Assembly: GCF_000943565.1 (NCBI RefSeq)
Contig: NZ_JTDW01000005.1
Coordinates: forward strand, 124,001-188,000
Source of the DNA: Neotamlana sedimentorum
GTDB taxonomy: Bacteria > Bacteroidota > Bacteroidia > Flavobacteriales > Flavobacteriaceae
Reading direction: 5' to 3'
DNA length: 64,000 bases
A program made the position numbers and the translations under genes. Positions 1-64,000 of the stretch are shown here, piece by piece. The notes under the pieces were generated by a model, which saw nothing but the letters and a program-made list of their open reading frames with translations, did not search any database and was not told the origin of the DNA. Numbering within the stretch: position 1 is the stretch's first letter; each line of letters starts with the position of its first letter.

Positions 1-2
1 AT

Positions 3-1295
3 TTAGATGCAGCACGATTGCAAATGGCTTTTACATTAATTTTCCATATTATTTTTGCTTGCGTTGGTATGGTAATGCCTTTTTTTATGATTGTTGCTCA
101 CAAAAAATGGTTAAACACTAAAGATCCTATTTACTTAACACTCACCAAATCGTGGCAACGAGGTGTTGCAATATTTTTTGTAACTGGTGCTGTTTCTGGA
201 ACTGCTTTATCTTTTGAATTAGGTTTACTCTGGCCAGAGTTTATGAAACATGCTGGCCCCATAATTGGCATGCCATTTTCCTTAGAAGGTGCCGCCTTTT
301 TTATTGAAGCTATCGCACTTGGTTTTTATCTTTACGGGTGGAATAAATTACCCGAAAAATTCCATTGGTTTACCGGCGTAATTATTGGTGTTTCTGGAGT
401 CGCTTCTGGTATTTTGGTGGTTGCAGCTAATGGCTGGATGAATGCGCCTTCTGGTTTTGATTATATCGATGGGAAATTTACAAACATCGACCCAATAAAA
501 GCTTTTTTAAACGACGCTTGGTTTACGCAAGCTTTACACATGACGCTTGCTGCTTTTACAGCCGTTGGTTTTGCTGTAGCCGGTATTCATGCTTATCAAA
601 TTTATAGAAAAAAACAAATCGAGTTACATAAAAAAGCTTTTAAAATAGCCATTACGTTTGCTGCAGTTGCCGCTATTTTACAACCTATAAGTGGTGATTT
701 ATCGGCTAAAGATATTGCAGAAAGACAACCTGTAAAACTGGCTGCCATGGAAGCTCACTTCGAAACCGAAAAAGGTGCGCCTTTATTTATTGGTGGTATT
801 GTTGATGAAGAAAACCAAGAGGTATCTTATAAAATTGAAATTCCTAAAGCTCTATCTTTTTTAGCATTTGGCGATTTTGATGCTGAAGTAAAAGGATTAA
901 ACGAATTCCCGAAAGAAGACCATCCAAATATTGCCATTGTTCATTATGCTTTTCAAGTTATGGTTGGTATTGGTACCTTACTCATGTTTGCAGGAATCTT
1001 GTTTTTTGTAAGTTTAAAAAAGAAAAAATGGTGGGAATTAAATAAATTTTGGTTGGCATTTACAATATTGGCGCCATTAGGTTTTATAGCCTTAGAAGCC
1101 GGTTGGATAGTTACCGAAGTTGGCCGACAACCATGGATTATTCATAACATAATGCGAACTAAAGATGCGGTAACACCAATGCCCGGAATGATTTTTAGTT
1201 TTTATACTTACGTCGTTCTTTACACGATACTTACCATTGCGGTTACCTGGTTAATGCGTCGCCAAATTCAATTTTTAAACGCTTCAAAAATATAA
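3..1295 (+). CDS. cydA: Cytochrome bd quinol oxidase subunit I (5' end outside window)
   Basis: Haem-carrying subunit of the inner-membrane cytochrome bd terminal oxidase, which oxidises quinol and reduces O2 with high affinity. The reading frame is open from base 3 with no start codon in view, and the visible protein begins LDAARLQMAF, the usual CydA N-terminus just after the initiator region, so only a few residues are missing. The first-helix His (in TLIFHII), a second His in HMTLAAF and the GRQPW motif are present. About 430 residues with a short Q-loop, shorter than the E. coli protein. cydB follows after 2 bp, so the two are co-transcribed. Identity is secure. Confidence 0.95.
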   Translation, partial: LDAARLQMAFTLIFHIIFACVGMVMPFFMIVAHKKWLNTKDPIYLTLTKSWQRGVAIFFVTGAVSGTALSFELGLLWPEFMKHAGPIIGMPFSLEGAAFFIEAIALGFYLYGWNKLPEKFHWFTGVIIGVSGVASGILVVAANGWMNAPSGFDYIDGKFTNIDPIKAFLNDAWFTQALHMTLAAFTAVGFAVAGIHAYQIYRKKQIELHKKAFKIAITFAAVAAILQPISGDLSAKDIAERQPVKLAAMEAHFETEKGAPLFIGGIVDEENQEVSYKIEIPKALSFLAFGDFDAEVKGLNEFPKEDHPNIAIVHYAFQVMVGIGTLLMFAGILFFVSLKKKKWWELNKFWLAFTILAPLGFIALEAGWIVTEVGRQPWIIHNIMRTKDAVTPMPGMIFSFYTYVVLYTILTIAVTWLMRRQIQFLNASKI

Positions 1296-1297
1296 TT

Positions 1298-2317
1298 ATG
1301 CTTTACGTTGTATTATTTTTTCTGTTATTCTCTTTATTACTTTATGTTATTTTGGCTGGAGCCGATTTTGGAGCAGGTATTGTAGAACTATTTTCTTCAA
1401 AAGAAAGTAGAATTATTACCAAAGGAACCGTGTATCGTGTTATGGGGCCTATTTGGGAAGCAAATCATATCTGGATTATCATTGTAATTGTAATTTTATG
1501 GATTGCTTTTCCCGATTTTTACAACGTACTCACCGTATATTTACACATACCACTAACTTTAGTTTTAATGGGTATTACACTCCGTGGCGTTGCATTTGTA
1601 TTTAGACATTATGATGCTTATAAAGGTAGACTTCATAAACTATACGATTGGATGTTTAGAATTTCTAGCTTGGTTACGCCTATATTTATTGGTTTAACCT
1701 TTGGTGCAATGGTTTCAGGAAAACTAATTATTACAAACGATTATGCTGCCTATAGCTTTTACGACGTTTTTATTGCACCTTGGTTTAATATCTTTTCATT
1801 ATTAGTTGGTTTCTTTTTTATGGCTTTATGTGCTTTTTTATCGGCTATATTATTAATTGGTGAAGCTAAAAAAGAAGACATCAATATTTACTTAAAAAAA
1901 TCTATTGTAGCCACTGTTTTGGTAATTTTATCAGGATTTTTCACATTAACTTATGGCTATTTAAACGACATTATTTTTGTAACCGATTTTATTGAAAACC
2001 GCTATTCTAACTATTTAATTTTATTATCTGGGATTTTAATTTATCCGCTATTACGAAGTATTAAAAAAGGACATAAAGTTACAAGTCGTGGTTTAGCTGG
2101 TGCACAAGTAATTTTAATTTTAACAGCTGCGTTAATTGCGCATTTTCCACATATAATAATTACTTCTACTTCCGAGATCGGACTATTAGATAATGTTGCT
2201 TCAGAAAAAGTAATTAATAGTTTAGGAATTGCTTTAATTATTGGTGGCTCTTTAATTCTACCGGGCTTATTTCATTTATTTAAATCTTTTAAAATTATAA
2301 AGGTTTTAGATCTTTAG
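1298..2317 (+). CDS. cydB: Cytochrome bd quinol oxidase subunit II
   Basis: Second integral membrane subunit of cytochrome bd oxidase, partner of CydA. The 339-residue protein is nearly all hydrophobic helices. It carries the family motif ADFGAGIVELF near the N-terminus, with acidic residues in helix 1, and WEANHIWIII in the second helix region. It starts 2 bp after the cydA stop, the usual cydAB order. No cydX-like small ORF or cydCD genes are seen next to it. Confidence 0.94.
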   Translation: MLYVVLFFLLFSLLLYVILAGADFGAGIVELFSSKESRIITKGTVYRVMGPIWEANHIWIIIVIVILWIAFPDFYNVLTVYLHIPLTLVLMGITLRGVAFVFRHYDAYKGRLHKLYDWMFRISSLVTPIFIGLTFGAMVSGKLIITNDYAAYSFYDVFIAPWFNIFSLLVGFFFMALCAFLSAILLIGEAKKEDINIYLKKSIVATVLVILSGFFTLTYGYLNDIIFVTDFIENRYSNYLILLSGILIYPLLRSIKKGHKVTSRGLAGAQVILILTAALIAHFPHIIITSTSEIGLLDNVASEKVINSLGIALIIGGSLILPGLFHLFKSFKIIKVLDL

Positions 2318-2390
2318 TAAGTATCATGTAACAATTGTTACCAACAAATCACGGCAAATTATATTAATTTGCAGCATAATTTTATATCCT

Positions 2391-2948
2391 ATGAATTTTA
2401 TTTTACAACCCTGGCCATGGTATGTTTCTGGCCCGTTAATTGCCTTGGGCATGTTTTTACTTTTACTTGCCGGAAAAACTTTTGGCATGTCTAGTAACTT
2501 AAGAACCATGTGTTCTATTTTAGGAGCTGGCAAAAAAGTTAAATTCTTTGCGTTCGACTGGAAAGCCCAAAAATGGAATTTAACTGTTTTTTTAGGCACT
2601 ATAATTGGTGGATTTATTGCTGCCAACTTACTTTCAAATAATTTAAGTGTAGCTATTTCAGCCGAAACCATTTCAGATTTAAATGCTTTAGGTTTCAATA
2701 GTGCAGGAAAAGCTTATTTGCCAACCGAGTTATTCGATGTATCGCAACTAAGCAACTTAAAAACCTTAGTTATTTTAGCCATTGGTGGTGTTTTAATTGG
2801 TTTTGGCACACGTTATGCTGGTGGCTGTACTTCTGGGCATGCCATTACCGGATTAAGCAACTTACAATTACCTTCTTTAATTGCTGTAATTGGCTTTTTT
2901 GTTGGTGGTTTATTAATGATTCATTTAATATTTCCTTTAATTTTTTAA
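2391..2948 (+). CDS. YeeE/YedE-family membrane transporter, first half
   Basis: Integral membrane protein of the YeeE/YedE (TsuA-like) family, implicated in uptake of thiosulfate or related sulfur compounds. The 185-residue chain has about four to five membrane helices. It contains family cysteines: Cys41 in NLRTMCS and Cys146 in [13 protein letters not shown]. In larger homologues both halves are fused; here the second half is the next gene, 2 bp downstream. Position next to cydAB suggests a link to respiratory or sulfur metabolism, but this is inference. Confidence 0.85.
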
Positions 2949-2950
2949 GC

Positions 2951-3367
2951 ATGAAAAAGTATTTAACATATTTATCAATTGGTATTTTAATAGGAATCAC
3001 TTTGTTTAAGTCTGAAGCCGCGTCATGGTTTCGTATTTATGAAATGTTTAAATTTCAAGCGTTTCATATGTATGGCATCATTGGTTCTGCATTATTTTTA
3101 GGCATTATTTTTATTCAAATTATAAAGCGAAAAAATTTAAAATCATTTTATAAAGAAGCTATCGTAATTCCTGCTAAAGAAAAAAGCTTTTATCGCTATT
3201 TTATTGGAGGCACAATTTTTGGCTTAGGTTGGGCGCTTGCTGGAGCTTGTCCTGGCCCAATGTATGTGCTTTTGGGCGCTGGATTTTTTAATATTTTGGT
3301 TGTAATTGCTTTTGCGCTTTTAGGAACTTATTTGTACGGTGTTTTTAAAAACAAGCTTCCCCATTAA
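2951..3367 (+). CDS. YeeE/YedE-family membrane transporter, second half (DUF6691-like)
   Basis: Partner half of the preceding YeeE/YedE protein, 138 residues with about four membrane helices. The diagnostic motif GWALAGACPGPMYVLLGAG holds Cys100, matching the Cys-Gly-containing pore motif of the family. It starts 2 bp after the stop of the first half, so the two are translated together and probably form one transporter. Substrate is inferred from the family (sulfur compounds) and not shown by the sequence. Confidence 0.85.
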   Translation: MKKYLTYLSIGILIGITLFKSEAASWFRIYEMFKFQAFHMYGIIGSALFLGIIFIQIIKRKNLKSFYKEAIVIPAKEKSFYRYFIGGTIFGLGWALAGACPGPMYVLLGAGFFNILVVIAFALLGTYLYGVFKNKLPH

Positions 3368-3708
3368 TTTAAATGAACAACCGGCATTTGTTTACTAAAA
3401 ACTTTGGATTATTGTTTCAAGTTCAATAAATCATATTAAAATCTCAGTCAATTATTTATGTTATTAGAATTTAAATTCAACTGAAAAATAGTTTAGAAAT
3501 AAAAAAAGCCAGAAACATTTCGTTTGGCAAATATGTGATGGTTTGTTGAATATTATTCCATAGTTAGCACCAAGGCGGGCATTTTTACACCCTCATTTTT
3601 AATGATTTACATTGGTTTGAATTGCTACTTTAAAATATATTTGCACACCCCAATATGAACTAAAAATTATGACAATAGATACTACCCAACTTGGGTGTAG
3701 ATGGGTAT
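3368..3708. other. Gene-free spacer at the boundary of core genes and accessory region
   Basis: I see no supported coding region, RNA gene or strong hairpin here. It separates the plus-strand cyd/YeeE block from the decayed rteC on the minus strand. No copy of the tRNA-Pro att core was noticed in it, so the left boundary of the accessory region is not defined by this stretch. Confidence 0.5.
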
Positions 3709-4548
3709 TTATTCGTCTGATTCTTCCATGCGATCTATTAGGGACTCCTTGAGCTTATCTAAAAATTTTGTGTTGTTTATTTTTCGTGACCTGATTTCTA
3801 TAAACGTGTGATAATAATTACCCAAATCTATATTAAAAACTTGTTCACACATTGATGCCTCTTCTTTAATATCAGCTGTCCCGCTATTTATAACACCCGT
3901 ACGTACTATCGAGTGCATAAATGAGCTCGATTAAATCTATTTTGTTGCCTGTGCAAAATAGTTTGGATTGTTTTTGAAATGCATTGCTATTTGTTTTCAT
4001 GTTATTGCTATTAGTTAGTTTGTCTATTTCAGTTTTTAGGTGAACTATAAGCATATCATAAGCAAGTATGGTGGCCACGGTAGTATCATGACTAGTAGAA
4101 AATTGAGGATCTGTAAAAAAGTGAAATGTTTCAGGGTGTAAGCGAATATTTGCTTTGCCTCTTAAAAAATATTGTTCGTCCAAAAATGTTGCTCCAGTTC
4201 TATAATAATGGTAGAACTCTAAATTATCGTTAAAATAGGTTTGAAGCTTATTATATTCTTATTGAAGTATTTAATTTGAGATTTATGACTACCTCTAGGT
4301 CGCTTGCTTTCTATATTAAATAGGTTAACATAATAAATTAATTTGCAGTATAATTGGGGTTTGGTAATTTTAAAAAACTCGATTTCTAAAGCTTTTGATT
4401 TGAAATTATTTGCTACTATGCTTTCTCTCAAACTCTCAAGGTGCCTTTTTGTTATTTTCACCCCTTTTTCTGCTTTGAGAAGTATGTCATCAATTTCTGA
4501 TTCTATTATATTGATTTCCGTATTTAAGTTTTGGACTAACTTTTTCAA
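3709..4548 (-). pseudogene. rteC: Decayed rteC (conjugative-element excision regulator)
   Basis: RteC regulates excision of Bacteroidota conjugative transposons. Three reading-frame pieces together cover a full-length RteC of about 280 residues. The N-terminal piece starts at 4548 (MKKLVQNLNTEINIIESEID) and runs to NIESKRPRGSHKSQIKYF. The frame is then lost near 4225-4245 and resumes with the RTGATFLDEQYFLRGKANI block. It is lost again near 3905-3920 (LIELIYAL) and resumes with GVINSGTADI through VFNIDLGNYYHTFIEIRSRKI to the C-terminus. Two indels therefore inactivate it. No other element genes adjoin it. A second, fused rteC N-terminus lies at 24.5-24.7 kb. Confidence 0.8.
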
Positions 4549-4595
4549 CTTTTTTTATTTTAAAAATAATTTTAGATGCGTATATTAATAATCTA

Positions 4596-4632
4596 AACAA
4601 AAACGCTTCATCTGGAATGAAACGTTTTTGTT
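4596..4632 (-). terminator. Terminator of the 8881-4715 operon
   Basis: Hairpin with arms aacaaaaacgcttcat and atgaaacgtttttgtt (one mismatch) around a short loop, lying 83 bp past the stop of the FAD monooxygenase gene on its transcribed strand. The A-rich start and T-rich end of the stem give the usual A-stem-T form. Confidence 0.6.
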
Positions 4633-4714
4633 AAATAAGATAGTTCTCTCGCAGAAAAAATAGAAAGAAGCCTCTAATCAATTGTTAATTTCAAAGTTGA
4701 AACATTATTACATG

Positions 4715-5836
4715 TTATTCTAAAATTCTGTTCAGGTTGTTTCTATTGACTGAAGATGGTGTTAATCTCATTATTTGATTACGAATTGCGATTAATATTG
4801 GATTTGATAAGTGAGCCATTTTTCCAATCATCCAACTTGATTTAACAACCCTGTGCACCCTTGGTAATCTTAATTTTTGAAATTTTTCAAAAGCTCTGTT
4901 CGCTTCATATTTATTTAAATATTCCGAAAGCATTAAAGCATCTTCTATGGCTTGACAAGCCCCTTGGCCCAAATTAGGGGTTGTTGCGTGAGCAGCATCT
5001 CCTATTAAACACAAATTTTCTTTATGCCATATATTAGTTGGTTTTAAATCTGAAATTTCGGCTGTAAATATTTCATCTCTTTTAGTTGATTTAATCATGT
5101 TTTTAATGATTGGATCGTAATCATTAAAGTATGCTTCAATGTGATCTACTGAAAATTCGTTTTTATTGGTTTGGAAAGATTTTAAAGCATACCAATACAC
5201 TTTATTCTGGGCTATTTGTACAAATCCAAAACGTCCCGATTTCTCCCAAGCTTCAACTAGCTCATTTTTGTATTCTGATGGTAAATCAAAATTAGTAACA
5301 CCTCTCCAACAAATCTGATTCGCATTTCTTATTTCATTGTCTGGAAATATATTTTGTCTTACCAGTGAATTTAATCCATCTGCTCCAATTAGGGTTGTAG
5401 ATTGATGCGTATTTCCATTTTCAAAAGTTAGAGCATATCCACTATCATTTTTGACTATTTTATTCAGCTGGTGATTTAGATTTATTTCTTTTGTCTTTAG
5501 CTTATCCACTAAAATTTGCTGCAATATTCCTCTGTGAATTGCAATGCTCTTCACTTTATACTTATTCTCAAAATATGATAAGTCGGTTTTAGAAATAGTA
5601 TTTAGGTTTGCTTTTGTAATATTCATAGAAGATACCGGGTTTCCGCTTTCTTCAATTATCTTCTTTAAGCCTAATTTCTCATACACTCGCATAGCATTAC
5701 TTGCTAAAATAATACCTGCTCCAACAGGTTTTATTTCGTTAACTTGTTCAAAAATTCTTATTTTAAATCCTTTTTTTTCTAGTGCTATGGCGGTGGTTAA
5801 ACCTCCTATTCCTGCTCCAATGATATCAATTGTCAT
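4715..5836 (-). CDS. FAD-dependent monooxygenase (aromatic hydroxylase/TetX-like fold)
   Basis: Flavin monooxygenase of the PHBH/UbiH/TetX fold, using FAD and NAD(P)H to hydroxylate a small molecule. The N-terminal Rossmann motif is IDIIGAGIGGLTTAIALEKKG. The second flavin motif is LCLIGDAAHATTPNLGQGACQ near residue 285, and DGLNSLVRQ matches the DG motif. An ATG at 5866 is also possible, but MTIDIIGAG at 5836 is chosen because it puts the start just after the upstream stop at 5838 and matches family N-termini. It is the last gene of a tight four-gene operon. Substrate unknown. Confidence 0.85.
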   Translation of the reverse strand: MTIDIIGAGIGGLTTAIALEKKGFKIRIFEQVNEIKPVGAGIILASNAMRVYEKLGLKKIIEESGNPVSSMNITKANLNTISKTDLSYFENKYKVKSIAIHRGILQQILVDKLKTKEINLNHQLNKIVKNDSGYALTFENGNTHQSTTLIGADGLNSLVRQNIFPDNEIRNANQICWRGVTNFDLPSEYKNELVEAWEKSGRFGFVQIAQNKVYWYALKSFQTNKNEFSVDHIEAYFNDYDPIIKNMIKSTKRDEIFTAEISDLKPTNIWHKENLCLIGDAAHATTPNLGQGACQAIEDALMLSEYLNKYEANRAFEKFQKLRLPRVHRVVKSSWMIGKMAHLSNPILIAIRNQIMRLTPSSVNRNNLNRILE

Positions 5837-5837
5837 A

Positions 5838-6347
5838 TTAATTTTGTTTTGAATTATTAGAAACATATTTCCTGATATTATATGTAATACTTATTGTTAT
5901 TAAAATAGCAAAGGGAACTGATATTATTGTAGAATATAATATCAATTCATTTTTAGTTAATCCAGACGATAACTCACGCACAAAAAGTTCTGTAGCACCA
6001 GCTGCCCATAAACCAATTGCAGCTCCATTCATACCGATTATATGTTTTACGAGCTTATTTTTCTTCTTTGATTTTGTTATCATGGGATACATACCATATA
6101 TCAAGAAAAACAAAGACACTGGAATTAAATAATGAAAAATACTTATATCTCCATCGTTAAAATCATAAATAAATAAGGCTGAAATATTTACACTAACAAG
6201 TGCCACTGAAAAAATATAGCCTATTCTTTTATGAACTTTTGTGCCCTTTTTAGCAAGAAGCATATAAGCTCCAGTAGCTAGTCCTATTATTGAGAATAAT
6301 ACATGAATTCCTCCGGGAATTGAATGTATCCAATTGTTTATGTCCAT
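5838..6347 (-). CDS. DUF2306-like integral membrane protein
   Basis: Small hydrophobic protein of about 169 residues with five to six predicted membrane helices. HSIPGGIHVLFSIIGLATG and KKGTKVHKRIGYIFSV resemble DUF2306-type membrane proteins, in which conserved His residues in helices may bind haem or another cofactor; that role is inference. ATG at 6347 (MDINNWIHSIP) is preferred over a TTG at 6377, because it lies 13 bp after the upstream stop. It sits between two flavoenzyme genes, so it may supply membrane or redox coupling. Confidence 0.65.
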   Translation of the reverse strand: MDINNWIHSIPGGIHVLFSIIGLATGAYMLLAKKGTKVHKRIGYIFSVALVSVNISALFIYDFNDGDISIFHYLIPVSLFFLIYGMYPMITKSKKKNKLVKHIIGMNGAAIGLWAAGATELFVRELSSGLTKNELILYSTIISVPFAILITISITYNIRKYVSNNSKQN

Positions 6348-6360
6348 GATTGTTTTTGTT

Positions 6361-7773
6361 TTAAATTTCTGCAGCAAACTTTTTTAGTTTTTCCATTGCG
6401 GGGTTTTGACTCTTACTTATGCGCTCTAAAACCTCTTGTAATTCTATGTTATCAGGCTGAATATCCCTTATTAAATGACTAAATCCATCGAGTCTATTGT
6501 TATAAAGCCATTTGGTTAATTCCTTGTGTTTTGACCATTTGTTTTGATTTGTATAGGATAGCGCAGTTATTTTTATCCAATCGGTAGCTTTATCTGGCAT
6601 TGGAATTTCTTTGCATACATCATTTTTCTTGGAATCATCATCTGGAAAATTTGCTTCAATATGAGCAATAAATGCAGCACTAAAAACAAGTTGTCCTTTA
6701 CGAACGGATTGTATAGTAATAGTGTTTTTATTAAATATAGGCTTCATTTTAGCATGTTTTAATGCATTTGCAGAACAGTTTACAAGAACAGCATTTGGCC
6801 TAACGGTTATGTTGCCCTGTTCTAAATGAATGGTATCTTTTTCAATTTTTTTAACACGTCCTAATCTAACGGTATTTTTAATGCGTCTTAACTGTTCTAA
6901 TTCGATTTGACTTACTGTAGCACCATGATACATTTTTGGTGTGACATTTTTATCTAATCTTAAAAAAACACCAGATGCTTCGAATAATTCGAATAACTCG
7001 GGTATGGTTTTGGCCTTTTCCAAAGCTTCTAACTGGCAAGCGCTATCATTTAGAAAACACTTAAGATAATCAGGTGAAGGTTGTGTATTTATTCTATTGG
7101 TAAACCAAGCATCTCTACTAATAATCCATGTTATCCTATCAGGGTCAACTTGGTGCTTAAGCAACCATAAACAGGCATCAACTCCCGTTTTTCCGCCTCC
7201 AATAATGATATAAGCTTCAGGTGTACTCTTTAAATTAACTAAACCATTTATAGGGATGAATTTTATTTCAGTATTAACTTTAAAATTAGGTGTATGAGTA
7301 GATGGCACTTCAGTTTTCATATGAATAGCATCTACAATTTTTTTGTTTACCGTAACTTCAAAAGTTTTGCCAGATACCAAAGATTTAAATTGACCGTTAC
7401 CTTGATATTCACACATAGGAAAATACTGTACTCTCCCACTAGTCAAAAACCTACGAGACATAACGTCTTCATAATATGCGTTTATAGCTGTACCTGTTGC
7501 CAGATTTATCAATCCACGATTAAATCCTGATTTGTCTATTGTATCATCTCCTAATTTGGTTGAGCTAACACCATAAAATGACGATGGTTGATGTAAGGTT
7601 ACAAAGGGGTAAGCATGATTCCAATGGCCACCAGGTTTTTGCAATTTATCTACAATGACCATAGTCGCATTGGTGTCGGTTAATAGCGTATCAGCAAAAG
7701 CCATTCCAGATGCTCCAGCACCAATAATTAAATAATCTGTTTCAAGACGTTTAACTTTATTAGTGGTATTCAT
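6361..7773 (-). CDS. FAD/NAD(P)-binding oxidoreductase (flavin monooxygenase-like)
   Basis: Predicted two-dinucleotide-domain flavoprotein. The FAD motif near the N-terminus is DYLIIGAGASGMAFADTLL, and a second Rossmann motif, AYIIIGGGKTGVDACLWLL, lies near residue 190. Length of about 470 residues fits the family. ATG at 7773 (MNTTNKVKRLETDY) is preferred over an in-frame GTG at 7800. It is the second gene of the operon and shares with the fourth gene a flavin-based chemistry. The sequence does not identify the substrate. Confidence 0.75.
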   Translation of the reverse strand: MNTTNKVKRLETDYLIIGAGASGMAFADTLLTDTNATMVIVDKLQKPGGHWNHAYPFVTLHQPSSFYGVSSTKLGDDTIDKSGFNRGLINLATGTAINAYYEDVMSRRFLTSGRVQYFPMCEYQGNGQFKSLVSGKTFEVTVNKKIVDAIHMKTEVPSTHTPNFKVNTEIKFIPINGLVNLKSTPEAYIIIGGGKTGVDACLWLLKHQVDPDRITWIISRDAWFTNRINTQPSPDYLKCFLNDSACQLEALEKAKTIPELFELFEASGVFLRLDKNVTPKMYHGATVSQIELEQLRRIKNTVRLGRVKKIEKDTIHLEQGNITVRPNAVLVNCSANALKHAKMKPIFNKNTITIQSVRKGQLVFSAAFIAHIEANFPDDDSKKNDVCKEIPMPDKATDWIKITALSYTNQNKWSKHKELTKWLYNNRLDGFSHLIRDIQPDNIELQEVLERISKSQNPAMEKLKKFAAEI

Positions 7774-7825
7774 TTTTGTTAATTTATCGGTTTTTATCAC
7801 ATTAATGGAATAGACACTAATATCT

Positions 7826-8881
7826 CTAACTTTTATTTATAAAATTTAAGATGTTTGTGATATACCCTTCTCTATTTTCAATATAGGCTGTATGTCCTGC
7901 TCCTTCTATTACTTTTAATTCTGTATTTTGAAATATATCTAAATACTCATAAGTATCTTGCCACGGGATATAATCACATTCTGGTTTAAGCACAAGTACA
8001 GGTTTGCTAAAAGATTTCATATCATTTCGAAACTGCTTGGTTATACTATCCGTTGACTTTTTAGTGAATATAGCACTATACATTCCTGGTCTCCCATTTG
8101 GTTCTTCAGCTCTCAATGTATCACAGACCATTGCAGACACAAATTCTTTTGAGAATTTATGTAAAACACCATCTACTTTATCATCACTTATAAATGAGGG
8201 ATTTCCAAATATAGAAGCCATAGCAAGCCAAATAGTTTCTTTCTTCGTGAGGCTGTTTTCCATAGTTTCATTCAGTCTCTCGGTTCTTTCATCAATGTTT
8301 GTTAATCCTTGAATCAAATCATCTTTGTCTGTTTCCATTATATTGGGAAGTGGCGGATAAATACCGCTTGGTGCTGATAATATAATTTCACTAACTAGGT
8401 TAGGATTATACGTTGCGAAATAAGAGGCTAAAAACCCACCCCAAGATTGACCAATAAGAATGGTGCGTTCTGCATCGATATTAGTGATAATATTTTTTAA
8501 ATCATTTGAATGTCTTTGAACAGAATAGTCTTTTGGATTTGCTAATCGTGAGGATAAACCACTGCCTATCTGGTCATACAGAAAAACTTCATAGCCATTA
8601 TTGGCAATATTTTCAAATACGTTTATAGTTAAGTCATCGATGTAACCTCCTGGACCTCCATGCAAATAGATAATAGTTCCGAGAATTGAATCGTTTTTAG
8701 GTGTAAGATGCGTATATGCAATTTTAGACCCTATTGTAAGCTCCCAATATTGTGTAGAATTACGAACAGTAGAATTTAATTCGTTATCTAAACTTGGTGA
8801 AATTACCCACACCATCGTTCCAACTACTAAAACTAAACATACCAAAAAGATATATTTCAGAATTTTAAATATTGTTTTCAT
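7826..8881 (-). CDS. Alpha/beta hydrolase, proline iminopeptidase-like, membrane-anchored
   Basis: Serine hydrolase of the alpha/beta fold. An N-terminal hydrophobic segment at residues 7-28 suggests export or a membrane anchor. The oxyanion-hole motif is HGGPGG near residue 74, the nucleophile elbow is GQSWGG (Ser146), and the acid and base are in LKPECDYIPW and EGAGHTAYIEN near the C-terminus. HGGPGG plus GQSWGG is typical of the proline iminopeptidase (S33) group, but esterase or lactonase activity is possible. First gene of the operon that runs to 4715. Confidence 0.8.
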   Translation of the reverse strand: MKTIFKILKYIFLVCLVLVVGTMVWVISPSLDNELNSTVRNSTQYWELTIGSKIAYTHLTPKNDSILGTIIYLHGGPGGYIDDLTINVFENIANNGYEVFLYDQIGSGLSSRLANPKDYSVQRHSNDLKNIITNIDAERTILIGQSWGGFLASYFATYNPNLVSEIILSAPSGIYPPLPNIMETDKDDLIQGLTNIDERTERLNETMENSLTKKETIWLAMASIFGNPSFISDDKVDGVLHKFSKEFVSAMVCDTLRAEEPNGRPGMYSAIFTKKSTDSITKQFRNDMKSFSKPVLVLKPECDYIPWQDTYEYLDIFQNTELKVIEGAGHTAYIENREGYITNILNFINKS

Positions 8882-8993
8882 GTGTTTATATTAATTTTTT
8901 ATGGTCACATGCCGCTCGCAATTAATCATCCGGTTTCATGATAGAATTTTTAACATGTTCGTTTCGCAATGTTATAATTATTGATTTTTTTTT

Positions 8994-9025
8994 AAGAAAT
9001 GATGCTTAAAAAAGCATCATTTCTT
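8994..9025 (-). terminator. Perfect inverted repeat downstream of metY
   Basis: Arms aagaaatgatgctt and aagcatcatttctt are perfect 14-bp complements around a 4-nt loop, 56 bp past the metY stop. On the metY strand the stem is followed by A residues and not T residues, so a classical intrinsic terminator is not certain. It may be an mRNA 3'-end stabiliser. Confidence 0.45.
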
Positions 9026-9080
9026 ATTTTAATTTGAATTGCAATTGTTAATTAGCTACAACTGTAAATCAATCAAATTT

Positions 9081-10436
<1,356 letters not shown>

Positions 10437-10443
10437 TTAATGA

Positions 10444-11004
10444 TTAAGCAGATAATGAAATATCTACTGGTACTGGGTTTAGTATGGTGTTATAGATTGG
10501 TGATTTTTTTGCTAATTCTAATAAGGTCTCTTTCTCTTCTGAAGTTAAATCTCCTTCTACATCAATCGCTATTTTAATTTGCTCGTATTCTTTAAGAATG
10601 CAGGAATCAAGACCTAAAAACCCGTTAAGGTTTATATCGCCTTCTACATTTACTGTAACCTCATCTACTTGAATACCGTTTGCAGATGCTAATAACATCA
10701 TAGACGTTGTAATACAACCAGCTAATGTGTGAAGTAGAAATTCTGGTGGACTTGGTGCAACATCTGTACCGTTTAAAACAACTGGCATATCTGTACTACA
10801 TTTAAAAGGTGTAGCTCTTGTGTTATCTTCTTGACAAGCTCCATAAAACCCCTGGATATGACTTGTATTTCTTGGGCCAGATTCCCATTGATTCACTGCT
10901 TTGAATTTAAATTCTGCAATTTTTGGATTCCCTTTTAGGGCTGTTACTGTGTTTTCTATGGCTTCTAAATCGAAACCGTTTAATACTTTGTTTACTGTGT
11001 TCAT
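10444..11004 (-). CDS. OsmC-family protein (paralogue 1)
   Basis: OsmC/Ohr-fold protein of 186 residues, related to thiol-dependent hydroperoxide reductases. NTSHIQGFYGACQEDNTR and PSPPEFLLHTLAGCITTSMM are family blocks; the latter carries the first conserved Cys. The second catalytic Cys of classical OsmC is Ser here (LAKKSPIYNTILNPVPV), so peroxidase activity by the usual disulfide is doubtful. Close paralogue at 28661-29215. It lies between nitronate monooxygenase (13 bp upstream) and metY in one operon. Confidence 0.85.
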   Translation of the reverse strand: MNTVNKVLNGFDLEAIENTVTALKGNPKIAEFKFKAVNQWESGPRNTSHIQGFYGACQEDNTRATPFKCSTDMPVVLNGTDVAPSPPEFLLHTLAGCITTSMMLLASANGIQVDEVTVNVEGDINLNGFLGLDSCILKEYEQIKIAIDVEGDLTSEEKETLLELAKKSPIYNTILNPVPVDISLSA

Positions 11005-11016
11005 TATTTTATGCTT

Positions 11017-12141
11017 TTATTTATTTAGGAATTCTTTCCAAATTCGTTCTATTAATTCAGCTACTGTAGGGATATCATGTATATCACTAACACCGTTCCC
11101 TGCATAGTTAGCCAGGGCTTCAATATTACCTTCAAATTGTGCTTGAGGTACGCTAATGCTATAACGTTGAATGCTTGCATCTTGACCATTTGTAGCAACG
11201 ATATCTATTTCTCCTGGTCTGTTTCCAGATATTGGACATCCAACAGATTCCCACATATTAAAAGTTGAATTACGTAAAATTCGATGCGTCGTGTTATTCC
11301 AACCTTTATTCATACAGGTTGTAAAAACGGTGTCTTCGGCTTTAGCATTTATCAATGATTCTTTATATATATCATGACCTCGACTCTCAATGGTAGCCAC
11401 AAATCTTGTCCCCATAACAACTCCTGCTGCTCCCATTTGTAAATATTCTCGCATCTTATGTCCAGTTGCGATTCCACCTGAAGCCACTACCGGCACATTT
11501 CCAGCTATTTTTAATACACGCTCTAATGCTTGAGTTAGTGGTCGTGATGCATGTACATGCCCTCCAGCTTCTGTACCTTGGCAAACCAAATAATCCGCTC
11601 CTAAATCTATTGCTGATTTTGCACTCGCTTCACTAGTGACCTGAATACCTAAAACTACTTTTGCTGCTTTCATTTTAGATACCATTTCTTTTGTAGGCAT
11701 TCCCCAAGAAAACTGTATAATAGACACACCGCTTTCTATAGCAACATCAAAAGCTTTGGGTTCAAAATTCAATACGAAATTTGCAAAAAATGCGTTTTTA
11801 GTTTTCGTTTTGACTTCTTTTATTTGTTTAATAGCTTCTTCAGGATCTGACCAGCTTAATGGCAATGCTCCCAAACAGCCAGTATTAGCAACTGAAGCGC
11901 TAAACGAACTATTAATAGTACCTCCTGTTGGTGCTTGAATTATAGGGTATTTTATATCTAACAACTTGGTTAGTTTTTTTGTTGTTTCAGAAGGATAATA
12001 GAATTTTGTTTGTTCCTTATTAGTTGTTTTAGACATGACTGATGATTGTCCAAAACTACTACCTGTAATTGTAGTCGCTGCAATAGATGCGAGTGTTCCT
12101 TTGTGGATAAAATTACGTCGAGAAAAGTTTGTTGCTTCCAT
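11017..12141 (-). CDS. Nitronate monooxygenase-like FMN protein with Tat-type signal
   Basis: Member of the nitronate monooxygenase/2-nitropropane dioxygenase family, FMN TIM-barrel enzymes that oxidise alkyl nitronates. The catalytic core starts near residue 57 with LLDIKYPIIQAPTGG. It contains LVCQGTEAGGHVHASR, with the active-site His, and VPVVASGGIATGHKMREYL. Unusually, the first 35 residues look like a twin-arginine signal (SRRNFIHKG followed by an Ala/Thr-rich hydrophobic stretch), suggesting export of the folded FMN enzyme. First gene of the operon with osmC and metY, preceded by an AraC-type operator. Confidence 0.82.
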   Translation of the reverse strand: MEATNFSRRNFIHKGTLASIAATTITGSSFGQSSVMSKTTNKEQTKFYYPSETTKKLTKLLDIKYPIIQAPTGGTINSSFSASVANTGCLGALPLSWSDPEEAIKQIKEVKTKTKNAFFANFVLNFEPKAFDVAIESGVSIIQFSWGMPTKEMVSKMKAAKVVLGIQVTSEASAKSAIDLGADYLVCQGTEAGGHVHASRPLTQALERVLKIAGNVPVVASGGIATGHKMREYLQMGAAGVVMGTRFVATIESRGHDIYKESLINAKAEDTVFTTCMNKGWNNTTHRILRNSTFNMWESVGCPISGNRPGEIDIVATNGQDASIQRYSISVPQAQFEGNIEALANYAGNGVSDIHDIPTVAELIERIWKEFLNK

Positions 12142-12191
12142 AAAAATGATTCATTTAGTTGTTCAATCTGTTTTATCAAACATTTATATTA

Positions 12192-12256
12192 CAAATGTAT
12201 TGTGAATCATTCCGTTAGGATGGTGCAATAAGTTCTATGAATGGTATATTTGGTTC
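12192..12256 (-). promoter_or_regulatory. AraC-type operator and promoter of the nitronate monooxygenase operon
   Basis: On the minus strand a -7 box TACATTTG (plus-strand 12192-12199) is preceded by two half-sites. Read on the plus strand these are GTTC at 12232 (40 bp from the box edge) and GTTC at 12253 (21 bp further). No TTG -33 element is found at normal spacing, as expected for an activator-dependent promoter. The centre is ATGGTATA, as at the 17.2 kb site. The start codon is about 50 bp downstream. Confidence 0.65.
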
Positions 12257-12330
12257 AACCAAAGATGAACTTAAGAAACGTCATAGCGTTTAAAATATAA
12301 CGAAGGGAATAAAGAAAAAGTTAATGGATA

Positions 12331-13200
12331 TTATGAAGCTACCTTATTTCTGTATGCTAGCGGTGTGATTTTTTCGTGTTTTTTAAACACCTTGATAAAA
12401 TGTGAAGGATCTTCGAAACCACAATCGTAAGCAATTTCATTAATGGTCTTATCTGTTGTTTTTAGAAATTGTGTTGCCAGTTCTATCTTTTTATTAGTAA
12501 TCCAACGCCCAGGACTTTCATTAAAAACAGATTTAAAACTTCTTTTAAAAGTACTTAAACTCATGTTTGCCAAAGTAGCATATTCTTCCAATTTCAAGTT
12601 ATAAGGATAATTATCCATTATTATATCCTTAAGTTGTACGCTATTTGAAGCTTGTAAGCTACAGAAATAGGATGCTATCTCTTGGTTTTTATTAGATGTA
12701 AAGATATTAAGCAATAATTCTTCAAATTTTAATCGTATAACATTAGGGTTTGGATTATTATTTGCTTCAAAATACACTTCTAATGATTTCATGTAAGACA
12801 CTAAAAAGTCATCTACATGTATTCTTAAAACACCGTCTGAATCTAAATGTTCACAATCATTTTTAAATGAAATGGTGTCACTAAATTTAAGCATGAACTT
12901 TTTTATAAATTCATCTGGCATAAAAATCATAAGAGCGCAGTAATCTTCACTATGAAATTGGTGTGCTATATGAGCCCCTTTTTTTACAAATAAGGCATCT
13001 CCTGCTTTTACCATATATTCACCACGATGTGTTTTCCACATTTTTTTACCATTGGTAACAAATACAAAGTAATTGGCATCTGACCACATGCCAAAACGAA
13101 TCTCTTCAATCATACATTTAAACTCAACAAACAGTAATTCGTCAACTGTGAATTTTTTAAATAATTCACACTCTCTTATATATGTAAAAACATTTGTCAT
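12331..13200 (-). CDS. AraC-family transcriptional regulator (paralogue 1)
   Basis: Regulator of 289 residues with an N-terminal cupin-like sensor (about 1-180; GKKMWKTHRGEYMVKAGDALFVKKG) and a C-terminal double helix-turn-helix (about 185-285). The latter contains SLSTFKRSFKSVFNESPGRW and EIAYDCGFEDPSHFIKVFKK. Same length and layout as the two regulators at 31.5-33.3 kb, but its DNA-binding domain is more diverged. It lies just upstream of the nitronate monooxygenase operon and is the best candidate for binding the 12.2, 15.1 and 17.2 kb operators, which form one subtype. That assignment is inference. Confidence 0.88.
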   Translation of the reverse strand: MTNVFTYIRECELFKKFTVDELLFVEFKCMIEEIRFGMWSDANYFVFVTNGKKMWKTHRGEYMVKAGDALFVKKGAHIAHQFHSEDYCALMIFMPDEFIKKFMLKFSDTISFKNDCEHLDSDGVLRIHVDDFLVSYMKSLEVYFEANNNPNPNVIRLKFEELLLNIFTSNKNQEIASYFCSLQASNSVQLKDIIMDNYPYNLKLEEYATLANMSLSTFKRSFKSVFNESPGRWITNKKIELATQFLKTTDKTINEIAYDCGFEDPSHFIKVFKKHEKITPLAYRNKVAS

Positions 13201-13228
13201 AAATCTTAAACGTATTTAAGGTCTAGCA

Positions 13229-13236
13229 CAAATGTA
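13229..13236 (-). promoter_or_regulatory. Possible -7 box of the araC-like gene
   Basis: TACATTTG on the minus strand fits the Bacteroidota -7 consensus TAnnTTTG and lies 29 bp before the start codon at 13200. No convincing -33 TTG at the usual spacing is seen. Confidence 0.35.
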
Positions 13237-13321
13237 TATAAAATCTATCAAAAAAAATTATAGCCAATACCAAAAAGTAAAGGCTATAATTTATTATTAT
13301 GAGGTACTCTTTATTTTTATG

Positions 13322-14086
13322 CTACAAACACCCTTCACTATAACTAGCTTGGGCATCTTTAAATTGAAACCAAAATGTATTACTATACGTTTCATTATCT
13401 ACTTCTATACAATCCAAATTTGGATTGGATGTTGCTAAAAATCCAGTAAAATTTGCATTATTCCCATTTTTGACACATAAGGAATTTAATTGATTATTGG
13501 CAGCGTTAATATAAGTTAATGCACTATTGTCTGATAGATTTAGAATATATAGACTATTATTACTTACATCTATCTGCTCTAATAAAAGGTTATTCTCTGT
13601 ATCGATGGATTCTATATTATTGCTTCTACAAAAAAGGGTTTCTAAATTTGTATTATTTTGAATATTTAAAGTTGCTAGCAGATTATCGTCACATTTAAAA
13701 TTAATTAAATCTATATTATGACTGATATCAATACTCTCTAAATTATTACCAGAACAATATAACGTTGTTAAGTTTATAAAAGCCTCTATACCTTGCAGAC
13801 TGTTAATATCTTTATTGCTAACGTCTAAAGTTGTTAGAGCTTCGGCATCCGCTTTAAGAATACTTCCGTTTATACCATTGGTATCATACCCTAGATTTGA
13901 AAGCACTAATTCAAAATTAGCATCTGGAATGGCTACAGTTTCGGGTTCTTGACTATCTTGACTGTCATCACTACTACAACTTATAAATGTAAAAAGGGTT
14001 AAAACCATGCAAGCTATACCTATAAGGTAAAGGGTTCCCAAACTTAACTGTTGAATTTTGTTGTGTTTTTTAATTGCTTTTTTCAT
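13322..14086 (-). CDS. LRR lipoprotein (IPDANFE-type module)
   Basis: Predicted surface or periplasmic lipoprotein of 254 residues. Signal peptide with lipobox FTFISC followed by SSDD, a Bacteroidota surface-export-like start. One LRR module follows: the cap TVAIPDANFELVLSNLGYD, then about six 21-22-residue repeats of the type LxxLxVSNNxLxxL, ending with NPNLDCIEVDNETYSNTFW. The same module occurs twice in the 15246-17117 protein. Unlike that protein it has no T9SS sorting domain. A ligand or partner cannot be read from the sequence. Confidence 0.75.
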   Translation of the reverse strand: MKKAIKKHNKIQQLSLGTLYLIGIACMVLTLFTFISCSSDDSQDSQEPETVAIPDANFELVLSNLGYDTNGINGSILKADAEALTTLDVSNKDINSLQGIEAFINLTTLYCSGNNLESIDISHNIDLINFKCDDNLLATLNIQNNTNLETLFCRSNNIESIDTENNLLLEQIDVSNNSLYILNLSDNSALTYINAANNQLNSLCVKNGNNANFTGFLATSNPNLDCIEVDNETYSNTFWFQFKDAQASYSEGCL

Positions 14087-14121
14087 TGTATTATTATTTA
14101 ATATTAATTTGTGTTTATAAT

Positions 14122-14487
14122 TTAGATGCCTAACACATCTTTTTTAGTTCTTAATGCGACTTCTACAACTTCTTGAATAAGGTTTTGTGGTACATTTAAT
14201 TCATGTAGTGTTTCTATTAAATGCCCAGCTACAGCATTAAAATGATCTTCAGTAAGATTCATGTGTGCATGTGCTTCTCGCATTGATTTACCTGTATAGT
14301 TTAATGGCGCACCAAACGCATAAGCTAAAAATGCTTTTTGCTTTCCTCTTTGTGACTTCATACTTACATTGTCAAAAAAGTGGCTTATGGTTTTATCTTC
14401 TAATACTTTTTTATAGAAAATATCTACTGCTGCATCTACGGCATTAATACCTCCAATTTTTTCATAAAGTGTTTGATCTTGGGTCAT
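14122..14487 (-). CDS. Truncated haemoglobin, group I type
   Basis: Small haem protein of 121 residues with the 2-over-2 globin fold, typically binding O2 or NO and acting in NO or peroxide defence. It starts TLYEKIGGINAVDAAVDIFY, the family N-terminus. It contains GAPLNYTGKSMREAHAHMNLT with the proximal His at 73 or 75, then EDHFNAVAGHL. Gene spacing of 35 bp to the LRR lipoprotein downstream suggests co-transcription. The neighbourhood of redox and nitro-compound enzymes fits a nitrosative stress role. Confidence 0.88.
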   Translation of the reverse strand: MTQDQTLYEKIGGINAVDAAVDIFYKKVLEDKTISHFFDNVSMKSQRGKQKAFLAYAFGAPLNYTGKSMREAHAHMNLTEDHFNAVAGHLIETLHELNVPQNLIQEVVEVALRTKKDVLGI

Positions 14488-14667
14488 TTTATTTTTTGTT
14501 TTTGGGCATAGCGATTCTTGTCATGGACATTTATTGCTAGCCAGATTATAGTATTGATTAGTGTTTTTTAAAGGAATTTATTTAATAACAGTTACTACTT
14601 ATATTGCTTTGTTATTTATTTGAATTTGCAAATTTTAAATATTTGTTTTTAGTGTACATTAGTATGT

Positions 14668-15012
14668 TCATTCTGCTGAAATTAACATTCTTTTAAAGCT
14701 CATGAATATGTTTTTCTTTACATTATCGAACTTTTCTCCTGAAAGAAACAACTCTTTTATTTCTTGAAATAAGGCCTGTAATTGATCTTTTGAATAGCCT
14801 TGTTCTTCTATAGCCATACATATTTTTTGAATGCTTTGATAATCATTATCTTTATCAAACTCGTTTGAGACTGCTTGTAACTCATCCTTACCAACATGAT
14901 GCTTAAGTATGTTTATGTCTTGGCTTACCTCTCTATAATTTGAATTTGCGCAAAAGAGTAATACATATGCTTTAAATTCTCCTTCTGTCCATTTTTTTGC
15001 ATCTATTTTCAT
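14668..15012 (-). CDS. Conserved small protein, 114 aa (paralogue of 30902-31249)
   Basis: I do not recognise a named family. It is a soluble, helical, charged protein with no signal peptide. It shares with the 115-aa protein at 30902-31249 the overall length and a block EFDKDNDYQSIQKICMAIEE (NEFNEDNDYQSIQKIRMALE in the paralogue), plus YSKDQLQALFQEIKELF. The helical pattern resembles TerB-like or other all-alpha stress proteins, but this is a guess. Both copies sit behind the same type of operator, so they are likely regulon members with a shared role. Confidence 0.7.
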   Translation of the reverse strand: MKIDAKKWTEGEFKAYVLLFCANSNYREVSQDINILKHHVGKDELQAVSNEFDKDNDYQSIQKICMAIEEQGYSKDQLQALFQEIKELFLSGEKFDNVKKNIFMSFKRMLISAE

Positions 15013-15072
15013 TACTCGATAATTTGCTAATGAGTTATCTTATAAACTGCACTTAATTAATTGTTTATGTAG

Positions 15073-15137
15073 CAAATTTATCTGAAAGCCCTGACATAAA
15101 ATGGTTGTAAAAGTTCTATAAATAGTATAATAAGCTC
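15073..15137 (-). promoter_or_regulatory. AraC-type operator and promoter of the 114-aa gene
   Basis: Minus-strand -7 box TAAATTTG (plus 15073-15080). Plus-strand half-sites are GTTC at 15113 (40 bp from the box edge) and GCTC at 15134 (21 bp further). The core AAGTTCTATAAATAGTATAA is nearly the same as at 12.2 and 17.2 kb. The gene start is 60 bp downstream. Confidence 0.65.
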
Positions 15138-15159
15138 AACATAATTTGATGCTTTTGAA

Positions 15160-15194
15160 CAAAAAGAAAGCCATCATTTTTATAATGACTTTCC
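15160..15194 (-). terminator. Bulged hairpin after the LRR-T9SS gene
   Basis: On the minus strand the arms gaaagtcatt and aatgatggctttc pair with a 3-nt bulge, followed by a T-run. It lies about 50 bp past the stop at 15246, so it could end that transcript just before the 15.1 kb operator. Confidence 0.4.
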
Positions 15195-15245
15195 GAACTA
15201 TTAACCACTCTTCATATAGAAGGAAACCTAACAACCTTTGTAGTG

Positions 15246-17117
15246 CTATTGTATTACTAACTTCTTAACTGTACTGCCTGCTTGATTGGATATATTTATA
15301 AAGTATATACCTGCTGTGGTGTTAGCTAAATTGATGGTTTCATTATTACTAACCGTTTTACTTAAAATTAATCTACTGTTTATGTCGTAAACCTTGACTT
15401 TAGAATCTTGCTGTAAACCGTTAATAGAGAATTGACCCGAAGATGGATTAGGAAACAGTTTTACATTATCTAATACAGATACTTCCTCTATAGATAATGT
15501 CCCGTCACAATCTTCACTAAAACTAGTTTGTGCATCTATACCGCTGGACCAATTTGTATTACTATACGCAAGATTATCTACTTCAATACATAAAAGGTTT
15601 GGATTGTTAAGCGCACCAAATAATGTAACATTTTCGTTATTCCCATTCTTTACATTTAAGCTTTCTAGTTGGTTATCGTCACAAAGTATAGATCTTAAAA
15701 CTGGGTTATTGCTTAAATCTAAACCATTAATTTGGTTAGAAAAACAATTTAAAATTTCTAGAGCTGTGTTATTAGTTACATCTAAAGAAGTTAATTGATT
15801 CGTACGGCAGTTGAGTTGTACTAATGATAAATTATTACTGACATCTAAACTTATAAGGTTGTTTTCTTGACATCTTAAATCTGTTAGATTAACAAATCCT
15901 TCAATACCTTGTAAACTATTAATATTTTTATTGCTAACATCTAGATATGTTACCATTGCTGCTTCACCTTCTAAAATGTCTCCTGTAAGACCGTTGAGGT
16001 CATAGCCTAAATCTATAAGAGCTTGTTCAAAATTTGCGTCTGGAATGGCAATAGTAGGACAAGATTCACTGAAACTGGTTTGCGCATCGATACTACTGGA
16101 CCAATTTGAATTACTGTAAGCTTCATCATCTACTTCAACGCATAGTAAGTTTGGATTAGACTGTGTGGAAAACTTATTTGATGCAATATTTGTGTTGTTT
16201 CCGTTTTTAAGATTTACACTTACCAGTTGATTATTTGAAGCTCTAAATTCAGTTAACATGCTATTATTACTGGCATCTATGGTTGTTAGGTTGTTTAAAG
16301 CTAAACCTAAAACTTTCAACTGAATATTATTACTTATATCAATACTGCTTATATTATTATTAGTTGAAGTAAAGGTCTCTAGTAAGGTATTAGAGCTTAT
16401 ATCTATACTGTTAAAATTGTTGTTATTTATACGAAGGTTTTTTAATAAAGTATTGTTAGCAAGGTTTAAAGTGGTTAAGTGATTATCTTTTAAATACAAA
16501 TACTCTAATAACCCATTATTACTTACATCAAGGCTACTTAAATCATTGTCATCTAGATAAAGTGTGTTTAACAAACTATTATTGGTTACGTTAATTGTTG
16601 TTAAATCGTTATGAACAGCTACTAAATATTCTAGGTCCAAATTATTGCTAAAATCCAAACTTGTTATGCTATTAAAAGGACAAGAAATTGTAGTTAGAGC
16701 TGTATTGGCGCTTACATCTAGATTGGTTAATAAATTATTGGAACAATGCAATTGTTCTAAACTTGTATTATTCTGAAGATTTAAAACTGTAATTTGATTA
16801 TCTGTACATTGAAGCGCTACTAAATTTAAATTACTGCTTAAATCTATACTCGATAAATTATTGCCATTACAATTAAGACTTGTTAAGTTTTCAAAAGCTT
16901 CTATACCCTGTAAACTACTAATGTTTTTATTGTTAAGGTTAAGTAAACTTGTTCCAAGTGCATTTGCTACTAAAATATTGCCATTTAATCCATTGGTGTC
17001 AAAACCTAAATCTATGAGTGCTTGTTCAAAGTTTGGGTCTGGAATATCGACTGTTTGTGACATTGAAACCTGTATTGTGAAAAATAATACAAGTGAAAAG
17101 AGTAGGTTTGTTTTCAT
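15246..17117 (-). CDS. Two-module LRR protein secreted by T9SS
   Basis: Predicted cell-surface protein of 623 residues. Signal peptide at about 1-20, then two LRR modules. Module 1 (about 22-355) opens IPDPNFEQALIDLGFD and holds about twelve LRRs. Module 2 (about 357-535) opens IPDANFEQALIDLGYD. Each ends with a block like LLCIEVDxxxYSNxxWSS. The C-terminal 75 residues (VKLFPNPSSGQFSINGL to STVKKLVIQ) are a type A T9SS sorting domain (Por_Secre_tail). It is preceded by an AraC-type operator. Likely adhesin or binding protein. Confidence 0.85.
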   Translation of the reverse strand: MKTNLLFSLVLFFTIQVSMSQTVDIPDPNFEQALIDLGFDTNGLNGNILVANALGTSLLNLNNKNISSLQGIEAFENLTSLNCNGNNLSSIDLSSNLNLVALQCTDNQITVLNLQNNTSLEQLHCSNNLLTNLDVSANTALTTISCPFNSITSLDFSNNLDLEYLVAVHNDLTTINVTNNSLLNTLYLDDNDLSSLDVSNNGLLEYLYLKDNHLTTLNLANNTLLKNLRINNNNFNSIDISSNTLLETFTSTNNNISSIDISNNIQLKVLGLALNNLTTIDASNNSMLTEFRASNNQLVSVNLKNGNNTNIASNKFSTQSNPNLLCVEVDDEAYSNSNWSSSIDAQTSFSESCPTIAIPDANFEQALIDLGYDLNGLTGDILEGEAAMVTYLDVSNKNINSLQGIEGFVNLTDLRCQENNLISLDVSNNLSLVQLNCRTNQLTSLDVTNNTALEILNCFSNQINGLDLSNNPVLRSILCDDNQLESLNVKNGNNENVTLFGALNNPNLLCIEVDNLAYSNTNWSSGIDAQTSFSEDCDGTLSIEEVSVLDNVKLFPNPSSGQFSINGLQQDSKVKVYDINSRLILSKTVSNNETINLANTTAGIYFINISNQAGSTVKKLVIQ

Positions 17118-17184
17118 AATTTTAAAATTTTAATGTTTGATTTTATTTTTAAACTTTAGCTGTATTGCCAAGTATTTACTAGGA

Positions 17185-17249
17185 CAAAATTAATTTGAAT
17201 AAGGCTTATTGGACGGTGTAAGAAGCTCTATAAATGGTATAATTGGGTC
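17185..17249 (-). promoter_or_regulatory. AraC-type operator and promoter of the LRR-T9SS gene
   Basis: Minus-strand -7 box TAATTTTG (plus 17185-17192). Plus-strand half-sites are GCTC at 17225 (40 bp from the box edge) and GGTC at 17246 (21 bp further), a weaker match than the other sites. The core CTCTATAAATGGTATAATTG matches the 12.2 and 15.1 kb sites. The start codon is about 68 bp downstream. Confidence 0.6.
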
Positions 17250-17384
17250 ATAATAAAAAGTGAGCCCAATACATTTCTTTATAAAGTTCTAAAAGATGAT
17301 ACTGTTTTTTTTAAGAAGGAAACTTAACATCTTAAATTTTCTAAAGACATTTCCAACTCGATAGATTTATATTTATTAGGCCGT

Positions 17385-17692
17385 GTTTCAATTTCGGAGT
17401 CTAGTAAAAGAAGTTATTTGAACATCATTAGGGCATTGATCCAAAAACGAGGTATATCCGCAAAATAGTTCATTTTCAAAAAAGAAATTAATTATCTCAC
17501 CTGTCATATAACTTCTAATAGTCATTTCAACAATACCATTATTTATAAAGTAAATAGTATCTACAATCTGTTTATAATTTGTTTAAATCATTCCTTTTTT
17601 TTACATGAATTTTTCTACTGAAAAAGGAAGTTCTTCTTAAGTAAAAGAAGTGTTTAATATCAAATTGTAGAATTCTAAAAAAGACATAACAA
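17385..17692 (-). pseudogene. Relic of a Crp/Fnr-family regulator
   Basis: Translation of the minus strand gives a decayed N-terminal cyclic-nucleotide-binding domain parallel to the intact regulator at 23555-24121. The blocks FLEFYNLILNTS, ELPFSVEK, DTIYFINNGIVEMTIRSYMT and NFFFENELFCGYTSFL are recognisable but interrupted by at least three stop codons. No helix-turn-helix part is left. It fills the otherwise gene-free 17.3-17.8 kb stretch. Confidence 0.65.
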
Positions 17693-17818
17693 AATAGATA
17701 TGTTATTAATGTAAGTTCAGAACACAAAAAATAATTGATTTTAAAATGAAGTTGAAATCATACAATTGACTACCAGAAGTAACACCATTAATATTAATAA
17801 AGTATTTTAATTAGTTTT

Positions 17819-18463
17819 TTATGTCTTTCGTTTTTTCACAAGGAGTATGATGTGTGATTCTGTTGATTTATTAGATTTTACAGACTTCTCAAATTGTTCA
17901 ATTACTGATAAGTTATTTGTTTCTAACTCTTTACAAATTATTTCTAACTCATGGTAATAGAAATACATTCGATTTCCAAAACTGTCAGATATATAACCCG
18001 AACCAGTATATATACCAACTACAAAACTTAAATACAGAATACCTCCTTCAACTAATAATTTTTCTATGCTTGAAAATAATTGATTGCAATCTATATATGA
18101 TAAATATGGAATTGTAAATCCACAAATAATAGCATCATATTTAGTTTTTAAAACCCTTATTTCTCTACAATCCAACACTTTAAATTTTGCTTTCGGGCAA
18201 TTCTTTTTTGCTAGATTGATCATAGCTATCGAAACATCTGTTGCTAAAATGTTAAAAGATGGGTTTAATTTCAGGATATTTCTAGTTATGTTTCCTGGCC
18301 CACAACCAATTTCTAGAATAGACGCATTATGTTTGCCGATTATATTATAAAACTTTTTATAAGTATCATCATATAACTCATTATCAATGAATTTATCTTC
18401 ATAGCGCTGTGCAACTTTACTCCATGACTTAAATGTTTCGATATACTTATTTTCGGATGACAT
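17819..18463 (-). CDS. Class I SAM-dependent methyltransferase
   Basis: Soluble 214-residue methyltransferase. The SAM-binding motif I is ILEIGCGPGNITRNIL (about residues 46-61), followed by NILATDVSIAMINLAKK and KFKVLDCREI, then the motif IICGFTIPYLSY. The acceptor is not evident; related proteins methylate small molecules. It stands alone between two pseudogene-bearing gaps, so context gives no hint. Confidence 0.8.
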   Translation of the reverse strand: MSSENKYIETFKSWSKVAQRYEDKFIDNELYDDTYKKFYNIIGKHNASILEIGCGPGNITRNILKLNPSFNILATDVSIAMINLAKKNCPKAKFKVLDCREIRVLKTKYDAIICGFTIPYLSYIDCNQLFSSIEKLLVEGGILYLSFVVGIYTGSGYISDSFGNRMYFYYHELEIICKELETNNLSVIEQFEKSVKSNKSTESHIILLVKKRKT

Positions 18464-18559
18464 ATGCTCCTTTTATTCATTTTTAAAATTCTACTTCACA
18501 ACAGCTCCAAGTCGTTTTTTGCCAGATTAATCAATGATTGCTTTTGATTTTTTAACTAA

Positions 18560-18801
18560 AAAACACAAACAATGTCTATTTTAACTACTTCAGTATTTTT
18601 TTCATTTTGTAGTTCATAAACTGGGCATCTTGTCTAACTACGGTTTTCTCTTTTTTTATTTTCAATACTAGAGCACCACACTTTTATTTGTTCAGTATTG
18701 TAGTCTGCAGCACATACTGAATAAATTGCGTTGACAAATAAGCGTTGCATTTCAGTAATGTTAGCAGCAGTAGCTTTTTCTATACATAATTCTTTATTCA
18801 T
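18560..18801 (-). pseudogene. Relic of a GNAT acetyltransferase N-terminus
   Basis: From an ATG at 18801 the minus strand reads MNKELCIEKATAANITEMQR, then NAIYSVCAADYNTEQIKVWC and ENKKRENR before a stop, then CPVYELQNE. This matches the opening of GNAT N-acetyltransferases (IRKATxxDIxEIxxLF, then the DYxxEQIxxWxSxIENKxRW block). The acetyl-CoA binding motif and the rest of the gene are missing. Confidence 0.55.
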
Positions 18802-18841
18802 GATTTATTGATATTTCCTTTTTACTTTGGTTATATTTTAA

Positions 18842-19345
18842 TCAATGTTTTTTGTTTTTATAATAGAATTTTGATGCAATATAAATAACCCTTTCTACTT
18901 CAGCATAAGTAACCCCATCTTTATCTGTTAGATTTACTTTTAAACAATAGTCTTTTTCATTATATTTATTTATATCATTCTCAATTTGTTTCAAGAATTC
19001 ATTAGTTATAATGAAGTTTGCAAATACTGTTTTAGTAACAGGACGTTTAAATTGTATTGAGCCAGCTTTATCCCAAACCACGTAATTATTTCCTAAAATT
19101 GTTATAAGTTGCATCATATAAATAGGATCTGTTGCTGCAAACATTGAACCACCAAACATCGTCCCAATATAATTCTTGTTTTTATAAGTTAATGGAATTT
19201 TTATTTTGATAGTTTGTAAATCGTCTGATACAAAACAAACACGACCTGAACTCCTCCTATAAGGGATATTTAGGTTAAAACCCGTTTTTAAAATAGTATT
19301 ACTTTTAAAAATCTTTTGCAATACTTTTAACATTGTTTTATTCAT
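18842..19345 (-). CDS. DUF4442 (hotdog thioesterase-like) protein
   Basis: Protein of 167 residues resembling the DUF4442 hotdog-fold family, related to acyl-CoA thioesterases. NYIGTMFGGSMFAATDPIYMMQLITILG is the conserved helix region and VWDKAGSIQFKRPVTKTVFANF the following strand block. Catalysis is not demonstrated for the family. It overlaps the upstream membrane-protein gene by 4 bp, so they are translationally coupled. Confidence 0.75.
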   Translation of the reverse strand: MNKTMLKVLQKIFKSNTILKTGFNLNIPYRRSSGRVCFVSDDLQTIKIKIPLTYKNKNYIGTMFGGSMFAATDPIYMMQLITILGNNYVVWDKAGSIQFKRPVTKTVFANFIITNEFLKQIENDINKYNEKDYCLKVNLTDKDGVTYAEVERVIYIASKFYYKNKKH

Positions 19346-19740
19346 AATCTCTTCTTGATTTCTAATGAATTTACAAATGCTATCAATAGTCCCATAATGG
19401 GTAGTATAAAATAACTGTAATATTTAGGAAAGGCTTTGATTTGAGAAACGTTGTCTGAAAACCAAGATTTGACATGTAAAGGGATACTGATCGTCAGATA
19501 TAAGCTCAATAAAATAAATACAACCTGTTTCCATTTTTGAAAATTTTTAATTGATCTTAACGAGAAGTAGCTAAAAATAGCTGTAAGTAATATTGGAATA
19601 CTTAATACAGCATCTACTTTTGTTGTTAGTAAATTATTAAAGAAGTATTTTCTTCCTAGAACTATATAAGCTAGGTGTAAAATAAAGCCAAGACAAAAAG
19701 TGATTGTTGAAAATATTTTAAAGTATATTAGAGATTTCAT
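19342..19740 (-). CDS. Small four-helix membrane protein, unknown function
   Basis: 132 residues, almost wholly hydrophobic, with about four predicted membrane helices (near 5-25, 40-60, 68-90, 105-125) and a basic C-terminus (LEIKKRL). I do not recognise the family. Its stop overlaps the start of the DUF4442 gene by 4 bp, so the pair may act together in lipid or membrane metabolism; that is inference. Confidence 0.6.
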   Translation of the reverse strand: MKSLIYFKIFSTITFCLGFILHLAYIVLGRKYFFNNLLTTKVDAVLSIPILLTAIFSYFSLRSIKNFQKWKQVVFILLSLYLTISIPLHVKSWFSDNVSQIKAFPKYYSYFILPIMGLLIAFVNSLEIKKRL

Positions 19741-19841
19741 TTGTCATATTAAATAATTGAATACTGATAGTGTTCTTGTTTATTGTAGTTATTAAATTAT
19801 TAGCCCAATAATATTATTTCTTTTAAATTGTGCAATCCTTT

Positions 19842-20402
19842 TTATTCTATTATTTTTTTAAGCTCAATAGTGAAATTATTATTGAAGGTTAGAATGCCTT
19901 CTTCAAAATCTTTATAACTTACTTCTCCAACTAAAGAAACAGTACCTTCCATGCCTTCAAACTCAAAAGATGTATTTATTACATTATTTTCTGTTGGTGT
20001 ATATGATGTATTGAAATTAAGATTTTGAACAGGAGGTTGTATTTCTTGAAAAACTGAGCTTTCAGCTTGAATAGTTCCACGACCATCAATACTAATTAAT
20101 GTAATAACTCTAGAAGTAATTGTTCCATCGCTAGGTACTTGCATCTCTATTACGCAATCCTCAAGCGTTCCTATTGTATTTTTAGTATCTAAGTCTATAA
20201 GATTCATCAAATAACAATCTGCTTCTAAAACCTCTCCCGTTATTGGATGGGTAAAAGTTTTAGATTGAGCAACTGCCGTTCCTTTACCAATAACTTTCAA
20301 TTGTATTATTTCAGGTTCTGGTTGAATTGGGCAATCATCATTATGACATGATACGATTAACAAAGCAGTAATTAACAACTCTGCAATTTTAATAGTTTTC
20401 AT
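19842..20402 (-). CDS. Hypothetical lipoprotein
   Basis: 186 residues with an N-terminal lipoprotein signal (lipobox LLIVSC, then HNDD). The body is rich in beta-strand-type sequence, for example KVIGKGTAVAQSKTFTHPITG and FEFEGMEGTVSLVGEVSYKDFEEG. No family recognised. It lies 5 bp after the serine hydrolase gene, the last member of a four-gene envelope operon (22650 to 19842). Confidence 0.6.
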   Translation of the reverse strand: MKTIKIAELLITALLIVSCHNDDCPIQPEPEIIQLKVIGKGTAVAQSKTFTHPITGEVLEADCYLMNLIDLDTKNTIGTLEDCVIEMQVPSDGTITSRVITLISIDGRGTIQAESSVFQEIQPPVQNLNFNTSYTPTENNVINTSFEFEGMEGTVSLVGEVSYKDFEEGILTFNNNFTIELKKIIE

Positions 20403-20407
20403 AATTT

Positions 20408-21586
20408 TTATTCTTTAGTTTTATTTATAATTTTTTCCATTGCTTGTTTTGATGATACCAATGGCTCAATTTTACCATAGTTGCTGTTTGATGCATAAAC
20501 AATTGTAGTATTATCGCTTGGGAAATAAAACATATTTGCGTCATAACCAATCGCATTTCCACTATGCATATATGCAATGCCTTTAGGGGTTTCAATTTTA
20601 AATATTCCTAAGCCATAACTTATTGGAAAAAAATCTACTTCTACTTCTTTAGGTGTTTTCCAAGTCAACATTTGGTTCAATGAGTTTGCGTTAATTATTT
20701 CTCCATTCATTAAGGCTCTAAAAAAAACATTCATGTCATAAACATTTGAAATTAGACCTCCATCTGCAGTGTAGTAATCCCAACCACTATAATATGTGCT
20801 TTCAATCACATTTAAATTACTGTACAAATCAACATAGCCTCTAACAATGCCTTCTGGTACTGGGTTCTTACCTGCAAATTGTGTATTGATTAATCCTAGT
20901 GGTTCAAAAATATTTTCATCAAATACCTGATATAATGGTTTGCCTTCTAATTTTTCTATTAAAAGACCAAGTAAAATATAACCTGTGTTAGAGTATCGTA
21001 CATCTTCATCTGGCTCAAAGTATGGGGACTCGTTATAGGAGTATTTTAAAAGCTCATGGGCGTTCCATTCTTTTACTAAATTGTTGAGGGATGCCGTTTG
21101 GAACTGCAAACTGTGGATATAATTATTTATACCACTAGAATGTTGCATTAATTGGCGAATTGTTGCTTTTTCAGCATTTTTTATTTTATTAATGTTATCG
21201 CCATTTAGATAATTGGAAATTTTATCATCAATATTCAATTTACCTTCTTCCTGCAATTTTAATATTACAGTTGCAGTAACCATTTTCACTATAGAACCTA
21301 CTCTTGTAATATTGCAGGATTTCATATCTATATTATTGTGCAAATCAGCCTTTCCACTTGCTCCTAACCAAATACCATTACTGCTATAAACTGACATTGC
21401 AACGCCCACAACTCCTTTACTCGTCATATCGTCCAAAACAGATTGATATACTAAATTGTTTGGATTGACTTGACTCAAATCATTAAAATTATAATTGCAA
21501 TTGTAAGATTCTGGCTTAATATCCTCTCCTTTTGTACAAGCTGTCAATAGGCATAAGAAGAGAAAAAACAAACTTATTTTTTTCAT
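20408..21586 (-). CDS. Serine hydrolase, class C beta-lactamase/D-Ala-D-Ala carboxypeptidase fold
   Basis: Periplasmic lipoprotein of 392 residues (lipobox LLTACTK, Cys17). All three active-site motifs of the penicillin-binding fold are visible: SxxK as SIVK (Ser98, Lys101), YxN as YSN near residue 198, and HSG near residue 340 (AYMHSGNAIGYDAN). This family includes esterases, peptidases and class C-like beta-lactamases; HSG in place of KTG favours an esterase or peptidase. It sits between an outer-membrane-like protein and a small lipoprotein. Confidence 0.85.
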   Translation of the reverse strand: MKKISLFFLFLCLLTACTKGEDIKPESYNCNYNFNDLSQVNPNNLVYQSVLDDMTSKGVVGVAMSVYSSNGIWLGASGKADLHNNIDMKSCNITRVGSIVKMVTATVILKLQEEGKLNIDDKISNYLNGDNINKIKNAEKATIRQLMQHSSGINNYIHSLQFQTASLNNLVKEWNAHELLKYSYNESPYFEPDEDVRYSNTGYILLGLLIEKLEGKPLYQVFDENIFEPLGLINTQFAGKNPVPEGIVRGYVDLYSNLNVIESTYYSGWDYYTADGGLISNVYDMNVFFRALMNGEIINANSLNQMLTWKTPKEVEVDFFPISYGLGIFKIETPKGIAYMHSGNAIGYDANMFYFPSDNTTIVYASNSNYGKIEPLVSSKQAMEKIINKTKE

Positions 21587-21598
21587 TTGATAATTAAT

Positions 21599-22183
21599 TT
21601 AAATAAAGATTTTTGTTCCGATATGAATATTTACGTGTGACATAATATCTATAAACCCTGGAGAATAAGGATATTCAATCCAAGACTGGTAACGAATAAA
21701 GATTTTTGGGCTATTCTTGTTTTTATTTAAATAATATCCAAGATCCAAAGACAAGGAAGGATAAAATCTAGAGTTTCCTTTGTCAACTTTTTTAATATAT
21801 TGACCATTTGAAAATGTAAACTCATCAGAAGTTGCAAAGGTGTGCATATATCCAACCCCTAAAAGTCCTTGTAAGGCAAGTCCAAATTTTAATCGGTATT
21901 CATATCCAAACTCTGTATTTAATCCAATTCCTTGAGCTAAATAATTATGGTAGAAATAACTAATATTTGCTGTTTGAAATAATCGGGAATGTTCTTTAAC
22001 CTTATAATTAAATTCTGTTCCTAATTGAATTCCAGGATGTATTGGTGTTGTTATAAACCTTGTAAACGGAACAGCAGTTGATTCATTAAAAAATGATATA
22101 TTTATTGGGATTCCTTTCTCTTGCCCTAACAATATTGCTGGAAAACTGAAAGCAAGGAGTAATATGGCTATATATTTATTCAT
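21599..22183 (-). CDS. Putative outer-membrane beta-barrel protein
   Basis: 194 residues with a cleavable signal peptide (YIAILLLAFSFPAILLGQ). The mature part alternates aromatic and polar residues as in small beta-barrels, for example FGLALQGLLGVGYMHTFATS and FYPSLSLDLGYYLN, ending with an apolar strand NIHIGTKIFI. No specific family recognised. Its start overlaps the stop of the upstream lipoprotein gene by 4 bp. Confidence 0.6.
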   Translation of the reverse strand: MNKYIAILLLAFSFPAILLGQEKGIPINISFFNESTAVPFTRFITTPIHPGIQLGTEFNYKVKEHSRLFQTANISYFYHNYLAQGIGLNTEFGYEYRLKFGLALQGLLGVGYMHTFATSDEFTFSNGQYIKKVDKGNSRFYPSLSLDLGYYLNKNKNSPKIFIRYQSWIEYPYSPGFIDIMSHVNIHIGTKIFI

Positions 22184-22650
22184 AACTCTTCAATTTCTTC
22201 TACAACTCTATTACTCCAGCCACCATAACTTCCTAGATTATCCACATAATTAGTCAACTCAACATCAGAATAAGGGCAACCATCATAAATTTCGATACCT
22301 AATTCAACCATTTCCCATGAATCTTCAATAAAATGCCAATTAAATAAATGTGCCCCATTTTTATTGTAACCTTGGTTTCCGCTTTCAATTTTACCCAATG
22401 GAAAAAGTAGTCTTGATTCAATAGGTAGATTTAACTGCTCTAAACACTTTTGAATAACTTTTGGGTCTGAAGTCGCAGCAACAAAAGATGTATCTTGCCA
22501 ATTACCATGGTTGCTTTCAGGGCAACTTTGGAATCTAAAATAGCGTTTTGATAACTCTGGTGTAGTCTTGTTATCATCATTACTACATGATGTTAACATC
22601 ATAAAGGAAGTAAAAATTAATACATTAAATCTTATTAATATTTTTTTCAT
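22180..22650 (-). CDS. Hypothetical lipoprotein
   Basis: 156 residues with a lipoprotein signal (lipobox SFMMLTSC followed by SNDD). Conserved-looking features are RYFRFQSCPESNHGNWQDTS and an acidic Tyr/Trp-rich C-terminal part. Family not recognised. It heads the operon 22650 to 19842 of four envelope proteins, including the serine hydrolase. Confidence 0.6.
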   Translation of the reverse strand: MKKILIRFNVLIFTSFMMLTSCSNDDNKTTPELSKRYFRFQSCPESNHGNWQDTSFVAATSDPKVIQKCLEQLNLPIESRLLFPLGKIESGNQGYNKNGAHLFNWHFIEDSWEMVELGIEIYDGCPYSDVELTNYVDNLGSYGGWSNRVVEEIEEL

Positions 22651-22692
22651 AATTTTTCTTTTTATAGTCTATTCTTTCTTATTTTTTTTGAA

Positions 22693-23478
22693 TTACTTTT
22701 TATTAGTTAAAGGGTTTGACACATCTTTGAACAAGAACATATCTTTAATTCGGCTTGATGCACCATCGTAAAAACCTGTTTCCTTTTGATAATTTTTAGG
22801 GTTTTGAAAAGTCCCAAATATCATATCAATTAGCGGTAAATCAGCATAATTATTTTTGTGAATCCCCTTACCATGATGAATGGAATGACTCTCTGGACGT
22901 TGAATAATATAACCTATCCAACGAGGCGTTTTAATATTCGCATGTTGAAAAAATGCTAAAAAATTTATCACCAAAAGCACTACTGTTATTGATTCTGGCG
23001 ATATTCCAATAAATAAGGCTAAACTTAAACTTCCCATTAAAGTGAAACCAATAGCATCTAGCGGGCTATGAAAGAGCGCTCCATAAGTATCCAATCTTTC
23101 TGCACTATGGTGTAATTGATGAAAAGTTCTCCAAAGAAAATCAAATTTATGCATGGTTATGTGATATGCATATACCGCTAGTTCATAAACAAAAAGTCCA
23201 ATTAGTGACCCCGTAAATACACCCAAATGACTTAAATCAATAAGTTGAAAATTAATTAAATAAGGATCTGTTAACAAAGGCAGGTACGAAGCCACAAAAA
23301 AGAATATAGTAAAAAAGGTAAGCCCTTTTAATTTCCAAAATTTTACTTTTGGAAGTTGTCTAGCAGGAAAAATGGCTTCCCATACCATTAAAATCAAGTA
23401 AATTCCAAGAATAATTAAAGATAAAGGATCCGTTAAAATTTCAAGTGGTGTTGGTAAATCAGAAATTAAATTTTGCAT
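22693..23478 (-). CDS. Sterol desaturase/fatty acid hydroxylase superfamily protein
   Basis: Integral membrane di-iron oxygenase of 261 residues. The His clusters that bind the two irons are present: HITMH and HQLHH near residues 118-132, then HSIHHGKGIHKNN near residue 208. About five membrane helices. Members hydroxylate or desaturate lipids, sterols or carotenoids. The Crp/Fnr regulator ends 77 bp upstream on the same strand, so the two may be transcribed together. Confidence 0.85.
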   Translation of the reverse strand: MQNLISDLPTPLEILTDPLSLIILGIYLILMVWEAIFPARQLPKVKFWKLKGLTFFTIFFFVASYLPLLTDPYLINFQLIDLSHLGVFTGSLIGLFVYELAVYAYHITMHKFDFLWRTFHQLHHSAERLDTYGALFHSPLDAIGFTLMGSLSLALFIGISPESITVVLLVINFLAFFQHANIKTPRWIGYIIQRPESHSIHHGKGIHKNNYADLPLIDMIFGTFQNPKNYQKETGFYDGASSRIKDMFLFKDVSNPLTNKK

Positions 23479-23554
23479 AATAAATAGTTTAATATTTGAG
23501 TTGCAAAACTAAAAGCAACTTAAATATTAAACTAAAAATTAGACTTGACCTATG

Positions 23555-24121
23555 TTAGGAATTTATTTTCTTTCTTATTCGACTTAAACTCTCTGGATGA
23601 ATCCCTAAATATTTCGCAATTTTATTTACAGGAATTTCAGAAATATATTGAGATCTAGATTGAAACATTTCAACATAAAGTTCTTCAGCTGTTTTTGTCA
23701 AGAAGTTTTTTTCTCTATCAGATTTTCTAATATAGCCTTGTTCTGTACAAATCCTCCCAAATTTATTTGCTTCTAATGAAGATTCATAAGCAAGCATTAA
23801 ATCACTTTTTTTAACAACTTCCATTTCACAATTCATTAAAGCTTTTATTTGTACATCTGTTGGTTCTTGTGTTAAAAAAGACGTATAACCACAAATTAAT
23901 TCGTTTTCAAAAAAGAAGTCAATTACTTTTTCTGTCATATAGCTTTTTATCGTCATTTCAGCAATCCCTGAATTTATAAAGTATATTTTATCTTCAATGT
24001 GATTATACTCTGTAATTAATGATCCTTTTTTGAACGAAGTTTTTCCAACAGAAAAAGGAATCTCTTTACACGATTTATGAGCTGTATCTAATATTTTATT
24101 ATAAAATTCTAGAAAATTCAC
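23555..24121 (-). CDS. Crp/Fnr-family transcriptional regulator
   Basis: 188 residues. The N-terminal cyclic-nucleotide-binding-like domain (FKKGSLITEYNHIEDKIYFI, then VIDFFFENELICGYTSFL) spans about 25-115. The C-terminal winged helix-turn-helix (SEIPVNKIAKYLGIHPESLS RIRKKI) spans about 145-188. No Fnr-type Cys cluster is seen, so it does not sense O2 by an Fe-S centre. A decayed paralogue lies at 17.4-17.7 kb. Confidence 0.85.
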   Translation of the reverse strand: MNFLEFYNKILDTAHKSCKEIPFSVGKTSFKKGSLITEYNHIEDKIYFINSGIAEMTIKSYMTEKVIDFFFENELICGYTSFLTQEPTDVQIKALMNCEMEVVKKSDLMLAYESSLEANKFGRICTEQGYIRKSDREKNFLTKTAEELYVEMFQSRSQYISEIPVNKIAKYLGIHPESLSRIRKKINS

Positions 24122-24302
24122 TTTTATTAAAAATAGTTAGACAAATATACAATTTTAGTCACATCTACTAGTTTGTTTAATTTTGATAAAAAATAATACA
24201 TAATTAGAAATATAAAGTAACATTTGGATATAAATTTATATATAACTTAGGACGGAAATAACCTAAAACAATTTTATGAAACATTTAAAGCTAACATATT
24301 TT

Positions 24303-24690
24303 TTAAAATTTATTTTTTAAACTTTGTATATCCTCACTAACTTTTCTTTCTACTACTTTTGCATAAATTTGGGTAGTAGCTATTTTAAAATGTCCAAACA
24401 ACTTTGACACAGTTTCAATGGGCACATCATTCCTTAATTTTACTGTAGTGGCAAATGTATGGCGCGCTATGTGAAACGTTAAGTTCTTTTTAATTTTGCA
24501 TAAGTCTGCAATTTCTTTTAGGTACGAGTTGAGCTTTTGATTTAAAATTATTAGCTACTGTGGTTTCTCTCAACCGTTCAAGGTGTCGTTTAGTTATTTT
24601 TATCCCCTTTTCTGCTTTGAGAAGTACGTCATCAATTTCTGATTCGATTATATTGATTTCTGTCTTTAAGTTTTCGATTAACTTTTTCAA
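24303..24690 (-). pseudogene. Chimeric relic: rteC N-terminus joined to integrase C-terminus
   Basis: From 24690 the first part reads MKKLIENLKTEINIIESEID and continues as RteC to NNFKSKA, nearly identical to the rteC relic at 4.5 kb. At plus-strand 24532-24543 the sequence passes, within agcttttgattt, into a different frame. That frame reads KLNSYLKEIADLC, LTFHIARHTFATTVKLRN, VPIETVSKLFGH and TTQIYAKVVERKVSEDI, the C-terminus of a tyrosine recombinase with its His-Arg and Tyr residues, ending at 24303. The shared segment occurs in both parent genes. The rest of 24.12-24.3 kb shows nothing supported. Confidence 0.75.
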
Positions 24691-24772
24691 TTTTAATAGC
24701 GTTATTTGTCAATGAAATTTTGTAAAACAAAATCATACTTATGTTTTTGGCTCTCTCAAATAAGGCCAAACA

Positions 24773-25192
24773 TCAAACTATATCTTCCTTTGTGTTTAAT
24801 TGACCAATAAATGTATGTTTTCTGATTTTTTCTTCTTTAATGATAAACGTATCTGATGCTATTGAGATACTTAACAAAGGCGAATGTGCGTGCCAAACTA
24901 TATAAGCAACTTCGTTTTCAATAATCATTTTATCTAGTATCAAAACAGTATTACCTTTTGAAAAATGTTTAGCCAATTCGCACATAAACTCTTTAATCTC
25001 TTTAAGCCCCTTATACGTTTTTACCAGTGTAATAATTATTGATTTATTCGTGTAATTTGACATTATTCCATCAATATCATTTTGAAATAATGAATTTAAA
25101 TAGTGCAATACTGTCCTTTCTGACAAAGCACTAATTTCATCAGTTACAATAGACACGTTACCCATTTTTATATTGTTAAATCCTTTATTCAT
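24773..25192 (-). CDS. SnoaL/NTF2-like protein
   Basis: 139 residues with the pattern of an NTF2/SnoaL cone fold: an N-terminal helix (VLHYLNSLFQNDIDGIMSNYT), then strands with KTYKGLKEIKEFMCELAKHF and VAYIVWHAHSP, and a FIIKEEKIRKHTFIG strand. Such proteins bind small ligands or act as isomerases. Its ATG overlaps the last 4 bp of the PFOR gene, so the two are translationally coupled and it may assist that enzyme; this is inference. Confidence 0.7.
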   Translation of the reverse strand: MNKGFNNIKMGNVSIVTDEISALSERTVLHYLNSLFQNDIDGIMSNYTNKSIIITLVKTYKGLKEIKEFMCELAKHFSKGNTVLILDKMIIENEVAYIVWHAHSPLLSISIASDTFIIKEEKIRKHTFIGQLNTKEDIV

Positions 25193-28100
25193 TCCACTGT
25201 CAAGGATTGGAGTTTTTTAAATCGATGGTCTATTTTATGCTGGATATGACTTATCAATAAACTATTTGATTGATTTTCAGCTTTCAAAAACTTGGTAAAT
25301 CGTTTTTCTGACTTTAAATAATCTTTAATATTAATTGATGGGTTTTCAGAATCTAGTTGAAATGAGCTCGATTTTCTAGGGTCATTTCTATATAATAACC
25401 ACTGACCAGAAGCAACAGCGTTTTTGTGATACTGACTTGGGTTTTTCATATCGATACCATGTGATTCACTATGACAATAAGCCATTATAATAGATGGTCC
25501 ATTAAAACTTTCTGCGTCGTTAAAGGCTTTCAAAGTTTGTTCTTGATCAGCACCAATCGCCACAGAAGCCACATAAACATTGTCGTAATTCATAAGCATG
25601 AATCCTAAATCTTTCTTCTGCTTTTGTTTACCATCAAATGAAAATTTTGCTTCAGCTCCAAATGGTGTCGATTTCGATGTTTGTCCTCCTGTATTATCAT
25701 AGACTTCGTTATCTAAAACAAGAATATTTACGTTTTCTCCAGAAGCTATAACGTGGTCTAATCCACCAAAACCTATATCATAAGCCCAACCATCTCCGCC
25801 GACAATCCAAACACTTTTTTTGACTAAATTATCAGCAACTTGTAATAATTGTTTCGCTTCAAAAGCAGTCCTGTTTTTTAACTGTTCTTTTAAAAGTCCT
25901 ATTCGATCTCGTTGATCACTTATTTCAATTTCAGTTTGTTGAGTCGCATTTAGAATATTAGTAACCAAATCGAAATCTAGTTTAGAACTCAGTTTTTTTA
26001 ATAGCTCTCTTGCTTGTGCTTCCTGTTGATTAATTGATAACCGAAAACCAAGTCCGAACTCAGCATTATCTTCAAAAAGTGAATTTGACCACGCAGGACC
26101 TTGTCCTTTATTGTTTTTTGACCAAGGCGTTGTGGGCAATGCACCGCCAAAAATAGAACTTGATCCAGTTGCATTTGCAACCAAAAGCCTATCTCCAAAC
26201 AATTGCGATAGTAATTTTAAATATGGTGCTTCTCCACAACCTTCTACTCCATTTGAATACTTAAATAATGGTGCTTGCAGTTGTTGTTGACTTACTTTTG
26301 TGCGGTCTATTTTTGTTCTATCAAATTCTAGAATCGTTTCAAAACAATTCCAATGATTAATATCATGGACTTCTTTTTCTTTAATAGATAAGGCGTTAGC
26401 AGAACAAGCATCTATACAATTATTACAGCTATTACATTGTTCTGAATTGATCTGAATGGTATAGTTTAATAAATCAAATTCATTAGCATGTGTACGCTTG
26501 AAATTATTAGGCAAATACTCTAAAAAACTATTGTCAAACACTTTTATACGTAATGCTGACTGTGGACAAGCCATACTACAAGCACCACATTGCGTACAAG
26601 TTTCTGCGTCCCAATTTGGCATATATTCTGATGCCTGAATCGAGTTAAATTTTGAAGTGTTGCTTTGGTAAGTTCCATCACATGGCAATAAACTTACTGG
26701 AATATCTTCCTCTTTTTCTTTTAACAATTTCCCTAAAAGTGTGTTTGCAAAATCATCGTTGTTCTCAATAGAAATAGTATTGAAGTTGGTTTTATTTGAT
26801 GTGTCTACTTTTATAATATTTTGAATAATTTCTTCTGGTAATTCTTCTGAAATAAATTCATTATTCAATGCCAAAAACACTGCTTGCAACACTGGAATTG
26901 TGTAGTTTTTAACTGAATAAGTGGATTGCAAACTATTAGTGTTTACTATATATAGTGACACATTTTTATCTATAATTTGCTCTTGTATTTTTACTGAAAG
27001 TACTTGCCAAAACACATGTGACTCTAATGAAGAATTAACCAAAAGTGTACCATTTGGCTTTATATTATTTAGTGTTGTGTCGTGATTGATGAAATTTCTA
27101 TTTTGACAAGCAATAAAATCAGCGCTATTAATTAAATATGGTGCTTTTATTGGTGATGTTGCAATTCTTAAATGTGAACTATTTTTAGAGTTCGATTTTT
27201 TGTAATCGCATGCTGTGTACGATTGCACAAAATTATTTTCTTGACTTCCAATTAGTTTAGTAAGGTTAGAAATACCTTGTGTGTGTTTTTTTTGATGAAA
27301 TATTGTTTGATACATTAAAGTATCTAATTGAATATTACTCGAATAATCAAGACTTGTGTTTTTAACATCATCATTTATACCAATGGTAAAATTGTTTTTT
27401 GGTTGCTCTTGTTTCAAATTTTGAAAAATGGCTGCAACCATATTTGGTGTGAATTCTTTGGATGATAAACCATATCGTCCTCCAACTATTCTTGGAAACG
27501 TTAGAATTTCTTTTGTTTGAAATACTTCAGAAACAGATTGAACGATATCTAAATATAATGGCCCTCCTGTTGAACCTGGTTCTTTTGTTCTATCTAAAAC
27601 AGCAATAGATTTTACTGTTTTAGGCAACACTTTAATGAGGTGTTTTGTGCTAAATGGCCTAAATAATCGCACTTTTATAAGTCCGTGTTTTTCGCCTTTA
27701 GCGTTTAAAAACTTGATGGTTTCTTCAATAGTTTCAGTTGAAGACGCCATAGAAATAATAAGATGTTCTGCTTCTGCATGACCTACATAATCGAAGAGTT
27801 TGTATTGTCTTCCGGTTAATTCCGCGAAAGCGTTCATTTTATCTTGTACAATATCTGGACAAACATCATAAAAAGGATTGATGGCTTCTCTACTTTGAAA
27901 AAACACATCTGGTCCTTGTGAAGTTCCTCTAATTACAGGATTATTAGGATTAAGAGCGCGTTCTCTATGTGATTTTATATCTTTATTATTCATCATAAAT
28001 TGAATTACTTTATCAGTAATTATATCAATTTTAGATATTTCGTGTGATGTTCTAAACCCATCAAAGAAATGTACAAAAGGCACTTTTGATTGTAATGTTG

Positions 28101-28578
28101 CTGCTTGAGAAATTAAAGCAAAATCTTGCGCTTCTTGTACTGAAGCACTACCTAACATGGCGTAACCAGATTGACGAACTGCCATAATATCACTATGGTC
28201 ACCAAATACAGAAAGTGCATGCGTAGCAATACTTCTGGTAGCAACATGAATGACATTTGGTGTTAATTCGCCTGCAATTTTATACATGTTTGGCAACATT
28301 AACAATAAACCTTGTGATGCTGTGAACGTAGTTGATAATGAACCCGTTTGCAAAGCTCCATGCATTGCTCCTGCAACTCCTGCTTCACTTTGCATTTCGA
28401 AAGTTTTTGGAATACTACCAAAAATATTTCGTCGTTTTTCGGCACTCCATTGTTCCACCAACTCACTCATTTCAGATGCTGGCGTAATTGGATAAATAGG
28501 ACAAACCTCATTGGTTTTATACGCTATTTTTGCAACCGCCTGATTTGCATTTACAATATGATAAATTGGTGTTTTCAT
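25189..28578 (-). CDS. nifJ: Pyruvate:ferredoxin/flavodoxin oxidoreductase with altered proximal cluster
   Basis: TPP- and Fe-S-dependent 2-oxoacid oxidoreductase of 1129 residues, normally converting pyruvate and CoA to acetyl-CoA, CO2 and reduced ferredoxin. Domain order is complete: YPITPASEMSE, then HALSVFGDHSDIMAVRQ. Next comes a ferredoxin domain with Cys661-664-667-671 and Cys715-718-721-725, then the TPP motif GGDGWAYDIGFGGLDH near 927. The proximal cluster site is odd. Family CxxC is V778/C781 (GVEGCGEAPY), NATGC is NATGS (Ser806), and the late Cys is Ser1037 (AYCHSESHG, with a Cys at 1035). Pyruvate as substrate is therefore not assured. Confidence 0.88.
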   Translation of the reverse strand: MKTPIYHIVNANQAVAKIAYKTNEVCPIYPITPASEMSELVEQWSAEKRRNIFGSIPKTFEMQSEAGVAGAMHGALQTGSLSTTFTASQGLLLMLPNMYKIAGELTPNVIHVATRSIATHALSVFGDHSDIMAVRQSGYAMLGSASVQEAQDFALISQAATLQSKVPFVHFFDGFRTSHEISKIDIITDKVIQFMMNNKDIKSHRERALNPNNPVIRGTSQGPDVFFQSREAINPFYDVCPDIVQDKMNAFAELTGRQYKLFDYVGHAEAEHLIISMASSTETIEETIKFLNAKGEKHGLIKVRLFRPFSTKHLIKVLPKTVKSIAVLDRTKEPGSTGGPLYLDIVQSVSEVFQTKEILTFPRIVGGRYGLSSKEFTPNMVAAIFQNLKQEQPKNNFTIGINDDVKNTSLDYSSNIQLDTLMYQTIFHQKKHTQGISNLTKLIGSQENNFVQSYTACDYKKSNSKNSSHLRIATSPIKAPYLINSADFIACQNRNFINHDTTLNNIKPNGTLLVNSSLESHVFWQVLSVKIQEQIIDKNVSLYIVNTNSLQSTYSVKNYTIPVLQAVFLALNNEFISEELPEEIIQNIIKVDTSNKTNFNTISIENNDDFANTLLGKLLKEKEEDIPVSLLPCDGTYQSNTSKFNSIQASEYMPNWDAETCTQCGACSMACPQSALRIKVFDNSFLEYLPNNFKRTHANEFDLLNYTIQINSEQCNSCNNCIDACSANALSIKEKEVHDINHWNCFETILEFDRTKIDRTKVSQQQLQAPLFKYSNGVEGCGEAPYLKLLSQLFGDRLLVANATGSSSIFGGALPTTPWSKNNKGQGPAWSNSLFEDNAEFGLGFRLSINQQEAQARELLKKLSSKLDFDLVTNILNATQQTEIEISDQRDRIGLLKEQLKNRTAFEAKQLLQVADNLVKKSVWIVGGDGWAYDIGFGGLDHVIASGENVNILVLDNEVYDNTGGQTSKSTPFGAEAKFSFDGKQKQKKDLGFMLMNYDNVYVASVAIGADQEQTLKAFNDAESFNGPSIIMAYCHSESHGIDMKNPSQYHKNAVASGQWLLYRNDPRKSSSFQLDSENPSINIKDYLKSEKRFTKFLKAENQSNSLLISHIQHKIDHRFKKLQSLTVE

Positions 28579-28608
28579 TGTTAATTTTGGCTTGTTTTTG
28601 ATTGAATT

Positions 28609-28642
28609 AAAAAAGGCTGCTACAAAATGAGCAGCCTTTTTT
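28609..28642 (-). terminator. Terminator between osmC paralogue 2 and PFOR
   Basis: Strong hairpin aaaggctgct / agcagccttt with an 8-nt loop, flanked by A and T runs, 19 bp past the osmC stop and 31 bp before the PFOR start. It should end most osmC transcripts, so PFOR would depend on read-through or on its own promoter. Confidence 0.75.
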
Positions 28643-28660
28643 AGAATAGGAATGCCTTAA

Positions 28661-29215
28661 TTACTCTTTTACAATTTCAATTGAAACTGGTGTTGGATTA
28701 GTAATCATATCGAATACTGGTGAGAATTTTGCTAATTGCTCTAATTGCTCTGCAGATGCATCCGATTTCACTTTTAATGTAAATTTAATACCATCAAATC
28801 CCATACGTACTTCAGGATCTAAACCTAAAAAGCCATGTAAATCTACTCCACCTTTAATGTTAGATTCAGCGCTTTCAATATCAATTCCGTTGGCAGCTGC
28901 GTGATAAACCATCGCTCCAGTTAAACAAGAACTTAAAGCATGTAACACCACTTCTGGAGGTGTTGGTGCTTCATCTTGCCCTAATAATACTTGAGGATGG
29001 CTACATTCTAAAGAGAATGTTTCTTGACGAGATTCGTCTTCGGCTCCTACGCCATAAAATCCTTTGATATTAGACACACAATGTCCACCATCTATCCAAT
29101 TGTTTTTTGCTCTGAACTGAAATTTTGCCAATTCTGGATTGGTTTGTACTGCACCAATAGTTTCAACTAATTGATCTACGTTTACTCCGTTTTTAATGTT
29201 TGCTGTTGTAATCAT
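28661..29215 (-). CDS. OsmC-family protein (paralogue 2)
   Basis: 184-residue OsmC-fold protein, close paralogue of 10444-11004. Shared blocks: NIKGFYGVGAEDESRQETF, APTPPEVVLHALSSCLTGAM with the first Cys, and LAKFSPVFDMITNPTPVSIE, where the second classical Cys is Ser. The missing resolving Cys argues against a standard two-Cys peroxidase. It is preceded by an AraC-type operator and followed by a strong terminator, then PFOR. Confidence 0.85.
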   Translation of the reverse strand: MITTANIKNGVNVDQLVETIGAVQTNPELAKFQFRAKNNWIDGGHCVSNIKGFYGVGAEDESRQETFSLECSHPQVLLGQDEAPTPPEVVLHALSSCLTGAMVYHAAANGIDIESAESNIKGGVDLHGFLGLDPEVRMGFDGIKFTLKVKSDASAEQLEQLAKFSPVFDMITNPTPVSIEIVKE

Positions 29216-29252
29216 TGTTTTAAAAATTTAAATTATTATTATTTGTTTGGTA

Positions 29253-29317
29253 CAAATGTATTGTGATTTCAAAGCGTAGAATTTACTCTAAAGTTCAAAT
29301 TGTTTGGTTAAAAGTTC
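29253..29317 (-). promoter_or_regulatory. AraC-type operator and promoter of osmC paralogue 2
   Basis: Minus-strand -7 box TACATTTG (plus 29253-29260). Plus-strand half-sites are GTTC at 29293 (40 bp from the box edge) and GTTC at 29314 (21 bp further), each inside AAAGTTCAAA, with TTTGGTT in between. The same subtype is seen at 31.5 kb. The start codon is about 38 bp downstream. Confidence 0.7.
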
Positions 29318-29321
29318 AAAG

Positions 29322-29357
29322 CAAAAAAAAAGACCATCTTTTTACAGATAATCTTGG
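29322..29357 (-). terminator. Terminator of the PLP decarboxylase operon
   Basis: On the minus strand, arms aagattatct and agatggtctt pair fully if two G-U pairs are allowed, followed by a run of about nine T. It lies 31 bp past the decarboxylase stop and abuts the 29.3 kb operator. Confidence 0.6.
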
Positions 29358-29387
29358 TTTTTAGTTGGTTTAAGTTTTTATAATGAC

Positions 29388-30893
29388 TTATTTTGATAGT
29401 AATTCTTTATGTAATTTTCGTCCTTCAGTGACTACAATATCAATGATTTCCTCAATGTCTTTTTTAGAAGTTCTAAAGTTTACGATACAACTCCTTAAAC
29501 AATAGGTATTATGAACAATTGCATTAGACACAAAAACTTTTCCACCTTGTTGCAAATTATTTACTAAGGCTTCATTTAATTTGTTTAGATAGGCTTCATT
29601 ATCTTTAATGTCTTTCGATATTTCTGTAGGTATATATCTAAATGTTGTGATACTTAAATTTTGAGTTATGGCTTCTAATTCTGGATGCTTATCAGATAAT
29701 CTGTATAGAAGTCTTGATAATTCAATATCTTCATTAATCATTTCTCTATAGCCTTTTCTTCCTACTTGCTGAAGCATTAACCATATTTTCAAAGCTCTAA
29801 ATCCGCGTGAATTTTGAAGTCCGTATTCATAAAAATTCTGTTCCGCATTTTCGGTCGCAAAATTATAATATTCAGGATGTGAACTATAAGCATCTACTAA
29901 ATGTTTGGGATTTTTCACCAAGGTGCAACCTGCTTCTAACGGACTATATAACCATTTATGAGGGTCGATAGCAATAGAATCTGCGTCTTTAATCCCTTTA
30001 AATGCCATTTCTAACTCTGGAAGAATATTTGCTGGTACTCCATACGCACCATCTATATGAAACCAAAGATGATATAATTTACAAATTGCTGCAATACCCT
30101 CTAGATCATCAACTGTCCCAGTACTAACATCGCCTGCTGTACCTACTACAAAAAAAGGTTCATGACCATCTATAATATCTGTGGTGATCGCTAATTCTAA
30201 AGCTTCCAAATTCATTTTATTATCGGCATCTGTTTCAATCCATCTAATTGCATTTGTTCCATGTCCGAACAGAATTGCTGCCTTATCAATCCATGTATGC
30301 GTAGATTTAGAACAATACATCATTAATTTTTTTGAATTAGAATTAATTCCATTTTCTTTTATATCAGATGGAGCTTTTGCTGTTCTTGCAGCAAGAAATG
30401 CGGTGAAGTTTGCCATATTTCCACCACTGACTAACACACCTCCATAATCTGAAGAGACACCTATAAACTCAGCTAACCATTGAATGGTTTGTTTCTCAAT
30501 TTCTGTTGCCATTGGACCTAAAGCAAATGCGCCAACATTTGGGTTTACGGTTGCGGCTAGCATATCACCTAAAGCACCAATTGGAGCAGCAGAACCTGTG
30601 ATGTAACCCATAAATTTTGGATGACCATTAAATAAGGAATGGTTAAATAATAAATCAGTCGCTTTACTTAATAATGTTTCCGCTGGCATACCACTTTCAG
30701 GAAATGATTTATTACCTAACAGACCTTGTAATTGCTTTGGTTTTTCGCCTGTTGTTACAGGTTTATTAGCTATAGTTTCATTAAACTCAGAAATACTTTC
30801 GATTAATTTGTAACCTAAAGATTTATATTCTTTCGATGATATTTCTAAAGGTGCTTTTCTATGCTTTTCCATAGTATTCGGATTATTTTTCAA
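29388..30893 (-). CDS. Group II PLP-dependent amino acid decarboxylase
   Basis: Cytosolic PLP enzyme of the aromatic-L-amino-acid/glutamate decarboxylase family, 501 residues. Family blocks include GYITGSAAPIGALGDMLAA, GVLVSGGNMANFTAFLAAR, WFHIDGAYGVPA and the PLP Lys in SIAIDPHKWLYSPLEAGC near residue 313. The substrate (aromatic amino acid, Glu, Asp or other) cannot be chosen from sequence alone. It starts 9 bp after the 115-aa gene, so both are one transcript under the operator at 31.5 kb. Confidence 0.88.
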   Translation of the reverse strand: MKNNPNTMEKHRKAPLEISSKEYKSLGYKLIESISEFNETIANKPVTTGEKPKQLQGLLGNKSFPESGMPAETLLSKATDLLFNHSLFNGHPKFMGYITGSAAPIGALGDMLAATVNPNVGAFALGPMATEIEKQTIQWLAEFIGVSSDYGGVLVSGGNMANFTAFLAARTAKAPSDIKENGINSNSKKLMMYCSKSTHTWIDKAAILFGHGTNAIRWIETDADNKMNLEALELAITTDIIDGHEPFFVVGTAGDVSTGTVDDLEGIAAICKLYHLWFHIDGAYGVPANILPELEMAFKGIKDADSIAIDPHKWLYSPLEAGCTLVKNPKHLVDAYSSHPEYYNFATENAEQNFYEYGLQNSRGFRALKIWLMLQQVGRKGYREMINEDIELSRLLYRLSDKHPELEAITQNLSITTFRYIPTEISKDIKDNEAYLNKLNEALVNNLQQGGKVFVSNAIVHNTYCLRSCIVNFRTSKKDIEEIIDIVVTEGRKLHKELLSK

Positions 30894-30901
30894 AGTAATA
30901 G

Positions 30902-31249
30902 TTATGCTGCAGTATTTAAAATACGTTCTAGGTTTGTGAAAATGGAATTAATAATCAAGTTATTCCTTTTTTTCGACAATGAGAACATTGTTTTAATTTC
31001 TAGAAATAAGGTGTTTATTTGTTCTTTAGAATACGCCTTATTTTCTAATGCCATTCGAATTTTTTGAATACTTTGATAATCATTATCCTCATTAAACTCA
31101 TTATAAATTTTATCAAATTCTGGCTTCTTAATTTCAAATCTACTATAGTCTATATTTTGTATTGATACTGTATAATCGGTATTTATAAAAAACAGTAATA
31201 AATATATTTTTATATCTGTTTTTGACCAATTTGAATTATTTTTTTCCAT
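30902..31249 (-). CDS. Conserved small protein, 115 aa (paralogue of 14668-15012)
   Basis: Soluble helical protein of unknown family. It shares the layout of the 114-aa protein at 14.7 kb: an N-terminal segment NWSKTDIKIYLLLFFINTDY (compare KWTEGEFKAYVLLFCANSNY), the block DNDYQSIQKIRMALE, and YSKEQINTLFLEIKTMF. It lies 9 bp before the decarboxylase gene and is predicted to share its promoter. Presence of a copy in both operator-linked clusters suggests an accessory role in the same response. Confidence 0.7.
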   Translation of the reverse strand: MEKNNSNWSKTDIKIYLLLFFINTDYTVSIQNIDYSRFEIKKPEFDKIYNEFNEDNDYQSIQKIRMALENKAYSKEQINTLFLEIKTMFSLSKKRNNLIINSIFTNLERILNTAA

Positions 31250-31282
31250 TATATTTAGAGTTGATTTTTAATAAGGACGTAC

Positions 31283-31432
31283 TTAAAGCATGCTTTGTAT
31301 ATACTTTATTAAAGCTTTCATGAAGAGGTATTGAATAAACATATAGCCAAAAAATGTTATACAAGAAATAGCAAATACTACTTTTAGAATGCATAAATAG
31401 TGGGGTTGAATGAAAGTAAATACACTGTCCAT
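31283..31432 (-). CDS. Small single-helix membrane protein, 49 aa
   Basis: An ATG at 31432 opens a 49-codon frame reading MDSVFTFIQPHYLCILKVVF, then a hydrophobic stretch ISCITFFGYMFIQYLFM, and ending in IKYIQSML. It has one or two membrane segments. It is the first frame after the operator/promoter at 31.5 kb (start 24 bp from the -7 box) and lies 33 bp before the 115-aa gene. Family unknown; it could also be untranslated leader. Confidence 0.45.
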   Translation of the reverse strand: MDSVFTFIQPHYLCILKVVFAISCITFFGYMFIQYLFMKALIKYIQSML

Positions 31433-31455
31433 AATTTTAAGTTTGAATTACAGGA

Positions 31456-31520
31456 CAAATGTATCTTGACTTTAAAGTGTTGGATTTTCTTTAAAGTTCA
31501 ATTAATTTGGTAAAAAGTTC
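31456..31520 (-). promoter_or_regulatory. AraC-type operator and promoter of the 49aa-115aa-decarboxylase unit
   Basis: Minus-strand -7 box TACATTTG (plus 31456-31463). Plus-strand half-sites are GTTC at 31496 (40 bp from the box edge) and GTTC at 31517 (21 bp further), each within AAAGTTCAA. The spacer has TTTGGTAA. It closely matches the 29.3 kb site. Confidence 0.7.
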
Positions 31521-31545
31521 AAGTGTAAAAAACCTATAGAATTTA

Positions 31546-32415
31546 CTACTGAAGATGTAGTTTTCTATACTGGTTTGGTGGATAATTATATTTTTCCTTA
31601 AAGCTACTATTAAAGTGAGACGTGTTTTTAAAACCGCACTCCCAACATACATCGTTAATATTTAACTCTACGTTTTGAAGTAGTAATTTAGCATATTCAA
31701 GGCGCTTATTATTTAACCATTTCCCTGGTGTTTCTTTAAAATGATTTTGAAAATCTCTTTTAAAAGTTGAGAGACTTCTTCCTGTTAAGCGTGCAAATTC
31801 TTTAAGTTGTAAATCACAATGAAAATTTTTCTTCATAATATTTTCAAGGTTAGATTTTTCGACTTGCTTCAGCGAACAAAAATAATTAACAAGATCTTGA
31901 TTTTTGGGATTTAAGGCAATGTTATAAAAAAGTTCATGAAATTTCATTTCTACTAAACTCGTAGGGATTTTATCTCCTTGATTCATGTAATTGAATACCG
32001 AAATAAATAAAGCATTTAACGAATCACCTACCTCAATTGGGTAAATTTGATTATTCAATACCTCCGATTTATTAGGTCTTACTACCTGCTCGTTGTTCTT
32101 AACAAATCGTCGAATAAAATCTTCTGTAATAAAAAACAGCATCACACAATAGTCATTATCAAAATACTGTTTGGTATTGTAAACACCTTGTTTTATAAAC
32201 ACTGCTTCACCTTGCGCTATTTGATAGGTTTTTTCTAATGCTGTCCAATCTTTTTTACCTTTAATTACATAATTTAGGATAGGCACATCTGTCCACAACT
32301 TAAAGTTTTCAACATCAAGTGGACACTTATATTCAACAAACATATAGTCTTCTCCCATAAGTTTGTTGTATTTTGGATGTTTACTAAAATATTTAAACAC
32401 ATCTACTGCCATCAC
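31546..32415 (-). CDS. AraC-family transcriptional regulator (paralogue 2)
   Basis: 289 residues. N-terminal cupin-like sensor (about 1-180; GKKDWTALEKTYQIAQGEAVFIKQG) and C-terminal AraC DNA-binding domain with SLSTFKRDFQNHFKETPGKW and VCWECGFKNTSHFNSSFKE. The DNA-binding domain is nearly identical to that of the next gene upstream, even at DNA level, while the sensor domains differ more. It starts 27 bp after the stop of that gene, so the pair forms an operon. It is next to the 31.5 kb operator. Confidence 0.88.
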   Translation of the reverse strand: MMAVDVFKYFSKHPKYNKLMGEDYMFVEYKCPLDVENFKLWTDVPILNYVIKGKKDWTALEKTYQIAQGEAVFIKQGVYNTKQYFDNDYCVMLFFITEDFIRRFVKNNEQVVRPNKSEVLNNQIYPIEVGDSLNALFISVFNYMNQGDKIPTSLVEMKFHELFYNIALNPKNQDLVNYFCSLKQVEKSNLENIMKKNFHCDLQLKEFARLTGRSLSTFKRDFQNHFKETPGKWLNNKRLEYAKLLLQNVELNINDVCWECGFKNTSHFNSSFKEKYNYPPNQYRKLHLQ

Positions 32416-32441
32416 TCTAAATTAATAAAAAATTATATGAT

Positions 32442-33311
32442 CTATTTTTGAAAATATTGCTTTCTATACTGATTAGGTGGAAGTTGGTACTTTTCTTTAA
32501 AACTACTATTGAAGTGTGAGGTGTTTTTAAAACCACTTTCCCAGCATATATCGTTAATATTTAGTTCTTCGTTTTGAAGTAGTAATTTAGCATATTCAAG
32601 ACGTTTGTTATTTAGCCATTTCCCTGGTGTTTCTTTAAAGTGATTCTGAAAATCTCTTTTAAAGGTTGAGAGGCTTCTACCTGATAATCGTGCGTAGTCT
32701 TCCAAATTTAAATCACTTTGAAAGTTTTTCATCATGACGTCGATAAGATTTGTTTTCTCAACGTGTTGAATAGAATTAAAAAGCCCAATTAACTCTTTAT
32801 TTGAAGGGTTCAATGAAATATTAAAAAGAAGTTCTTTAAATTTCATTTCTACTAAACCTCTTGGTATTTCCTTTCCTGTTTTTAAATAATTAAAAACAGT
32901 TAAGAAGAGAGAACGCAATGGATCGTTAACATCAATCTCATAAATTTGATTTTTAAGATAATCCACAGAGACTTTAGGAATTGATTCATGATACTCTTTA
33001 CAAAATCGTCTAACAAAATCATCCGTTATAAAAAACAGTAAACTACAGTAATCTTCTTCAAAATATTGTTTGGTATTATAAACACCTTTCCTAATAAAAA
33101 GAGCATCGCCTTCTTTTGCGTTATAGGTTTTGTCTAAAGCTGTCCAATCTTTCCTTCCACTTACAACATAAGCCAAAAAAGGTATTTCTGTCCATAACTT
33201 AAAATTCTCCATTTCTATTGGACAATTAAACTCAACAAACATATAGTCGTCACTAACAAGTTTATTAAAATGAGGTTGTGAAAGAAAGAATTTTTTTAAA
33301 TTCAGTGCCAT
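32442..33311 (-). CDS. AraC-family transcriptional regulator (paralogue 3)
   Basis: 289 residues with the same layout as the downstream paralogue: sensor with GRKDWTALDKTYNAKEGDALFI, and a C-terminal double helix-turn-helix with SLSTFKRDFQNHFKETPGKW and ICWESGFKNTSHFNSSFKE. Tandem duplication is evident. The two should recognise the same DNA but may sense different signals. A minus-strand TAAATTTG lies only 5 bp before the start codon, too close for a normal promoter box. Confidence 0.88.
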   Translation of the reverse strand: MALNLKKFFLSQPHFNKLVSDDYMFVEFNCPIEMENFKLWTEIPFLAYVVSGRKDWTALDKTYNAKEGDALFIRKGVYNTKQYFEEDYCSLLFFITDDFVRRFCKEYHESIPKVSVDYLKNQIYEIDVNDPLRSLFLTVFNYLKTGKEIPRGLVEMKFKELLFNISLNPSNKELIGLFNSIQHVEKTNLIDVMMKNFQSDLNLEDYARLSGRSLSTFKRDFQNHFKETPGKWLNNKRLEYAKLLLQNEELNINDICWESGFKNTSHFNSSFKEKYQLPPNQYRKQYFQK

Positions 33312-33378
33312 AATTCAAATTTAGTGATAAAATTAAACTATTTCAATTAGCACTAATTTTTATTAATAAGGCTACACA

Positions 33379-34622
33379 TCATATAATATCTGATTTGAAT
33401 TGTTTCCTATTTTTATTGAGTAGCTTCTCTTTAAGTGTATTGAAGTCCTCACTTACTTTACGTTCAATTACCCTAGCATAAATTTGAGTCGTAGCTATTT
33501 GGTATGCCCTAATAATTTTGAAACTGTTTCTATAGGCATTCCATTACTTAAAGTTACAGTTGTGGCAAATGTATGTCTGGCAATATGAAAAGTTAGATTC
33601 TTTTTAATACCACATAAATCGGCAATTTCTTTGAGGTACGAGTTCAGCTTTTAATTTGAAATATTAGGGAATAAGGTTTTTGTCTTTTTAGTTTTGAAAC
33701 GACCCTCATATTTCTGAATTAATTCTTCGGCAATTGGCAGTAATGGAATTTTTACTTTGTTATGCGTTTTTTGTCTATTAGTGATTATCCATTTACCACC
33801 ATCTATACCGAACGTAATATTATCTTCGTTGAGGTTATTACATCAATATACAATAAGCCAATATAGCAACTAAAAACGAATAAATCTTTAACGAGCTCCA
33901 GTCTTTCAATTTCAAATTCTTTTTCAATAATAGTTTGTAGTTCATTTTCACTTAAAAACTCGCACTCATTTTTAATGTATGTTGGTTTGAATTTTATAAA
34001 CGGGTCTTTATCTATCCATTCCATTTTATAGGCTAATGTGACCATTTTACGAAGTCTTTGGATATGCTTCATAACTGTGTTATTTTCCATTTGTTTTTGA
34101 TGGTCCACCGGAACGTAAAAACTTTTCAAAATCAACTAGAAAACGAAATGTTAATTGAGACAAGTAGATGTCTTGTATTTTCTTTTTGTTTAGGAATAGC
34201 TTAATATACTTTTGAGTTGTGAAGTAATTCTTTAAAGTACCATAACTTAAAGATTTACTCATTTGGGTATTGTGATAATCTGCCAATGTGAGTAAAGAAT
34301 ATTCTTCGTTATCTTCTCCCAGAAACCTTGCTTTAATAGATTGAGCACAGATAAAAGCTTTGTCTTTTACAAGCTCATCGTGAGCCTCGTAGACTCTATT
34401 TTTAACCTGGTCTAAATACCTATTGAGTAATCGAGATTCATGTTTGTTCCCTCTTACTCTTCCTTTGTTAGAATCCCATTCGGAAAGTATTACTTTTCGT
34501 TGCAGACTAATATTTGCTCGTTTACCATTTACAGTAACTCTTGCAAAAACTGAAACTTGATTGTTTTTAATATGTGTGGCATTAACCCAAAATGACAGGG
34601 TAAAGGTGGTTTGTAATTGCAT
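33379..34622 (-). pseudogene. Decayed tyrosine recombinase/integrase B
   Basis: Site-specific integrase of the Bacteroidota conjugative-element type. It starts MQLQTTFTLSFWVNATHIKN, with an SAM-like N-terminal domain and TLKNYFTTQKYIKLFL. Breaks: a frameshift near 34085-34135 (FLRSGG); another near 33840 after VFSCYIGLLYIDV; a CAA-to-TAA stop in SNQKLNS near 33653; and a base loss near 33513 after KLLGHTK. Downstream, AHIARHTFATTV-like and TTQIYARVIERKVSED blocks remain. It lies 230 bp left of a copy of the tRNA-Pro att core, so it belonged to an element inserted there. Confidence 0.82.
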
Positions 34623-34699
34623 AGTTGTCGTCTTTTTGTTAAACATTTTTCAAGACGAAAGTCAAATCAACTATTTCAATTACAGTATTTTAAGCATCT

Positions 34700-34753
34700 A
34701 TTCGGTTCACATTTTTTGTGTTTTGAAACTGTGAACCGAATTGTGAACCGAAT
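34700..34753 (+). repeat. Putative arm-type sites of element B
   Basis: Attcggttcac at 34700 and its reverse complement gtgaaccgaat twice, at 34731 and 34743, lie between integrase B and the att core. Repeats of this kind near an att core are typical integrase arm-binding or excisionase sites; the function is inferred. Confidence 0.55.
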
Positions 34754-34795
34754 TAAGTCATATTAATTCAATTCTTATGATAGCCCAAAAACCAC

Positions 34796-34829
34796 AAAAC
34801 CTTGTAAATCATACGATTTACAAGGTTTT
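34796..34829. repeat. Perfect inverted repeat beside the internal att core
   Basis: Arms aaaaccttgtaaatc and gatttacaaggtttt are perfectly complementary around a 4-nt loop, ending 22 bp before the att core copy. A matching structure lies in the same position at 49658-49691, so it belongs to the integrated elements. It could be a terminator or a recombination site. Confidence 0.65.
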
Positions 34830-34851
34830 AGCTTTCTTTTGTATTCATTTT

Positions 34852-34868
34852 AGTCGGGGTGGCAGGAT
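34852..34868 (+). mobile_element. att core, internal copy (tRNA-Pro 3' end duplicate)
   Basis: Agtcggggtggcaggat is identical over 17 bp to 49714-49730, where the same bases form the 3' end of tRNA-Pro. Identity ends on both sides. It marks the junction between element B on the left and island A on the right. The rest of the 34.65-35.09 kb gap holds the repeats listed here and no supported gene. Confidence 0.8.
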
Positions 34869-34928
34869 GTCACTTTACCCCAGCTTATATTAGTAAAATC
34901 AATAAGCTTCTAACTCTGGTTTACTCAT

Positions 34929-34943
34929 GGTAACCGAATAGGT
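34929..34943 (+). repeat. Arm-type repeat, left end of island A
   Basis: Ggtaaccgaataggt, identical over 15 bp and in the same orientation to 49594-49608 at the other end of the island. Likely integrase arm-type binding sequence, inferred from its paired position inside both att ends. Confidence 0.6.
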
Positions 34944-35095
34944 AACTTATTATTTTTGGACTTTTGTTGTTATTTGATTCAAAGATAAAAGATAGATTAA
35001 TTAACAACAACTTAAATAACAATAGAAATTTCAATTTATCCATTTTGGACATAAGCTTACCCCCATATCAAACCGTAGCCTTCCCATTCAAACTG

Positions 35096-36247
35096 CTATT
35101 CCCTCTTGGAAAACAACACACATTGAACTTTTCCCACAATATTGGATTCGGGAACAAATCCAAACTTACGTGAATCTAAAGTCTCTTTTCTGTTATCTCC
35201 CATCATGAAAAAATAATCTTGCTTGAAGGTGTAGGTAGACATAGGGCTATTATCAATAAAATAAATGCCATTTTTTTCTGTGACTTCATGGTCCTCAAAT
35301 TTATTAATGGACTTGCCGTACATTGAAAAGGTAAGTGGGTTTAAATCTATTTGCATTCCTTCTTTAGGTATAACTATTGGTCCCATATTGTCCACCGTCC
35401 ATTTGACTGAGCCTGTTTCCTTCAAAAATATTTCATGGGATGCAAAAGAGTCAATACGCTTACTTACTGAATCAATATAATTTTGCTTTTTAAGGTGTTC
35501 CAACTGAAACCTCGTTAAGTTTGCTTCAGAAAGTTTACTTCTATTTTTCAAAAATATATTACTAGAAAAAGAATCTAATGCTATATATAAATCCATTTTA
35601 TTTTTTACTTTAAAACTATAACTGTTTTTTACTGAATTAGGTTCTTCAAAAACTTTACGGTTAATGTAAATTTCTGCATCATTTATACTAAGCGTATCCC
35701 CCGGCAATGCTATACATCGCTTAACCATTATAAATTCCTTGTCCCATGTAGAATTAAATACAAAAACGTCTCCTTTTTTAATCGTTGTAAGCCCTGGAAG
35801 CCGATTATATTCCCACCAGTCCTCCTTAATTCGTTTTCTGGCATCATCATTAAAATAAAACGCGATATTTAACCATGGCACATCAAATGGAGACTGAGGT
35901 AATCTTGGCCCATATTGTAATTTACTCACCAAAATCACGTCTTCTTTAAAAAGTGTATTTTCCATAGAAGAACTTGGTATTTTAAAAATATCAAACATGA
36001 AAATTTTTAAACCTATGCCCGCTAAAAAAATGAACAACAAACAATAAGCAGCCGTAAATATTTTTTTTAAAAGAGTATTTCTACTCTTGATTAATAATTT
36101 AAAAATGAGGATTGATAATAAAGTAATAATGCAAATGCCAATACTTAACCAAACCAAACCAAGTATTGAAATACAGACGACTAACAAAGTAAATAAAAAT
36201 ACCTGAAGTTTTTTTTTCAATGTATAAAAGTTTCTTATATCAATCAA
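35096..36247 (-). CDS. lepB: Signal peptidase I (island-borne)
   Basis: Membrane serine protease that removes signal peptides. The 383-residue protein has several N-terminal membrane helices (about 13-85). Then come the catalytic Ser94 in IPSSSMENTLF, the general base Lys176 in FIMVKRCIALPGD, and the final box MMGDNRKETLDSRKFGFVP. An insert of about 100 residues after GDTLSI is of the Bacteroidota type. It is the last gene of the island operon, 45 bp after the transglutaminase-like gene. A genomic housekeeping copy would normally be elsewhere, so this one may serve the island's secreted products. Confidence 0.9.
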   Translation of the reverse strand: MIDIRNFYTLKKKLQVFLFTLLVVCISILGLVWLSIGICIITLLSILIFKLLIKSRNTLLKKIFTAAYCLLFIFLAGIGLKIFMFDIFKIPSSSMENTLFKEDVILVSKLQYGPRLPQSPFDVPWLNIAFYFNDDARKRIKEDWWEYNRLPGLTTIKKGDVFVFNSTWDKEFIMVKRCIALPGDTLSINDAEIYINRKVFEEPNSVKNSYSFKVKNKMDLYIALDSFSSNIFLKNRSKLSEANLTRFQLEHLKKQNYIDSVSKRIDSFASHEIFLKETGSVKWTVDNMGPIVIPKEGMQIDLNPLTFSMYGKSINKFEDHEVTEKNGIYFIDNSPMSTYTFKQDYFFMMGDNRKETLDSRKFGFVPESNIVGKVQCVLFSKRE

Positions 36248-36292
36248 AGGAATAACGTTAAAGAAATATACCCAATATAGTTTGGCATAACA

Positions 36293-38281
36293 CTACCCCC
36301 ATATTTGTTTTCCGTCTTTCATAAAAAACACCATCTCTTCTTTACCTTTGGTATGGTTTCTTAACCACAAAAGCGTGTTTTTAGGTGCTTTATATTCAAC
36401 GTAATTACTGGTAGCTGATTGCTTTCCTAATGACTTCCATCCTTTGTCCCAATAAAGCAGTTCATATTCATCTCCTGGTTCAATGGTATTAAAAGAGTTT
36501 TGAAATAAGTGTTTTACTTTAGATATCCTTTTAGGTTTTCCTAAATCCAAACCAACCCAACATAACTTATTACTGGCAAAATTAGTTCGGATATCATTGT
36601 CAAAGGCGTTCTTTGCACAGTCTAAAAGTTCTTTTGATAAAGTCATTATTTCTCCTTTTAATTTTCGCCCATTATCGTCTAAAAATTCTAATTCAGCAAT
36701 TTTTAAAACATCAGATACTTCTTTAGGGTTGCCAACCTCTGATGAAACGCTACGGTATCTAACAAAACGAAATTTTTTATTGGTAAAGACAGTATCTTCT
36801 TCTAATTTAGCAGGCTTATAATTTACAACAAATAGAGTTTCAGCGTTTTCAAAATTTTTATTATTCGAACCTTCAAAAACGTCATTGATCATCAGTTCCG
36901 CATGATGATGCTCTGCAGGGTTTAGAGCTATTTTACTATAAATTTTAACTTTTTCAATATTTCCTGTATGATTTTGTATAATATCAATGCCCCCCTTTTT
37001 GTTTAAATATATTGGGGGACCAGCTGGAAAATATTTCCCATCCAAATAATACATCGGCAAATAGACATGACCTAACCCTATTGGGTTAAAAGTCCCTCTA
37101 TTATTATTAATTTTACTCCAATCAATTGCCCTCCAAGTTCTACTTTTTTTACTGAAGGCACATAAAAAAACATAATCTGTATTTTTTGGAGCAGCAATAT
37201 TGAGTTCTAAAGATATACTTATGGCATTACTTTGTTCTTTCGTAAAATCTTTTCTTGTAAAATTCACTAAAGACACAGGAACATTTGTTGGATTACTATC
37301 TACAAACAGAAAAGGTTGTATTTCATAAGTTGTTCGATATATTTTTGTATAGCTTTCGTAACGTCGGTCTTCTATATAACGTAGATTTTTTCCCGGTTCG
37401 ATAAAATGTTGCCAAGGCCAACAAACATTATTAGAGTCTGGCACCGTAGCCCAAGATGTTCCCTCTAAACCATAGGTGTCCGCTACAGGAATCCCTATAG
37501 ATCTTAAGGCTGCTATTTTCCAACTCGTATGATGCCTACAAACGCCTTTAAGTGTTCTGTCTATATCTAAAACGGATGTGTGTTTAAACATCTCAAAGTT
37601 TTCATCATACTCAAACTGAAATTGAGCTTTATCGTTAATGAGTTTAGCTGCATGTAAAAAATCTGAACCGTTTATGGAATCTAAAACCCAGCTAAATTTT
37701 TCATTGAACTTCTTTCTCCAAAACCCAGGTATGTCATGTGCCGTACGATAGGGAAGCACGTAATTACAAAAGTAATTAAAATCATAGTTTTTTGACCATG
37801 GAGCCCTGTCCCAAACCTTAAAAGCATAATCAATATTTTCTATCAACATTTTTGAGGACACCACATGCACATCCTTTACCCTAGATGTTTTATATATCCC
37901 ATACTTACTCTTTATGCTTTCCCATTTAGAACTAAGAAGACTGTCATAAAATACTTTACGGTGTTTTTGTTGTTCAACTTCATCCTTTATTGTAAACTCC
38001 ATTTGCCTTAAAGCCCGTTCTAAAGAATCTAAGAAAATGAGATACTCCTCTTGTGAATTATTATATGGGTAAAAGGACTTATTTCTCATATTACCTATTA
38101 AAAAATAGGCTGCTTTAAGTTTTAGAGAGTCCTGAGGTGATTGATAATGATTCAATACTGCTTCCAGCTCTGTCCTATTCTTCCCTGCCAATTCCAAAGT
38201 TCTTTGTACATTTTTAGGAATCTTTTTACAAGAATACACACCTAATAATAAAGTAAGAATAATTAATTTTGTAGAGTTCAT
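36293..38281 (-). CDS. Transglutaminase-like lipoprotein with C-terminal discoidin-like domain
   Basis: 662-residue lipoprotein (lipobox GVYSCKK, Cys18). The centre is a transglutaminase-like fold: Cys248 in LKGVCRHHTSWKIAALRS, His292 in WPWQHFIEPGKN, and Asp near 303 in YIEDRRY form the likely Cys-His-Asp triad. The C-terminal 130 residues (from NGRKLKGEIM) resemble a discoidin/F5-8C carbohydrate-binding sandwich, with LCWVGLDLGKPKRISKV. A protease or cross-linking role on the surface is likely. It lies 22 bp after the MG2 gene. Confidence 0.75.
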   Translation of the reverse strand: MNSTKLIILTLLLGVYSCKKIPKNVQRTLELAGKNRTELEAVLNHYQSPQDSLKLKAAYFLIGNMRNKSFYPYNNSQEEYLIFLDSLERALRQMEFTIKDEVEQQKHRKVFYDSLLSSKWESIKSKYGIYKTSRVKDVHVVSSKMLIENIDYAFKVWDRAPWSKNYDFNYFCNYVLPYRTAHDIPGFWRKKFNEKFSWVLDSINGSDFLHAAKLINDKAQFQFEYDENFEMFKHTSVLDIDRTLKGVCRHHTSWKIAALRSIGIPVADTYGLEGTSWATVPDSNNVCWPWQHFIEPGKNLRYIEDRRYESYTKIYRTTYEIQPFLFVDSNPTNVPVSLVNFTRKDFTKEQSNAISISLELNIAAPKNTDYVFLCAFSKKSRTWRAIDWSKINNNRGTFNPIGLGHVYLPMYYLDGKYFPAGPPIYLNKKGGIDIIQNHTGNIEKVKIYSKIALNPAEHHHAELMINDVFEGSNNKNFENAETLFVVNYKPAKLEEDTVFTNKKFRFVRYRSVSSEVGNPKEVSDVLKIAELEFLDDNGRKLKGEIMTLSKELLDCAKNAFDNDIRTNFASNKLCWVGLDLGKPKRISKVKHLFQNSFNTIEPGDEYELLYWDKGWKSLGKQSATSNYVEYKAPKNTLLWLRNHTKGKEEMVFFMKDGKQIWG

Positions 38282-38302
38282 CTTATTTTAATTTATATCC
38301 CC

Positions 38303-40585
38303 TTAGTCCTCTCTTTTGGTAACCGTAAACTCAAAGCCTGTAAGCCCCAACTGCCCCGAACCGCTAACGCCTTCTATTTCCCCAAGGTACAGGCTGTTAA
38401 TGTCTGAACAATAAAATTCTATAATGGCCTCGCCCTGCGCGTCGGTTATAATGTCGGGCTTCCAAAATAAAGTGTTACGTCTGTCTGGAAAACCGTCGTC
38501 TATATAATCTTTATCATAAACAGGCTGGTAAAATTCTTTTTTTTCGTAAAAGCCTTTTATTCTTTTAGTGTTCATTCGTTGCATTAATTCATCTAAATTA
38601 TCCATTCGAATATAAACGTCAAGAATATCTGGATACCTAATAAGCTTTCCTGTCTGTTCTTCATTATAGAACTCGCCTTCAACTGGTCTTCTTGAATTTG
38701 ATTGAATACCATGCATTCTGCAATTAAAAACATTCATATGGCATACATAATCATAAGATAATAATGTCTTTAGTTTTTGGGACTGTTTATTGCCAAATCT
38801 ATTTTTTTTTGTTTTTACTGTAACTTTGTCTAATTCATTGTGTTTTGAGGTTAGTATAAATGATTCGGGTCGTTTCATTATTGTTTTTGATAAACATACG
38901 GGGTGTTTAAGAACATTTGTATTTCGACTGTTATTAATGGCGTCGAAATAATTATCATCCAATTGTAATGGATATGTTATCTTTCCTGAGTAAGGAGCCT
39001 GAAGATACAAATAATCATGTTCTACGTATTTAAAATATGAGGAGTCAACAGTAAATCTGCCCAAGGAATCCGTCATCAACGGCTTGAACTGTTTTAAACT
39101 ATCGCCCGTAAACGTACATGCTTTTATCATTTGGTACATATCCCCCGTAGAATTTAATAGCCTTCCCTTATAGTAATCAAAAACCAAGGGTTCGTTATCG
39201 CCCTTTTCCTTTAAATTGGTTTCGCTCCATTGGTAGGCCCGCCAGCCCTGTGTCTGTAGCAACAAATCGAGAGCCGCATTCCTGTTCGTGTTTTTGGCTG
39301 CAAAATAGTAGGACGGGGCGTAAAGCCTGCCCTTTAGCTGGCTGCTCAGGTGGTAATGTGTCTCTATGGTTTTGGTGTCCGATGTGTTTTTGTATAGGTG
39401 GCCGAATACCCGCAGGCCCAAGTGGGCTATGGCAGGGGTTCTGGCCTGGTCGGTAACCGATAGCTTTAGGCGTACTTTGCCCTTGGTCTGGTATTCGCTT
39501 TTGTCCAATTGGGCGTTGATGTATAATTTTTTGTGGGCATTGGCATAGATTAAACGCTCGGCCACGGGAGCCAGGTCCTTACCGAACAGCGTGACCTCTG
39601 CGATGCCCTGTGGCAAATCCTCTATGGGGATTCTTAATTTCAGTTCATCTTTTATGTATCCAACCACCACTTGCGAGGGCACGCCCTTGGCCTGTAGCCT
39701 CACATATATTTTTTCCTCAGCCTGCCCGGGGCTTTGTGTTATCTTAAAATAAGCATCTTTCTGGTTTGCCCCTAGATAGTGCAGCACTTTGCCCTGGGCA
39801 CGTACTTTGGGGAAGGCTTCAATTTTGGCGTCCTTTTGGCTGTTTATTTGTATCCGGTAGGTTTTATTGGCATCGGGCGTAAAGATAAAACTGCCCATGC
39901 CGGCGTGGGCGCTCTCGAAATCCAGCAGGGCTTGGCCGTTTTCAAATAAAGTCCCTGAAACCTCCACGGGGTAGCCTTTGGGGTTAACCGCCTTAAAGGC
40001 CAGACGGCTCTCCAGTCCCGATACCAAGTGGCCGCCTTCGGGAAAGGTGGTAAAATGGACTGGTGCGTCTTGGGGTTCTTCTTTTTTCGTTTCGCCCTCG
40101 CCTTCAAGGATACTAATCTTTTTAAGGGCGTAAAAGTCGTTTTGGTTCTTAAAAAAGGAGTGCGAGCTGTAGCCAGCCAACCTATACGAACCAGAAGCTA
40201 AACTGTCGGCCAAAAACAGGTGCCCGTCAACAAAGCCGTTTTCTATCTCGTATTTTTCTTCCCAAACGGGTTTATCCGTTTTTTCTTCAATGAGCTGTAC
40301 GAACAGTATATGGCTCTTGTTGGAGGGTGTATTTGTTCTGGAGTCCAGAACCGTGCCCTTGAACCACACCTGTTCCTCCGTAAAGTATTTATCCTTGTCG
40401 GTCTGTAGGTACACCACATCGGAGTCTTGCTTGTTTGATAGTTCCCGAAGGTTTTTTGTCAGAAACTGGGGGATCTTCTCTTCGGCCTGGGAAAACGCAA
40501 TATGGCTGAACAATAAACATAACAGAGCAAGTAACTTTATTGTCCGATGGTTGTTAATATATTGTATTGCTTTTTTAGAAGTCAT
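38303..40585 (-). CDS. MG2-domain surface protein (copy 2), TonB-plug-like core
   Basis: 760 residues with a signal peptide (LLCLLFSHIAFSQA). An MG2 (macroglobulin) domain at about 50-160 contains VVYLQTDKDKYFTEEQVWFKG. Further macroglobulin-like beta domains follow, then a region with KTLLSYDYVCHMNVFNC like a degenerate TonB plug, and a conserved end (DIITDAQGEAIIEFYCSD to FEFTVTKRED). Strongly similar to the next gene upstream, with a divergent block at about 510-690. The 39.0-40.6 kb part is clearly richer in G+C than its neighbours. Likely a periplasmic or outer-membrane scaffold of the peptide system. Confidence 0.75.
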   Translation of the reverse strand: MTSKKAIQYINNHRTIKLLALLCLLFSHIAFSQAEEKIPQFLTKNLRELSNKQDSDVVYLQTDKDKYFTEEQVWFKGTVLDSRTNTPSNKSHILFVQLIEEKTDKPVWEEKYEIENGFVDGHLFLADSLASGSYRLAGYSSHSFFKNQNDFYALKKISILEGEGETKKEEPQDAPVHFTTFPEGGHLVSGLESRLAFKAVNPKGYPVEVSGTLFENGQALLDFESAHAGMGSFIFTPDANKTYRIQINSQKDAKIEAFPKVRAQGKVLHYLGANQKDAYFKITQSPGQAEEKIYVRLQAKGVPSQVVVGYIKDELKLRIPIEDLPQGIAEVTLFGKDLAPVAERLIYANAHKKLYINAQLDKSEYQTKGKVRLKLSVTDQARTPAIAHLGLRVFGHLYKNTSDTKTIETHYHLSSQLKGRLYAPSYYFAAKNTNRNAALDLLLQTQGWRAYQWSETNLKEKGDNEPLVFDYYKGRLLNSTGDMYQMIKACTFTGDSLKQFKPLMTDSLGRFTVDSSYFKYVEHDYLYLQAPYSGKITYPLQLDDNYFDAINNSRNTNVLKHPVCLSKTIMKRPESFILTSKHNELDKVTVKTKKNRFGNKQSQKLKTLLSYDYVCHMNVFNCRMHGIQSNSRRPVEGEFYNEEQTGKLIRYPDILDVYIRMDNLDELMQRMNTKRIKGFYEKKEFYQPVYDKDYIDDGFPDRRNTLFWKPDIITDAQGEAIIEFYCSDINSLYLGEIEGVSGSGQLGLTGFEFTVTKRED

Positions 40586-40591
40586 CCCGCC

Positions 40592-42853
40592 TTAGTTCTT
40601 CTGTTTGGTAACCGTAAACTCAAAATCTGTACGCCCCAACTGCCCCGAACCGCTGACACCTTCAATTTCCCCAAGGTACAGACTATTGATGTCTGAGCAA
40701 TAAAATTCTACAGTAGCTTCTCCTTGTTCGTTGGTTATGATATCGGGCTTCCAAAACAGCGTGCTACGCTTGTCAGGGAAACCATCGTCTATATAATCTT
40801 TATCATAAACTGGCTGGTAAAATTCTTTTTTTTCGTAAAAGCCTTTTATTCTTTTGATGTTTGATTGTGCCATAATCTCTTTTAGGTTAACCTCAAAATC
40901 TAGTCCATCCTTGTTGTAGCCAACTGGCAAATAAGGATATACAAATGGAGTTCCAGATTGCAAACGATAAGTTCTCCCTTTAACTGGTCTTGTTGAATTC
41001 GGTAAAAAAACATGATTTTCACAATTAAAAATATTCAAATGGCATACATAATCAAAAGACAATAGTGCCTTTAATTTTTGTGATTGTTTATTGCCATATC
41101 TGTTTTTTTTGACTTTTACAGTAACTTGACTTAATCTTGTATGTGCTGAGGAAAGTACAAACGGTTTTGGCTCATGTATTTCTTTTTCAAAAGTAGTGAA
41201 GGGATAATGGTTGTTTTTTTTAATTCGATGATTATTAATATCATTATAATAATTAGTGTTTAACTGAAAGGGAAATATTTTCTCATTAATAAAAGGCCCT
41301 TGAAGGTACAGAAAATCATGCTCTACCCATTTAAAATAAGAAGATGTAACTACAAATCTACCCAAAGAATTCGTCATCAACGGCTTGAACTGTTTTAAAC
41401 TGTCGCCCGTAAATGAAAATGCTTTCACAATATGGTGCATATTAGGTATGGAATTCAACATCTTTCCTTTATAGTAATCAAAAACCAAAGGCTCGTTATC
41501 CCCCTTTTCCTTTAAATTGGCCTCGTTCCATTTGTAGGCTCTCCAGCCCTGTGTCTGTAGCAACAAATCGAGAGCCGCATTCCTGTTCTTGTTTTTGGCT
41601 TCAAAATAGTAGGATGGGTCGTATAGTCTGCCCTTTAACTGGCTGCTCAGAAGGTAATGTGTCTCTATGGTTTTGGTGTCCGATGTGTTTTTGTATAGGT
41701 GGCCAAATATCCGCAGGCCCAAGTGGGCTATGGTGGGTGTTTTAGTTTCATCGGTAACCGATAGCTTTAGGCGTACTTTGCCCCTGGTTTGGTATTCGCT
41801 TTTGTCCAATTGGGCGTTGATATATAATTTTTTATGGGCATTTGCATAGATTAAACGTTCGGCAATGGGCTTTAAATCTTTATCGAACAAGGTTACCTCT
41901 GTGATGCCCTGTGGCAAATTCTCTATGGGGATTCTTAATTTCAGTTCATCTTTTATGTATCCAACCACCACTTGCGATGACACGCCCTTGGCCTGTAGCC
42001 TCACATATATTTTTTCTTCTGCCTGCCCAGGGCTTTGTGTTATCTTAAAATAACCATCTTTATGGTTTGCTCCTAGATAGTTCAGCACTTTCCCTTGGGG
42101 TTGTATTTTAGGGAAGGCTTCTATTTTAGCTTCTTTTTGGTTGTTTAATTGTATGCGGTAAGTTTTATTGGCATCGGGCGCAAACATAAAGCTGCCCATA
42201 CCGGCGTGCCTTGTTTCAAATTCCAGTAATGCTTGGTCGTTTTCATATAAAGTCCCTGAAACCTCTACGGAGTAGCCTTTGGTGTTTACGGCCTTAAAGG
42301 CCAGACGGCTTTCCAGCCCCGATACTAAATGCCCGCCTTCTGGAAAAACAGCGAAATGGATTGAACCATCTGTTTGGTTGTCTTCTTCGGCTTGTGGTTC
42401 ACCTTTTAGTATTTTTATCTTTTTAAAGGCGTAGAATTCTTTTTGGCCCTTAAAATAGGAATGCGAGCTATAGCCTGCCAATCTATAAGTGCCAGACGCT
42501 AAAGAGTCACTTAAAAACAGATGGCCATCTACAAAGCCGTTTTCTATTTCATATTTTTCTTCCCAAACGGGTGTATCTGTTTTTTCCTCAATGAGCTGTA
42601 CAAAAAGTATATGGCTTCTGTTGGACGGGGCATTGGTTTTGGAGTCCAGCACCGTGCTCTTGAACCAAAGGTTTTCTTGTGTAAAATAAAGGTCTTTATC
42701 CGTCTGCAAGTAAACTACATCGGAGATTTGGCTACCTGCCAGTTCCTGTAGGTTTTTTGATAAAAACTGGGGGATATTCTCTTCAGCCTGGGAAAACATA
42801 ATGTAGCTGACCAATAAAAATATAAATGAAAATATTTTGTTTATGCAAAACAT
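40592..42853 (-). CDS. MG2-domain surface protein (copy 1), TonB-plug-like core
   Basis: 753 residues, same architecture as the downstream copy: signal peptide, MG2 domain with VVYLQTDKDLYFTQENLWFK, macroglobulin-like beta domains, a plug-like block with KALLSFDYVCHLNIFNC, and the conserved C-terminus FEFTVTKQKN. N-terminal and C-terminal parts are near-identical to copy 2; the middle (about 510-690) is not. 6 bp separate the two genes. Such proteins commonly act with TonB-type outer-membrane systems in Bacteroidota. Confidence 0.75.
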   Translation of the reverse strand: MFCINKIFSFIFLLVSYIMFSQAEENIPQFLSKNLQELAGSQISDVVYLQTDKDLYFTQENLWFKSTVLDSKTNAPSNRSHILFVQLIEEKTDTPVWEEKYEIENGFVDGHLFLSDSLASGTYRLAGYSSHSYFKGQKEFYAFKKIKILKGEPQAEEDNQTDGSIHFAVFPEGGHLVSGLESRLAFKAVNTKGYSVEVSGTLYENDQALLEFETRHAGMGSFMFAPDANKTYRIQLNNQKEAKIEAFPKIQPQGKVLNYLGANHKDGYFKITQSPGQAEEKIYVRLQAKGVSSQVVVGYIKDELKLRIPIENLPQGITEVTLFDKDLKPIAERLIYANAHKKLYINAQLDKSEYQTRGKVRLKLSVTDETKTPTIAHLGLRIFGHLYKNTSDTKTIETHYLLSSQLKGRLYDPSYYFEAKNKNRNAALDLLLQTQGWRAYKWNEANLKEKGDNEPLVFDYYKGKMLNSIPNMHHIVKAFSFTGDSLKQFKPLMTNSLGRFVVTSSYFKWVEHDFLYLQGPFINEKIFPFQLNTNYYNDINNHRIKKNNHYPFTTFEKEIHEPKPFVLSSAHTRLSQVTVKVKKNRYGNKQSQKLKALLSFDYVCHLNIFNCENHVFLPNSTRPVKGRTYRLQSGTPFVYPYLPVGYNKDGLDFEVNLKEIMAQSNIKRIKGFYEKKEFYQPVYDKDYIDDGFPDKRSTLFWKPDIITNEQGEATVEFYCSDINSLYLGEIEGVSGSGQLGRTDFEFTVTKQKN

Positions 42854-42877
42854 AATAAGCTGTTTTTTTTAATGTTT

Positions 42878-43333
42878 TTATAGTCGCCCTTCTAGCCTCT
42901 GAAAGGCTTCCAAATTTTTTGGTGATTGAAATTCATGTTTTTTTAACTGTCCTTTTTCTAAGTATATAATGCAAGGGTAATAACGGTTATTGGTCATTAT
43001 ACTTAACGTATGGTCTCTATCTATATAAACATTCTGGTGATTTTTTAATGTTATGCCTAGCCTGTTCTGCAACATTTTTAAAGATTCTATCTGGGTTAAT
43101 ACAAATAAAATATCGCTTTGACCAATATGGTTTTGCATAAACTCCTCTCCTGTTTTAACGCAGTCCCCACACCCCGTTCCAGGAAGAATAATGAGGTATT
43201 TATATGAAGGAGATACATTTAGCGTATTAATTATTTTTAAAATACCTTGGGTTCCAGGTTCTTTTATAGTTTGTTTACATGCCAAAACACATAACCCCAA
43301 TATAATAAGTATTATTTGTAACTCTTTCTTCAT
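42878..43333 (-). CDS. Small CxxC lipoprotein, thioredoxin-like
   Basis: 151 residues with a lipoprotein signal (LCVLAC, Cys19) and the motif LPGTGCGDCVKTGEEF, whose Cys55-Gly-Asp-Cys58 fits a thioredoxin-type redox centre after a beta strand. The following part (HIGQSDILFVLTQIES and YPCIIYLEKGQLKKHEF) is consistent with a short thioredoxin fold. It may handle disulfides of the Cys-rich peptide encoded two genes away; that is inference. Neighbour spacing is 12-24 bp. Confidence 0.65.
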   Translation of the reverse strand: MKKELQIILIILGLCVLACKQTIKEPGTQGILKIINTLNVSPSYKYLIILPGTGCGDCVKTGEEFMQNHIGQSDILFVLTQIESLKMLQNRLGITLKNHQNVYIDRDHTLSIMTNNRYYPCIIYLEKGQLKKHEFQSPKNLEAFQRLEGRL

Positions 43334-43345
43334 AAGCTCGAATGC

Positions 43346-44527
43346 TTAAAGTGGCTTAATGGCGAAAACTTTAATAGTTAAATTGCCTTCATCATGATTA
43401 TCGTCCAAATATTCAATGTTCAACCCTTCTTCAGTAACAAAAACATTATTGTAATTCCAATTTTTCCAATTCCCAAAAACGGTTTCTCCTAAATACTTAA
43501 ACTCTTTGTCCATTATAATTACCCCAATGTTTTTCTTATCTAACGTTTTGGCATTTGCACCTAGGGCAAAAAAGCGATAATATACTTTTCTGTATTTATC
43601 ATAACGAATGCCTAAATATTGGTCTTCTTCAATAATATGTGTTAAAAATTGTTGGGGTGATGTTTTTTTGGGTGTTTCATCAATTGATGCAATATCATAT
43701 ATAACATTACTCCCCCCATAAACGGTAGTATAGTTTTCAGATTTTAAATCGGCTATATATAAATTATGTGAAACGGGAAAGCTATAAATTAGTTTATCGC
43801 CATCGGGATGCAACTCTGGAAACACCTGAGTATACATACCTCCTTTCCAATTAAAACCACTTCCATACAATTCCTTAGGGTAACCGTGTGTAAAGTTTAC
43901 TTGTTTTGTTTTTAAATTTAAATGGGCTGTAAATTTAAAATGAGGAACAATCTCTTCTGGCACAGATCCTATAAATTGTCCTGTAAACAAGAGTTCTTTA
44001 GGAGTAAGCATTATAGGCATAGCGGTATGTGATCGGTATTGCGGAAACTTAAGCGTCCAATCTGTATCCCTTATATCTAAATTGGTCTTTAATGACATTC
44101 TTTCTAAAATATGTCCCTGACTATTGGCAAGTATTAAACTTGTGGTTGGTTTATCGTAAACATAGATAGAATCTAATGTTTTTATATAGTAGCCTAATGG
44201 TTCTAATATACCATCTCCCCCCTTTCTTTCATAAATTATTTTTTTCACAAAGGTTAACGAAGTATAATCATAAAGATAAATAGCATTGTTATAGGTGTTT
44301 AAAAAACTTAAATATTTTACCTCGGCTGTATCTTGAACGATTTGGATGTATTGGGGATTAGGAGCACTATAGCTATCCAAAATAAACTGTTTAGTCTTAA
44401 TGGCTTTTAATGTTGAGCTAGCTTTTAAGATACCTTGTTTAGGGTTTATATTGTTTAATACATCTGAATTGTTGCAATTAAAAACCAATAGACAAGCTAA
44501 CAACATTAATACTAGTTTCAATTTCAT
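43346..44527 (-). CDS. DUF4221/6-bladed beta-propeller-type lipoprotein
   Basis: 393 residues with a lipobox VFNCNNS (Cys18). The repeating strand pattern (YLSFLNTYNNAIYLYDY, then IIYERKGGDGILEPLGYYI, LDSIYVYDKPTTSLILAN) matches the DUF4221/6-bladed beta-propeller lipoproteins of Bacteroidota. These lie in loci for NVEAL-type small secreted peptides. It starts 82 bp after the peptide gene stop and 13 bp before the CxxC lipoprotein gene. A binding or display role for the peptide is likely but inferred. Confidence 0.7.
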   Translation of the reverse strand: MKLKLVLMLLACLLVFNCNNSDVLNNINPKQGILKASSTLKAIKTKQFILDSYSAPNPQYIQIVQDTAEVKYLSFLNTYNNAIYLYDYTSLTFVKKIIYERKGGDGILEPLGYYIKTLDSIYVYDKPTTSLILANSQGHILERMSLKTNLDIRDTDWTLKFPQYRSHTAMPIMLTPKELLFTGQFIGSVPEEIVPHFKFTAHLNLKTKQVNFTHGYPKELYGSGFNWKGGMYTQVFPELHPDGDKLIYSFPVSHNLYIADLKSENYTTVYGGSNVIYDIASIDETPKKTSPQQFLTHIIEEDQYLGIRYDKYRKVYYRFFALGANAKTLDKKNIGVIIMDKEFKYLGETVFGNWKNWNYNNVFVTEEGLNIEYLDDNHDEGNLTIKVFAIKPL

Positions 44528-44608
44528 ATATACGGATTTAATATTAGAACGATGATGAACTGAACATTACACCCAGTTCATCATTGAAAAAATTAAAATA
44601 ACTGGTTA

Positions 44609-44899
44609 TTAATAAACACAATCCGGTGAAGCACCTCCATACCAACAGGTGCCAGAATAATCTAACTCACCATTATACGTTTGGCCATCCTCATTAGTGT
44701 CAGGGTTTGGGTCATTGGAGTAACAAGGAGCCGATGTATAACATGGGTCACCTATCAAAATATAACATTGTGCTGCTGCACACCAATATGTATCAGCCGG
44801 ATCAACCTCTCCATTTACTGCATGCGCCTCTGCAATGGTAGCTAGTGTTAAATTGCCATTGGCACTATTGGATACATTAGTTTTAAAAAACAGTGCCAT
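44609..44899 (-). CDS. NVEAL-like Cys-rich secreted peptide (N-terminus interrupted)
   Basis: 96 residues from ATG 44899, ending in a Cys-rich tail of about 60 residues with six Cys (YWC, AQC, DPC, APC, GTC, PDC), Tyr/Trp-rich and acidic. GNLTLATIAEAHAVNGEVDP resembles the NVEAL motif block (LxLANVEALAxGE) at the leader/mature boundary. The frame is open upstream as NRRILAIAVFAMALFF, a typical signal core, back to an ATG at 44941. Two consecutive in-frame TAA codons stand directly after that ATG, so either the gene is inactivated or translation starts elsewhere. It is the only small secreted product of the operon. Confidence 0.65.
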   Translation of the reverse strand: MALFFKTNVSNSANGNLTLATIAEAHAVNGEVDPADTYWCAAAQCYILIGDPCYTSAPCYSNDPNPDTNEDGQTYNGELDYSGTCWYGGASPDCVY

Positions 44900-45086
44900 T
44901 GCAAAAACGGCAATTGCTAAAATTCTCCTATTTTATTACATTTGCAAGTCTTTTGGAGTGCTACCTGCCAAACACTAAATTAGGTAATAGCATTACCTAG
45001 TTTCTATCTTAAAAATGTTAAGATGTCCTCTGGGTGATTGTGGTCTATGTCATAGGCTTAAATTTTAAATTATTGAATGTGAATCT

Positions 45087-47015
45087 TTATATTTTTAAAC
45101 CCAGGGGGCTCTTTTTGGTATTTTCATTTAACTGTATTTTATCTATGATAGTTTTTGTATTCAGCCTTATTTGATTAACAGCAGTTGAGGGGATTTTTAT
45201 GTCTTTATTCAATATAGCTTTTGCAGTTGCCAAGGCTTTTTTGTTCTGTCCGCTTTCTTCATATAGTTTTATCAACAAATACAAAGGATAAAACCGAGCT
45301 GGTATCATATTAGCCGCATGCCTATAAGCTTGCTCCGCTTTCTTATATTGTTTAAGGTTTTTATAGGAGTCGCCCAAAGTAATTTCAAGGCCGTTAATAT
45401 TTATATGTGTTTTGGCTCTTTGAACTATACTTACTGCTTCTAAATCTTGACCATAATAAGACAATGCCTTTCCATAGTCCATTAAAAAATCACCATCGTT
45501 TTTAAATAATGGGTACACTTCTTTAAAGCCATTTATAGCACTTTCATAATCTCGGTAATCATAACTCCTAATTGCATAGTCCCAAACTTTAAACCCAGCA
45601 TGTAACTTAATCACTAAATCAGTGGCTTTTACAATAGATAAACCGATAATAATTATCACTAAATACTTAATGGGTGAAAGTTCAAAATTTGTTTTAGTTT
45701 GTTTTAATAATGTAATTTTTTTACTGTCGAGATTAGCAGCCATAGCCACAAGACAAACCAATATAATTTTAATGGGGAGTATAGTCATAGGATAAGAAAA
45801 CAAACCAAAAACACTTACAGTTAATAAACTTGTTTTAACTACAATAAGGAGGTTTTTATTTTTTTTAGTTGTTACTGTCCTATACAGGCTATATAAAACA
45901 ATAACAAGCAACCCCAGACCTATTAAACCATTTTCAGACACAAATTGAATAAAGGCATTAAAGGCATAATAGACACCATCAGCGACCAGTACCTCTGGAG
46001 TGTCTCCGTTTTCAGCAAAATAGTGCGCTTGATAATTCATATAATGCGCTTTAAACCTATCGAACCCCACGCCAAAAAAAGGATGGTCTTTTATCATTTT
46101 TGTGGTGATTTTCCAAATAAACAAGCGTCCATCTGACGACCCTTTTTTTATGTGATAAATCCCAAATAAACCTAAACCTAGAATTATAAAGAGGATTGCT
46201 ATAAGAAGTCTTTTTTTGAGTACCGTAGTTTTATTTAGTATATTTTTTAAAACACGATATCTAAACTCTAATAAAATGGCACTACTGATTAAAACCGCCA
46301 GCCATGATGCTCTCGATTGGGTTGCTGGGAGGACGAGCGCTATGGAAACAATCCCAATAAGAGGGACGTATTCTAAAACATAACGAATACCAGTTTTACC
46401 AAATGGGGAGGATTTATTTTCTAATAGCAAAGTTTGTTTAAGAATAAATTCCTTAAATAGATACGTGCCTAAAGCTATAGACCAAACTGCTGCTAAAAAC
46501 CCAGCATATGGCCCTGGGTTAAAAAAGCTACCTGTTATTTTAAATCCATTATGATTAGACCTATAAAAGTCCAATAGCTGTAAACTGCCGTAACCAGCCT
46601 GAATTATTCCTGAAAGTGTTATTGCCAACAAAAGCCAAACAAAGCTGTTAAAATACAGCCGCCTTAGTATCACATATAAAACACTTAGTCCTAATAATTC
46701 TATATACCGAATAGAGAATCCATAATTAGGTTGAAAAAAATACCTATTGACACTGACGAATATTAATAGAAGAGTAAGAAGAACGTCTAACCTCGAAACC
46801 TTAAACACTAGTAACTTACTATTATCACTGATCATTTGAAGCATACAAAATCCAAGTGTAATGATGAGTGCATACAGAAAAAAGATGGTTTTTGAGGTTA
46901 TAGTAGAATTATTATAATCAGCATAATCTACTGAAGGAATAAATAAAAACAATAGAAAAAGAGCGAATAACACCCCTTTATAAAACAAACTATAATTTTT
47001 AAACAAATCCATCAA
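45087..47015 (-). CDS. O-antigen ligase-like multi-pass membrane protein with TPR domain
   Basis: 642 residues. Residues about 10-480 contain some 12-14 membrane helices. The Wzy_C/O-antigen-ligase-type periplasmic segment includes LPATQSRASWLAVLIS, then KMIKDHPFFGVGFDRFKAHYMNYQAHYF with Arg/His residues. The C-terminal 140 residues are TPR-like (KEVYPLFKNDGDFLMDYGKALSYYGQ, ITLGDSYKNLKQYKKAEQAYRHA). This fusion occurs widely in Bacteroidota, often beside NVEAL peptides, where it may glycosylate or process them rather than ligate O-antigen. It is the first gene of the island operon. Confidence 0.78.
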   Translation of the reverse strand: MMDLFKNYSLFYKGVLFALFLLFLFIPSVDYADYNNSTITSKTIFFLYALIITLGFCMLQMISDNSKLLVFKVSRLDVLLTLLLIFVSVNRYFFQPNYGFSIRYIELLGLSVLYVILRRLYFNSFVWLLLAITLSGIIQAGYGSLQLLDFYRSNHNGFKITGSFFNPGPYAGFLAAVWSIALGTYLFKEFILKQTLLLENKSSPFGKTGIRYVLEYVPLIGIVSIALVLPATQSRASWLAVLISSAILLEFRYRVLKNILNKTTVLKKRLLIAILFIILGLGLFGIYHIKKGSSDGRLFIWKITTKMIKDHPFFGVGFDRFKAHYMNYQAHYFAENGDTPEVLVADGVYYAFNAFIQFVSENGLIGLGLLVIVLYSLYRTVTTKKNKNLLIVVKTSLLTVSVFGLFSYPMTILPIKIILVCLVAMAANLDSKKITLLKQTKTNFELSPIKYLVIIIIGLSIVKATDLVIKLHAGFKVWDYAIRSYDYRDYESAINGFKEVYPLFKNDGDFLMDYGKALSYYGQDLEAVSIVQRAKTHININGLEITLGDSYKNLKQYKKAEQAYRHAANMIPARFYPLYLLIKLYEESGQNKKALATAKAILNKDIKIPSTAVNQIRLNTKTIIDKIQLNENTKKSPLGLKI

Positions 47016-48014
47016 TACTATTTAAGATTATTATCGTGAATCATATAAAACTAACCCCGGATGGTTCAATTTTATAATCGAACCGGATTATTCGATTTAC
47101 GACTATCATTAATTTCAGAACTTACTTCGACCAAAAATGGATAGAAGAACAGAATTATTAATTATTGAGAGACTTATAGCTTCAAATCTATAATATTAAC
47201 ATATTTTATGATGTAAAATACGATTCAAATCATATAAATTATCTCTCATTTATACATTAAAACCATGTAATATCCCACAACAAACAAACAGCTTCTTAAA
47301 ATTTGGAATACACAATTAGGACCAGAGATATCTCGGAGATTCCACATCATTTCCTCTCTTATATTCAAACAGTCCCTTCTACTAGATAGTTTTACCAAAC
47401 TATTGTCAAACTCATACCTTTCATACTAGGCGAATTTTGACATACAAACACCATACTTCAGGGCTGCCTTAACTCTCCCATTCTACAAAAAAACCTTATC
47501 ACTTGATAACAAGACTTTTACTCTTATTTCAACCCTCTTTTTCTATGAATGTCCATTAAACAGACATCAAGCCTTACAAAGTTGTCTTTATAGGGCTTAT
47601 TAAGTTAGTTTGGCCATAATTTAGGAGAGTTTTCCCCCGGTAGAAAGTTGCCAATTACAAGAGCTTACTACCATAAAAAACTTCTATATCAGCATGATTG
47701 TAAAACTAAGGGGGAAAAGCAAGAGGGTAGCGTGCTAGCGCAACGCTACGCTTTCATTTGCTCTGTTAGGCCTAGGTTTATAAGGGTATATGAACAAAGT
47801 ATAATATCATCAAATCCCATTCTTTACGAAAAAAGCTCATCATCCCAATAAAACCGTTGATTTTTTAGTAAAAATCGGTCTATCAACAAAATTCCACCGA
47901 AAACACTACATAGTATTAGCTAGATAGATGATGCGCCAAGCCATTGAAAATGTCATTGACGACATCTATTACCTACGGTAATTTTACCCTACCTCTTTTG
48001 GCCGCGTATACCCT
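47016..48014. other. 1-kb gene-free stretch inside island A
   Basis: No convincing coding region, tRNA or repeat family is seen. The promoter of the island operon must lie near its left end, but no clear TAnnTTTG/TTG pair stands out. A short inverted repeat gtagcgt...acgctac near 47730 has a 9-nt spacer. The sequence may be debris of lost genes or a non-coding regulatory region. Confidence 0.45.
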
Positions 48015-48191
48015 TTAATCAGACGATATAAGATTTCTCATTTGATCTAAGCAAATACCTTCTTCTAACAGTACCAAGTTTTCACGAACTCTAAAATCCT
48101 TTTGATATCGGACGCCTTTTAAAAGCCGAGCAGGAAAAAATAAAACACTTAAAAAAGCTTCTCGAAAAGTAGTTAAGATTTTTTTCAACAT
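48015..48191 (-). CDS. Possible 58-aa small protein downstream of the integrase
   Basis: An ATG at 48191 opens 58 codons: MLKKILTTFREAFLSVLFFP then basic and acidic residues (LLKGVRYQKDFRVRENLVLLEEG). It has one amphipathic or membrane-associating helix. No family recognised. It lies just after the large hairpin that follows integrase A. It may be a real small accessory gene or a gene remnant. Confidence 0.35.
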   Translation of the reverse strand: MLKKILTTFREAFLSVLFFPARLLKGVRYQKDFRVRENLVLLEEGICLDQMRNLISSD

Positions 48192-48193
48192 AA

Positions 48194-48248
48194 AATTCCC
48201 TTTCAGCACGCTCCCGTCTTTTGGTGAGGAGCGCACTGAAAGGGAATT
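48194..48248 (-). terminator. Long hairpin downstream of integrase A
   Basis: Arms at 48194-48214 and 48228-48248 (aattccctttcagcacgctcc / ggagcgcactgaaagggaatt, 21 bp with a mismatched 2-bp step) around a 13-nt loop, 28 bp past the integrase stop on its strand. A T-run of four follows. Likely the integrase terminator; the length of the stem is unusual. Confidence 0.5.
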
Positions 48249-48275
48249 CTTTTTCGGCCTAAAAAATAATTGGTT

Positions 48276-49510
48276 TTATTGGGTACGTTCTTGTGGAGCT
48301 CCTGACTCCATTTCCAGTTTCCGTTCCAATAGCCTCATATCCTCACCTGTCTTTCTCTCCAATACCCGCGCATAGATCTGCGTGGTGCTTATCTTTTTAT
48401 GGCCCAGCAGCTTCGATACCGTTTCTATGGGCACGCCATTGCCCAAGGTCACGGTCGTTGCAAAGGTGTGCCTGGCAACGTGGAAGGTAAGGAGCTTTCT
48501 TATCCGGCATACATCGGCTATCTCCTTCAGGTACGAGTTGAGCTTTTGGTTCGATATGGTCGGGAACAGATTGTCACTTCCTGAATTGGATGGACGTTCC
48601 CTATATTTCCCGATGATGGCATGGGCTTTCGATAGTGGTGGCAGTCTTAACGCAACGCTAGTCTTTTCCCGTTTTAGGCACAGTCACTTTCCGCCATCAA
48701 TACCCACGGTCAGGTTTTCCGTAGTCAGGTTCATCACATCTTTATACGACAGCCCCGTATAGCAGCTGAACACGAACAAATCCTTTATCAGTTGCAATCT
48801 GGTTATTTCAAAATTCTTGATTTCGATACTGGCCAACTCTTCCTTGCTAAGGAAGTCATGTTCCTTTTTTTCATACTTCTCTTCAAATTTCAAGAACGGT
48901 CCTTTTCAAGCCATTCCATTTTATAGGCCAAACTGACCATTTTGCGCAGCCGCTCGATGTTCTTCATAACCGTATTATTCCCCATCGATTTTTGTTCCTT
49001 CAGAAAACGTTCAAAATCGATGATGAATCTGTACCCCAGTTCGGACAAGAATATATCGGTCGTCCCGTGCTTTTGTTTCAAAAAGGCGAATATGTACTTG
49101 TGGGTGGTAAAATAGTTCTTTTGGGTGCCCCACCTTAAGGTTTCTTTCATGTGGGTATTGTGGTGCTCGAAAATATCGGAAAGGGAGTGACGGCTTTCGC
49201 CGTTTCCCATGAAGTGGGACTTAACGATACTGGCCGTGACCAGTCTGTTCTCGTTCTGGAGCTTTTGGTAGATCTCGAAAAGACGGGCATTGACCTGTTC
49301 AATGTAATTGTTCATGGCCTTGGCCCCGCTACCGAGGCCTTTGAGCCTGCTCCTTCCGGAATCCCAGTCCGAAATAGACACTTTCCGTTTTAGGGAGAGT
49401 TCGGCCCGTTTTCCGTTTACGGTGATCCGGGCATAAAGTGGTGCTTTTCCGTTTTTTGCACTGGCCTGTTTAAGCCAGTACAGTACGGCGAATGTGCTTT
49501 GGGTTTTCAT
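48276..49510 (-). pseudogene. Decayed tyrosine recombinase/integrase A of the island
   Basis: Integrase of about 410 residues that would insert the island at tRNA-Pro. N-terminal part from MKTQSTFAVLYWLKQASAKN is intact to LAYKMEWLEKDRS. Loss of one C near 48900 shifts the frame (family KDPFLKFEEKY), and a second lesion is an in-frame TGA after GIDGGK at 48684-48686, where family members have Trp. Beyond it the frame is open through LPPLSKAHAIIGKYRE, LTFHVARHTFATTV and TTQIYARVLERKTGEDM. Catalytic Arg/His/Tyr blocks remain. The gene is visibly richer in G+C than the surrounding DNA, a sign of transfer. Confidence 0.85.
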
Positions 49511-49593
49511 ACGCTTTTGTTTTTAAAGTTGGACATTGAAAACAAAAGTCAAATCAAATGGTTCGGTTACCTTTTTTATGCGTTTTTGAAAGC

Positions 49594-49608
49594 GGTAACC
49601 GAATAGGT
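49594..49608 (+). repeat. Arm-type repeat, right end of island A
   Basis: Ggtaaccgaataggt, same as 34929-34943. A second related site tggttcggttacc lies at 49559-49571 in inverted orientation. Both are between integrase A and the att core, as expected for arm-type binding sites. Confidence 0.6.
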
Positions 49609-49657
49609 CACTTTTTTAACCAAATCAATTCAAATTAAATGATAGGTCCAAAAACAC

Positions 49658-49691
49658 AAAAACTTGATAATCATTCGATTACCAAGTTTTT
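49658..49691. repeat. Inverted repeat beside tRNA-Pro att core
   Basis: Arms aaaaacttgataatc and gattaccaagttttt (one mismatch) around attc, ending 22 bp before the att core at 49714. It parallels 34796-34829. It is downstream of the tRNA on the minus strand and may serve as its terminator. Confidence 0.6.
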
Positions 49692-49713
49692 GATGCTCAT
49701 TGATTTGTTAAAA

Positions 49714-49730
49714 AGTCGGGGTGGCAGGAT
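49714..49730 (+). mobile_element. att core at the 3' end of tRNA-Pro
   Basis: Agtcggggtggcaggat: 15 bp are the 3' end of tRNA-Pro and 2 bp are downstream. The identical sequence at 34852-34868 closes the other end of island A. Integration keeps the tRNA complete. Confidence 0.8.
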
Positions 49731-49790
49731 TCGAACCTGCGACCTCCGCGTCCCAAACGCGGCGCGATAACCGGGCTACGCTACACCCCG
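49716..49790 (-). tRNA. tRNA-Pro (anticodon TGG)
   Basis: Minus-strand cloverleaf of 75 nt starting CGGGGTGTAGCGTAGCCC. The anticodon stem is CGCGTTTGGGACGCG with TGG in the loop, the T arm holds GGTTCGAATCC, and the acceptor end is CACCCCG with discriminator A. No CCA is encoded. Its 3' end is the integration target of the island. Confidence 0.95.
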
Positions 49791-49810
49791 ATTAATGGTT
49801 ATCAATTTTG

Positions 49811-49894
49811 CGGAGAGACCGGGACTCGAACCCGGGCAACACTTACGCGTTGACAGATTAGCAATCTGCTCCATTACCACTCTGGCACCTCTCC
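49811..49894 (-). tRNA. tRNA-Ser (anticodon GCT)
   Basis: Minus-strand long-variable-arm tRNA of about 84 nt. It opens GGAGAGGTGCCAGAGTGG, has the anticodon arm CAGATTGCTAATCTG with GCT, a variable arm, the T arm GGGTTCGAGTCCC, and the acceptor end CTCTCC plus discriminator G. It lies 20 bp upstream of tRNA-Pro on the same strand, so both are likely one transcript. Confidence 0.95.
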
Positions 49895-49987
49895 TATTCT
49901 TTTTAAGAACTTCGCAATAAATTTGCGGTTGCAAATGTAACTTTTACTTAACAGTTGCGCAACTATTTTTATTTATTTTTTTAAAAA

Positions 49988-52039
49988 TTATTCTGGATAT
50001 TCAATTCTTAAATGGTAAATGTTTGCTAGCTTGTGTTTTAGTACTTTTTTAATTGATTGAATTTCTTTAAAAGTAATATTAGCATTTAAAAATTGTTCCG
50101 CTTCTATTTGTTTATTAATAATATTCTCAACAAAAGCTTCTATTTTTGTAGTTGTAGGTTCCTTTATACTTTTGGAGGCTGCCTCAACACTATCGCACAT
50201 CATTAAAATAGCAGTTTCTTTAGTAAAGGGTTTTGGTCCTGGATAACTAAAATCTAATTTATTAGTATCTTCTGGTAAAGCCTTTTTTTCTTGAGCATAA
50301 AAATAATATACTAAGCTCGTACCATGATGGGTACGAATAAAATCTATGACACGATCTGGTAGATTGTATTTTCGAGCAATTTCAATGCCATTTATAACGT
50401 GATTTACTATTATCTCTGCGCTTTCTTTATTCGATAATTCTTGATGCGGATTGATTCCTGTAGATTGATTTTCGGTAAAATACGTCGGGTTTTTCATTTT
50501 ACCTATGTCGTGATACAAGGCACCAACACGTGCCAACATCGCATTTGCTCCTATTTCGTTCGCACTGGCTTCAGCTAAATTAGCAACATTTAAAGAGTGA
50601 TGAAATGTTCCTGGTGCTTTGTTCGATAGTTCTTTAAGTAACTTCGAATTTGTATCAGACAATTCTAACAAGGATACATCCGATACCAAACCAAACAATT
50701 TTTCGTAAGCATAAATTAAGGGCTGTACAAACAACGTTGCTAATCCGCATAAAATAAACCAAATAAAAGTTTCCCATTTTAACTCGGTAATACTGCCTTC
50801 ATGAATTACAAAAAAAGCAAAATATGCAATAATGTAAATGAAGGTTATTTGCCCAACAGAAATAAATAAATTAGCTCGCTTATAAAGCTCGGAAACTGTT
50901 AATATGGTTACAATACCGGCTATAATTTGTAAAAACATGTACTCGTAGCTGTTTGGCACAATAAACCCAAGTAACAAAACGGTTAGTACATGCGCAAACA
51001 AACCTAAGCGTGCATCGAAAAAGGCTTTAAAAACCAAAGGTAAAACACAAATAGGAACAACATAAATGTATTTTGAATTGTAATTAACAACCATAGTCGA
51101 TATTGAAATAATCAAAGCTATATTAAAAAATATAAAAGTCACTTTCGTGTTATCATCAAAAACAGCCATACGGTATTTTTGTAAAAAAAGCAGCAGCATT
51201 AATAGGGCCAACGCCACTAAAACAGTGTATGCAATTAAAACCCATATGTAATTAGATTTATTCCAAACCTGCGACTCGTACTCCTGCTGCAAGGATTTTA
51301 AGATTTGGTAGGTATCTTCATCAACAACTTCTCCTTTCGAAACGATAAGCGTTTCTTTGGCTATACTGCCACGCGTAAACGAAATTTTATTAAGCTCATC
51401 GGCCTTCACTTTATTTGTAAAAGAGCTATCGAAAACTAAATTAGGCTCAACTAAATCAAAAAATAAAGCTGTAAACTGGGTTTTATAATTTGATAAACTA
51501 TAACCTTTTAAAATCTTATTAATAATGGTCGATACATCGTCTTGACGAATTAAATTGGGAATAAAACCATCCTTTACTTGCTCACGATTATTCAGTAAAA
51601 CAATTTGCCTTTCGGCGGAAAAATCATGATTTCCCTTTAAAATACCGTAATCGTATAAATGATTAATTATTTCGTTCCCAACTTTTTTTAATTTCATTAA
51701 ATCTGAAGCAGAAATCGAATCGCTAAAAACTTCCTTAAATTGTTTTTCAAAGGCGCTTTCAACTTTGATTTTAACGGTATAATCTACATCAACATACAAC
51801 GGAATTTGAGCTTCAACCTGCTCCTTTTCTGCTACAATTTCTGCATCGGTTTTCTTTATTGCAAAATCAAATGGTGCTTGTAAGTTTTCAGATTGCCAAG
51901 GTTTTCCTTTCTCGAAATCGTATTTAAACTTTCCAGTCTTCGGAAATAAATAAACAATAAAAAATGTAGTTGCAACAAACAATAGCGCTTTATAAATTAA
52001 GGCATGGTTTCTGTAAAGTTTGTTTATAAAATCTTTCAT
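49988..52039 (-). CDS. pgpH: 7TM-HD phosphohydrolase (PgpH-type, c-di-AMP phosphodiesterase family)
   Basis: 683-residue membrane protein. One N-terminal helix (about 15-33) is followed by a large extracytoplasmic 7TMR-HDED domain to about 260. Seven membrane helices run to about 455, and then the cytoplasmic HD domain. Metal ligands include His481 (HSLNVANLAEA), His510-Asp511 (LYHDIGKMKNP) and the HHG motif near HGTSLVYYFY. Related PgpH proteins degrade c-di-AMP; substrate here is by family. The gene is upstream of the tRNA pair on the same strand and probably core. Confidence 0.88.
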   Translation of the reverse strand: MKDFINKLYRNHALIYKALLFVATTFFIVYLFPKTGKFKYDFEKGKPWQSENLQAPFDFAIKKTDAEIVAEKEQVEAQIPLYVDVDYTVKIKVESAFEKQFKEVFSDSISASDLMKLKKVGNEIINHLYDYGILKGNHDFSAERQIVLLNNREQVKDGFIPNLIRQDDVSTIINKILKGYSLSNYKTQFTALFFDLVEPNLVFDSSFTNKVKADELNKISFTRGSIAKETLIVSKGEVVDEDTYQILKSLQQEYESQVWNKSNYIWVLIAYTVLVALALLMLLLFLQKYRMAVFDDNTKVTFIFFNIALIISISTMVVNYNSKYIYVVPICVLPLVFKAFFDARLGLFAHVLTVLLLGFIVPNSYEYMFLQIIAGIVTILTVSELYKRANLFISVGQITFIYIIAYFAFFVIHEGSITELKWETFIWFILCGLATLFVQPLIYAYEKLFGLVSDVSLLELSDTNSKLLKELSNKAPGTFHHSLNVANLAEASANEIGANAMLARVGALYHDIGKMKNPTYFTENQSTGINPHQELSNKESAEIIVNHVINGIEIARKYNLPDRVIDFIRTHHGTSLVYYFYAQEKKALPEDTNKLDFSYPGPKPFTKETAILMMCDSVEAASKSIKEPTTTKIEAFVENIINKQIEAEQFLNANITFKEIQSIKKVLKHKLANIYHLRIEYPE

Positions 52040-52166
52040 TTAGTATTAAGTGTAAATCAAATGTAATAAAATTATAACCTTATACCGCGTTTTATATTCA
52101 ACTTATAGCTTATTTATCTCTTAAAAAAACCTTATTTTCGCGAGTACTAAACTATACATTTAGCTC

Positions 52167-53345
52167 ATGAATAACGAAGTCGTAATAGTATCTGCAGCAA
52201 GAACACCAATTGGTAGTTTTTTGGGAGCACTATCTACAATACCGGCGCCAAAATTAGGTGCCATTGCGATAAAAGGAGCGCTCGATAAAATTAATTTAAA
52301 TCCCAATTTGGTAAACGAGGTTTTAATGGGACATGTGGTTCAAGCCGGATCAGGACAAGCGCCTGCTCGACAAGCCGCTATTTTTGCTGGAATACCAGAT
52401 ACCGTGCCTTGTACAACCCTAAACAAAGTTTGCGCTTCGGGAATGAAAGCGGTTATACAAGCGGCACAAAGTATTGCTTTAGGCGATGCCGAAATTATTG
52501 TAGCCGGCGGCATGGAGAACATGAGTTTAATACCGCATTATTTTAATGCGCGAACAGGAAAAAAGTTTGGCTCTGCAACCCTTGAAGATGGCATGCAAAA
52601 AGATGGTTTAGTTGATGTGTACAACCAAAATGCCATGGGTGTTTGTGCCGATGCTTGTGCCAAAGAATATAATTTTACTCGAGAAGATCAAGATGCTTAC
52701 GCCATACAATCTTATAAACGTTCGGCCGAAGCTTGGGCTGATGGAAAATTTAACAACGAAGTTGTTCCTGTTGAAGTACCACAACGTCGAGGTGAACCTA
52801 TTGTAGTAAGTCAAGACGAAGAATTTACCAACGTAAAACTCGATAAAATACCAACGTTACGTCCGGCATTTTCAAAAGACGGAACTGTAACGGCAGCAAA
52901 CGCTTCAACCATAAACGACGGTGCTGGAGCTGTTGTGCTAATGAGTAAACAAAAAGCAAACGAATTAGGACTAAAACCTTTAGCCACCATAAAAAGTTAT
53001 GCCGATGCAGCGCACGAACCTCAATGGTTTACTACAGCGCCCGCCAAAGCATTACCAAAGGCCTTAGAAAAAGCGAATTTAAATATTGAAGATGTTGATT
53101 ACTTTGAATTTAACGAAGCATTTTCTGTAGTTGGTTTGGCTAATATGAAAATTTTAGAATTAGCTAATGCCAACGTAAACGTAAATGGTGGCGCAGTTTC
53201 ACTTGGGCATCCATTAGGCTGTTCGGGTGTTAGAATTTTAATAACTTTACTTAACGTATTAAATCAAAATAATGCCAAAATTGGTGCCGCAGCTATTTGT
53301 AATGGTGGTGGTGGCGCTTCGGCAGTTATTATAGAACGAAATTAA
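52167..53345 (+). CDS. Acetyl-CoA C-acetyltransferase (thiolase)
   Basis: Cytosolic thiolase of 392 residues that condenses or splits acetyl-CoA/acetoacetyl-CoA. The nucleophile Cys89 lies in [12 protein letters not shown]. The C-terminal catalytic His is in GHPLGCSG near 348, and the second Cys near 378 is in [18 protein letters not shown] matches the conserved strand. Its start lies 127 bp from the divergent pgpH gene. Whether it acts in synthesis or beta-oxidation is not evident. Confidence 0.93.
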
Positions 53346-53350
53346 TTTAA

Positions 53351-54100
53351 ATGCAGTACGGAATTTGTAATTTAAGCATTGTACCGCTTAGAAGCGAAGC
53401 TTCAGATAAAAGTGAACTTATCTCCCAAGTGTTGTACGGTGATATTTTTAAAATTATTGAACCTAGAAAAAAGTGGAGTAAAATCCGTTTAGCTTTCGAT
53501 AAATATGAAGGTTGGATTGATAATAAACAATACTTCTTATTAAACGAAGACCAATATAAGTCAATTAAAACCGAAAATCCTATATTAACTTCAGACTTAG
53601 TTGAATTTATAGAAGACAAAAACAATCAACTACACCCAATTGTTATGGGATCTTCACTTAACGGACTTGCTATTTTAAACCATAGTTACGAAGGCAATAG
53701 CACCAACAAGAAATCACCTAAAGCAAACCTTTTAAATACAGCATTTTTATATTTAAATGCACCATATCTTTGGGGAGGAAAAACAACATTTGGCATTGAT
53801 TGTTCTGGTTTTACCCAAATGGTTTATAAATTAAACGGTTACAAATTACTGCGCGACGCATCGCAACAAGCTACTCAAGGTGAAGCTTTAAGTTTTATTG
53901 AAGAAAGCGAACCTGGAGATTTAGCTTTTTTCGATAATGATGAAGGTATAATAACTCATGTTGGTATTATAATGCCTAATAATTACATTATTCATGCACA
54001 TGGTAAAGTACGAATTGATAGAATTGACCATTCTGGAATATACAATGTGGATACTAAAACACATTCGCATAAATTGAGGGTTATTAAAAAAGTGATATAA
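53351..54100 (+). CDS. NlpC/P60 peptidase with SH3-like N-terminus
   Basis: 249-residue peptidoglycan hydrolase, cleaving near the gamma-D-Glu-meso-Dap bond by family. N-terminal SH3-like region (about 5-75, VPLRSEASDKSELISQVLYGD and KWSKIRLAFDKYEGWID). C-terminal NlpC/P60 domain with the catalytic Cys in FGIDCSGFTQMVYK, His in ITHVGIIMPN and a third polar residue in NYIIHAHGKVRID. No signal peptide is visible. It starts 5 bp after thiolase. Confidence 0.9.
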   Translation: MQYGICNLSIVPLRSEASDKSELISQVLYGDIFKIIEPRKKWSKIRLAFDKYEGWIDNKQYFLLNEDQYKSIKTENPILTSDLVEFIEDKNNQLHPIVMGSSLNGLAILNHSYEGNSTNKKSPKANLLNTAFLYLNAPYLWGGKTTFGIDCSGFTQMVYKLNGYKLLRDASQQATQGEALSFIEESEPGDLAFFDNDEGIITHVGIIMPNNYIIHAHGKVRIDRIDHSGIYNVDTKTHSHKLRVIKKVI

Positions 54101-54102
54101 AT

Positions 54103-54648
54103 TTACATATCAATTTCTTCAGCCAGAATTTGAATACCATCAGCCATTCCGATTAAAGCTTTTACATTGTTCATACCATTTTTTAACTGGTCGTGTGCTA
54201 ATAAAATACCCCAAATATTATATACATAACTATTAAAATCTTGTGGTGTGGCGTCGGGCAAAATACCTAAACTACTGGCTACATTTAATATCTGTTTAAG
54301 CAAACCTCTAGCCTGTTCAATTTTTTCTTCTAGTGGCAAAACAATCTGGGAAACCACTGCTTGAGCAGGATGTATAATCTCTAAAGCCTTGCTTATTTGT
54401 CTTTTTTTTCGTTCGTTTGGCTTACTATTTATTACAAATTTTTGCTGTGCCAATTGCGCTCGCAAACCAGAAACTTCAGCACATTGTGTATAATTTAAAG
54501 TTTTTAATGTTTCTTCAATTCTTTCAAGCCATTTAAACAACGTATCAACAGAGCTGAATTTTTTTTCCTGAATTGAGGATACCAACGAAGGAAGCTCCAT
54601 TAACTTTGGTTTTAACTCATTGATAATATATAATGACGACTTTTTCAC
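54103..54648 (-). CDS. Uncharacterised helical protein of the DUF2589 operon
   Basis: 181 residues, mostly helical and charged, with coiled-coil-prone stretches (IQEKKFSSVDTLFKWLERIE, EEKIEQARGLLKQIL) and no signal peptide or membrane segment. Family not recognised. It is the third gene after the DUF2589 gene, 15 bp after the second, and convergent with the NlpC/P60 gene. Confidence 0.65.
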   Translation of the reverse strand: MKKSSLYIINELKPKLMELPSLVSSIQEKKFSSVDTLFKWLERIEETLKTLNYTQCAEVSGLRAQLAQQKFVINSKPNERKKRQISKALEIIHPAQAVVSQIVLPLEEKIEQARGLLKQILNVASSLGILPDATPQDFNSYVYNIWGILLAHDQLKNGMNNVKALIGMADGIQILAEEIDM

Positions 54649-54663
54649 AATTTTAACTCGCTT

Positions 54664-55347
54664 CTATTCTGGCAATAATTTAGTTTCCACTTCTCCATTA
54701 TCACGTTCTATTGTATGCCATTCCATACCTTCTTCAACTAATGTCATTTTAATACGTAAAATATTTTCTGGCGGAATTTCCTTTAACTGATGTGATTGCA
54801 CTAAAACCTTAGTGTTATCCATGTCTATTGTTTTTTTAGGCTCTTGAATTTTAGAAATTAACGATTCTTGTAATTGAGTCGTTAACTTGCGTTGAATCTC
54901 TTTATCATCATTTTTAGTTGCCGTTATAAAAAACCGTGTGACACCAGTAGCAAACTTATTTAACGATTTTTGAATACCTTCTTTAGCTTTCAAGTCTTTT
55001 TCTAAAGTATCAGTATCGGCTGCTATTCGTTTACGAAGTAAATCCGACTGTTTTCTATCAAAACTATCAACCTTTAAAACATCTTTAAAAACATTGTACG
55101 CGTAAGAGTTAAAACTTTTATTATCAATAGGCTGATAATTTTTTTCTTCAACTTCATTCAATTCATCAATAGCAATAGGAATATCCAATTCTATATTAGA
55201 AGCCTTAAATCGAGGTACCGAAAAATTTTTCAATATAGAATTAGCAGCATAAGCCTCGGCTATTTTGGCCGATTCTATATCGGCCATAGCACGGGCTTGA
55301 TTTACTCCAGACACTAAAGACCCTAAATAATCTTTTAATAGTGGCAT
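54664..55347 (-). CDS. Conserved protein of the DUF2589 operon
   Basis: 227 residues. The N-terminus LLKDYLGSLVSGVNQARAMA followed by DIESAKIAEAYAAN and PRFKASNIELDIPIAI resembles the opening of DUF2589-associated proteins. The middle is helical and charged (RIAADTDTLEKDLKAKEGIQ), and the C-terminus ends WHTIERDNGEVETKLLPE. No signal. It lies 11 bp after the DUF2589 gene. Confidence 0.65.
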   Translation of the reverse strand: MPLLKDYLGSLVSGVNQARAMADIESAKIAEAYAANSILKNFSVPRFKASNIELDIPIAIDELNEVEEKNYQPIDNKSFNSYAYNVFKDVLKVDSFDRKQSDLLRKRIAADTDTLEKDLKAKEGIQKSLNKFATGVTRFFITATKNDDKEIQRKLTTQLQESLISKIQEPKKTIDMDNTKVLVQSHQLKEIPPENILRIKMTLVEEGMEWHTIERDNGEVETKLLPE

Positions 55348-55358
55348 AATTTATAGAA

Positions 55359-56309
55359 TTATTGATTTGCTGGTAAGCCAACAATAGATTCTTCAAGAAT
55401 ATTTAAAATCTTTTCCATACCTCCTGGCATTTCATCTTGACTTGCTTTTACATTCACACCTAACTGATAGGTTTTTTCTACTTTACTACCAGCACGCGAT
55501 GTTCTTTTATAAGAAGCATTTACTTTAAAACTAACTGAGTTAGTAAAACTAGTTGATGCACTACCTTTAGCAAATAAGGAGGTTAAACCACTTGTACCAG
55601 CAGAAACACTACCTTTTACGGTATTTTTCATTGCAAAGCTACTGGAAGCATTAAATTCTGAAGCAACATTCCGATACTCCATCGAGTTAATTTTTGCATT
55701 AAAATCGATAGTAGCCTCGTCAATACGAATAAATGGAATGGGAACCATAGTTAATAAAGGCACTTCAAGTTTCATTTCTTCATATACGGCTGGCACAGCA
55801 TCTTCGTCTCTAGTGCTTAATGTACCCTCTACCGTTTCGACCGCCGATGGGTCTGCATTACTATTATAAGTTATTGAAATTGTATCATCATCTGAATAGC
55901 CTTCACCTCCACTTTGTAACGATAAATCTATTCCATTATCTCCATTTACAGAGGCTACAACATTACCTCCGGTGCCAGACGATGTAGTAATTACTACACT
56001 AACTATTGAATCGGCATCATTTACATTTCCTCCTAAGGTAACTGTATCAATAATACCATTTTTTGCAGGTATGTACGGGGCTACCTGTTTTGGATATTTA
56101 AATTGAACATAAACCGGCCCACCAGGAGTAATTTCCCCTGTTGTTGGGTCTTCTGAATCTTGTTCGAAACCGATACTTTTAATAAAACCTACGGTTGAAA
56201 GTGCCGCTTGAGCTTGCGCTTCGACAACTGCTGTTAACGGACCACCAATCATAGATCGGAAATCGATTGAAGATAATTCTTGTCCTGGATTATAGTTTGA
56301 AACTGCCAT
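55359..56309 (-). CDS. DUF2589 protein with a beta-rich insert
   Basis: 316 residues. The start DFRSMIGGPLTAVVEAQAQAA and the C-terminal core LTMVPIPFIRIDEATIDFNAKINSM with SYKRTSRAGSKVEKTYQLGVNVKASQ fit DUF2589. Between them, about residues 88-175, is a strand-rich insert with GGNVVASVNGDNGIDLS and SGGEGYSDDDTISITYN, a pattern common in virion and surface beta domains. The function is unknown for the family. It heads the three-gene operon. Confidence 0.75.
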   Translation of the reverse strand: MAVSNYNPGQELSSIDFRSMIGGPLTAVVEAQAQAALSTVGFIKSIGFEQDSEDPTTGEITPGGPVYVQFKYPKQVAPYIPAKNGIIDTVTLGGNVNDADSIVSVVITTSSGTGGNVVASVNGDNGIDLSLQSGGEGYSDDDTISITYNSNADPSAVETVEGTLSTRDEDAVPAVYEEMKLEVPLLTMVPIPFIRIDEATIDFNAKINSMEYRNVASEFNASSSFAMKNTVKGSVSAGTSGLTSLFAKGSASTSFTNSVSFKVNASYKRTSRAGSKVEKTYQLGVNVKASQDEMPGGMEKILNILEESIVGLPANQ

Positions 56310-56473
56310 AATAAATTTAGTTTAATACCTACTCGTTTAAATACAGGCTTTTCGGTTATCGCCTTATTATGAAAAAATCTTAGGAAGAAGTGAATACAAA
56401 AATCATATAAAAACAATTTCATTTCAAGAGGGAAAACACCCATTTTTTTAAAAGAAAATACCTAAAAATAAAA

Positions 56474-56497
56474 AGCCCGAAGTAAAAACTTCGGGCT
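56474..56497 (-). terminator. Terminator of the DUF4293 gene
   Basis: Perfect hairpin agcccgaagt-aaaa-acttcgggct flanked by A and T runs, 33 bp past the stop of the 56530-56940 gene on its strand. It could act in both directions. Confidence 0.8.
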
Positions 56498-56529
56498 TTT
56501 TTCGCACTAATACTACTAAGATGTTAGGT

Positions 56530-56940
56530 TTATCGTAATCGATCTACAGATTTTACAAGATCTTCATCCTTTTTAATGGCCTTATTGGCTAAGGCTAAAA
56601 ACACGATAGAAATAACAGGAAGAAGCATCCCAATACCTTTCTCAGAAACCGCCGTCTCTCCAGATAAGTTTAGTGATTGATACACGAAAAATCCTAGTAA
56701 AATAAAGTTTAATATGATGTTAAGTCGTCCCAACATAAATTGAGACTTCCTATTTTTATACATAAATATTGAAATAATTGATAATAAGGCAGAGCCTAAA
56801 AACAAGCCTAAATACAATACTTCATCTTTGGCAAATATAACAATATCATTTTGTGTAACCCACAAATTAAAAACAAATATTAAGCCTGCCGAAACCAATG
56901 CGGCACATAATAGATAAATTGTTTGAATGCGTTGTAACAT
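56530..56940 (-). CDS. DUF4293 membrane protein
   Basis: 136 residues with four predicted membrane helices (about 8-27, 38-60, 72-90, 100-120). MLQRIQTIYLLCAALVSAGL at the N-terminus is characteristic of DUF4293, found across Bacteroidota and often near rho. A charged C-terminal tail AIKKDEDLVKSVDRLR follows. Function unknown. It is divergent from rho. Confidence 0.85.
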   Translation of the reverse strand: MLQRIQTIYLLCAALVSAGLIFVFNLWVTQNDIVIFAKDEVLYLGLFLGSALLSIISIFMYKNRKSQFMLGRLNIILNFILLGFFVYQSLNLSGETAVSEKGIGMLLPVISIVFLALANKAIKKDEDLVKSVDRLR

Positions 56941-57123
56941 GTATTTTTTTTAATCTTGACCGCAAAAATAGCAGAAATAATATTAAAAATTAAAATAATG
57001 TTGTATAATTGCAGTAATAATTCACAACAACCGTAAAAACAAACGGTTAATTCTTCAGAAGAAATAATAATTCATTCTACAGAATAACAAATTCTTATAA
57101 AATACATATTCACTTATATATCA

Positions 57124-58776
57124 ATGTTTGAAATTTCACAATTAAAAGAAAAAAAACTTACTGAGTTACAAGAAATAGCAAAAAAACTAAGTATCCCAAA
57201 GTATCGTGCTTTAAAAAAATTAGATTTAGTATATCAAATTCTAGACCAACAAGCAGCCGATCCTAAAGCTGTTAAAGAAGCCGTAATTACACCAACAGAA
57301 ACAACGGCAACCGAAACTACGGTAACTGAAACTCCGGTAACAAAGGAAAAACCTACCCCAGAAACAAAAAAAACAAGACAGCGCATACAAAAACCGGCAA
57401 AAAGTACGCCTCAAAAGAAAACTGAGGATAAAAGCCATGCGCCACAAAAAAATAATGCTGACAAGCCTGCTCCTGCTGATAAAAAACAAAACAATCAGAA
57501 CGACAATAACCAAAATCAGCAAAAATCAAATCAAAGAAACAACAACAATAACAACCATCAACAAAATAAAAATCAACATAAAAACCATAAAAACAATGGT
57601 AACCATGTTGATAAAGGGAATAAAGATAACCGAAACCGTTATCGCGAACCTGATTTTGAGTTTGACGCTATTATTGAGAGCGAAGGTGTTTTAGATATTA
57701 TGCAAGATGGTTACGGGTTTTTACGATCATCGGATTATAATTATCTGTCATCACCTGATGATATTTATGTGTCTCAATCTCAAATTAGATTATTTGGACT
57801 TAAGAAAGGTGATACTGTTTTAGGAAATGTACGCCCACCAAAAGAAGGCGAAAAATACTTTCCGCTAATTAAGGTGAATCTTATAAACGGACAAAAACCA
57901 GAAGTAGTTCGTGATCGTGTATCGTTCGAACATTTAACACCACTTTTTCCAAAAGAAAAATTTAATATTGCCGAAAGACAAAGTACCATTTCTACACGAA
58001 TTATGGATTTGTTTTCGCCAATAGGTAAAGGCCAACGTGGTATGATTGTATCACAGCCTAAAACGGGAAAAACAATGCTACTAAAGGATGTTGCGAATGC
58101 CATTGCTGCCAATCATCCTGAAGTTTATCAAATGATTTTACTTATTGATGAACGTCCAGAAGAAGTTACTGATATGCAACGAAATGTTCGTGGTGAAGTA
58201 ATTGCTTCAACCTTTGATAAAGAAGCTCATGAACACGTAAAAATAGCCGATATTGTTTTAGAAAAAGCAAAACGTTTAGTAGAATGTGGACATGATGTTG
58301 TGATACTTCTAGATTCTATTACGCGTTTAGCAAGAGCTTATAACACTGTACAACCTGCATCTGGTAAAATTTTAAGTGGTGGTGTTGATGCTAACGCATT
58401 ACACAGACCAAAACGCTTTTTTGGAGCAGCCAGAAATATTGAAAATGGTGGTTCTTTAACTATAATTGCTACTGCTTTAACCGAAACTGGTTCTAAAATG
58501 GATGAAGTTATTTTTGAAGAATTTAAAGGAACAGGTAACATGGAACTACAATTAGATAGAAAAATATCTAACCGTAGAATTTTCCCTGCTATCGACCTTA
58601 CTTCTTCAAGTACACGTAGAGATGATATTTTATTAGATGATGTTACCGTACAACGTATGTGGGTAATGCGTAAATACCTAGCAGATATGAATCCTGTTGA
58701 AGCTATGGAATTTATTAACGACCGTTTTAAACAAACAAAAAACAACGAAGAATTTTTAATATCTATGAACGGATAA
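57124..58776 (+). CDS. rho: Transcription termination factor Rho
   Basis: Hexameric RNA helicase that ends transcription. The 550-residue protein has a Rho_N domain (about 1-45). A low-complexity insert of about 115 residues follows, rich in Thr/Pro/Lys then Asn/Gln/Lys. Then comes the RNA-binding OB domain ([20 protein letters not shown]), and the ATPase core with Walker A QPKTGKT near 312, [15 protein letters not shown] and [15 protein letters not shown]. The insert is much longer than in E. coli Rho, as in many Bacteroidota. A terminator follows. Confidence 0.96.
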
Positions 58777-58799
58777 TTTAAATTCTTTTCTTTAAAATA

Positions 58800-58833
58800 A
58801 AAAAAAGCAAACTCTTGGAGTTTGCTTTTTTTA
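58800..58833 (+). terminator. Terminator of rho
   Basis: Hairpin agcaaactc-ttg-gagtttgct with A-run before and T-run after, 24 bp after the rho stop. Confidence 0.8.
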
Positions 58834-58867
58834 TTCACGAAATACACTTTATTATAGTTTTAAAGCA

Positions 58868-58901
58868 TAAAAAAAGCGAACCTAAAATGGTTCGCTTTTT
58901 A
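58868..58901 (-). terminator. Terminator of lpdA
   Basis: Hairpin agcgaacc/ggttcgct flanked by A and T runs, just past the lpdA stop on its strand. Together with the rho terminator it separates the convergent genes. Confidence 0.8.
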
Positions 58902-58923
58902 AATTTATATAATTTACCGTTGT

Positions 58924-60324
58924 TTAAACGTGTAATGCTCTGTCATCTGTTGCAGCAAGAGCTGCTTCTTTTATAGCTTCAGTAAATGTTGGGTGTGCAT
59001 GCGACATACGCGATACATCTTCTGCACTTGCACGATATTCCATAGCTACAACGGCTTCGGCAATCATATCTGCAGCGCGAGCTCCAACCATGTGCACACC
59101 TAAAATTTCATCAGTAGTTTTATCTGCTAAAACTTTTACAAATCCGTCAATATCCATACTTGCTCTACTCCTTCCTAAAGCACGCATTGGGAACTGTCCT
59201 ATTTTGTATTCAATACCAGCTTCTTTAAGTTGCTCTTCTGTTTTACCAACAGCTGCAACTTCTGGCCATGTGTAAACCACACCTGGAATTAAATTGTAAT
59301 CGATATGCGGCTTTTGTCCTGCTAAAGTTTCAGCAACAAAAACACCTTCTTCTTCGGCTTTGTGAGCTAACATGGCGCCTTTTACCACATCGCCAATAGC
59401 ATAAATATTAGAAGCACTAGTTTGTAAATGGTCGTTAACTTCAACACGGCCTCTTTCGTCTATTTTAACTCCAGCAGCTTCAGCATTTAAACCATCGGTA
59501 TAAGGACGACGCCCAACAGACACTAAACAATAGTCTCCTTTAAACTCTACCTCTTCACCTTTTTTATTATCTGCTTTTACAATAACCTCATCGCCTACAC
59601 GCTCTACAGATTTTACTTTGTGTGAAGCATTTATTTTAAATTTCTGTTTCTTTAAAACTTTATTTAATTCTTTAGAAACACCAGCATCCATAGTTGGAAC
59701 AATTCTGTCAGCATATTCAATAACCGAAACTTCTGCACCTAAACGTTTGTACACTTGACCTAGCTCTAAACCAATAACACCACCACCTATAACTATTAAG
59801 TGTTTAGGTATTTCTTTTAGTTTTAAAGCTTCAGTTGAAGTAATAACGCGTTCTTTATCTAACTCAATAAACGGTAAGTTAGCAGGTTTACTACCTGTTG
59901 CAATAATGGTATTTTTTGCTTCAATTTCGGTAGTGTCTTCTCCAGAAATAGTTATATGTGTCGCATCTTTAAAGCTTCCTAAACCTTGATAAACATCAAT
60001 ATTATTCTTCTTCATTAAATAATCGATTCCTCCTGTAGTTTGATCGACAACAGATTGTTTACGAGCAATCATTTTTTCAAGATTTACCTTTATCTCTCCT
60101 GGAATGTCAATACCATGTTCTTCAAAATGCTTAATAGCATCTTCGTAATGGTGCGACGAATCTAAAAGTGCTTTACTTGGTATACATCCTACATTTAAAC
60201 AAGTTCCGCCAAGTGTTGCGTATTTTTCTATAATGGCTGTTTTCATGCCTAATTGTGCGCAACGAATAGCTGCCACATATCCTCCAGGTCCAGAGCCTAT
60301 TACGGCTACATCGTATGAATTCAT
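58924..60324 (-). CDS. lpdA: Dihydrolipoyl dehydrogenase
   Basis: E3 flavoprotein of 2-oxoacid dehydrogenase and glycine cleavage complexes, reoxidising dihydrolipoamide with NAD+. 466 residues. FAD motif DVAVIGSGPGGYVAAI; redox disulfide Cys42/Cys47 in GGTCLNVGCIPSK; NAD motif IVIGGGVIGLELGQ; C-terminal catalytic His in SHAHPTFTEA. Length and motifs are standard. No E1/E2 genes are in this window. Confidence 0.95.
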   Translation of the reverse strand: MNSYDVAVIGSGPGGYVAAIRCAQLGMKTAIIEKYATLGGTCLNVGCIPSKALLDSSHHYEDAIKHFEEHGIDIPGEIKVNLEKMIARKQSVVDQTTGGIDYLMKKNNIDVYQGLGSFKDATHITISGEDTTEIEAKNTIIATGSKPANLPFIELDKERVITSTEALKLKEIPKHLIVIGGGVIGLELGQVYKRLGAEVSVIEYADRIVPTMDAGVSKELNKVLKKQKFKINASHKVKSVERVGDEVIVKADNKKGEEVEFKGDYCLVSVGRRPYTDGLNAEAAGVKIDERGRVEVNDHLQTSASNIYAIGDVVKGAMLAHKAEEEGVFVAETLAGQKPHIDYNLIPGVVYTWPEVAAVGKTEEQLKEAGIEYKIGQFPMRALGRSRASMDIDGFVKVLADKTTDEILGVHMVGARAADMIAEAVVAMEYRASAEDVSRMSHAHPTFTEAIKEAALAATDDRALHV

Positions 60325-60450
60325 AAACTAATGTTTGTATTAAAATAAAATTGGTTAACCAAAAATACAAATGTTTTGTGGTAGCACAATGGGAAAATTG
60401 CTTTTAAAACAGATTTATATTTTTTGTGAAGTATTTAAAATAATTGATTT

Positions 60451-62034
60451 CTAGGATGCTATTTTATTTAACACCCATTCTAACTCTGGGTCTTTATCTA
60501 ATTTTCTATCGTTTTTAGTAGGAATAATTTGTACATCGGGTTTAATTCCAAAGCCATCCGGTTGCTGTTTTTGTGGTGCTTCAATTTGCATCATACCAAT
60601 TCTTATTTTTAGTTTGCTAGTTGGTAATTGATACACTTTATAAATACCAGCAACACAGCCGTTATAAGCTCCTCCTGTTTCTTCGCCTACAAATATGGCT
60701 CGATTATTAGCTTTTAAATGTGTAGAAATTAATGAAGACGCCGAAAACGAGTTTCCGTTTATTAAAACATAAATATTACCTGTAAAATGCAATGCTTTAG
60801 GTGATTTGGTTTTGGTATATTTTTTAAACTTGTAGTATATTTTTCCGTCGTTTTTATATGTGTTTAAAAAATTATGGGTGACTATAAATGGAGACAAAAT
60901 ACCAGACACTACTTTGGCCGTGTTTGGCATAGTGTTACTCATTAAAACTTTAAAAAAAGGTACACGGCTATTGACTTCGCTAGGGTTTAAAAATTGATAA
61001 TCGGTTAATGTTAAGTAACTGTATAAATAATCTATTTCTGAAATTCGACCACCACCGTTGTCGCGAAGATCTATCACCAAATTTTGTGTTTTTAAAGAAT
61101 CTAAGGTTTTAAAAACTTCTTTGTAAAACTTTTTATAATTACCGTTTGTAAAGCTTCTTATTTTAACATAAGCCACCGTGCTATCAACTCCTTTAAATTC
61201 AAAATTTCTGGTATAAGTTTTACTTTTGGTTATAAACCCATGTTTTTTATTGTACTTTTTTCTTTTTCTTTTAGCAATTCGTTTGGTCTGTTTCTCAGTC
61301 TTGGTTAATTTTAATGGTTTTTCTTTTTTAGTTGAAATGCTATCGTTCAATTCTTTATTTTCTTCTTTTTTTATGCGTTTAAATTTCTTTACTAAGAGCG
61401 AATCATTTTGCTTTAAAGTCACGCTTAAACTATCTAAAAAACCTTTATCTCTGGTGTAAAATACCGAAAAGCCTTTGGCAACATATCGATTATGTAGTGT
61501 GGTGTTGAAACCATCGGACGCAAATCGAGTTTTATAAGTTTCAATTAGGTTAGAAACCGAATCGTCTTCAATTTTAATTATTTCGCTTCCTATAATTGTT
61601 GAATCATTTCCATAATTATTTTTAACCCAAAGTTTATCATCTAAAAATTCAAAGTCTAAATTGTAAAAGTCTAGTTTTTGCTTTTTCAATTTTTTCATCT
61701 CTTTTTTAGTGAAACGTTTTACCGTATAACCAGTAGAAACATGCCCTTGTTTTACATAGCTAACCACTGGAGCTATTTTTTTATAGAATGCTCTTGTACT
61801 TAAAGGCTTATTTATTGTTTGTTTTAAACTATCGAACTTATTATTTAAATCGTTTTCTGTTGTATATTGATATAATTTTGGATGATGTTTTTTTAACTGA
61901 TTATAAAGCTTATCTACATCTTCCTTTAAATGTTCTACACTGTGTAATTTGCTAACTTGTTCGTTATATTTTTTTACGCTGTTACACGAGGAAAAACAGA
62001 ATGATATCAGAATTAAAATAAAAAAATGCTTCAT
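60451..62034 (-). CDS. S41-family C-terminal processing-like peptidase, lipoprotein
   Basis: 527 residues with a lipoprotein signal (FCFSSCNS). Extended lysine-rich middle region (about 215-275). The S41 catalytic core has LVIDLRDNGGGRISEIDYL and the nucleophile region NGNSFSASSLISTHLK, followed by FVGEETGGAYNGC. No PDZ domain is evident. Likely a periplasmic or surface tail-specific-type protease; target unknown. Confidence 0.82.
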   Translation of the reverse strand: MKHFFILILISFCFSSCNSVKKYNEQVSKLHSVEHLKEDVDKLYNQLKKHHPKLYQYTTENDLNNKFDSLKQTINKPLSTRAFYKKIAPVVSYVKQGHVSTGYTVKRFTKKEMKKLKKQKLDFYNLDFEFLDDKLWVKNNYGNDSTIIGSEIIKIEDDSVSNLIETYKTRFASDGFNTTLHNRYVAKGFSVFYTRDKGFLDSLSVTLKQNDSLLVKKFKRIKKEENKELNDSISTKKEKPLKLTKTEKQTKRIAKRKRKKYNKKHGFITKSKTYTRNFEFKGVDSTVAYVKIRSFTNGNYKKFYKEVFKTLDSLKTQNLVIDLRDNGGGRISEIDYLYSYLTLTDYQFLNPSEVNSRVPFFKVLMSNTMPNTAKVVSGILSPFIVTHNFLNTYKNDGKIYYKFKKYTKTKSPKALHFTGNIYVLINGNSFSASSLISTHLKANNRAIFVGEETGGAYNGCVAGIYKVYQLPTSKLKIRIGMMQIEAPQKQQPDGFGIKPDVQIIPTKNDRKLDKDPELEWVLNKIAS

Positions 62035-62119
62035 ATAGTATTAAAATAACCGGAATATGCGTTTAATTTGAAAGATACAACGTTTTACACCAAGTTAAAT
62101 TTATGTAGTTTTGTGGTTT

Positions 62120-62578
62120 ATGCAAAAGAAAATTAACATACTAAACCGAAAAGCTCGTTTTAATTACGAGATTTTAGATAAATATACTGCAGGAATTGTT
62201 CTTTCGGGAACCGAAATAAAGTCGATTCGCAGCGGTAAAGCATCTATTGCCGAAAGTTTTTGTGAATTTAATGAGCAAAGCGAACTTTTTGTAATAAATA
62301 TGACTATTGAAGAATATTTATACGGCACCTATTATAACCATAAACCTAAAGCACAGCGCAAGCTTCTTTTAAATAAACACGAGCTAAAAAAGCTTTTAAA
62401 AGAAGTACAAAACACCGGATTAACCATTATTCCATTACGCTTGTTTATTAACGATAAAGGCTTAGCTAAACTAGAAATAGCTCTTGCTAAGGGTAAAAAA
62501 CTATACGATAAACGTGAAACAATGAAAGACCGAGATAACAAAAGAAACTTAGATCGTATTAAAAAAACATACAAATAA
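62120..62578 (+). CDS. smpB: SsrA-binding protein SmpB
   Basis: tmRNA partner in ribosome rescue, 152 residues. ATG at 62120 (MQKKINILNRKARFNYEIL) is preferred to an upstream TTG at 62111. Family blocks: GTEIKSIRSGKASIAESFCEF, MTIEEYLYGTYYNHKPKAQRKLLLNK and LAKGKKLYDKRETMKDRDNKR at the C-terminal tail. No ssrA gene is seen in the window. Confidence 0.95.
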   Translation: MQKKINILNRKARFNYEILDKYTAGIVLSGTEIKSIRSGKASIAESFCEFNEQSELFVINMTIEEYLYGTYYNHKPKAQRKLLLNKHELKKLLKEVQNTGLTIIPLRLFINDKGLAKLEIALAKGKKLYDKRETMKDRDNKRNLDRIKKTYK

Positions 62579-62653
62579 TATTTTTAAGATATCCTTAACA
62601 TGTTAGGCTCTTTTAAACTATTAATTTGTAGCACATAATACATTAATATTTTT

Positions 62654-63205
62654 ATGAAAAAAATTATTTTCATCCTTTTTATCGGGTTATCATTTCATTC
62701 TGCAATTTGCCAAGAGAAAAAAGAACAATCAGAAAAAAAAGACGACAAGTCTTTAAATTATCCTGAAAAAGTTAGAACTCTAGATACTACAGTAAAAAGT
62801 TTATACAGAGTTATTTCTGGAGAAAAGGGAGAAGAACGCGACTGGAAATTATTTAAGTACCTATTTACTAGCGATGCTAAACTAATACTTACTCTAAAAG
62901 ATAAAGACGGAAAACTTTACCCAAAATACATGTCTCCGTCTGATTATATTAAATCTTCTGGAGATTGGATTGTAAAAAACGGATTTATAGAACGTGAAAT
63001 ACATCGTGAAGTACATATTTTTGGTAATATGGCACAAGTTTTTAGTACCTACGAATGTTATGAAAGTATTAATGATGAGAAACCTTTTATGCGAGGCATA
63101 AACAGCATTCAATTATTTAATAACGAAGAACGCTGGTATATAGTTAATTTACAATGGACTCAAGAAAACGCCAAGTATCAAATACCAAGAAAATACTTAA
63201 GATAA
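62654..63205 (+). CDS. Secreted SnoaL/NTF2-like protein
   Basis: 183 residues with a signal peptide (IIFILFIGLSFHSAICQ). Mature part fits an NTF2-like cone fold: TTVKSLYRVISGEKGEERDW, a middle block with ASDAKLI-type strand, REVHIFGNMAQVFSTYECYE and WYIVNLQWTQEN at the end. Likely periplasmic, ligand unknown. It is followed after 13 bp by the peptidase gene, so they may be co-transcribed. Confidence 0.75.
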   Translation: MKKIIFILFIGLSFHSAICQEKKEQSEKKDDKSLNYPEKVRTLDTTVKSLYRVISGEKGEERDWKLFKYLFTSDAKLILTLKDKDGKLYPKYMSPSDYIKSSGDWIVKNGFIEREIHREVHIFGNMAQVFSTYECYESINDEKPFMRGINSIQLFNNEERWYIVNLQWTQENAKYQIPRKYLR

Positions 63206-63218
63206 AAAACATAGCATC

Positions 63219-64000
63219 ATGAAAATTAATAAAAATAGTTTTTGCAAAACCTTATTTATTATTGCTTTTAGTTTTACAACAACAATAAACGCACAAGAAA
63301 CAAAAACAGCAAAACCTATTTTTATTGATGGTGAAGCACAAATTATTGAAGCTTTTAACCATCCTGAAAAATGGATTAGACATGATTTATTTGTCGAAAC
63401 TACCTTTGATTCTGATAAAGATGGAAAGCTAGACCGCGTACATGTAGATGTTACAAGACCTTACCAAACAGAAACCCAAAATTTAAAACTTCCTGTAATT
63501 TACGAATCAAGCCCTTATTATGCTGGTGTTGCGCCTGATGTCGATGGTGTTTTTTGGAATGTAAACCACGAATTAGGTGAAATGGCCGAAGAGCGTGTTC
63601 ATCCACCTGTAACTCGCCGTGGTAAGCGTCCAATTATCTCTAATTCTCAAGTTAAAACTTGGGTACCTCGAGGTTACATTGTAGTGCATTCTTCTTCTCC
63701 AGGAACTGGTTTCTCGCAAGGTTCTCCAACCGTTGGCGGTAAAAACGAATCTTTAGCGCCAAAAGCAGTAATAGATTGGTTAAATGGAAGAGCTAAAGGT
63801 TTTACAGAACCCGAAGGCGGTGAAGAAGTTAAAGCTTTTTGGAGTACCGGAAAAGTTGGCATGACGGGTACATCATACAACGGTACTATTCCCTTGGCCG
63901 CTGCATCCACTGGTGTTGATGGTTTAAAAGTTATTATTCCTGTAGCGCCTAACACATCATATTATCATTATTACAGATCTAACGGATTAGTTCGATCTCC
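63219..64000 (+). CDS. Xaa-Pro dipeptidyl-peptidase-like hydrolase (3' end outside window)
   Basis: Open frame from ATG 63219 to the window end, no stop. Signal peptide (TLFIIAFSFTTTINAQ), then KWIRHDLFVETTFDSDKDGKLDRVHVDVTRP and LPVIYESSPYYAG, the start of the X-Pro dipeptidyl-peptidase/CocE alpha-beta-hydrolase family. The nucleophile elbow is GTSYNGT, followed by VIIPVAP. Likely an exported proline-specific peptidase. C-terminal domains lie beyond the window. Confidence 0.88.
   Translation, partial: MKINKNSFCKTLFIIAFSFTTTINAQETKTAKPIFIDGEAQIIEAFNHPEKWIRHDLFVETTFDSDKDGKLDRVHVDVTRPYQTETQNLKLPVIYESSPYYAGVAPDVDGVFWNVNHELGEMAEERVHPPVTRRGKRPIISNSQVKTWVPRGYIVVHSSSPGTGFSQGSPTVGGKNESLAPKAVIDWLNGRAKGFTEPEGGEEVKAFWSTGKVGMTGTSYNGTIPLAAASTGVDGLKVIIPVAPNTSYYHYYRSNGLVRS

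Follow-up and report, generated by a model that had tools for sequence, protein, structure and literature searches.

Five promoters with one geometry and two spellings as predicted operators of ExsA_N-type AraC proteins in Neotamlana sedimentorum

The question raised by this part of the Neotamlana sedimentorum genome is whether five promoters found near three araC genes are operators of the proteins that those genes encode and, if so, which protein serves which promoter. In the window (by which is meant the whole stretch of 64,000 nucleotides that was analysed), −7 boxes of the form TAnnTTTG occur on the minus strand at 12192 (TACATTTG), 15073 (TAAATTTG), 17185 (TAATTTTG), 29253 (TACATTTG) and 31456 (TACATTTG); in a flavobacterium the −7 box has been placed at −12 to −5 (PMC9723704). 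Taking the sites in this order, here and below, the proximal half-site starts with GAAC, GAAC, GAGC, GAAC and GAAC, and the distal half-site, exactly 21 bp beyond it, with GAAC, GAGC, GACC, GAAC and GAAC; the gene-strand pattern GANC-N17-GARC-N32-TAnnTTTG is common to all five. Compared as 16-mers, the two half-sites of each promoter are identical at 11, 10, 10, 11 and 12 of 16 positions, and the distance from box to start codon is 50, 60, 67, 37 and 23 nt. What the five sites share is a geometry, not one sequence.

The initial annotation had described the spacing of the half-sites as exact at all five boxes, and this stands: out of 360 combinations of the two spacings, 17/32 is the only one to reach five in the window, the others reaching at most one (the mean over all 360 is 0.02), and the pattern G[AG][ACG]C-N17-GA[AG]C-N32-TAnnTTTG, present five times here, was absent from all 200 simulated windows drawn from the window's dinucleotide frequencies (a looser version using GRNC gave a mean of 0.01 and a maximum of 1). 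It had also remarked that a normal −33 TTG is missing, and indeed no TTG lies 17–27 nt upstream of the −7 box at any of the five sites. The coordinates are collected in Table 1.

Table 1. Predicted operator-promoters, AraC proteins and downstream genes in the window.
Feature	Coordinates	Strand	Remarks
A-type operator-promoter (predicted)	12192..12256	-	distal 12241-12256, proximal 12220-12235, -7 box 12192-12199; 74 bp after araC1; precedes NMO-osmC1-metY
A-type operator-promoter (predicted)	15073..15137	-	distal 15122-15137, proximal 15101-15116, -7 box 15073-15080; precedes 114-aa gene
A-type operator-promoter (predicted)	17185..17249	-	distal 17234-17249 (GACC), proximal 17213-17228 (GAGC), -7 box 17185-17192; precedes LRR-T9SS gene
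B-type operator-promoter (predicted)	29253..29317	-	distal 29302-29317, proximal 29281-29296, -7 box 29253-29260; precedes osmC2 and PFOR
B-type operator-promoter (predicted)	31456..31520	-	distal 31505-31520, proximal 31484-31499, -7 box 31456-31463; 25 bp after araC2; precedes 49-aa, 115-aa and decarboxylase genes
araC1	12331..13200	-	ExsA_N sensor and AraC HTH domain (Pfam); A clade in tree
araC2	31546..32415	-	ExsA_N sensor and AraC HTH domain (Pfam); groups with Hyunsoonleella aquatilis, 96/93
araC3	32442..33311	-	ExsA_N sensor and AraC HTH domain (Pfam); groups with Arenibacter, 100/100
Nitronate monooxygenase-like protein (NMO)	11017..12141	-	Pfam NMO 1e-44; first gene after site 12192
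OsmC-like protein 1	10444..11004	-	Pfam; 39% identical to OsmC2
MetY, O-acetylhomoserine sulfhydrylase	9081..10418	-	TIGR01326 658.6 bits, cut-off 495.1
114-aa protein	14668..15012	-	no match in Pfam; first gene downstream of site 15073
LRR protein with T9SS sorting tail	15246..17117	-	Pfam; after site 17185
OsmC-like protein 2	28661..29215	-	Pfam; first gene after site 29253
PFOR, pyruvate:ferredoxin oxidoreductase	25189..28578	-	TIGR02176 1360.6 bits; after osmC2
49-aa ORF (31283-31432), 115-aa protein (30902-31249), PLP decarboxylase (29388-30893)	29388..31432	-	

A scan of the genome with the plain consensus, proposed earlier as a check, gave four matches, three of which are window sites, and one in a reversed control; the result is weak evidence by itself, and the plain scan was given up as too weak in favour of models built from other genomes. 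The first of these, R1, represents the B-type sites (29253 and 31456) and was made from 18 sites, all from other genomes. Against the 3.96-Mb genome to which the window belongs it gave three strong matches, the next having an E-value of 0.01: sites 31456 (49.7 bits, E = 1.4e-12 genome-wide) and 29253 (49.0 bits, E = 2.5e-12), and a third (E = 5.5e-9) behind a fourth ExsA_N-type araC gene outside the window, where the first box of the distal half-site reads TTTC, not GRNC. The idea of a local regulon agrees with this, strong B-model sites being confined to the window and to the place behind the fourth gene.

Within 397 genomes of the family, an R1 match is present in 23 of the 25 with an AraC2/3-type protein as against 2 of the 372 without (Fisher p = 7e-33, with the caveat that these related genomes are not independent samples), and in the two AraC2/3-type genomes lacking a match the repeats are visible by eye. 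In 21 of the 22 genomes, other than that of N. sedimentorum, which have both, the site starts 22–51 bp past the matched end of araC on the same strand (in 7 of the 22 it is identical or nearly identical to a site on which R1 was trained). One araC followed by one site is the commonest unit, and the layout extends to other families of the phylum. This co-occurrence, together with the usual place behind an araC gene, bears out the earlier prediction of AraC-type operators. It also makes it very improbable that the layout is a general extension of sigma-A promoters, or the site of some unrelated regulator, with the araC genes only incidental neighbours, as six R1 matches lying more than about 1.5 kb from any AraC relative (L148 and L150–L154, in scans of 397 and 385 genomes) might suggest; the fourth araC gene, lying outside the window and likewise having a site behind it, counts against this too. 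The many copies starting at this short distance from the araC end could bring to mind an RNA element at the 3′ end of the araC mRNA, but that is an extremely improbable explanation, since sites 15073, 17185 and 29253 do not lie behind araC genes and the conserved stretch terminates in a promoter box; a search of Rfam gave no match at the sites.

The 21-bp period can be followed independently of the models. Upstream of 1121 TAnnTTTG boxes (from the window, L005–L025 and L056–L076), direct repeats agreeing at 11 or more of 15 positions lie 21 apart in 8–18 cases per offset, whereas the remaining distances between 14 and 31 give 0–4 cases each, adjacent offsets counting the same site. In regions behind araC genes, a spacing of 21 scores higher than every one of the 12 control spacings in 24 of the 41 regions scored (43 were given); here the positions relative to the box had been chosen with the sites already in view, the first 330 nt behind araC were covered, L062 (where the site is farther off) and L066 were left out, and the test is without power for sites that overlap the stop codon, such that L065 counts as a miss even though its site is visible by eye. 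No such site was seen behind araC in the acyl-CoA-dehydrogenase group (L067, L068, L069, L071, L073), L011, L020, G157 or G636, and in L013 a single half-site is found there.

Alignments of the sites reveal two conserved boxes in each half-site, and 37 distinct B-type 65-mers carry 1.14 and 1.23 bits per column in the half-sites, 0.30 in the spacer and 1.30 in the box, with a TTG in the −33 region of just two. What the sequences show directly is this geometry, its conservation, the co-occurrence with the regulator, the place behind araC and two classes of site that go with the protein tree; binding and activation, and also the signal considered further on, are inferred. With half-sites that are bipartite, arranged head to tail and set 21 bp (about two helical turns) from each other, two AraC monomers would be expected to lie next to one another along the same face of the helix, and, as the proximal half-site ends about 20 bp before the sigma-A −7 box, at the place of the −33 element, its monomer may substitute for the missing −33 contact and recruit RNA polymerase (class II activation). 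A similar layout is found for E. coli AraC at araI1–I2, where two direct 17-bp half-sites lie 21 bp apart with the proximal one at −35; that protein senses arabinose and employs DNA looping, and its sensor fold is more distant (2arc, TM 0.55–0.59 on the target). XylS, an AraC/XylS-family protein of the Pseudomonas TOL plasmid, resembles the present case in that its Pm promoter has two direct repeats, both made up of a box A on the 5′ side and a box B on the 3′ side, which are bound by two monomers with contact to RNA polymerase (PMC5481539), and 15-bp repeats 6 bp apart would, on our own reading of that source, also give a 21-bp period; the window sites differ in their sequences, in having the −7/−33 elements of Bacteroidota and not −10/−35, in the ExsA_N sensor of the regulators and in their targets. 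The proximal half-site does sit where RNA polymerase would touch a −33 element, and the AraC proteins could for that reason be repressors, two monomers covering this region and shutting out the polymerase until a signal arrives. We think this unlikely, because the lack of a −33 TTG in 35 of the 37 B-type sites and in all five window sites is as expected of activator-dependent promoters, and because in XylS, whose geometry is similar, occupation of the two direct repeats leads to polymerase contact (PMC5481539).

The sites fall into two spellings, GRNC...CnAT at 12192, 15073 and 17185 (A) and GAACTTT..AGnAAA at 29253 and 31456 (B). Such a division had been claimed before, and the models keep to it: R1 gives two of the A sites 8.3 and 7.4 bits and leaves the third unlisted, while R2, a model built from AraC1-type relatives, does not list the B sites in its scan of the window. 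Genome-wide R2 ranks site 15073 first (E = 0.12) and site 12192 second (E = 0.17), which supports them by rank only, these E-values not being significant, and it is weak on site 17185 (6.8 bits). In the tree, A and B proteins stand on opposite sides of a branch with support 100/99. A relative of AraC1 (83%) precedes an NMO-like gene, with a site of the A type, and a relative of AraC3 in Arenibacter (81%) precedes OsmC2–PFOR with a near-identical B site. The pairing given in the initial annotation, of paralogue 1 with the first subtype and paralogues 2 and 3 with the second, is favoured by the loci of these two relatives, by the tree and by models that show no cross-recognition: AraC1 would read the A spelling at its three sites, and the B spelling at the other two would be read by both AraC2 and AraC3, which closely resemble each other in the DNA-binding domain. 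A point against the model is that in eight relatives of the A clade (L058–L065) there are 33 bases before the box, not 32, in the register used (L065 counted by eye). An alternative would be for all three proteins to serve all five promoters, the spellings reflecting drift and not specificity, given that the GANC/GARC first box and the spacing are common to all five sites and that AraC1 and AraC2 share 15 of 28 positions in HTH1. This too appears improbable: in HTH2 they share only 11 of 33, the helix there reading GF[KTAR]N.SHF in the B clade and GFE[DE].S in the A clade, it is the second box that differs between the spellings, and the spelling of each clade is maintained elsewhere among the genomes. 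That two operator spellings track two AraC clades is thus supported by comparison of sequences. With this pairing and activation included, and the signal left aside, the sites are probably operators of ExsA_N-type AraC/XylS activators.

Regulation of this kind is already known; the code and its spread look new, and no description of this operator was found in those parts of the literature that the search reached. To our knowledge, activator operators of Bacteroidota are rarely known at the level of bases. In dozens of genomes the sequence by itself is enough to read regulator, likely DNA code and target, and at least two of the codes are kept apart. This makes AraC regulons predictable in a testable form, and could provide orthogonal inducible promoters for a phylum poor in genetic tools.

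As to the sensor, all three proteins match ExsA_N (PF22200; 126.8–134.4 bits against a cut-off of 27), and both HTH_18 and HTH_AraC are above cut-off in Pfam, indicating a C-terminal domain with two HTH motifs. The AF2 model of AraC3 has a mean pLDDT of 89.1; the sensor matches the regulatory domain of ExsA (4zua) at 2.4 Å and TM 0.84 on target length in a fold search, and with E = 2.6e-6 in a profile comparison, and the full-length fold matches include ToxT, Rns and CsvR (E from 8e-12 to 1e-9). ExsA acts with an anti-activator, and the ligand of ToxT and Rns is a fatty acid. The operator of Pseudomonas aeruginosa ExsA is likewise bipartite, HTH1 reading GnC and HTH2 TGnnA (PMC12648661), which is much like GRNC with AGnAAA or CnAT here, although the operator letters differ. 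The proteins are not filed as ExsA, since the ExsA_N domain is present but no type III secretion family was found among the neighbouring proteins put to Pfam (a subset of the neighbours). A recent tandem duplication giving araC2 and araC3 was ruled out by the tree (Table 1), and autoregulation was dropped, scans of the window with the models finding only matches below 5 bits before araC1 or araC3.

Two cysteines in the sensor are conserved, C30 in 40 of 40 proteins and C89 in 39 of 40. Our best single guess is that the signal would be a thiol-reactive or reactive-sulfur/oxidant compound, read through both. An analogy, and only that, is offered by RclR, the E. coli sensor of reactive chlorine, an AraC-family activator switched by Cys21 and Cys89 (PMC7464077); against the RclR family model NF040475, AraC1 scores 30.6 and AraC3 19.9 bits, the cut-off being 400, which places them outside that family. 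A sensor for a small hydrophobic ligand instead, or for a partner protein, in the manner of ToxT/Rns or ExsA, is a serious possibility that we lean somewhat against. The fold matches just described speak for it, and ExsA too has a cysteine at the position of C30, so that a redox role for C30 does not follow; C89, which aligns with an arginine there, has no counterpart in ExsA. The near-invariance of the two cysteines speaks against it, as do the several targets that are redox or sulfur proteins, in both cases in an indirect way.

The target genes have no one obvious common pathway. The 114-aa protein is 41% identical to the 115-aa protein and its predicted fold has a pLDDT of 52.5; the order osmC2–PFOR is repeated in three Arenibacter loci. 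Still, the OsmC, MddA-like, NMO and PFOR targets, taken with the two sensor cysteines, give a hint of predicted thiol/oxidant sensing. One might go further and imagine a Bacteroidota-wide family of two-cysteine ExsA_N AraC activators responding to a compound that is thiol-reactive or a reactive sulfur species (e.g. methanethiol or hypohalous acid) and turning on detoxification genes, for OsmC, an MddA-like methyltransferase and flavin enzymes, through a strict 21/32-bp grammar with mutually exclusive spellings, of which several occur together in one genome, but this we regard as speculative and rather unlikely.

Three MddA-like proteins of relatives score 256.9, 262.8 and 261.6 bits against NF045656, over the entire profile (1–238 of 238) and below its cut-off of 270. 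The operators point to a putative control of an MddA-like gene (methanethiol to dimethyl sulfide) in marine flavobacteria. A reading of the mddA-like neighbourhood as a sulfur cluster is weakened by the molybdenum-cofactor genes and molybdoenzymes around these genes. Upstream of the mddA-like gene of L007 lie mostly molybdenum-cofactor genes and one TauE, with molybdoenzymes nearby, and the neighbourhood in L010 includes one molybdoenzyme fused to a reductase.

Five minus-strand operator-promoter sites had been described in the initial annotation, each with two half-sites at fixed distances from a TAnnTTTG -7 box, and all five are indeed present with that geometry. In the window, spacers of 17 and 32 occur together five times, each of the other 359 spacing combinations at most once, and simulated windows gave none; the division into two subtypes is real, and a -33 TTG is missing at every one of the five. 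The relevant features are collected in the table. The window itself spans C43:124001-188000 and belongs to a draft genome of 3.96 Mb (completeness 99.94%). Besides the three regulators in the table, this genome has two more ExsA_N matches, a fourth on contig C3 that passes the cut-off and a fifth that falls short of it.

Operator sites, regulators and other features (window coordinates; NMO, nitronate monooxygenase; PFOR, pyruvate:ferredoxin oxidoreductase; bases are those at positions 13-16 of the half-sites distal/proximal to the -7 box)
Feature	Position	Strand	Description
A-type site	12192	minus	before NMO-osmC1-metY; CCAT/CCAT
A-type site	15073	minus	before 114-aa gene; CTAT/CCAT
A-type site	17185	minus	before LRR-T9SS gene; CCAT/CCGT
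B-type site	29253	minus	before osmC2-PFOR
B-type site	31456	minus	before 49-aa, 115-aa and decarboxylase genes
araC1	12331-13200		ExsA_N sensor and AraC HTH domain, each over Pfam cut-off
araC2	31546-32415		as araC1
araC3	32442-33311		as araC1
Small protein, AraC1 group	14668-15012		no Pfam match
Small protein, AraC2/3 group	30902-31249		no Pfam match
Tyrosine integrase pieces	33803-34646		just upstream of araC3; arm domain and SAM-like domain, in two frames that overlap
DUF805b cis-regulatory RNA (Rfam)	56326-56365	minus	37.6 bits vs gathering score 35.6

A genome-wide motif scan had been proposed as a check. In such a scan a model of the B-type site built from 18 sites, all from other genomes (R1), returned 31456 (E 1.4e-12), 29253 (2.5e-12) and a site on contig C3 (5.5e-9), the next-best match having E 0.01. 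The C3 site immediately follows the fourth ExsA_N araC and precedes the gene after it; its spacers are again 17 and 32, and its distal first box is TTTC.

The same layout recurs beside relatives of AraC3. Scanning named genomes with this protein gave 21 loci, 12 of which contain the strict pattern GARC-N17-GARC-N31..33-TAnnTTTG, in 11 cases behind araC on the same strand, 12 to 225 bp after the stop codon, the exception being L009, where the pattern precedes an mddA-like gene located upstream of araC. Six further loci (L012, L019, L021, L022, L024, L025) keep the spacing with letters altered in a half-site or box, L013 has lost one repeat, and behind the araC of L011 and L020 no such site was found. 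When the GAAC letters were left out of account and every TAnnTTTG box (1121) in the window, L005-L025 and L056-L076 was considered, direct 15-base repeats before the box peaked at distance 21 only. The 21-bp register exceeds all 12 control spacings in 24 of the 41 scored regions behind araC (43 given), as against about 3 of 41 expected if the 13 spacings were alike, a comparison in which box offsets were set after the sites had been seen and some loci are closely related. L009, from a single MAG, has three sites near araC (8750-9158), one of them that before the mddA-like gene; the other two are in tandem on the opposite strand, followed by an 84-aa ORF and by a protein related to the 139-aa one of the window.

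Site and regulator also travel together across the family, which is taken to be Flavobacteriaceae on the grounds that one of its genomes, G172, shares both araC coordinates and site with L016 of Tamlana fucoidanivorans. Among 397 genomes, with thresholds of E 1e-80 for an AraC2/3-type protein and E 1e-4 for an R1 site, 25 have the protein and 25 the site: 23 have both, two the protein alone, two the site alone and 370 neither (Fisher p 7e-33, which is not a clean probability because the genomes are related). By eye, the two repeats can be recognised behind araC in both protein-only genomes (G080, G214), the -7 box of G214 being poor; of the site-only genomes, G224 has its site 32 bp downstream of a more distantly related AraC, and G003 has a partial site match with no AraC relative nearby. 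Leaving aside our own genome, 21 of the 22 with both have the site 22-51 bp behind the matched end of araC, on the same strand. Five of these 22 sites are identical to a training site, two differ from one by two or three bases, and the other 15 share 39-51 of 65 positions with the closest training site. In the 22nd genome (G009) the site is on another contig, where it precedes an mddA-like gene and follows two short AraC matches, apparently the remnant of an araC; the full-length araC of the same genome (L013/L076) has lost a half-site behind it, the intact site being at L127 (G009:C10:61350).

Among 385 phylum-wide genomes the site was found in eight, an AraC relative (E 1e-45) in nine and both in three. 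Two protein-only genomes of other families (G682, G750) show the exact spacing and box by eye; in protein-only G596 and shared G508 the repeats are followed at the correct distance by TA without TTTG, G558 has one half-site, and in G157 and G636 no half-site was found. The five site-only genomes have no AraC relative in the 3-kb stretch examined at the site, and their matches are counted as chance or as sites of other regulators.

The initial annotation had further assigned one subtype to AraC1 and the other to AraC2 and AraC3. B half-sites read GAACTTTn-AGnAAA (37 distinct sites), and in nine sites next to AraC1-type proteins both half-sites carry C at position 4 and AT at 15-16, with C at position 13 in 7/9 distal and 9/9 proximal ones. 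A model trained on those nine (R2) ranks 15073 first (E 0.12) and 12192 second (E 0.17) in the genome, with 17185 weak, and the B sites are not among its matches in the window; R1 gives two of the A sites 8.3 and 7.4 bits, the third not being listed. In a tree of 40 proteins (eight in neither group) A-type and B-type regulators are split by a branch with support 100/99. AraC1 and AraC2 agree at 15/28 positions of HTH1 and 11/33 of HTH2, where the B clade has GF[KTAR]N.SHF and the A clade GFE[DE].S; the second box is the part that differs between the spellings, in line with ExsA, for which HTH1 is reported to read GnC and HTH2 TGnnA (PMC12648661). Finally, in L057 a relative of AraC1 (83%) precedes an NMO-like gene with an A-type site, and in Arenibacter a relative of AraC3 (81%) precedes OsmC2 and PFOR, its B site closely resembling the one in the window. 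Taken together, model scores, tree, HTH2 difference and neighbourhoods make the proposed assignment well supported by comparison. In L057 the NMO-like gene (10850-12036) is broken into two reading frames that overlap.

The TAnnTTTG box of Flavobacterium psychrophilum is placed at -12 to -5 (PMC9723704); on that numbering the distal half-sites would occupy roughly -69 to -54 and the proximal ones roughly -48 to -33, which is the class II layout of the AraC/XylS family, in which two monomers would sit side by side and the proximal one stand in for the -33 box; we infer activation rather than repression, because that box is missing and the regulators belong to the AraC family. Relatives most often have a unit of one araC, one site and one target operon; in the window this unit is enlarged by two further sites for AraC1 and by the tandem of AraC2 and AraC3. 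Site 31456 lies directly behind araC2, and the Arenibacter site precedes OsmC2-PFOR, as 29253 does. Since the DNA-binding parts of AraC2 and AraC3 are the same at 84/104 positions (the sensors at 100/184), both probably read both B sites, in which case two signals could switch on the same two operons.

Among the genes behind the sites are those for OsmC-like proteins, mddA-like methyltransferases (256.9-262.8 bits vs cut-off 270 for the three tested), NMO with OsmC and MetY (O-acetylhomoserine sulfhydrylase), OsmC with PFOR, a protein with weak similarity to ydhR (25.3 bits vs cut-off 27.1), and acyl-CoA-dehydrogenase-like flavoproteins (L022, and L024 after an OsmC); in the scanned genomes, more genes look mddA-like, OsmC-like or dehydrogenase-like, judged from their first 60 residues alone. 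OsmC1 and OsmC2 are paralogues (39% identity), as are the two small proteins (41%), so that the gene contents of the two regulons run partly in parallel. Two sensor cysteines are near-invariant (C30 in 40/40 proteins, C89 in 39/40), whereas ExsA has only the first, and the AraC-family activator RclR is described as switched by a cysteine pair (PMC7464077). A thiol-reactive or reactive-sulfur signal is our best single guess, and a tentative one; about as likely is that the sensor reads a hydrophobic ligand or a partner protein, as is the case for ToxT, Rns or ExsA, whose folds match.

The kind of regulator and operator is already known; the operator code, its phylum-wide conservation and its split into two spellings appear to be undescribed in the literature as far as searched.

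AraC2 and AraC3, in tandem in the window, are on different branches of the tree. Third-codon identity between their genes is 0.30-0.60 up to codon 220, 0.75-0.80 at codons 221-260 (the HTH region), 0.50 at 261-280 and 0.75 over the last 8 codons, and gene conversion of the DNA-binding part is possible. AraC3-like proteins were absent from the three congeneric genomes searched (E 1e-20); given this and the integrase pieces, the cluster may have been acquired. Genes with a PAP2 domain lie downstream of a separate AraC clade (L070, L072, L074), and two of them match a vanadium chloroperoxidase domain below its cut-off, suggesting a possible link to reactive halogen chemistry.
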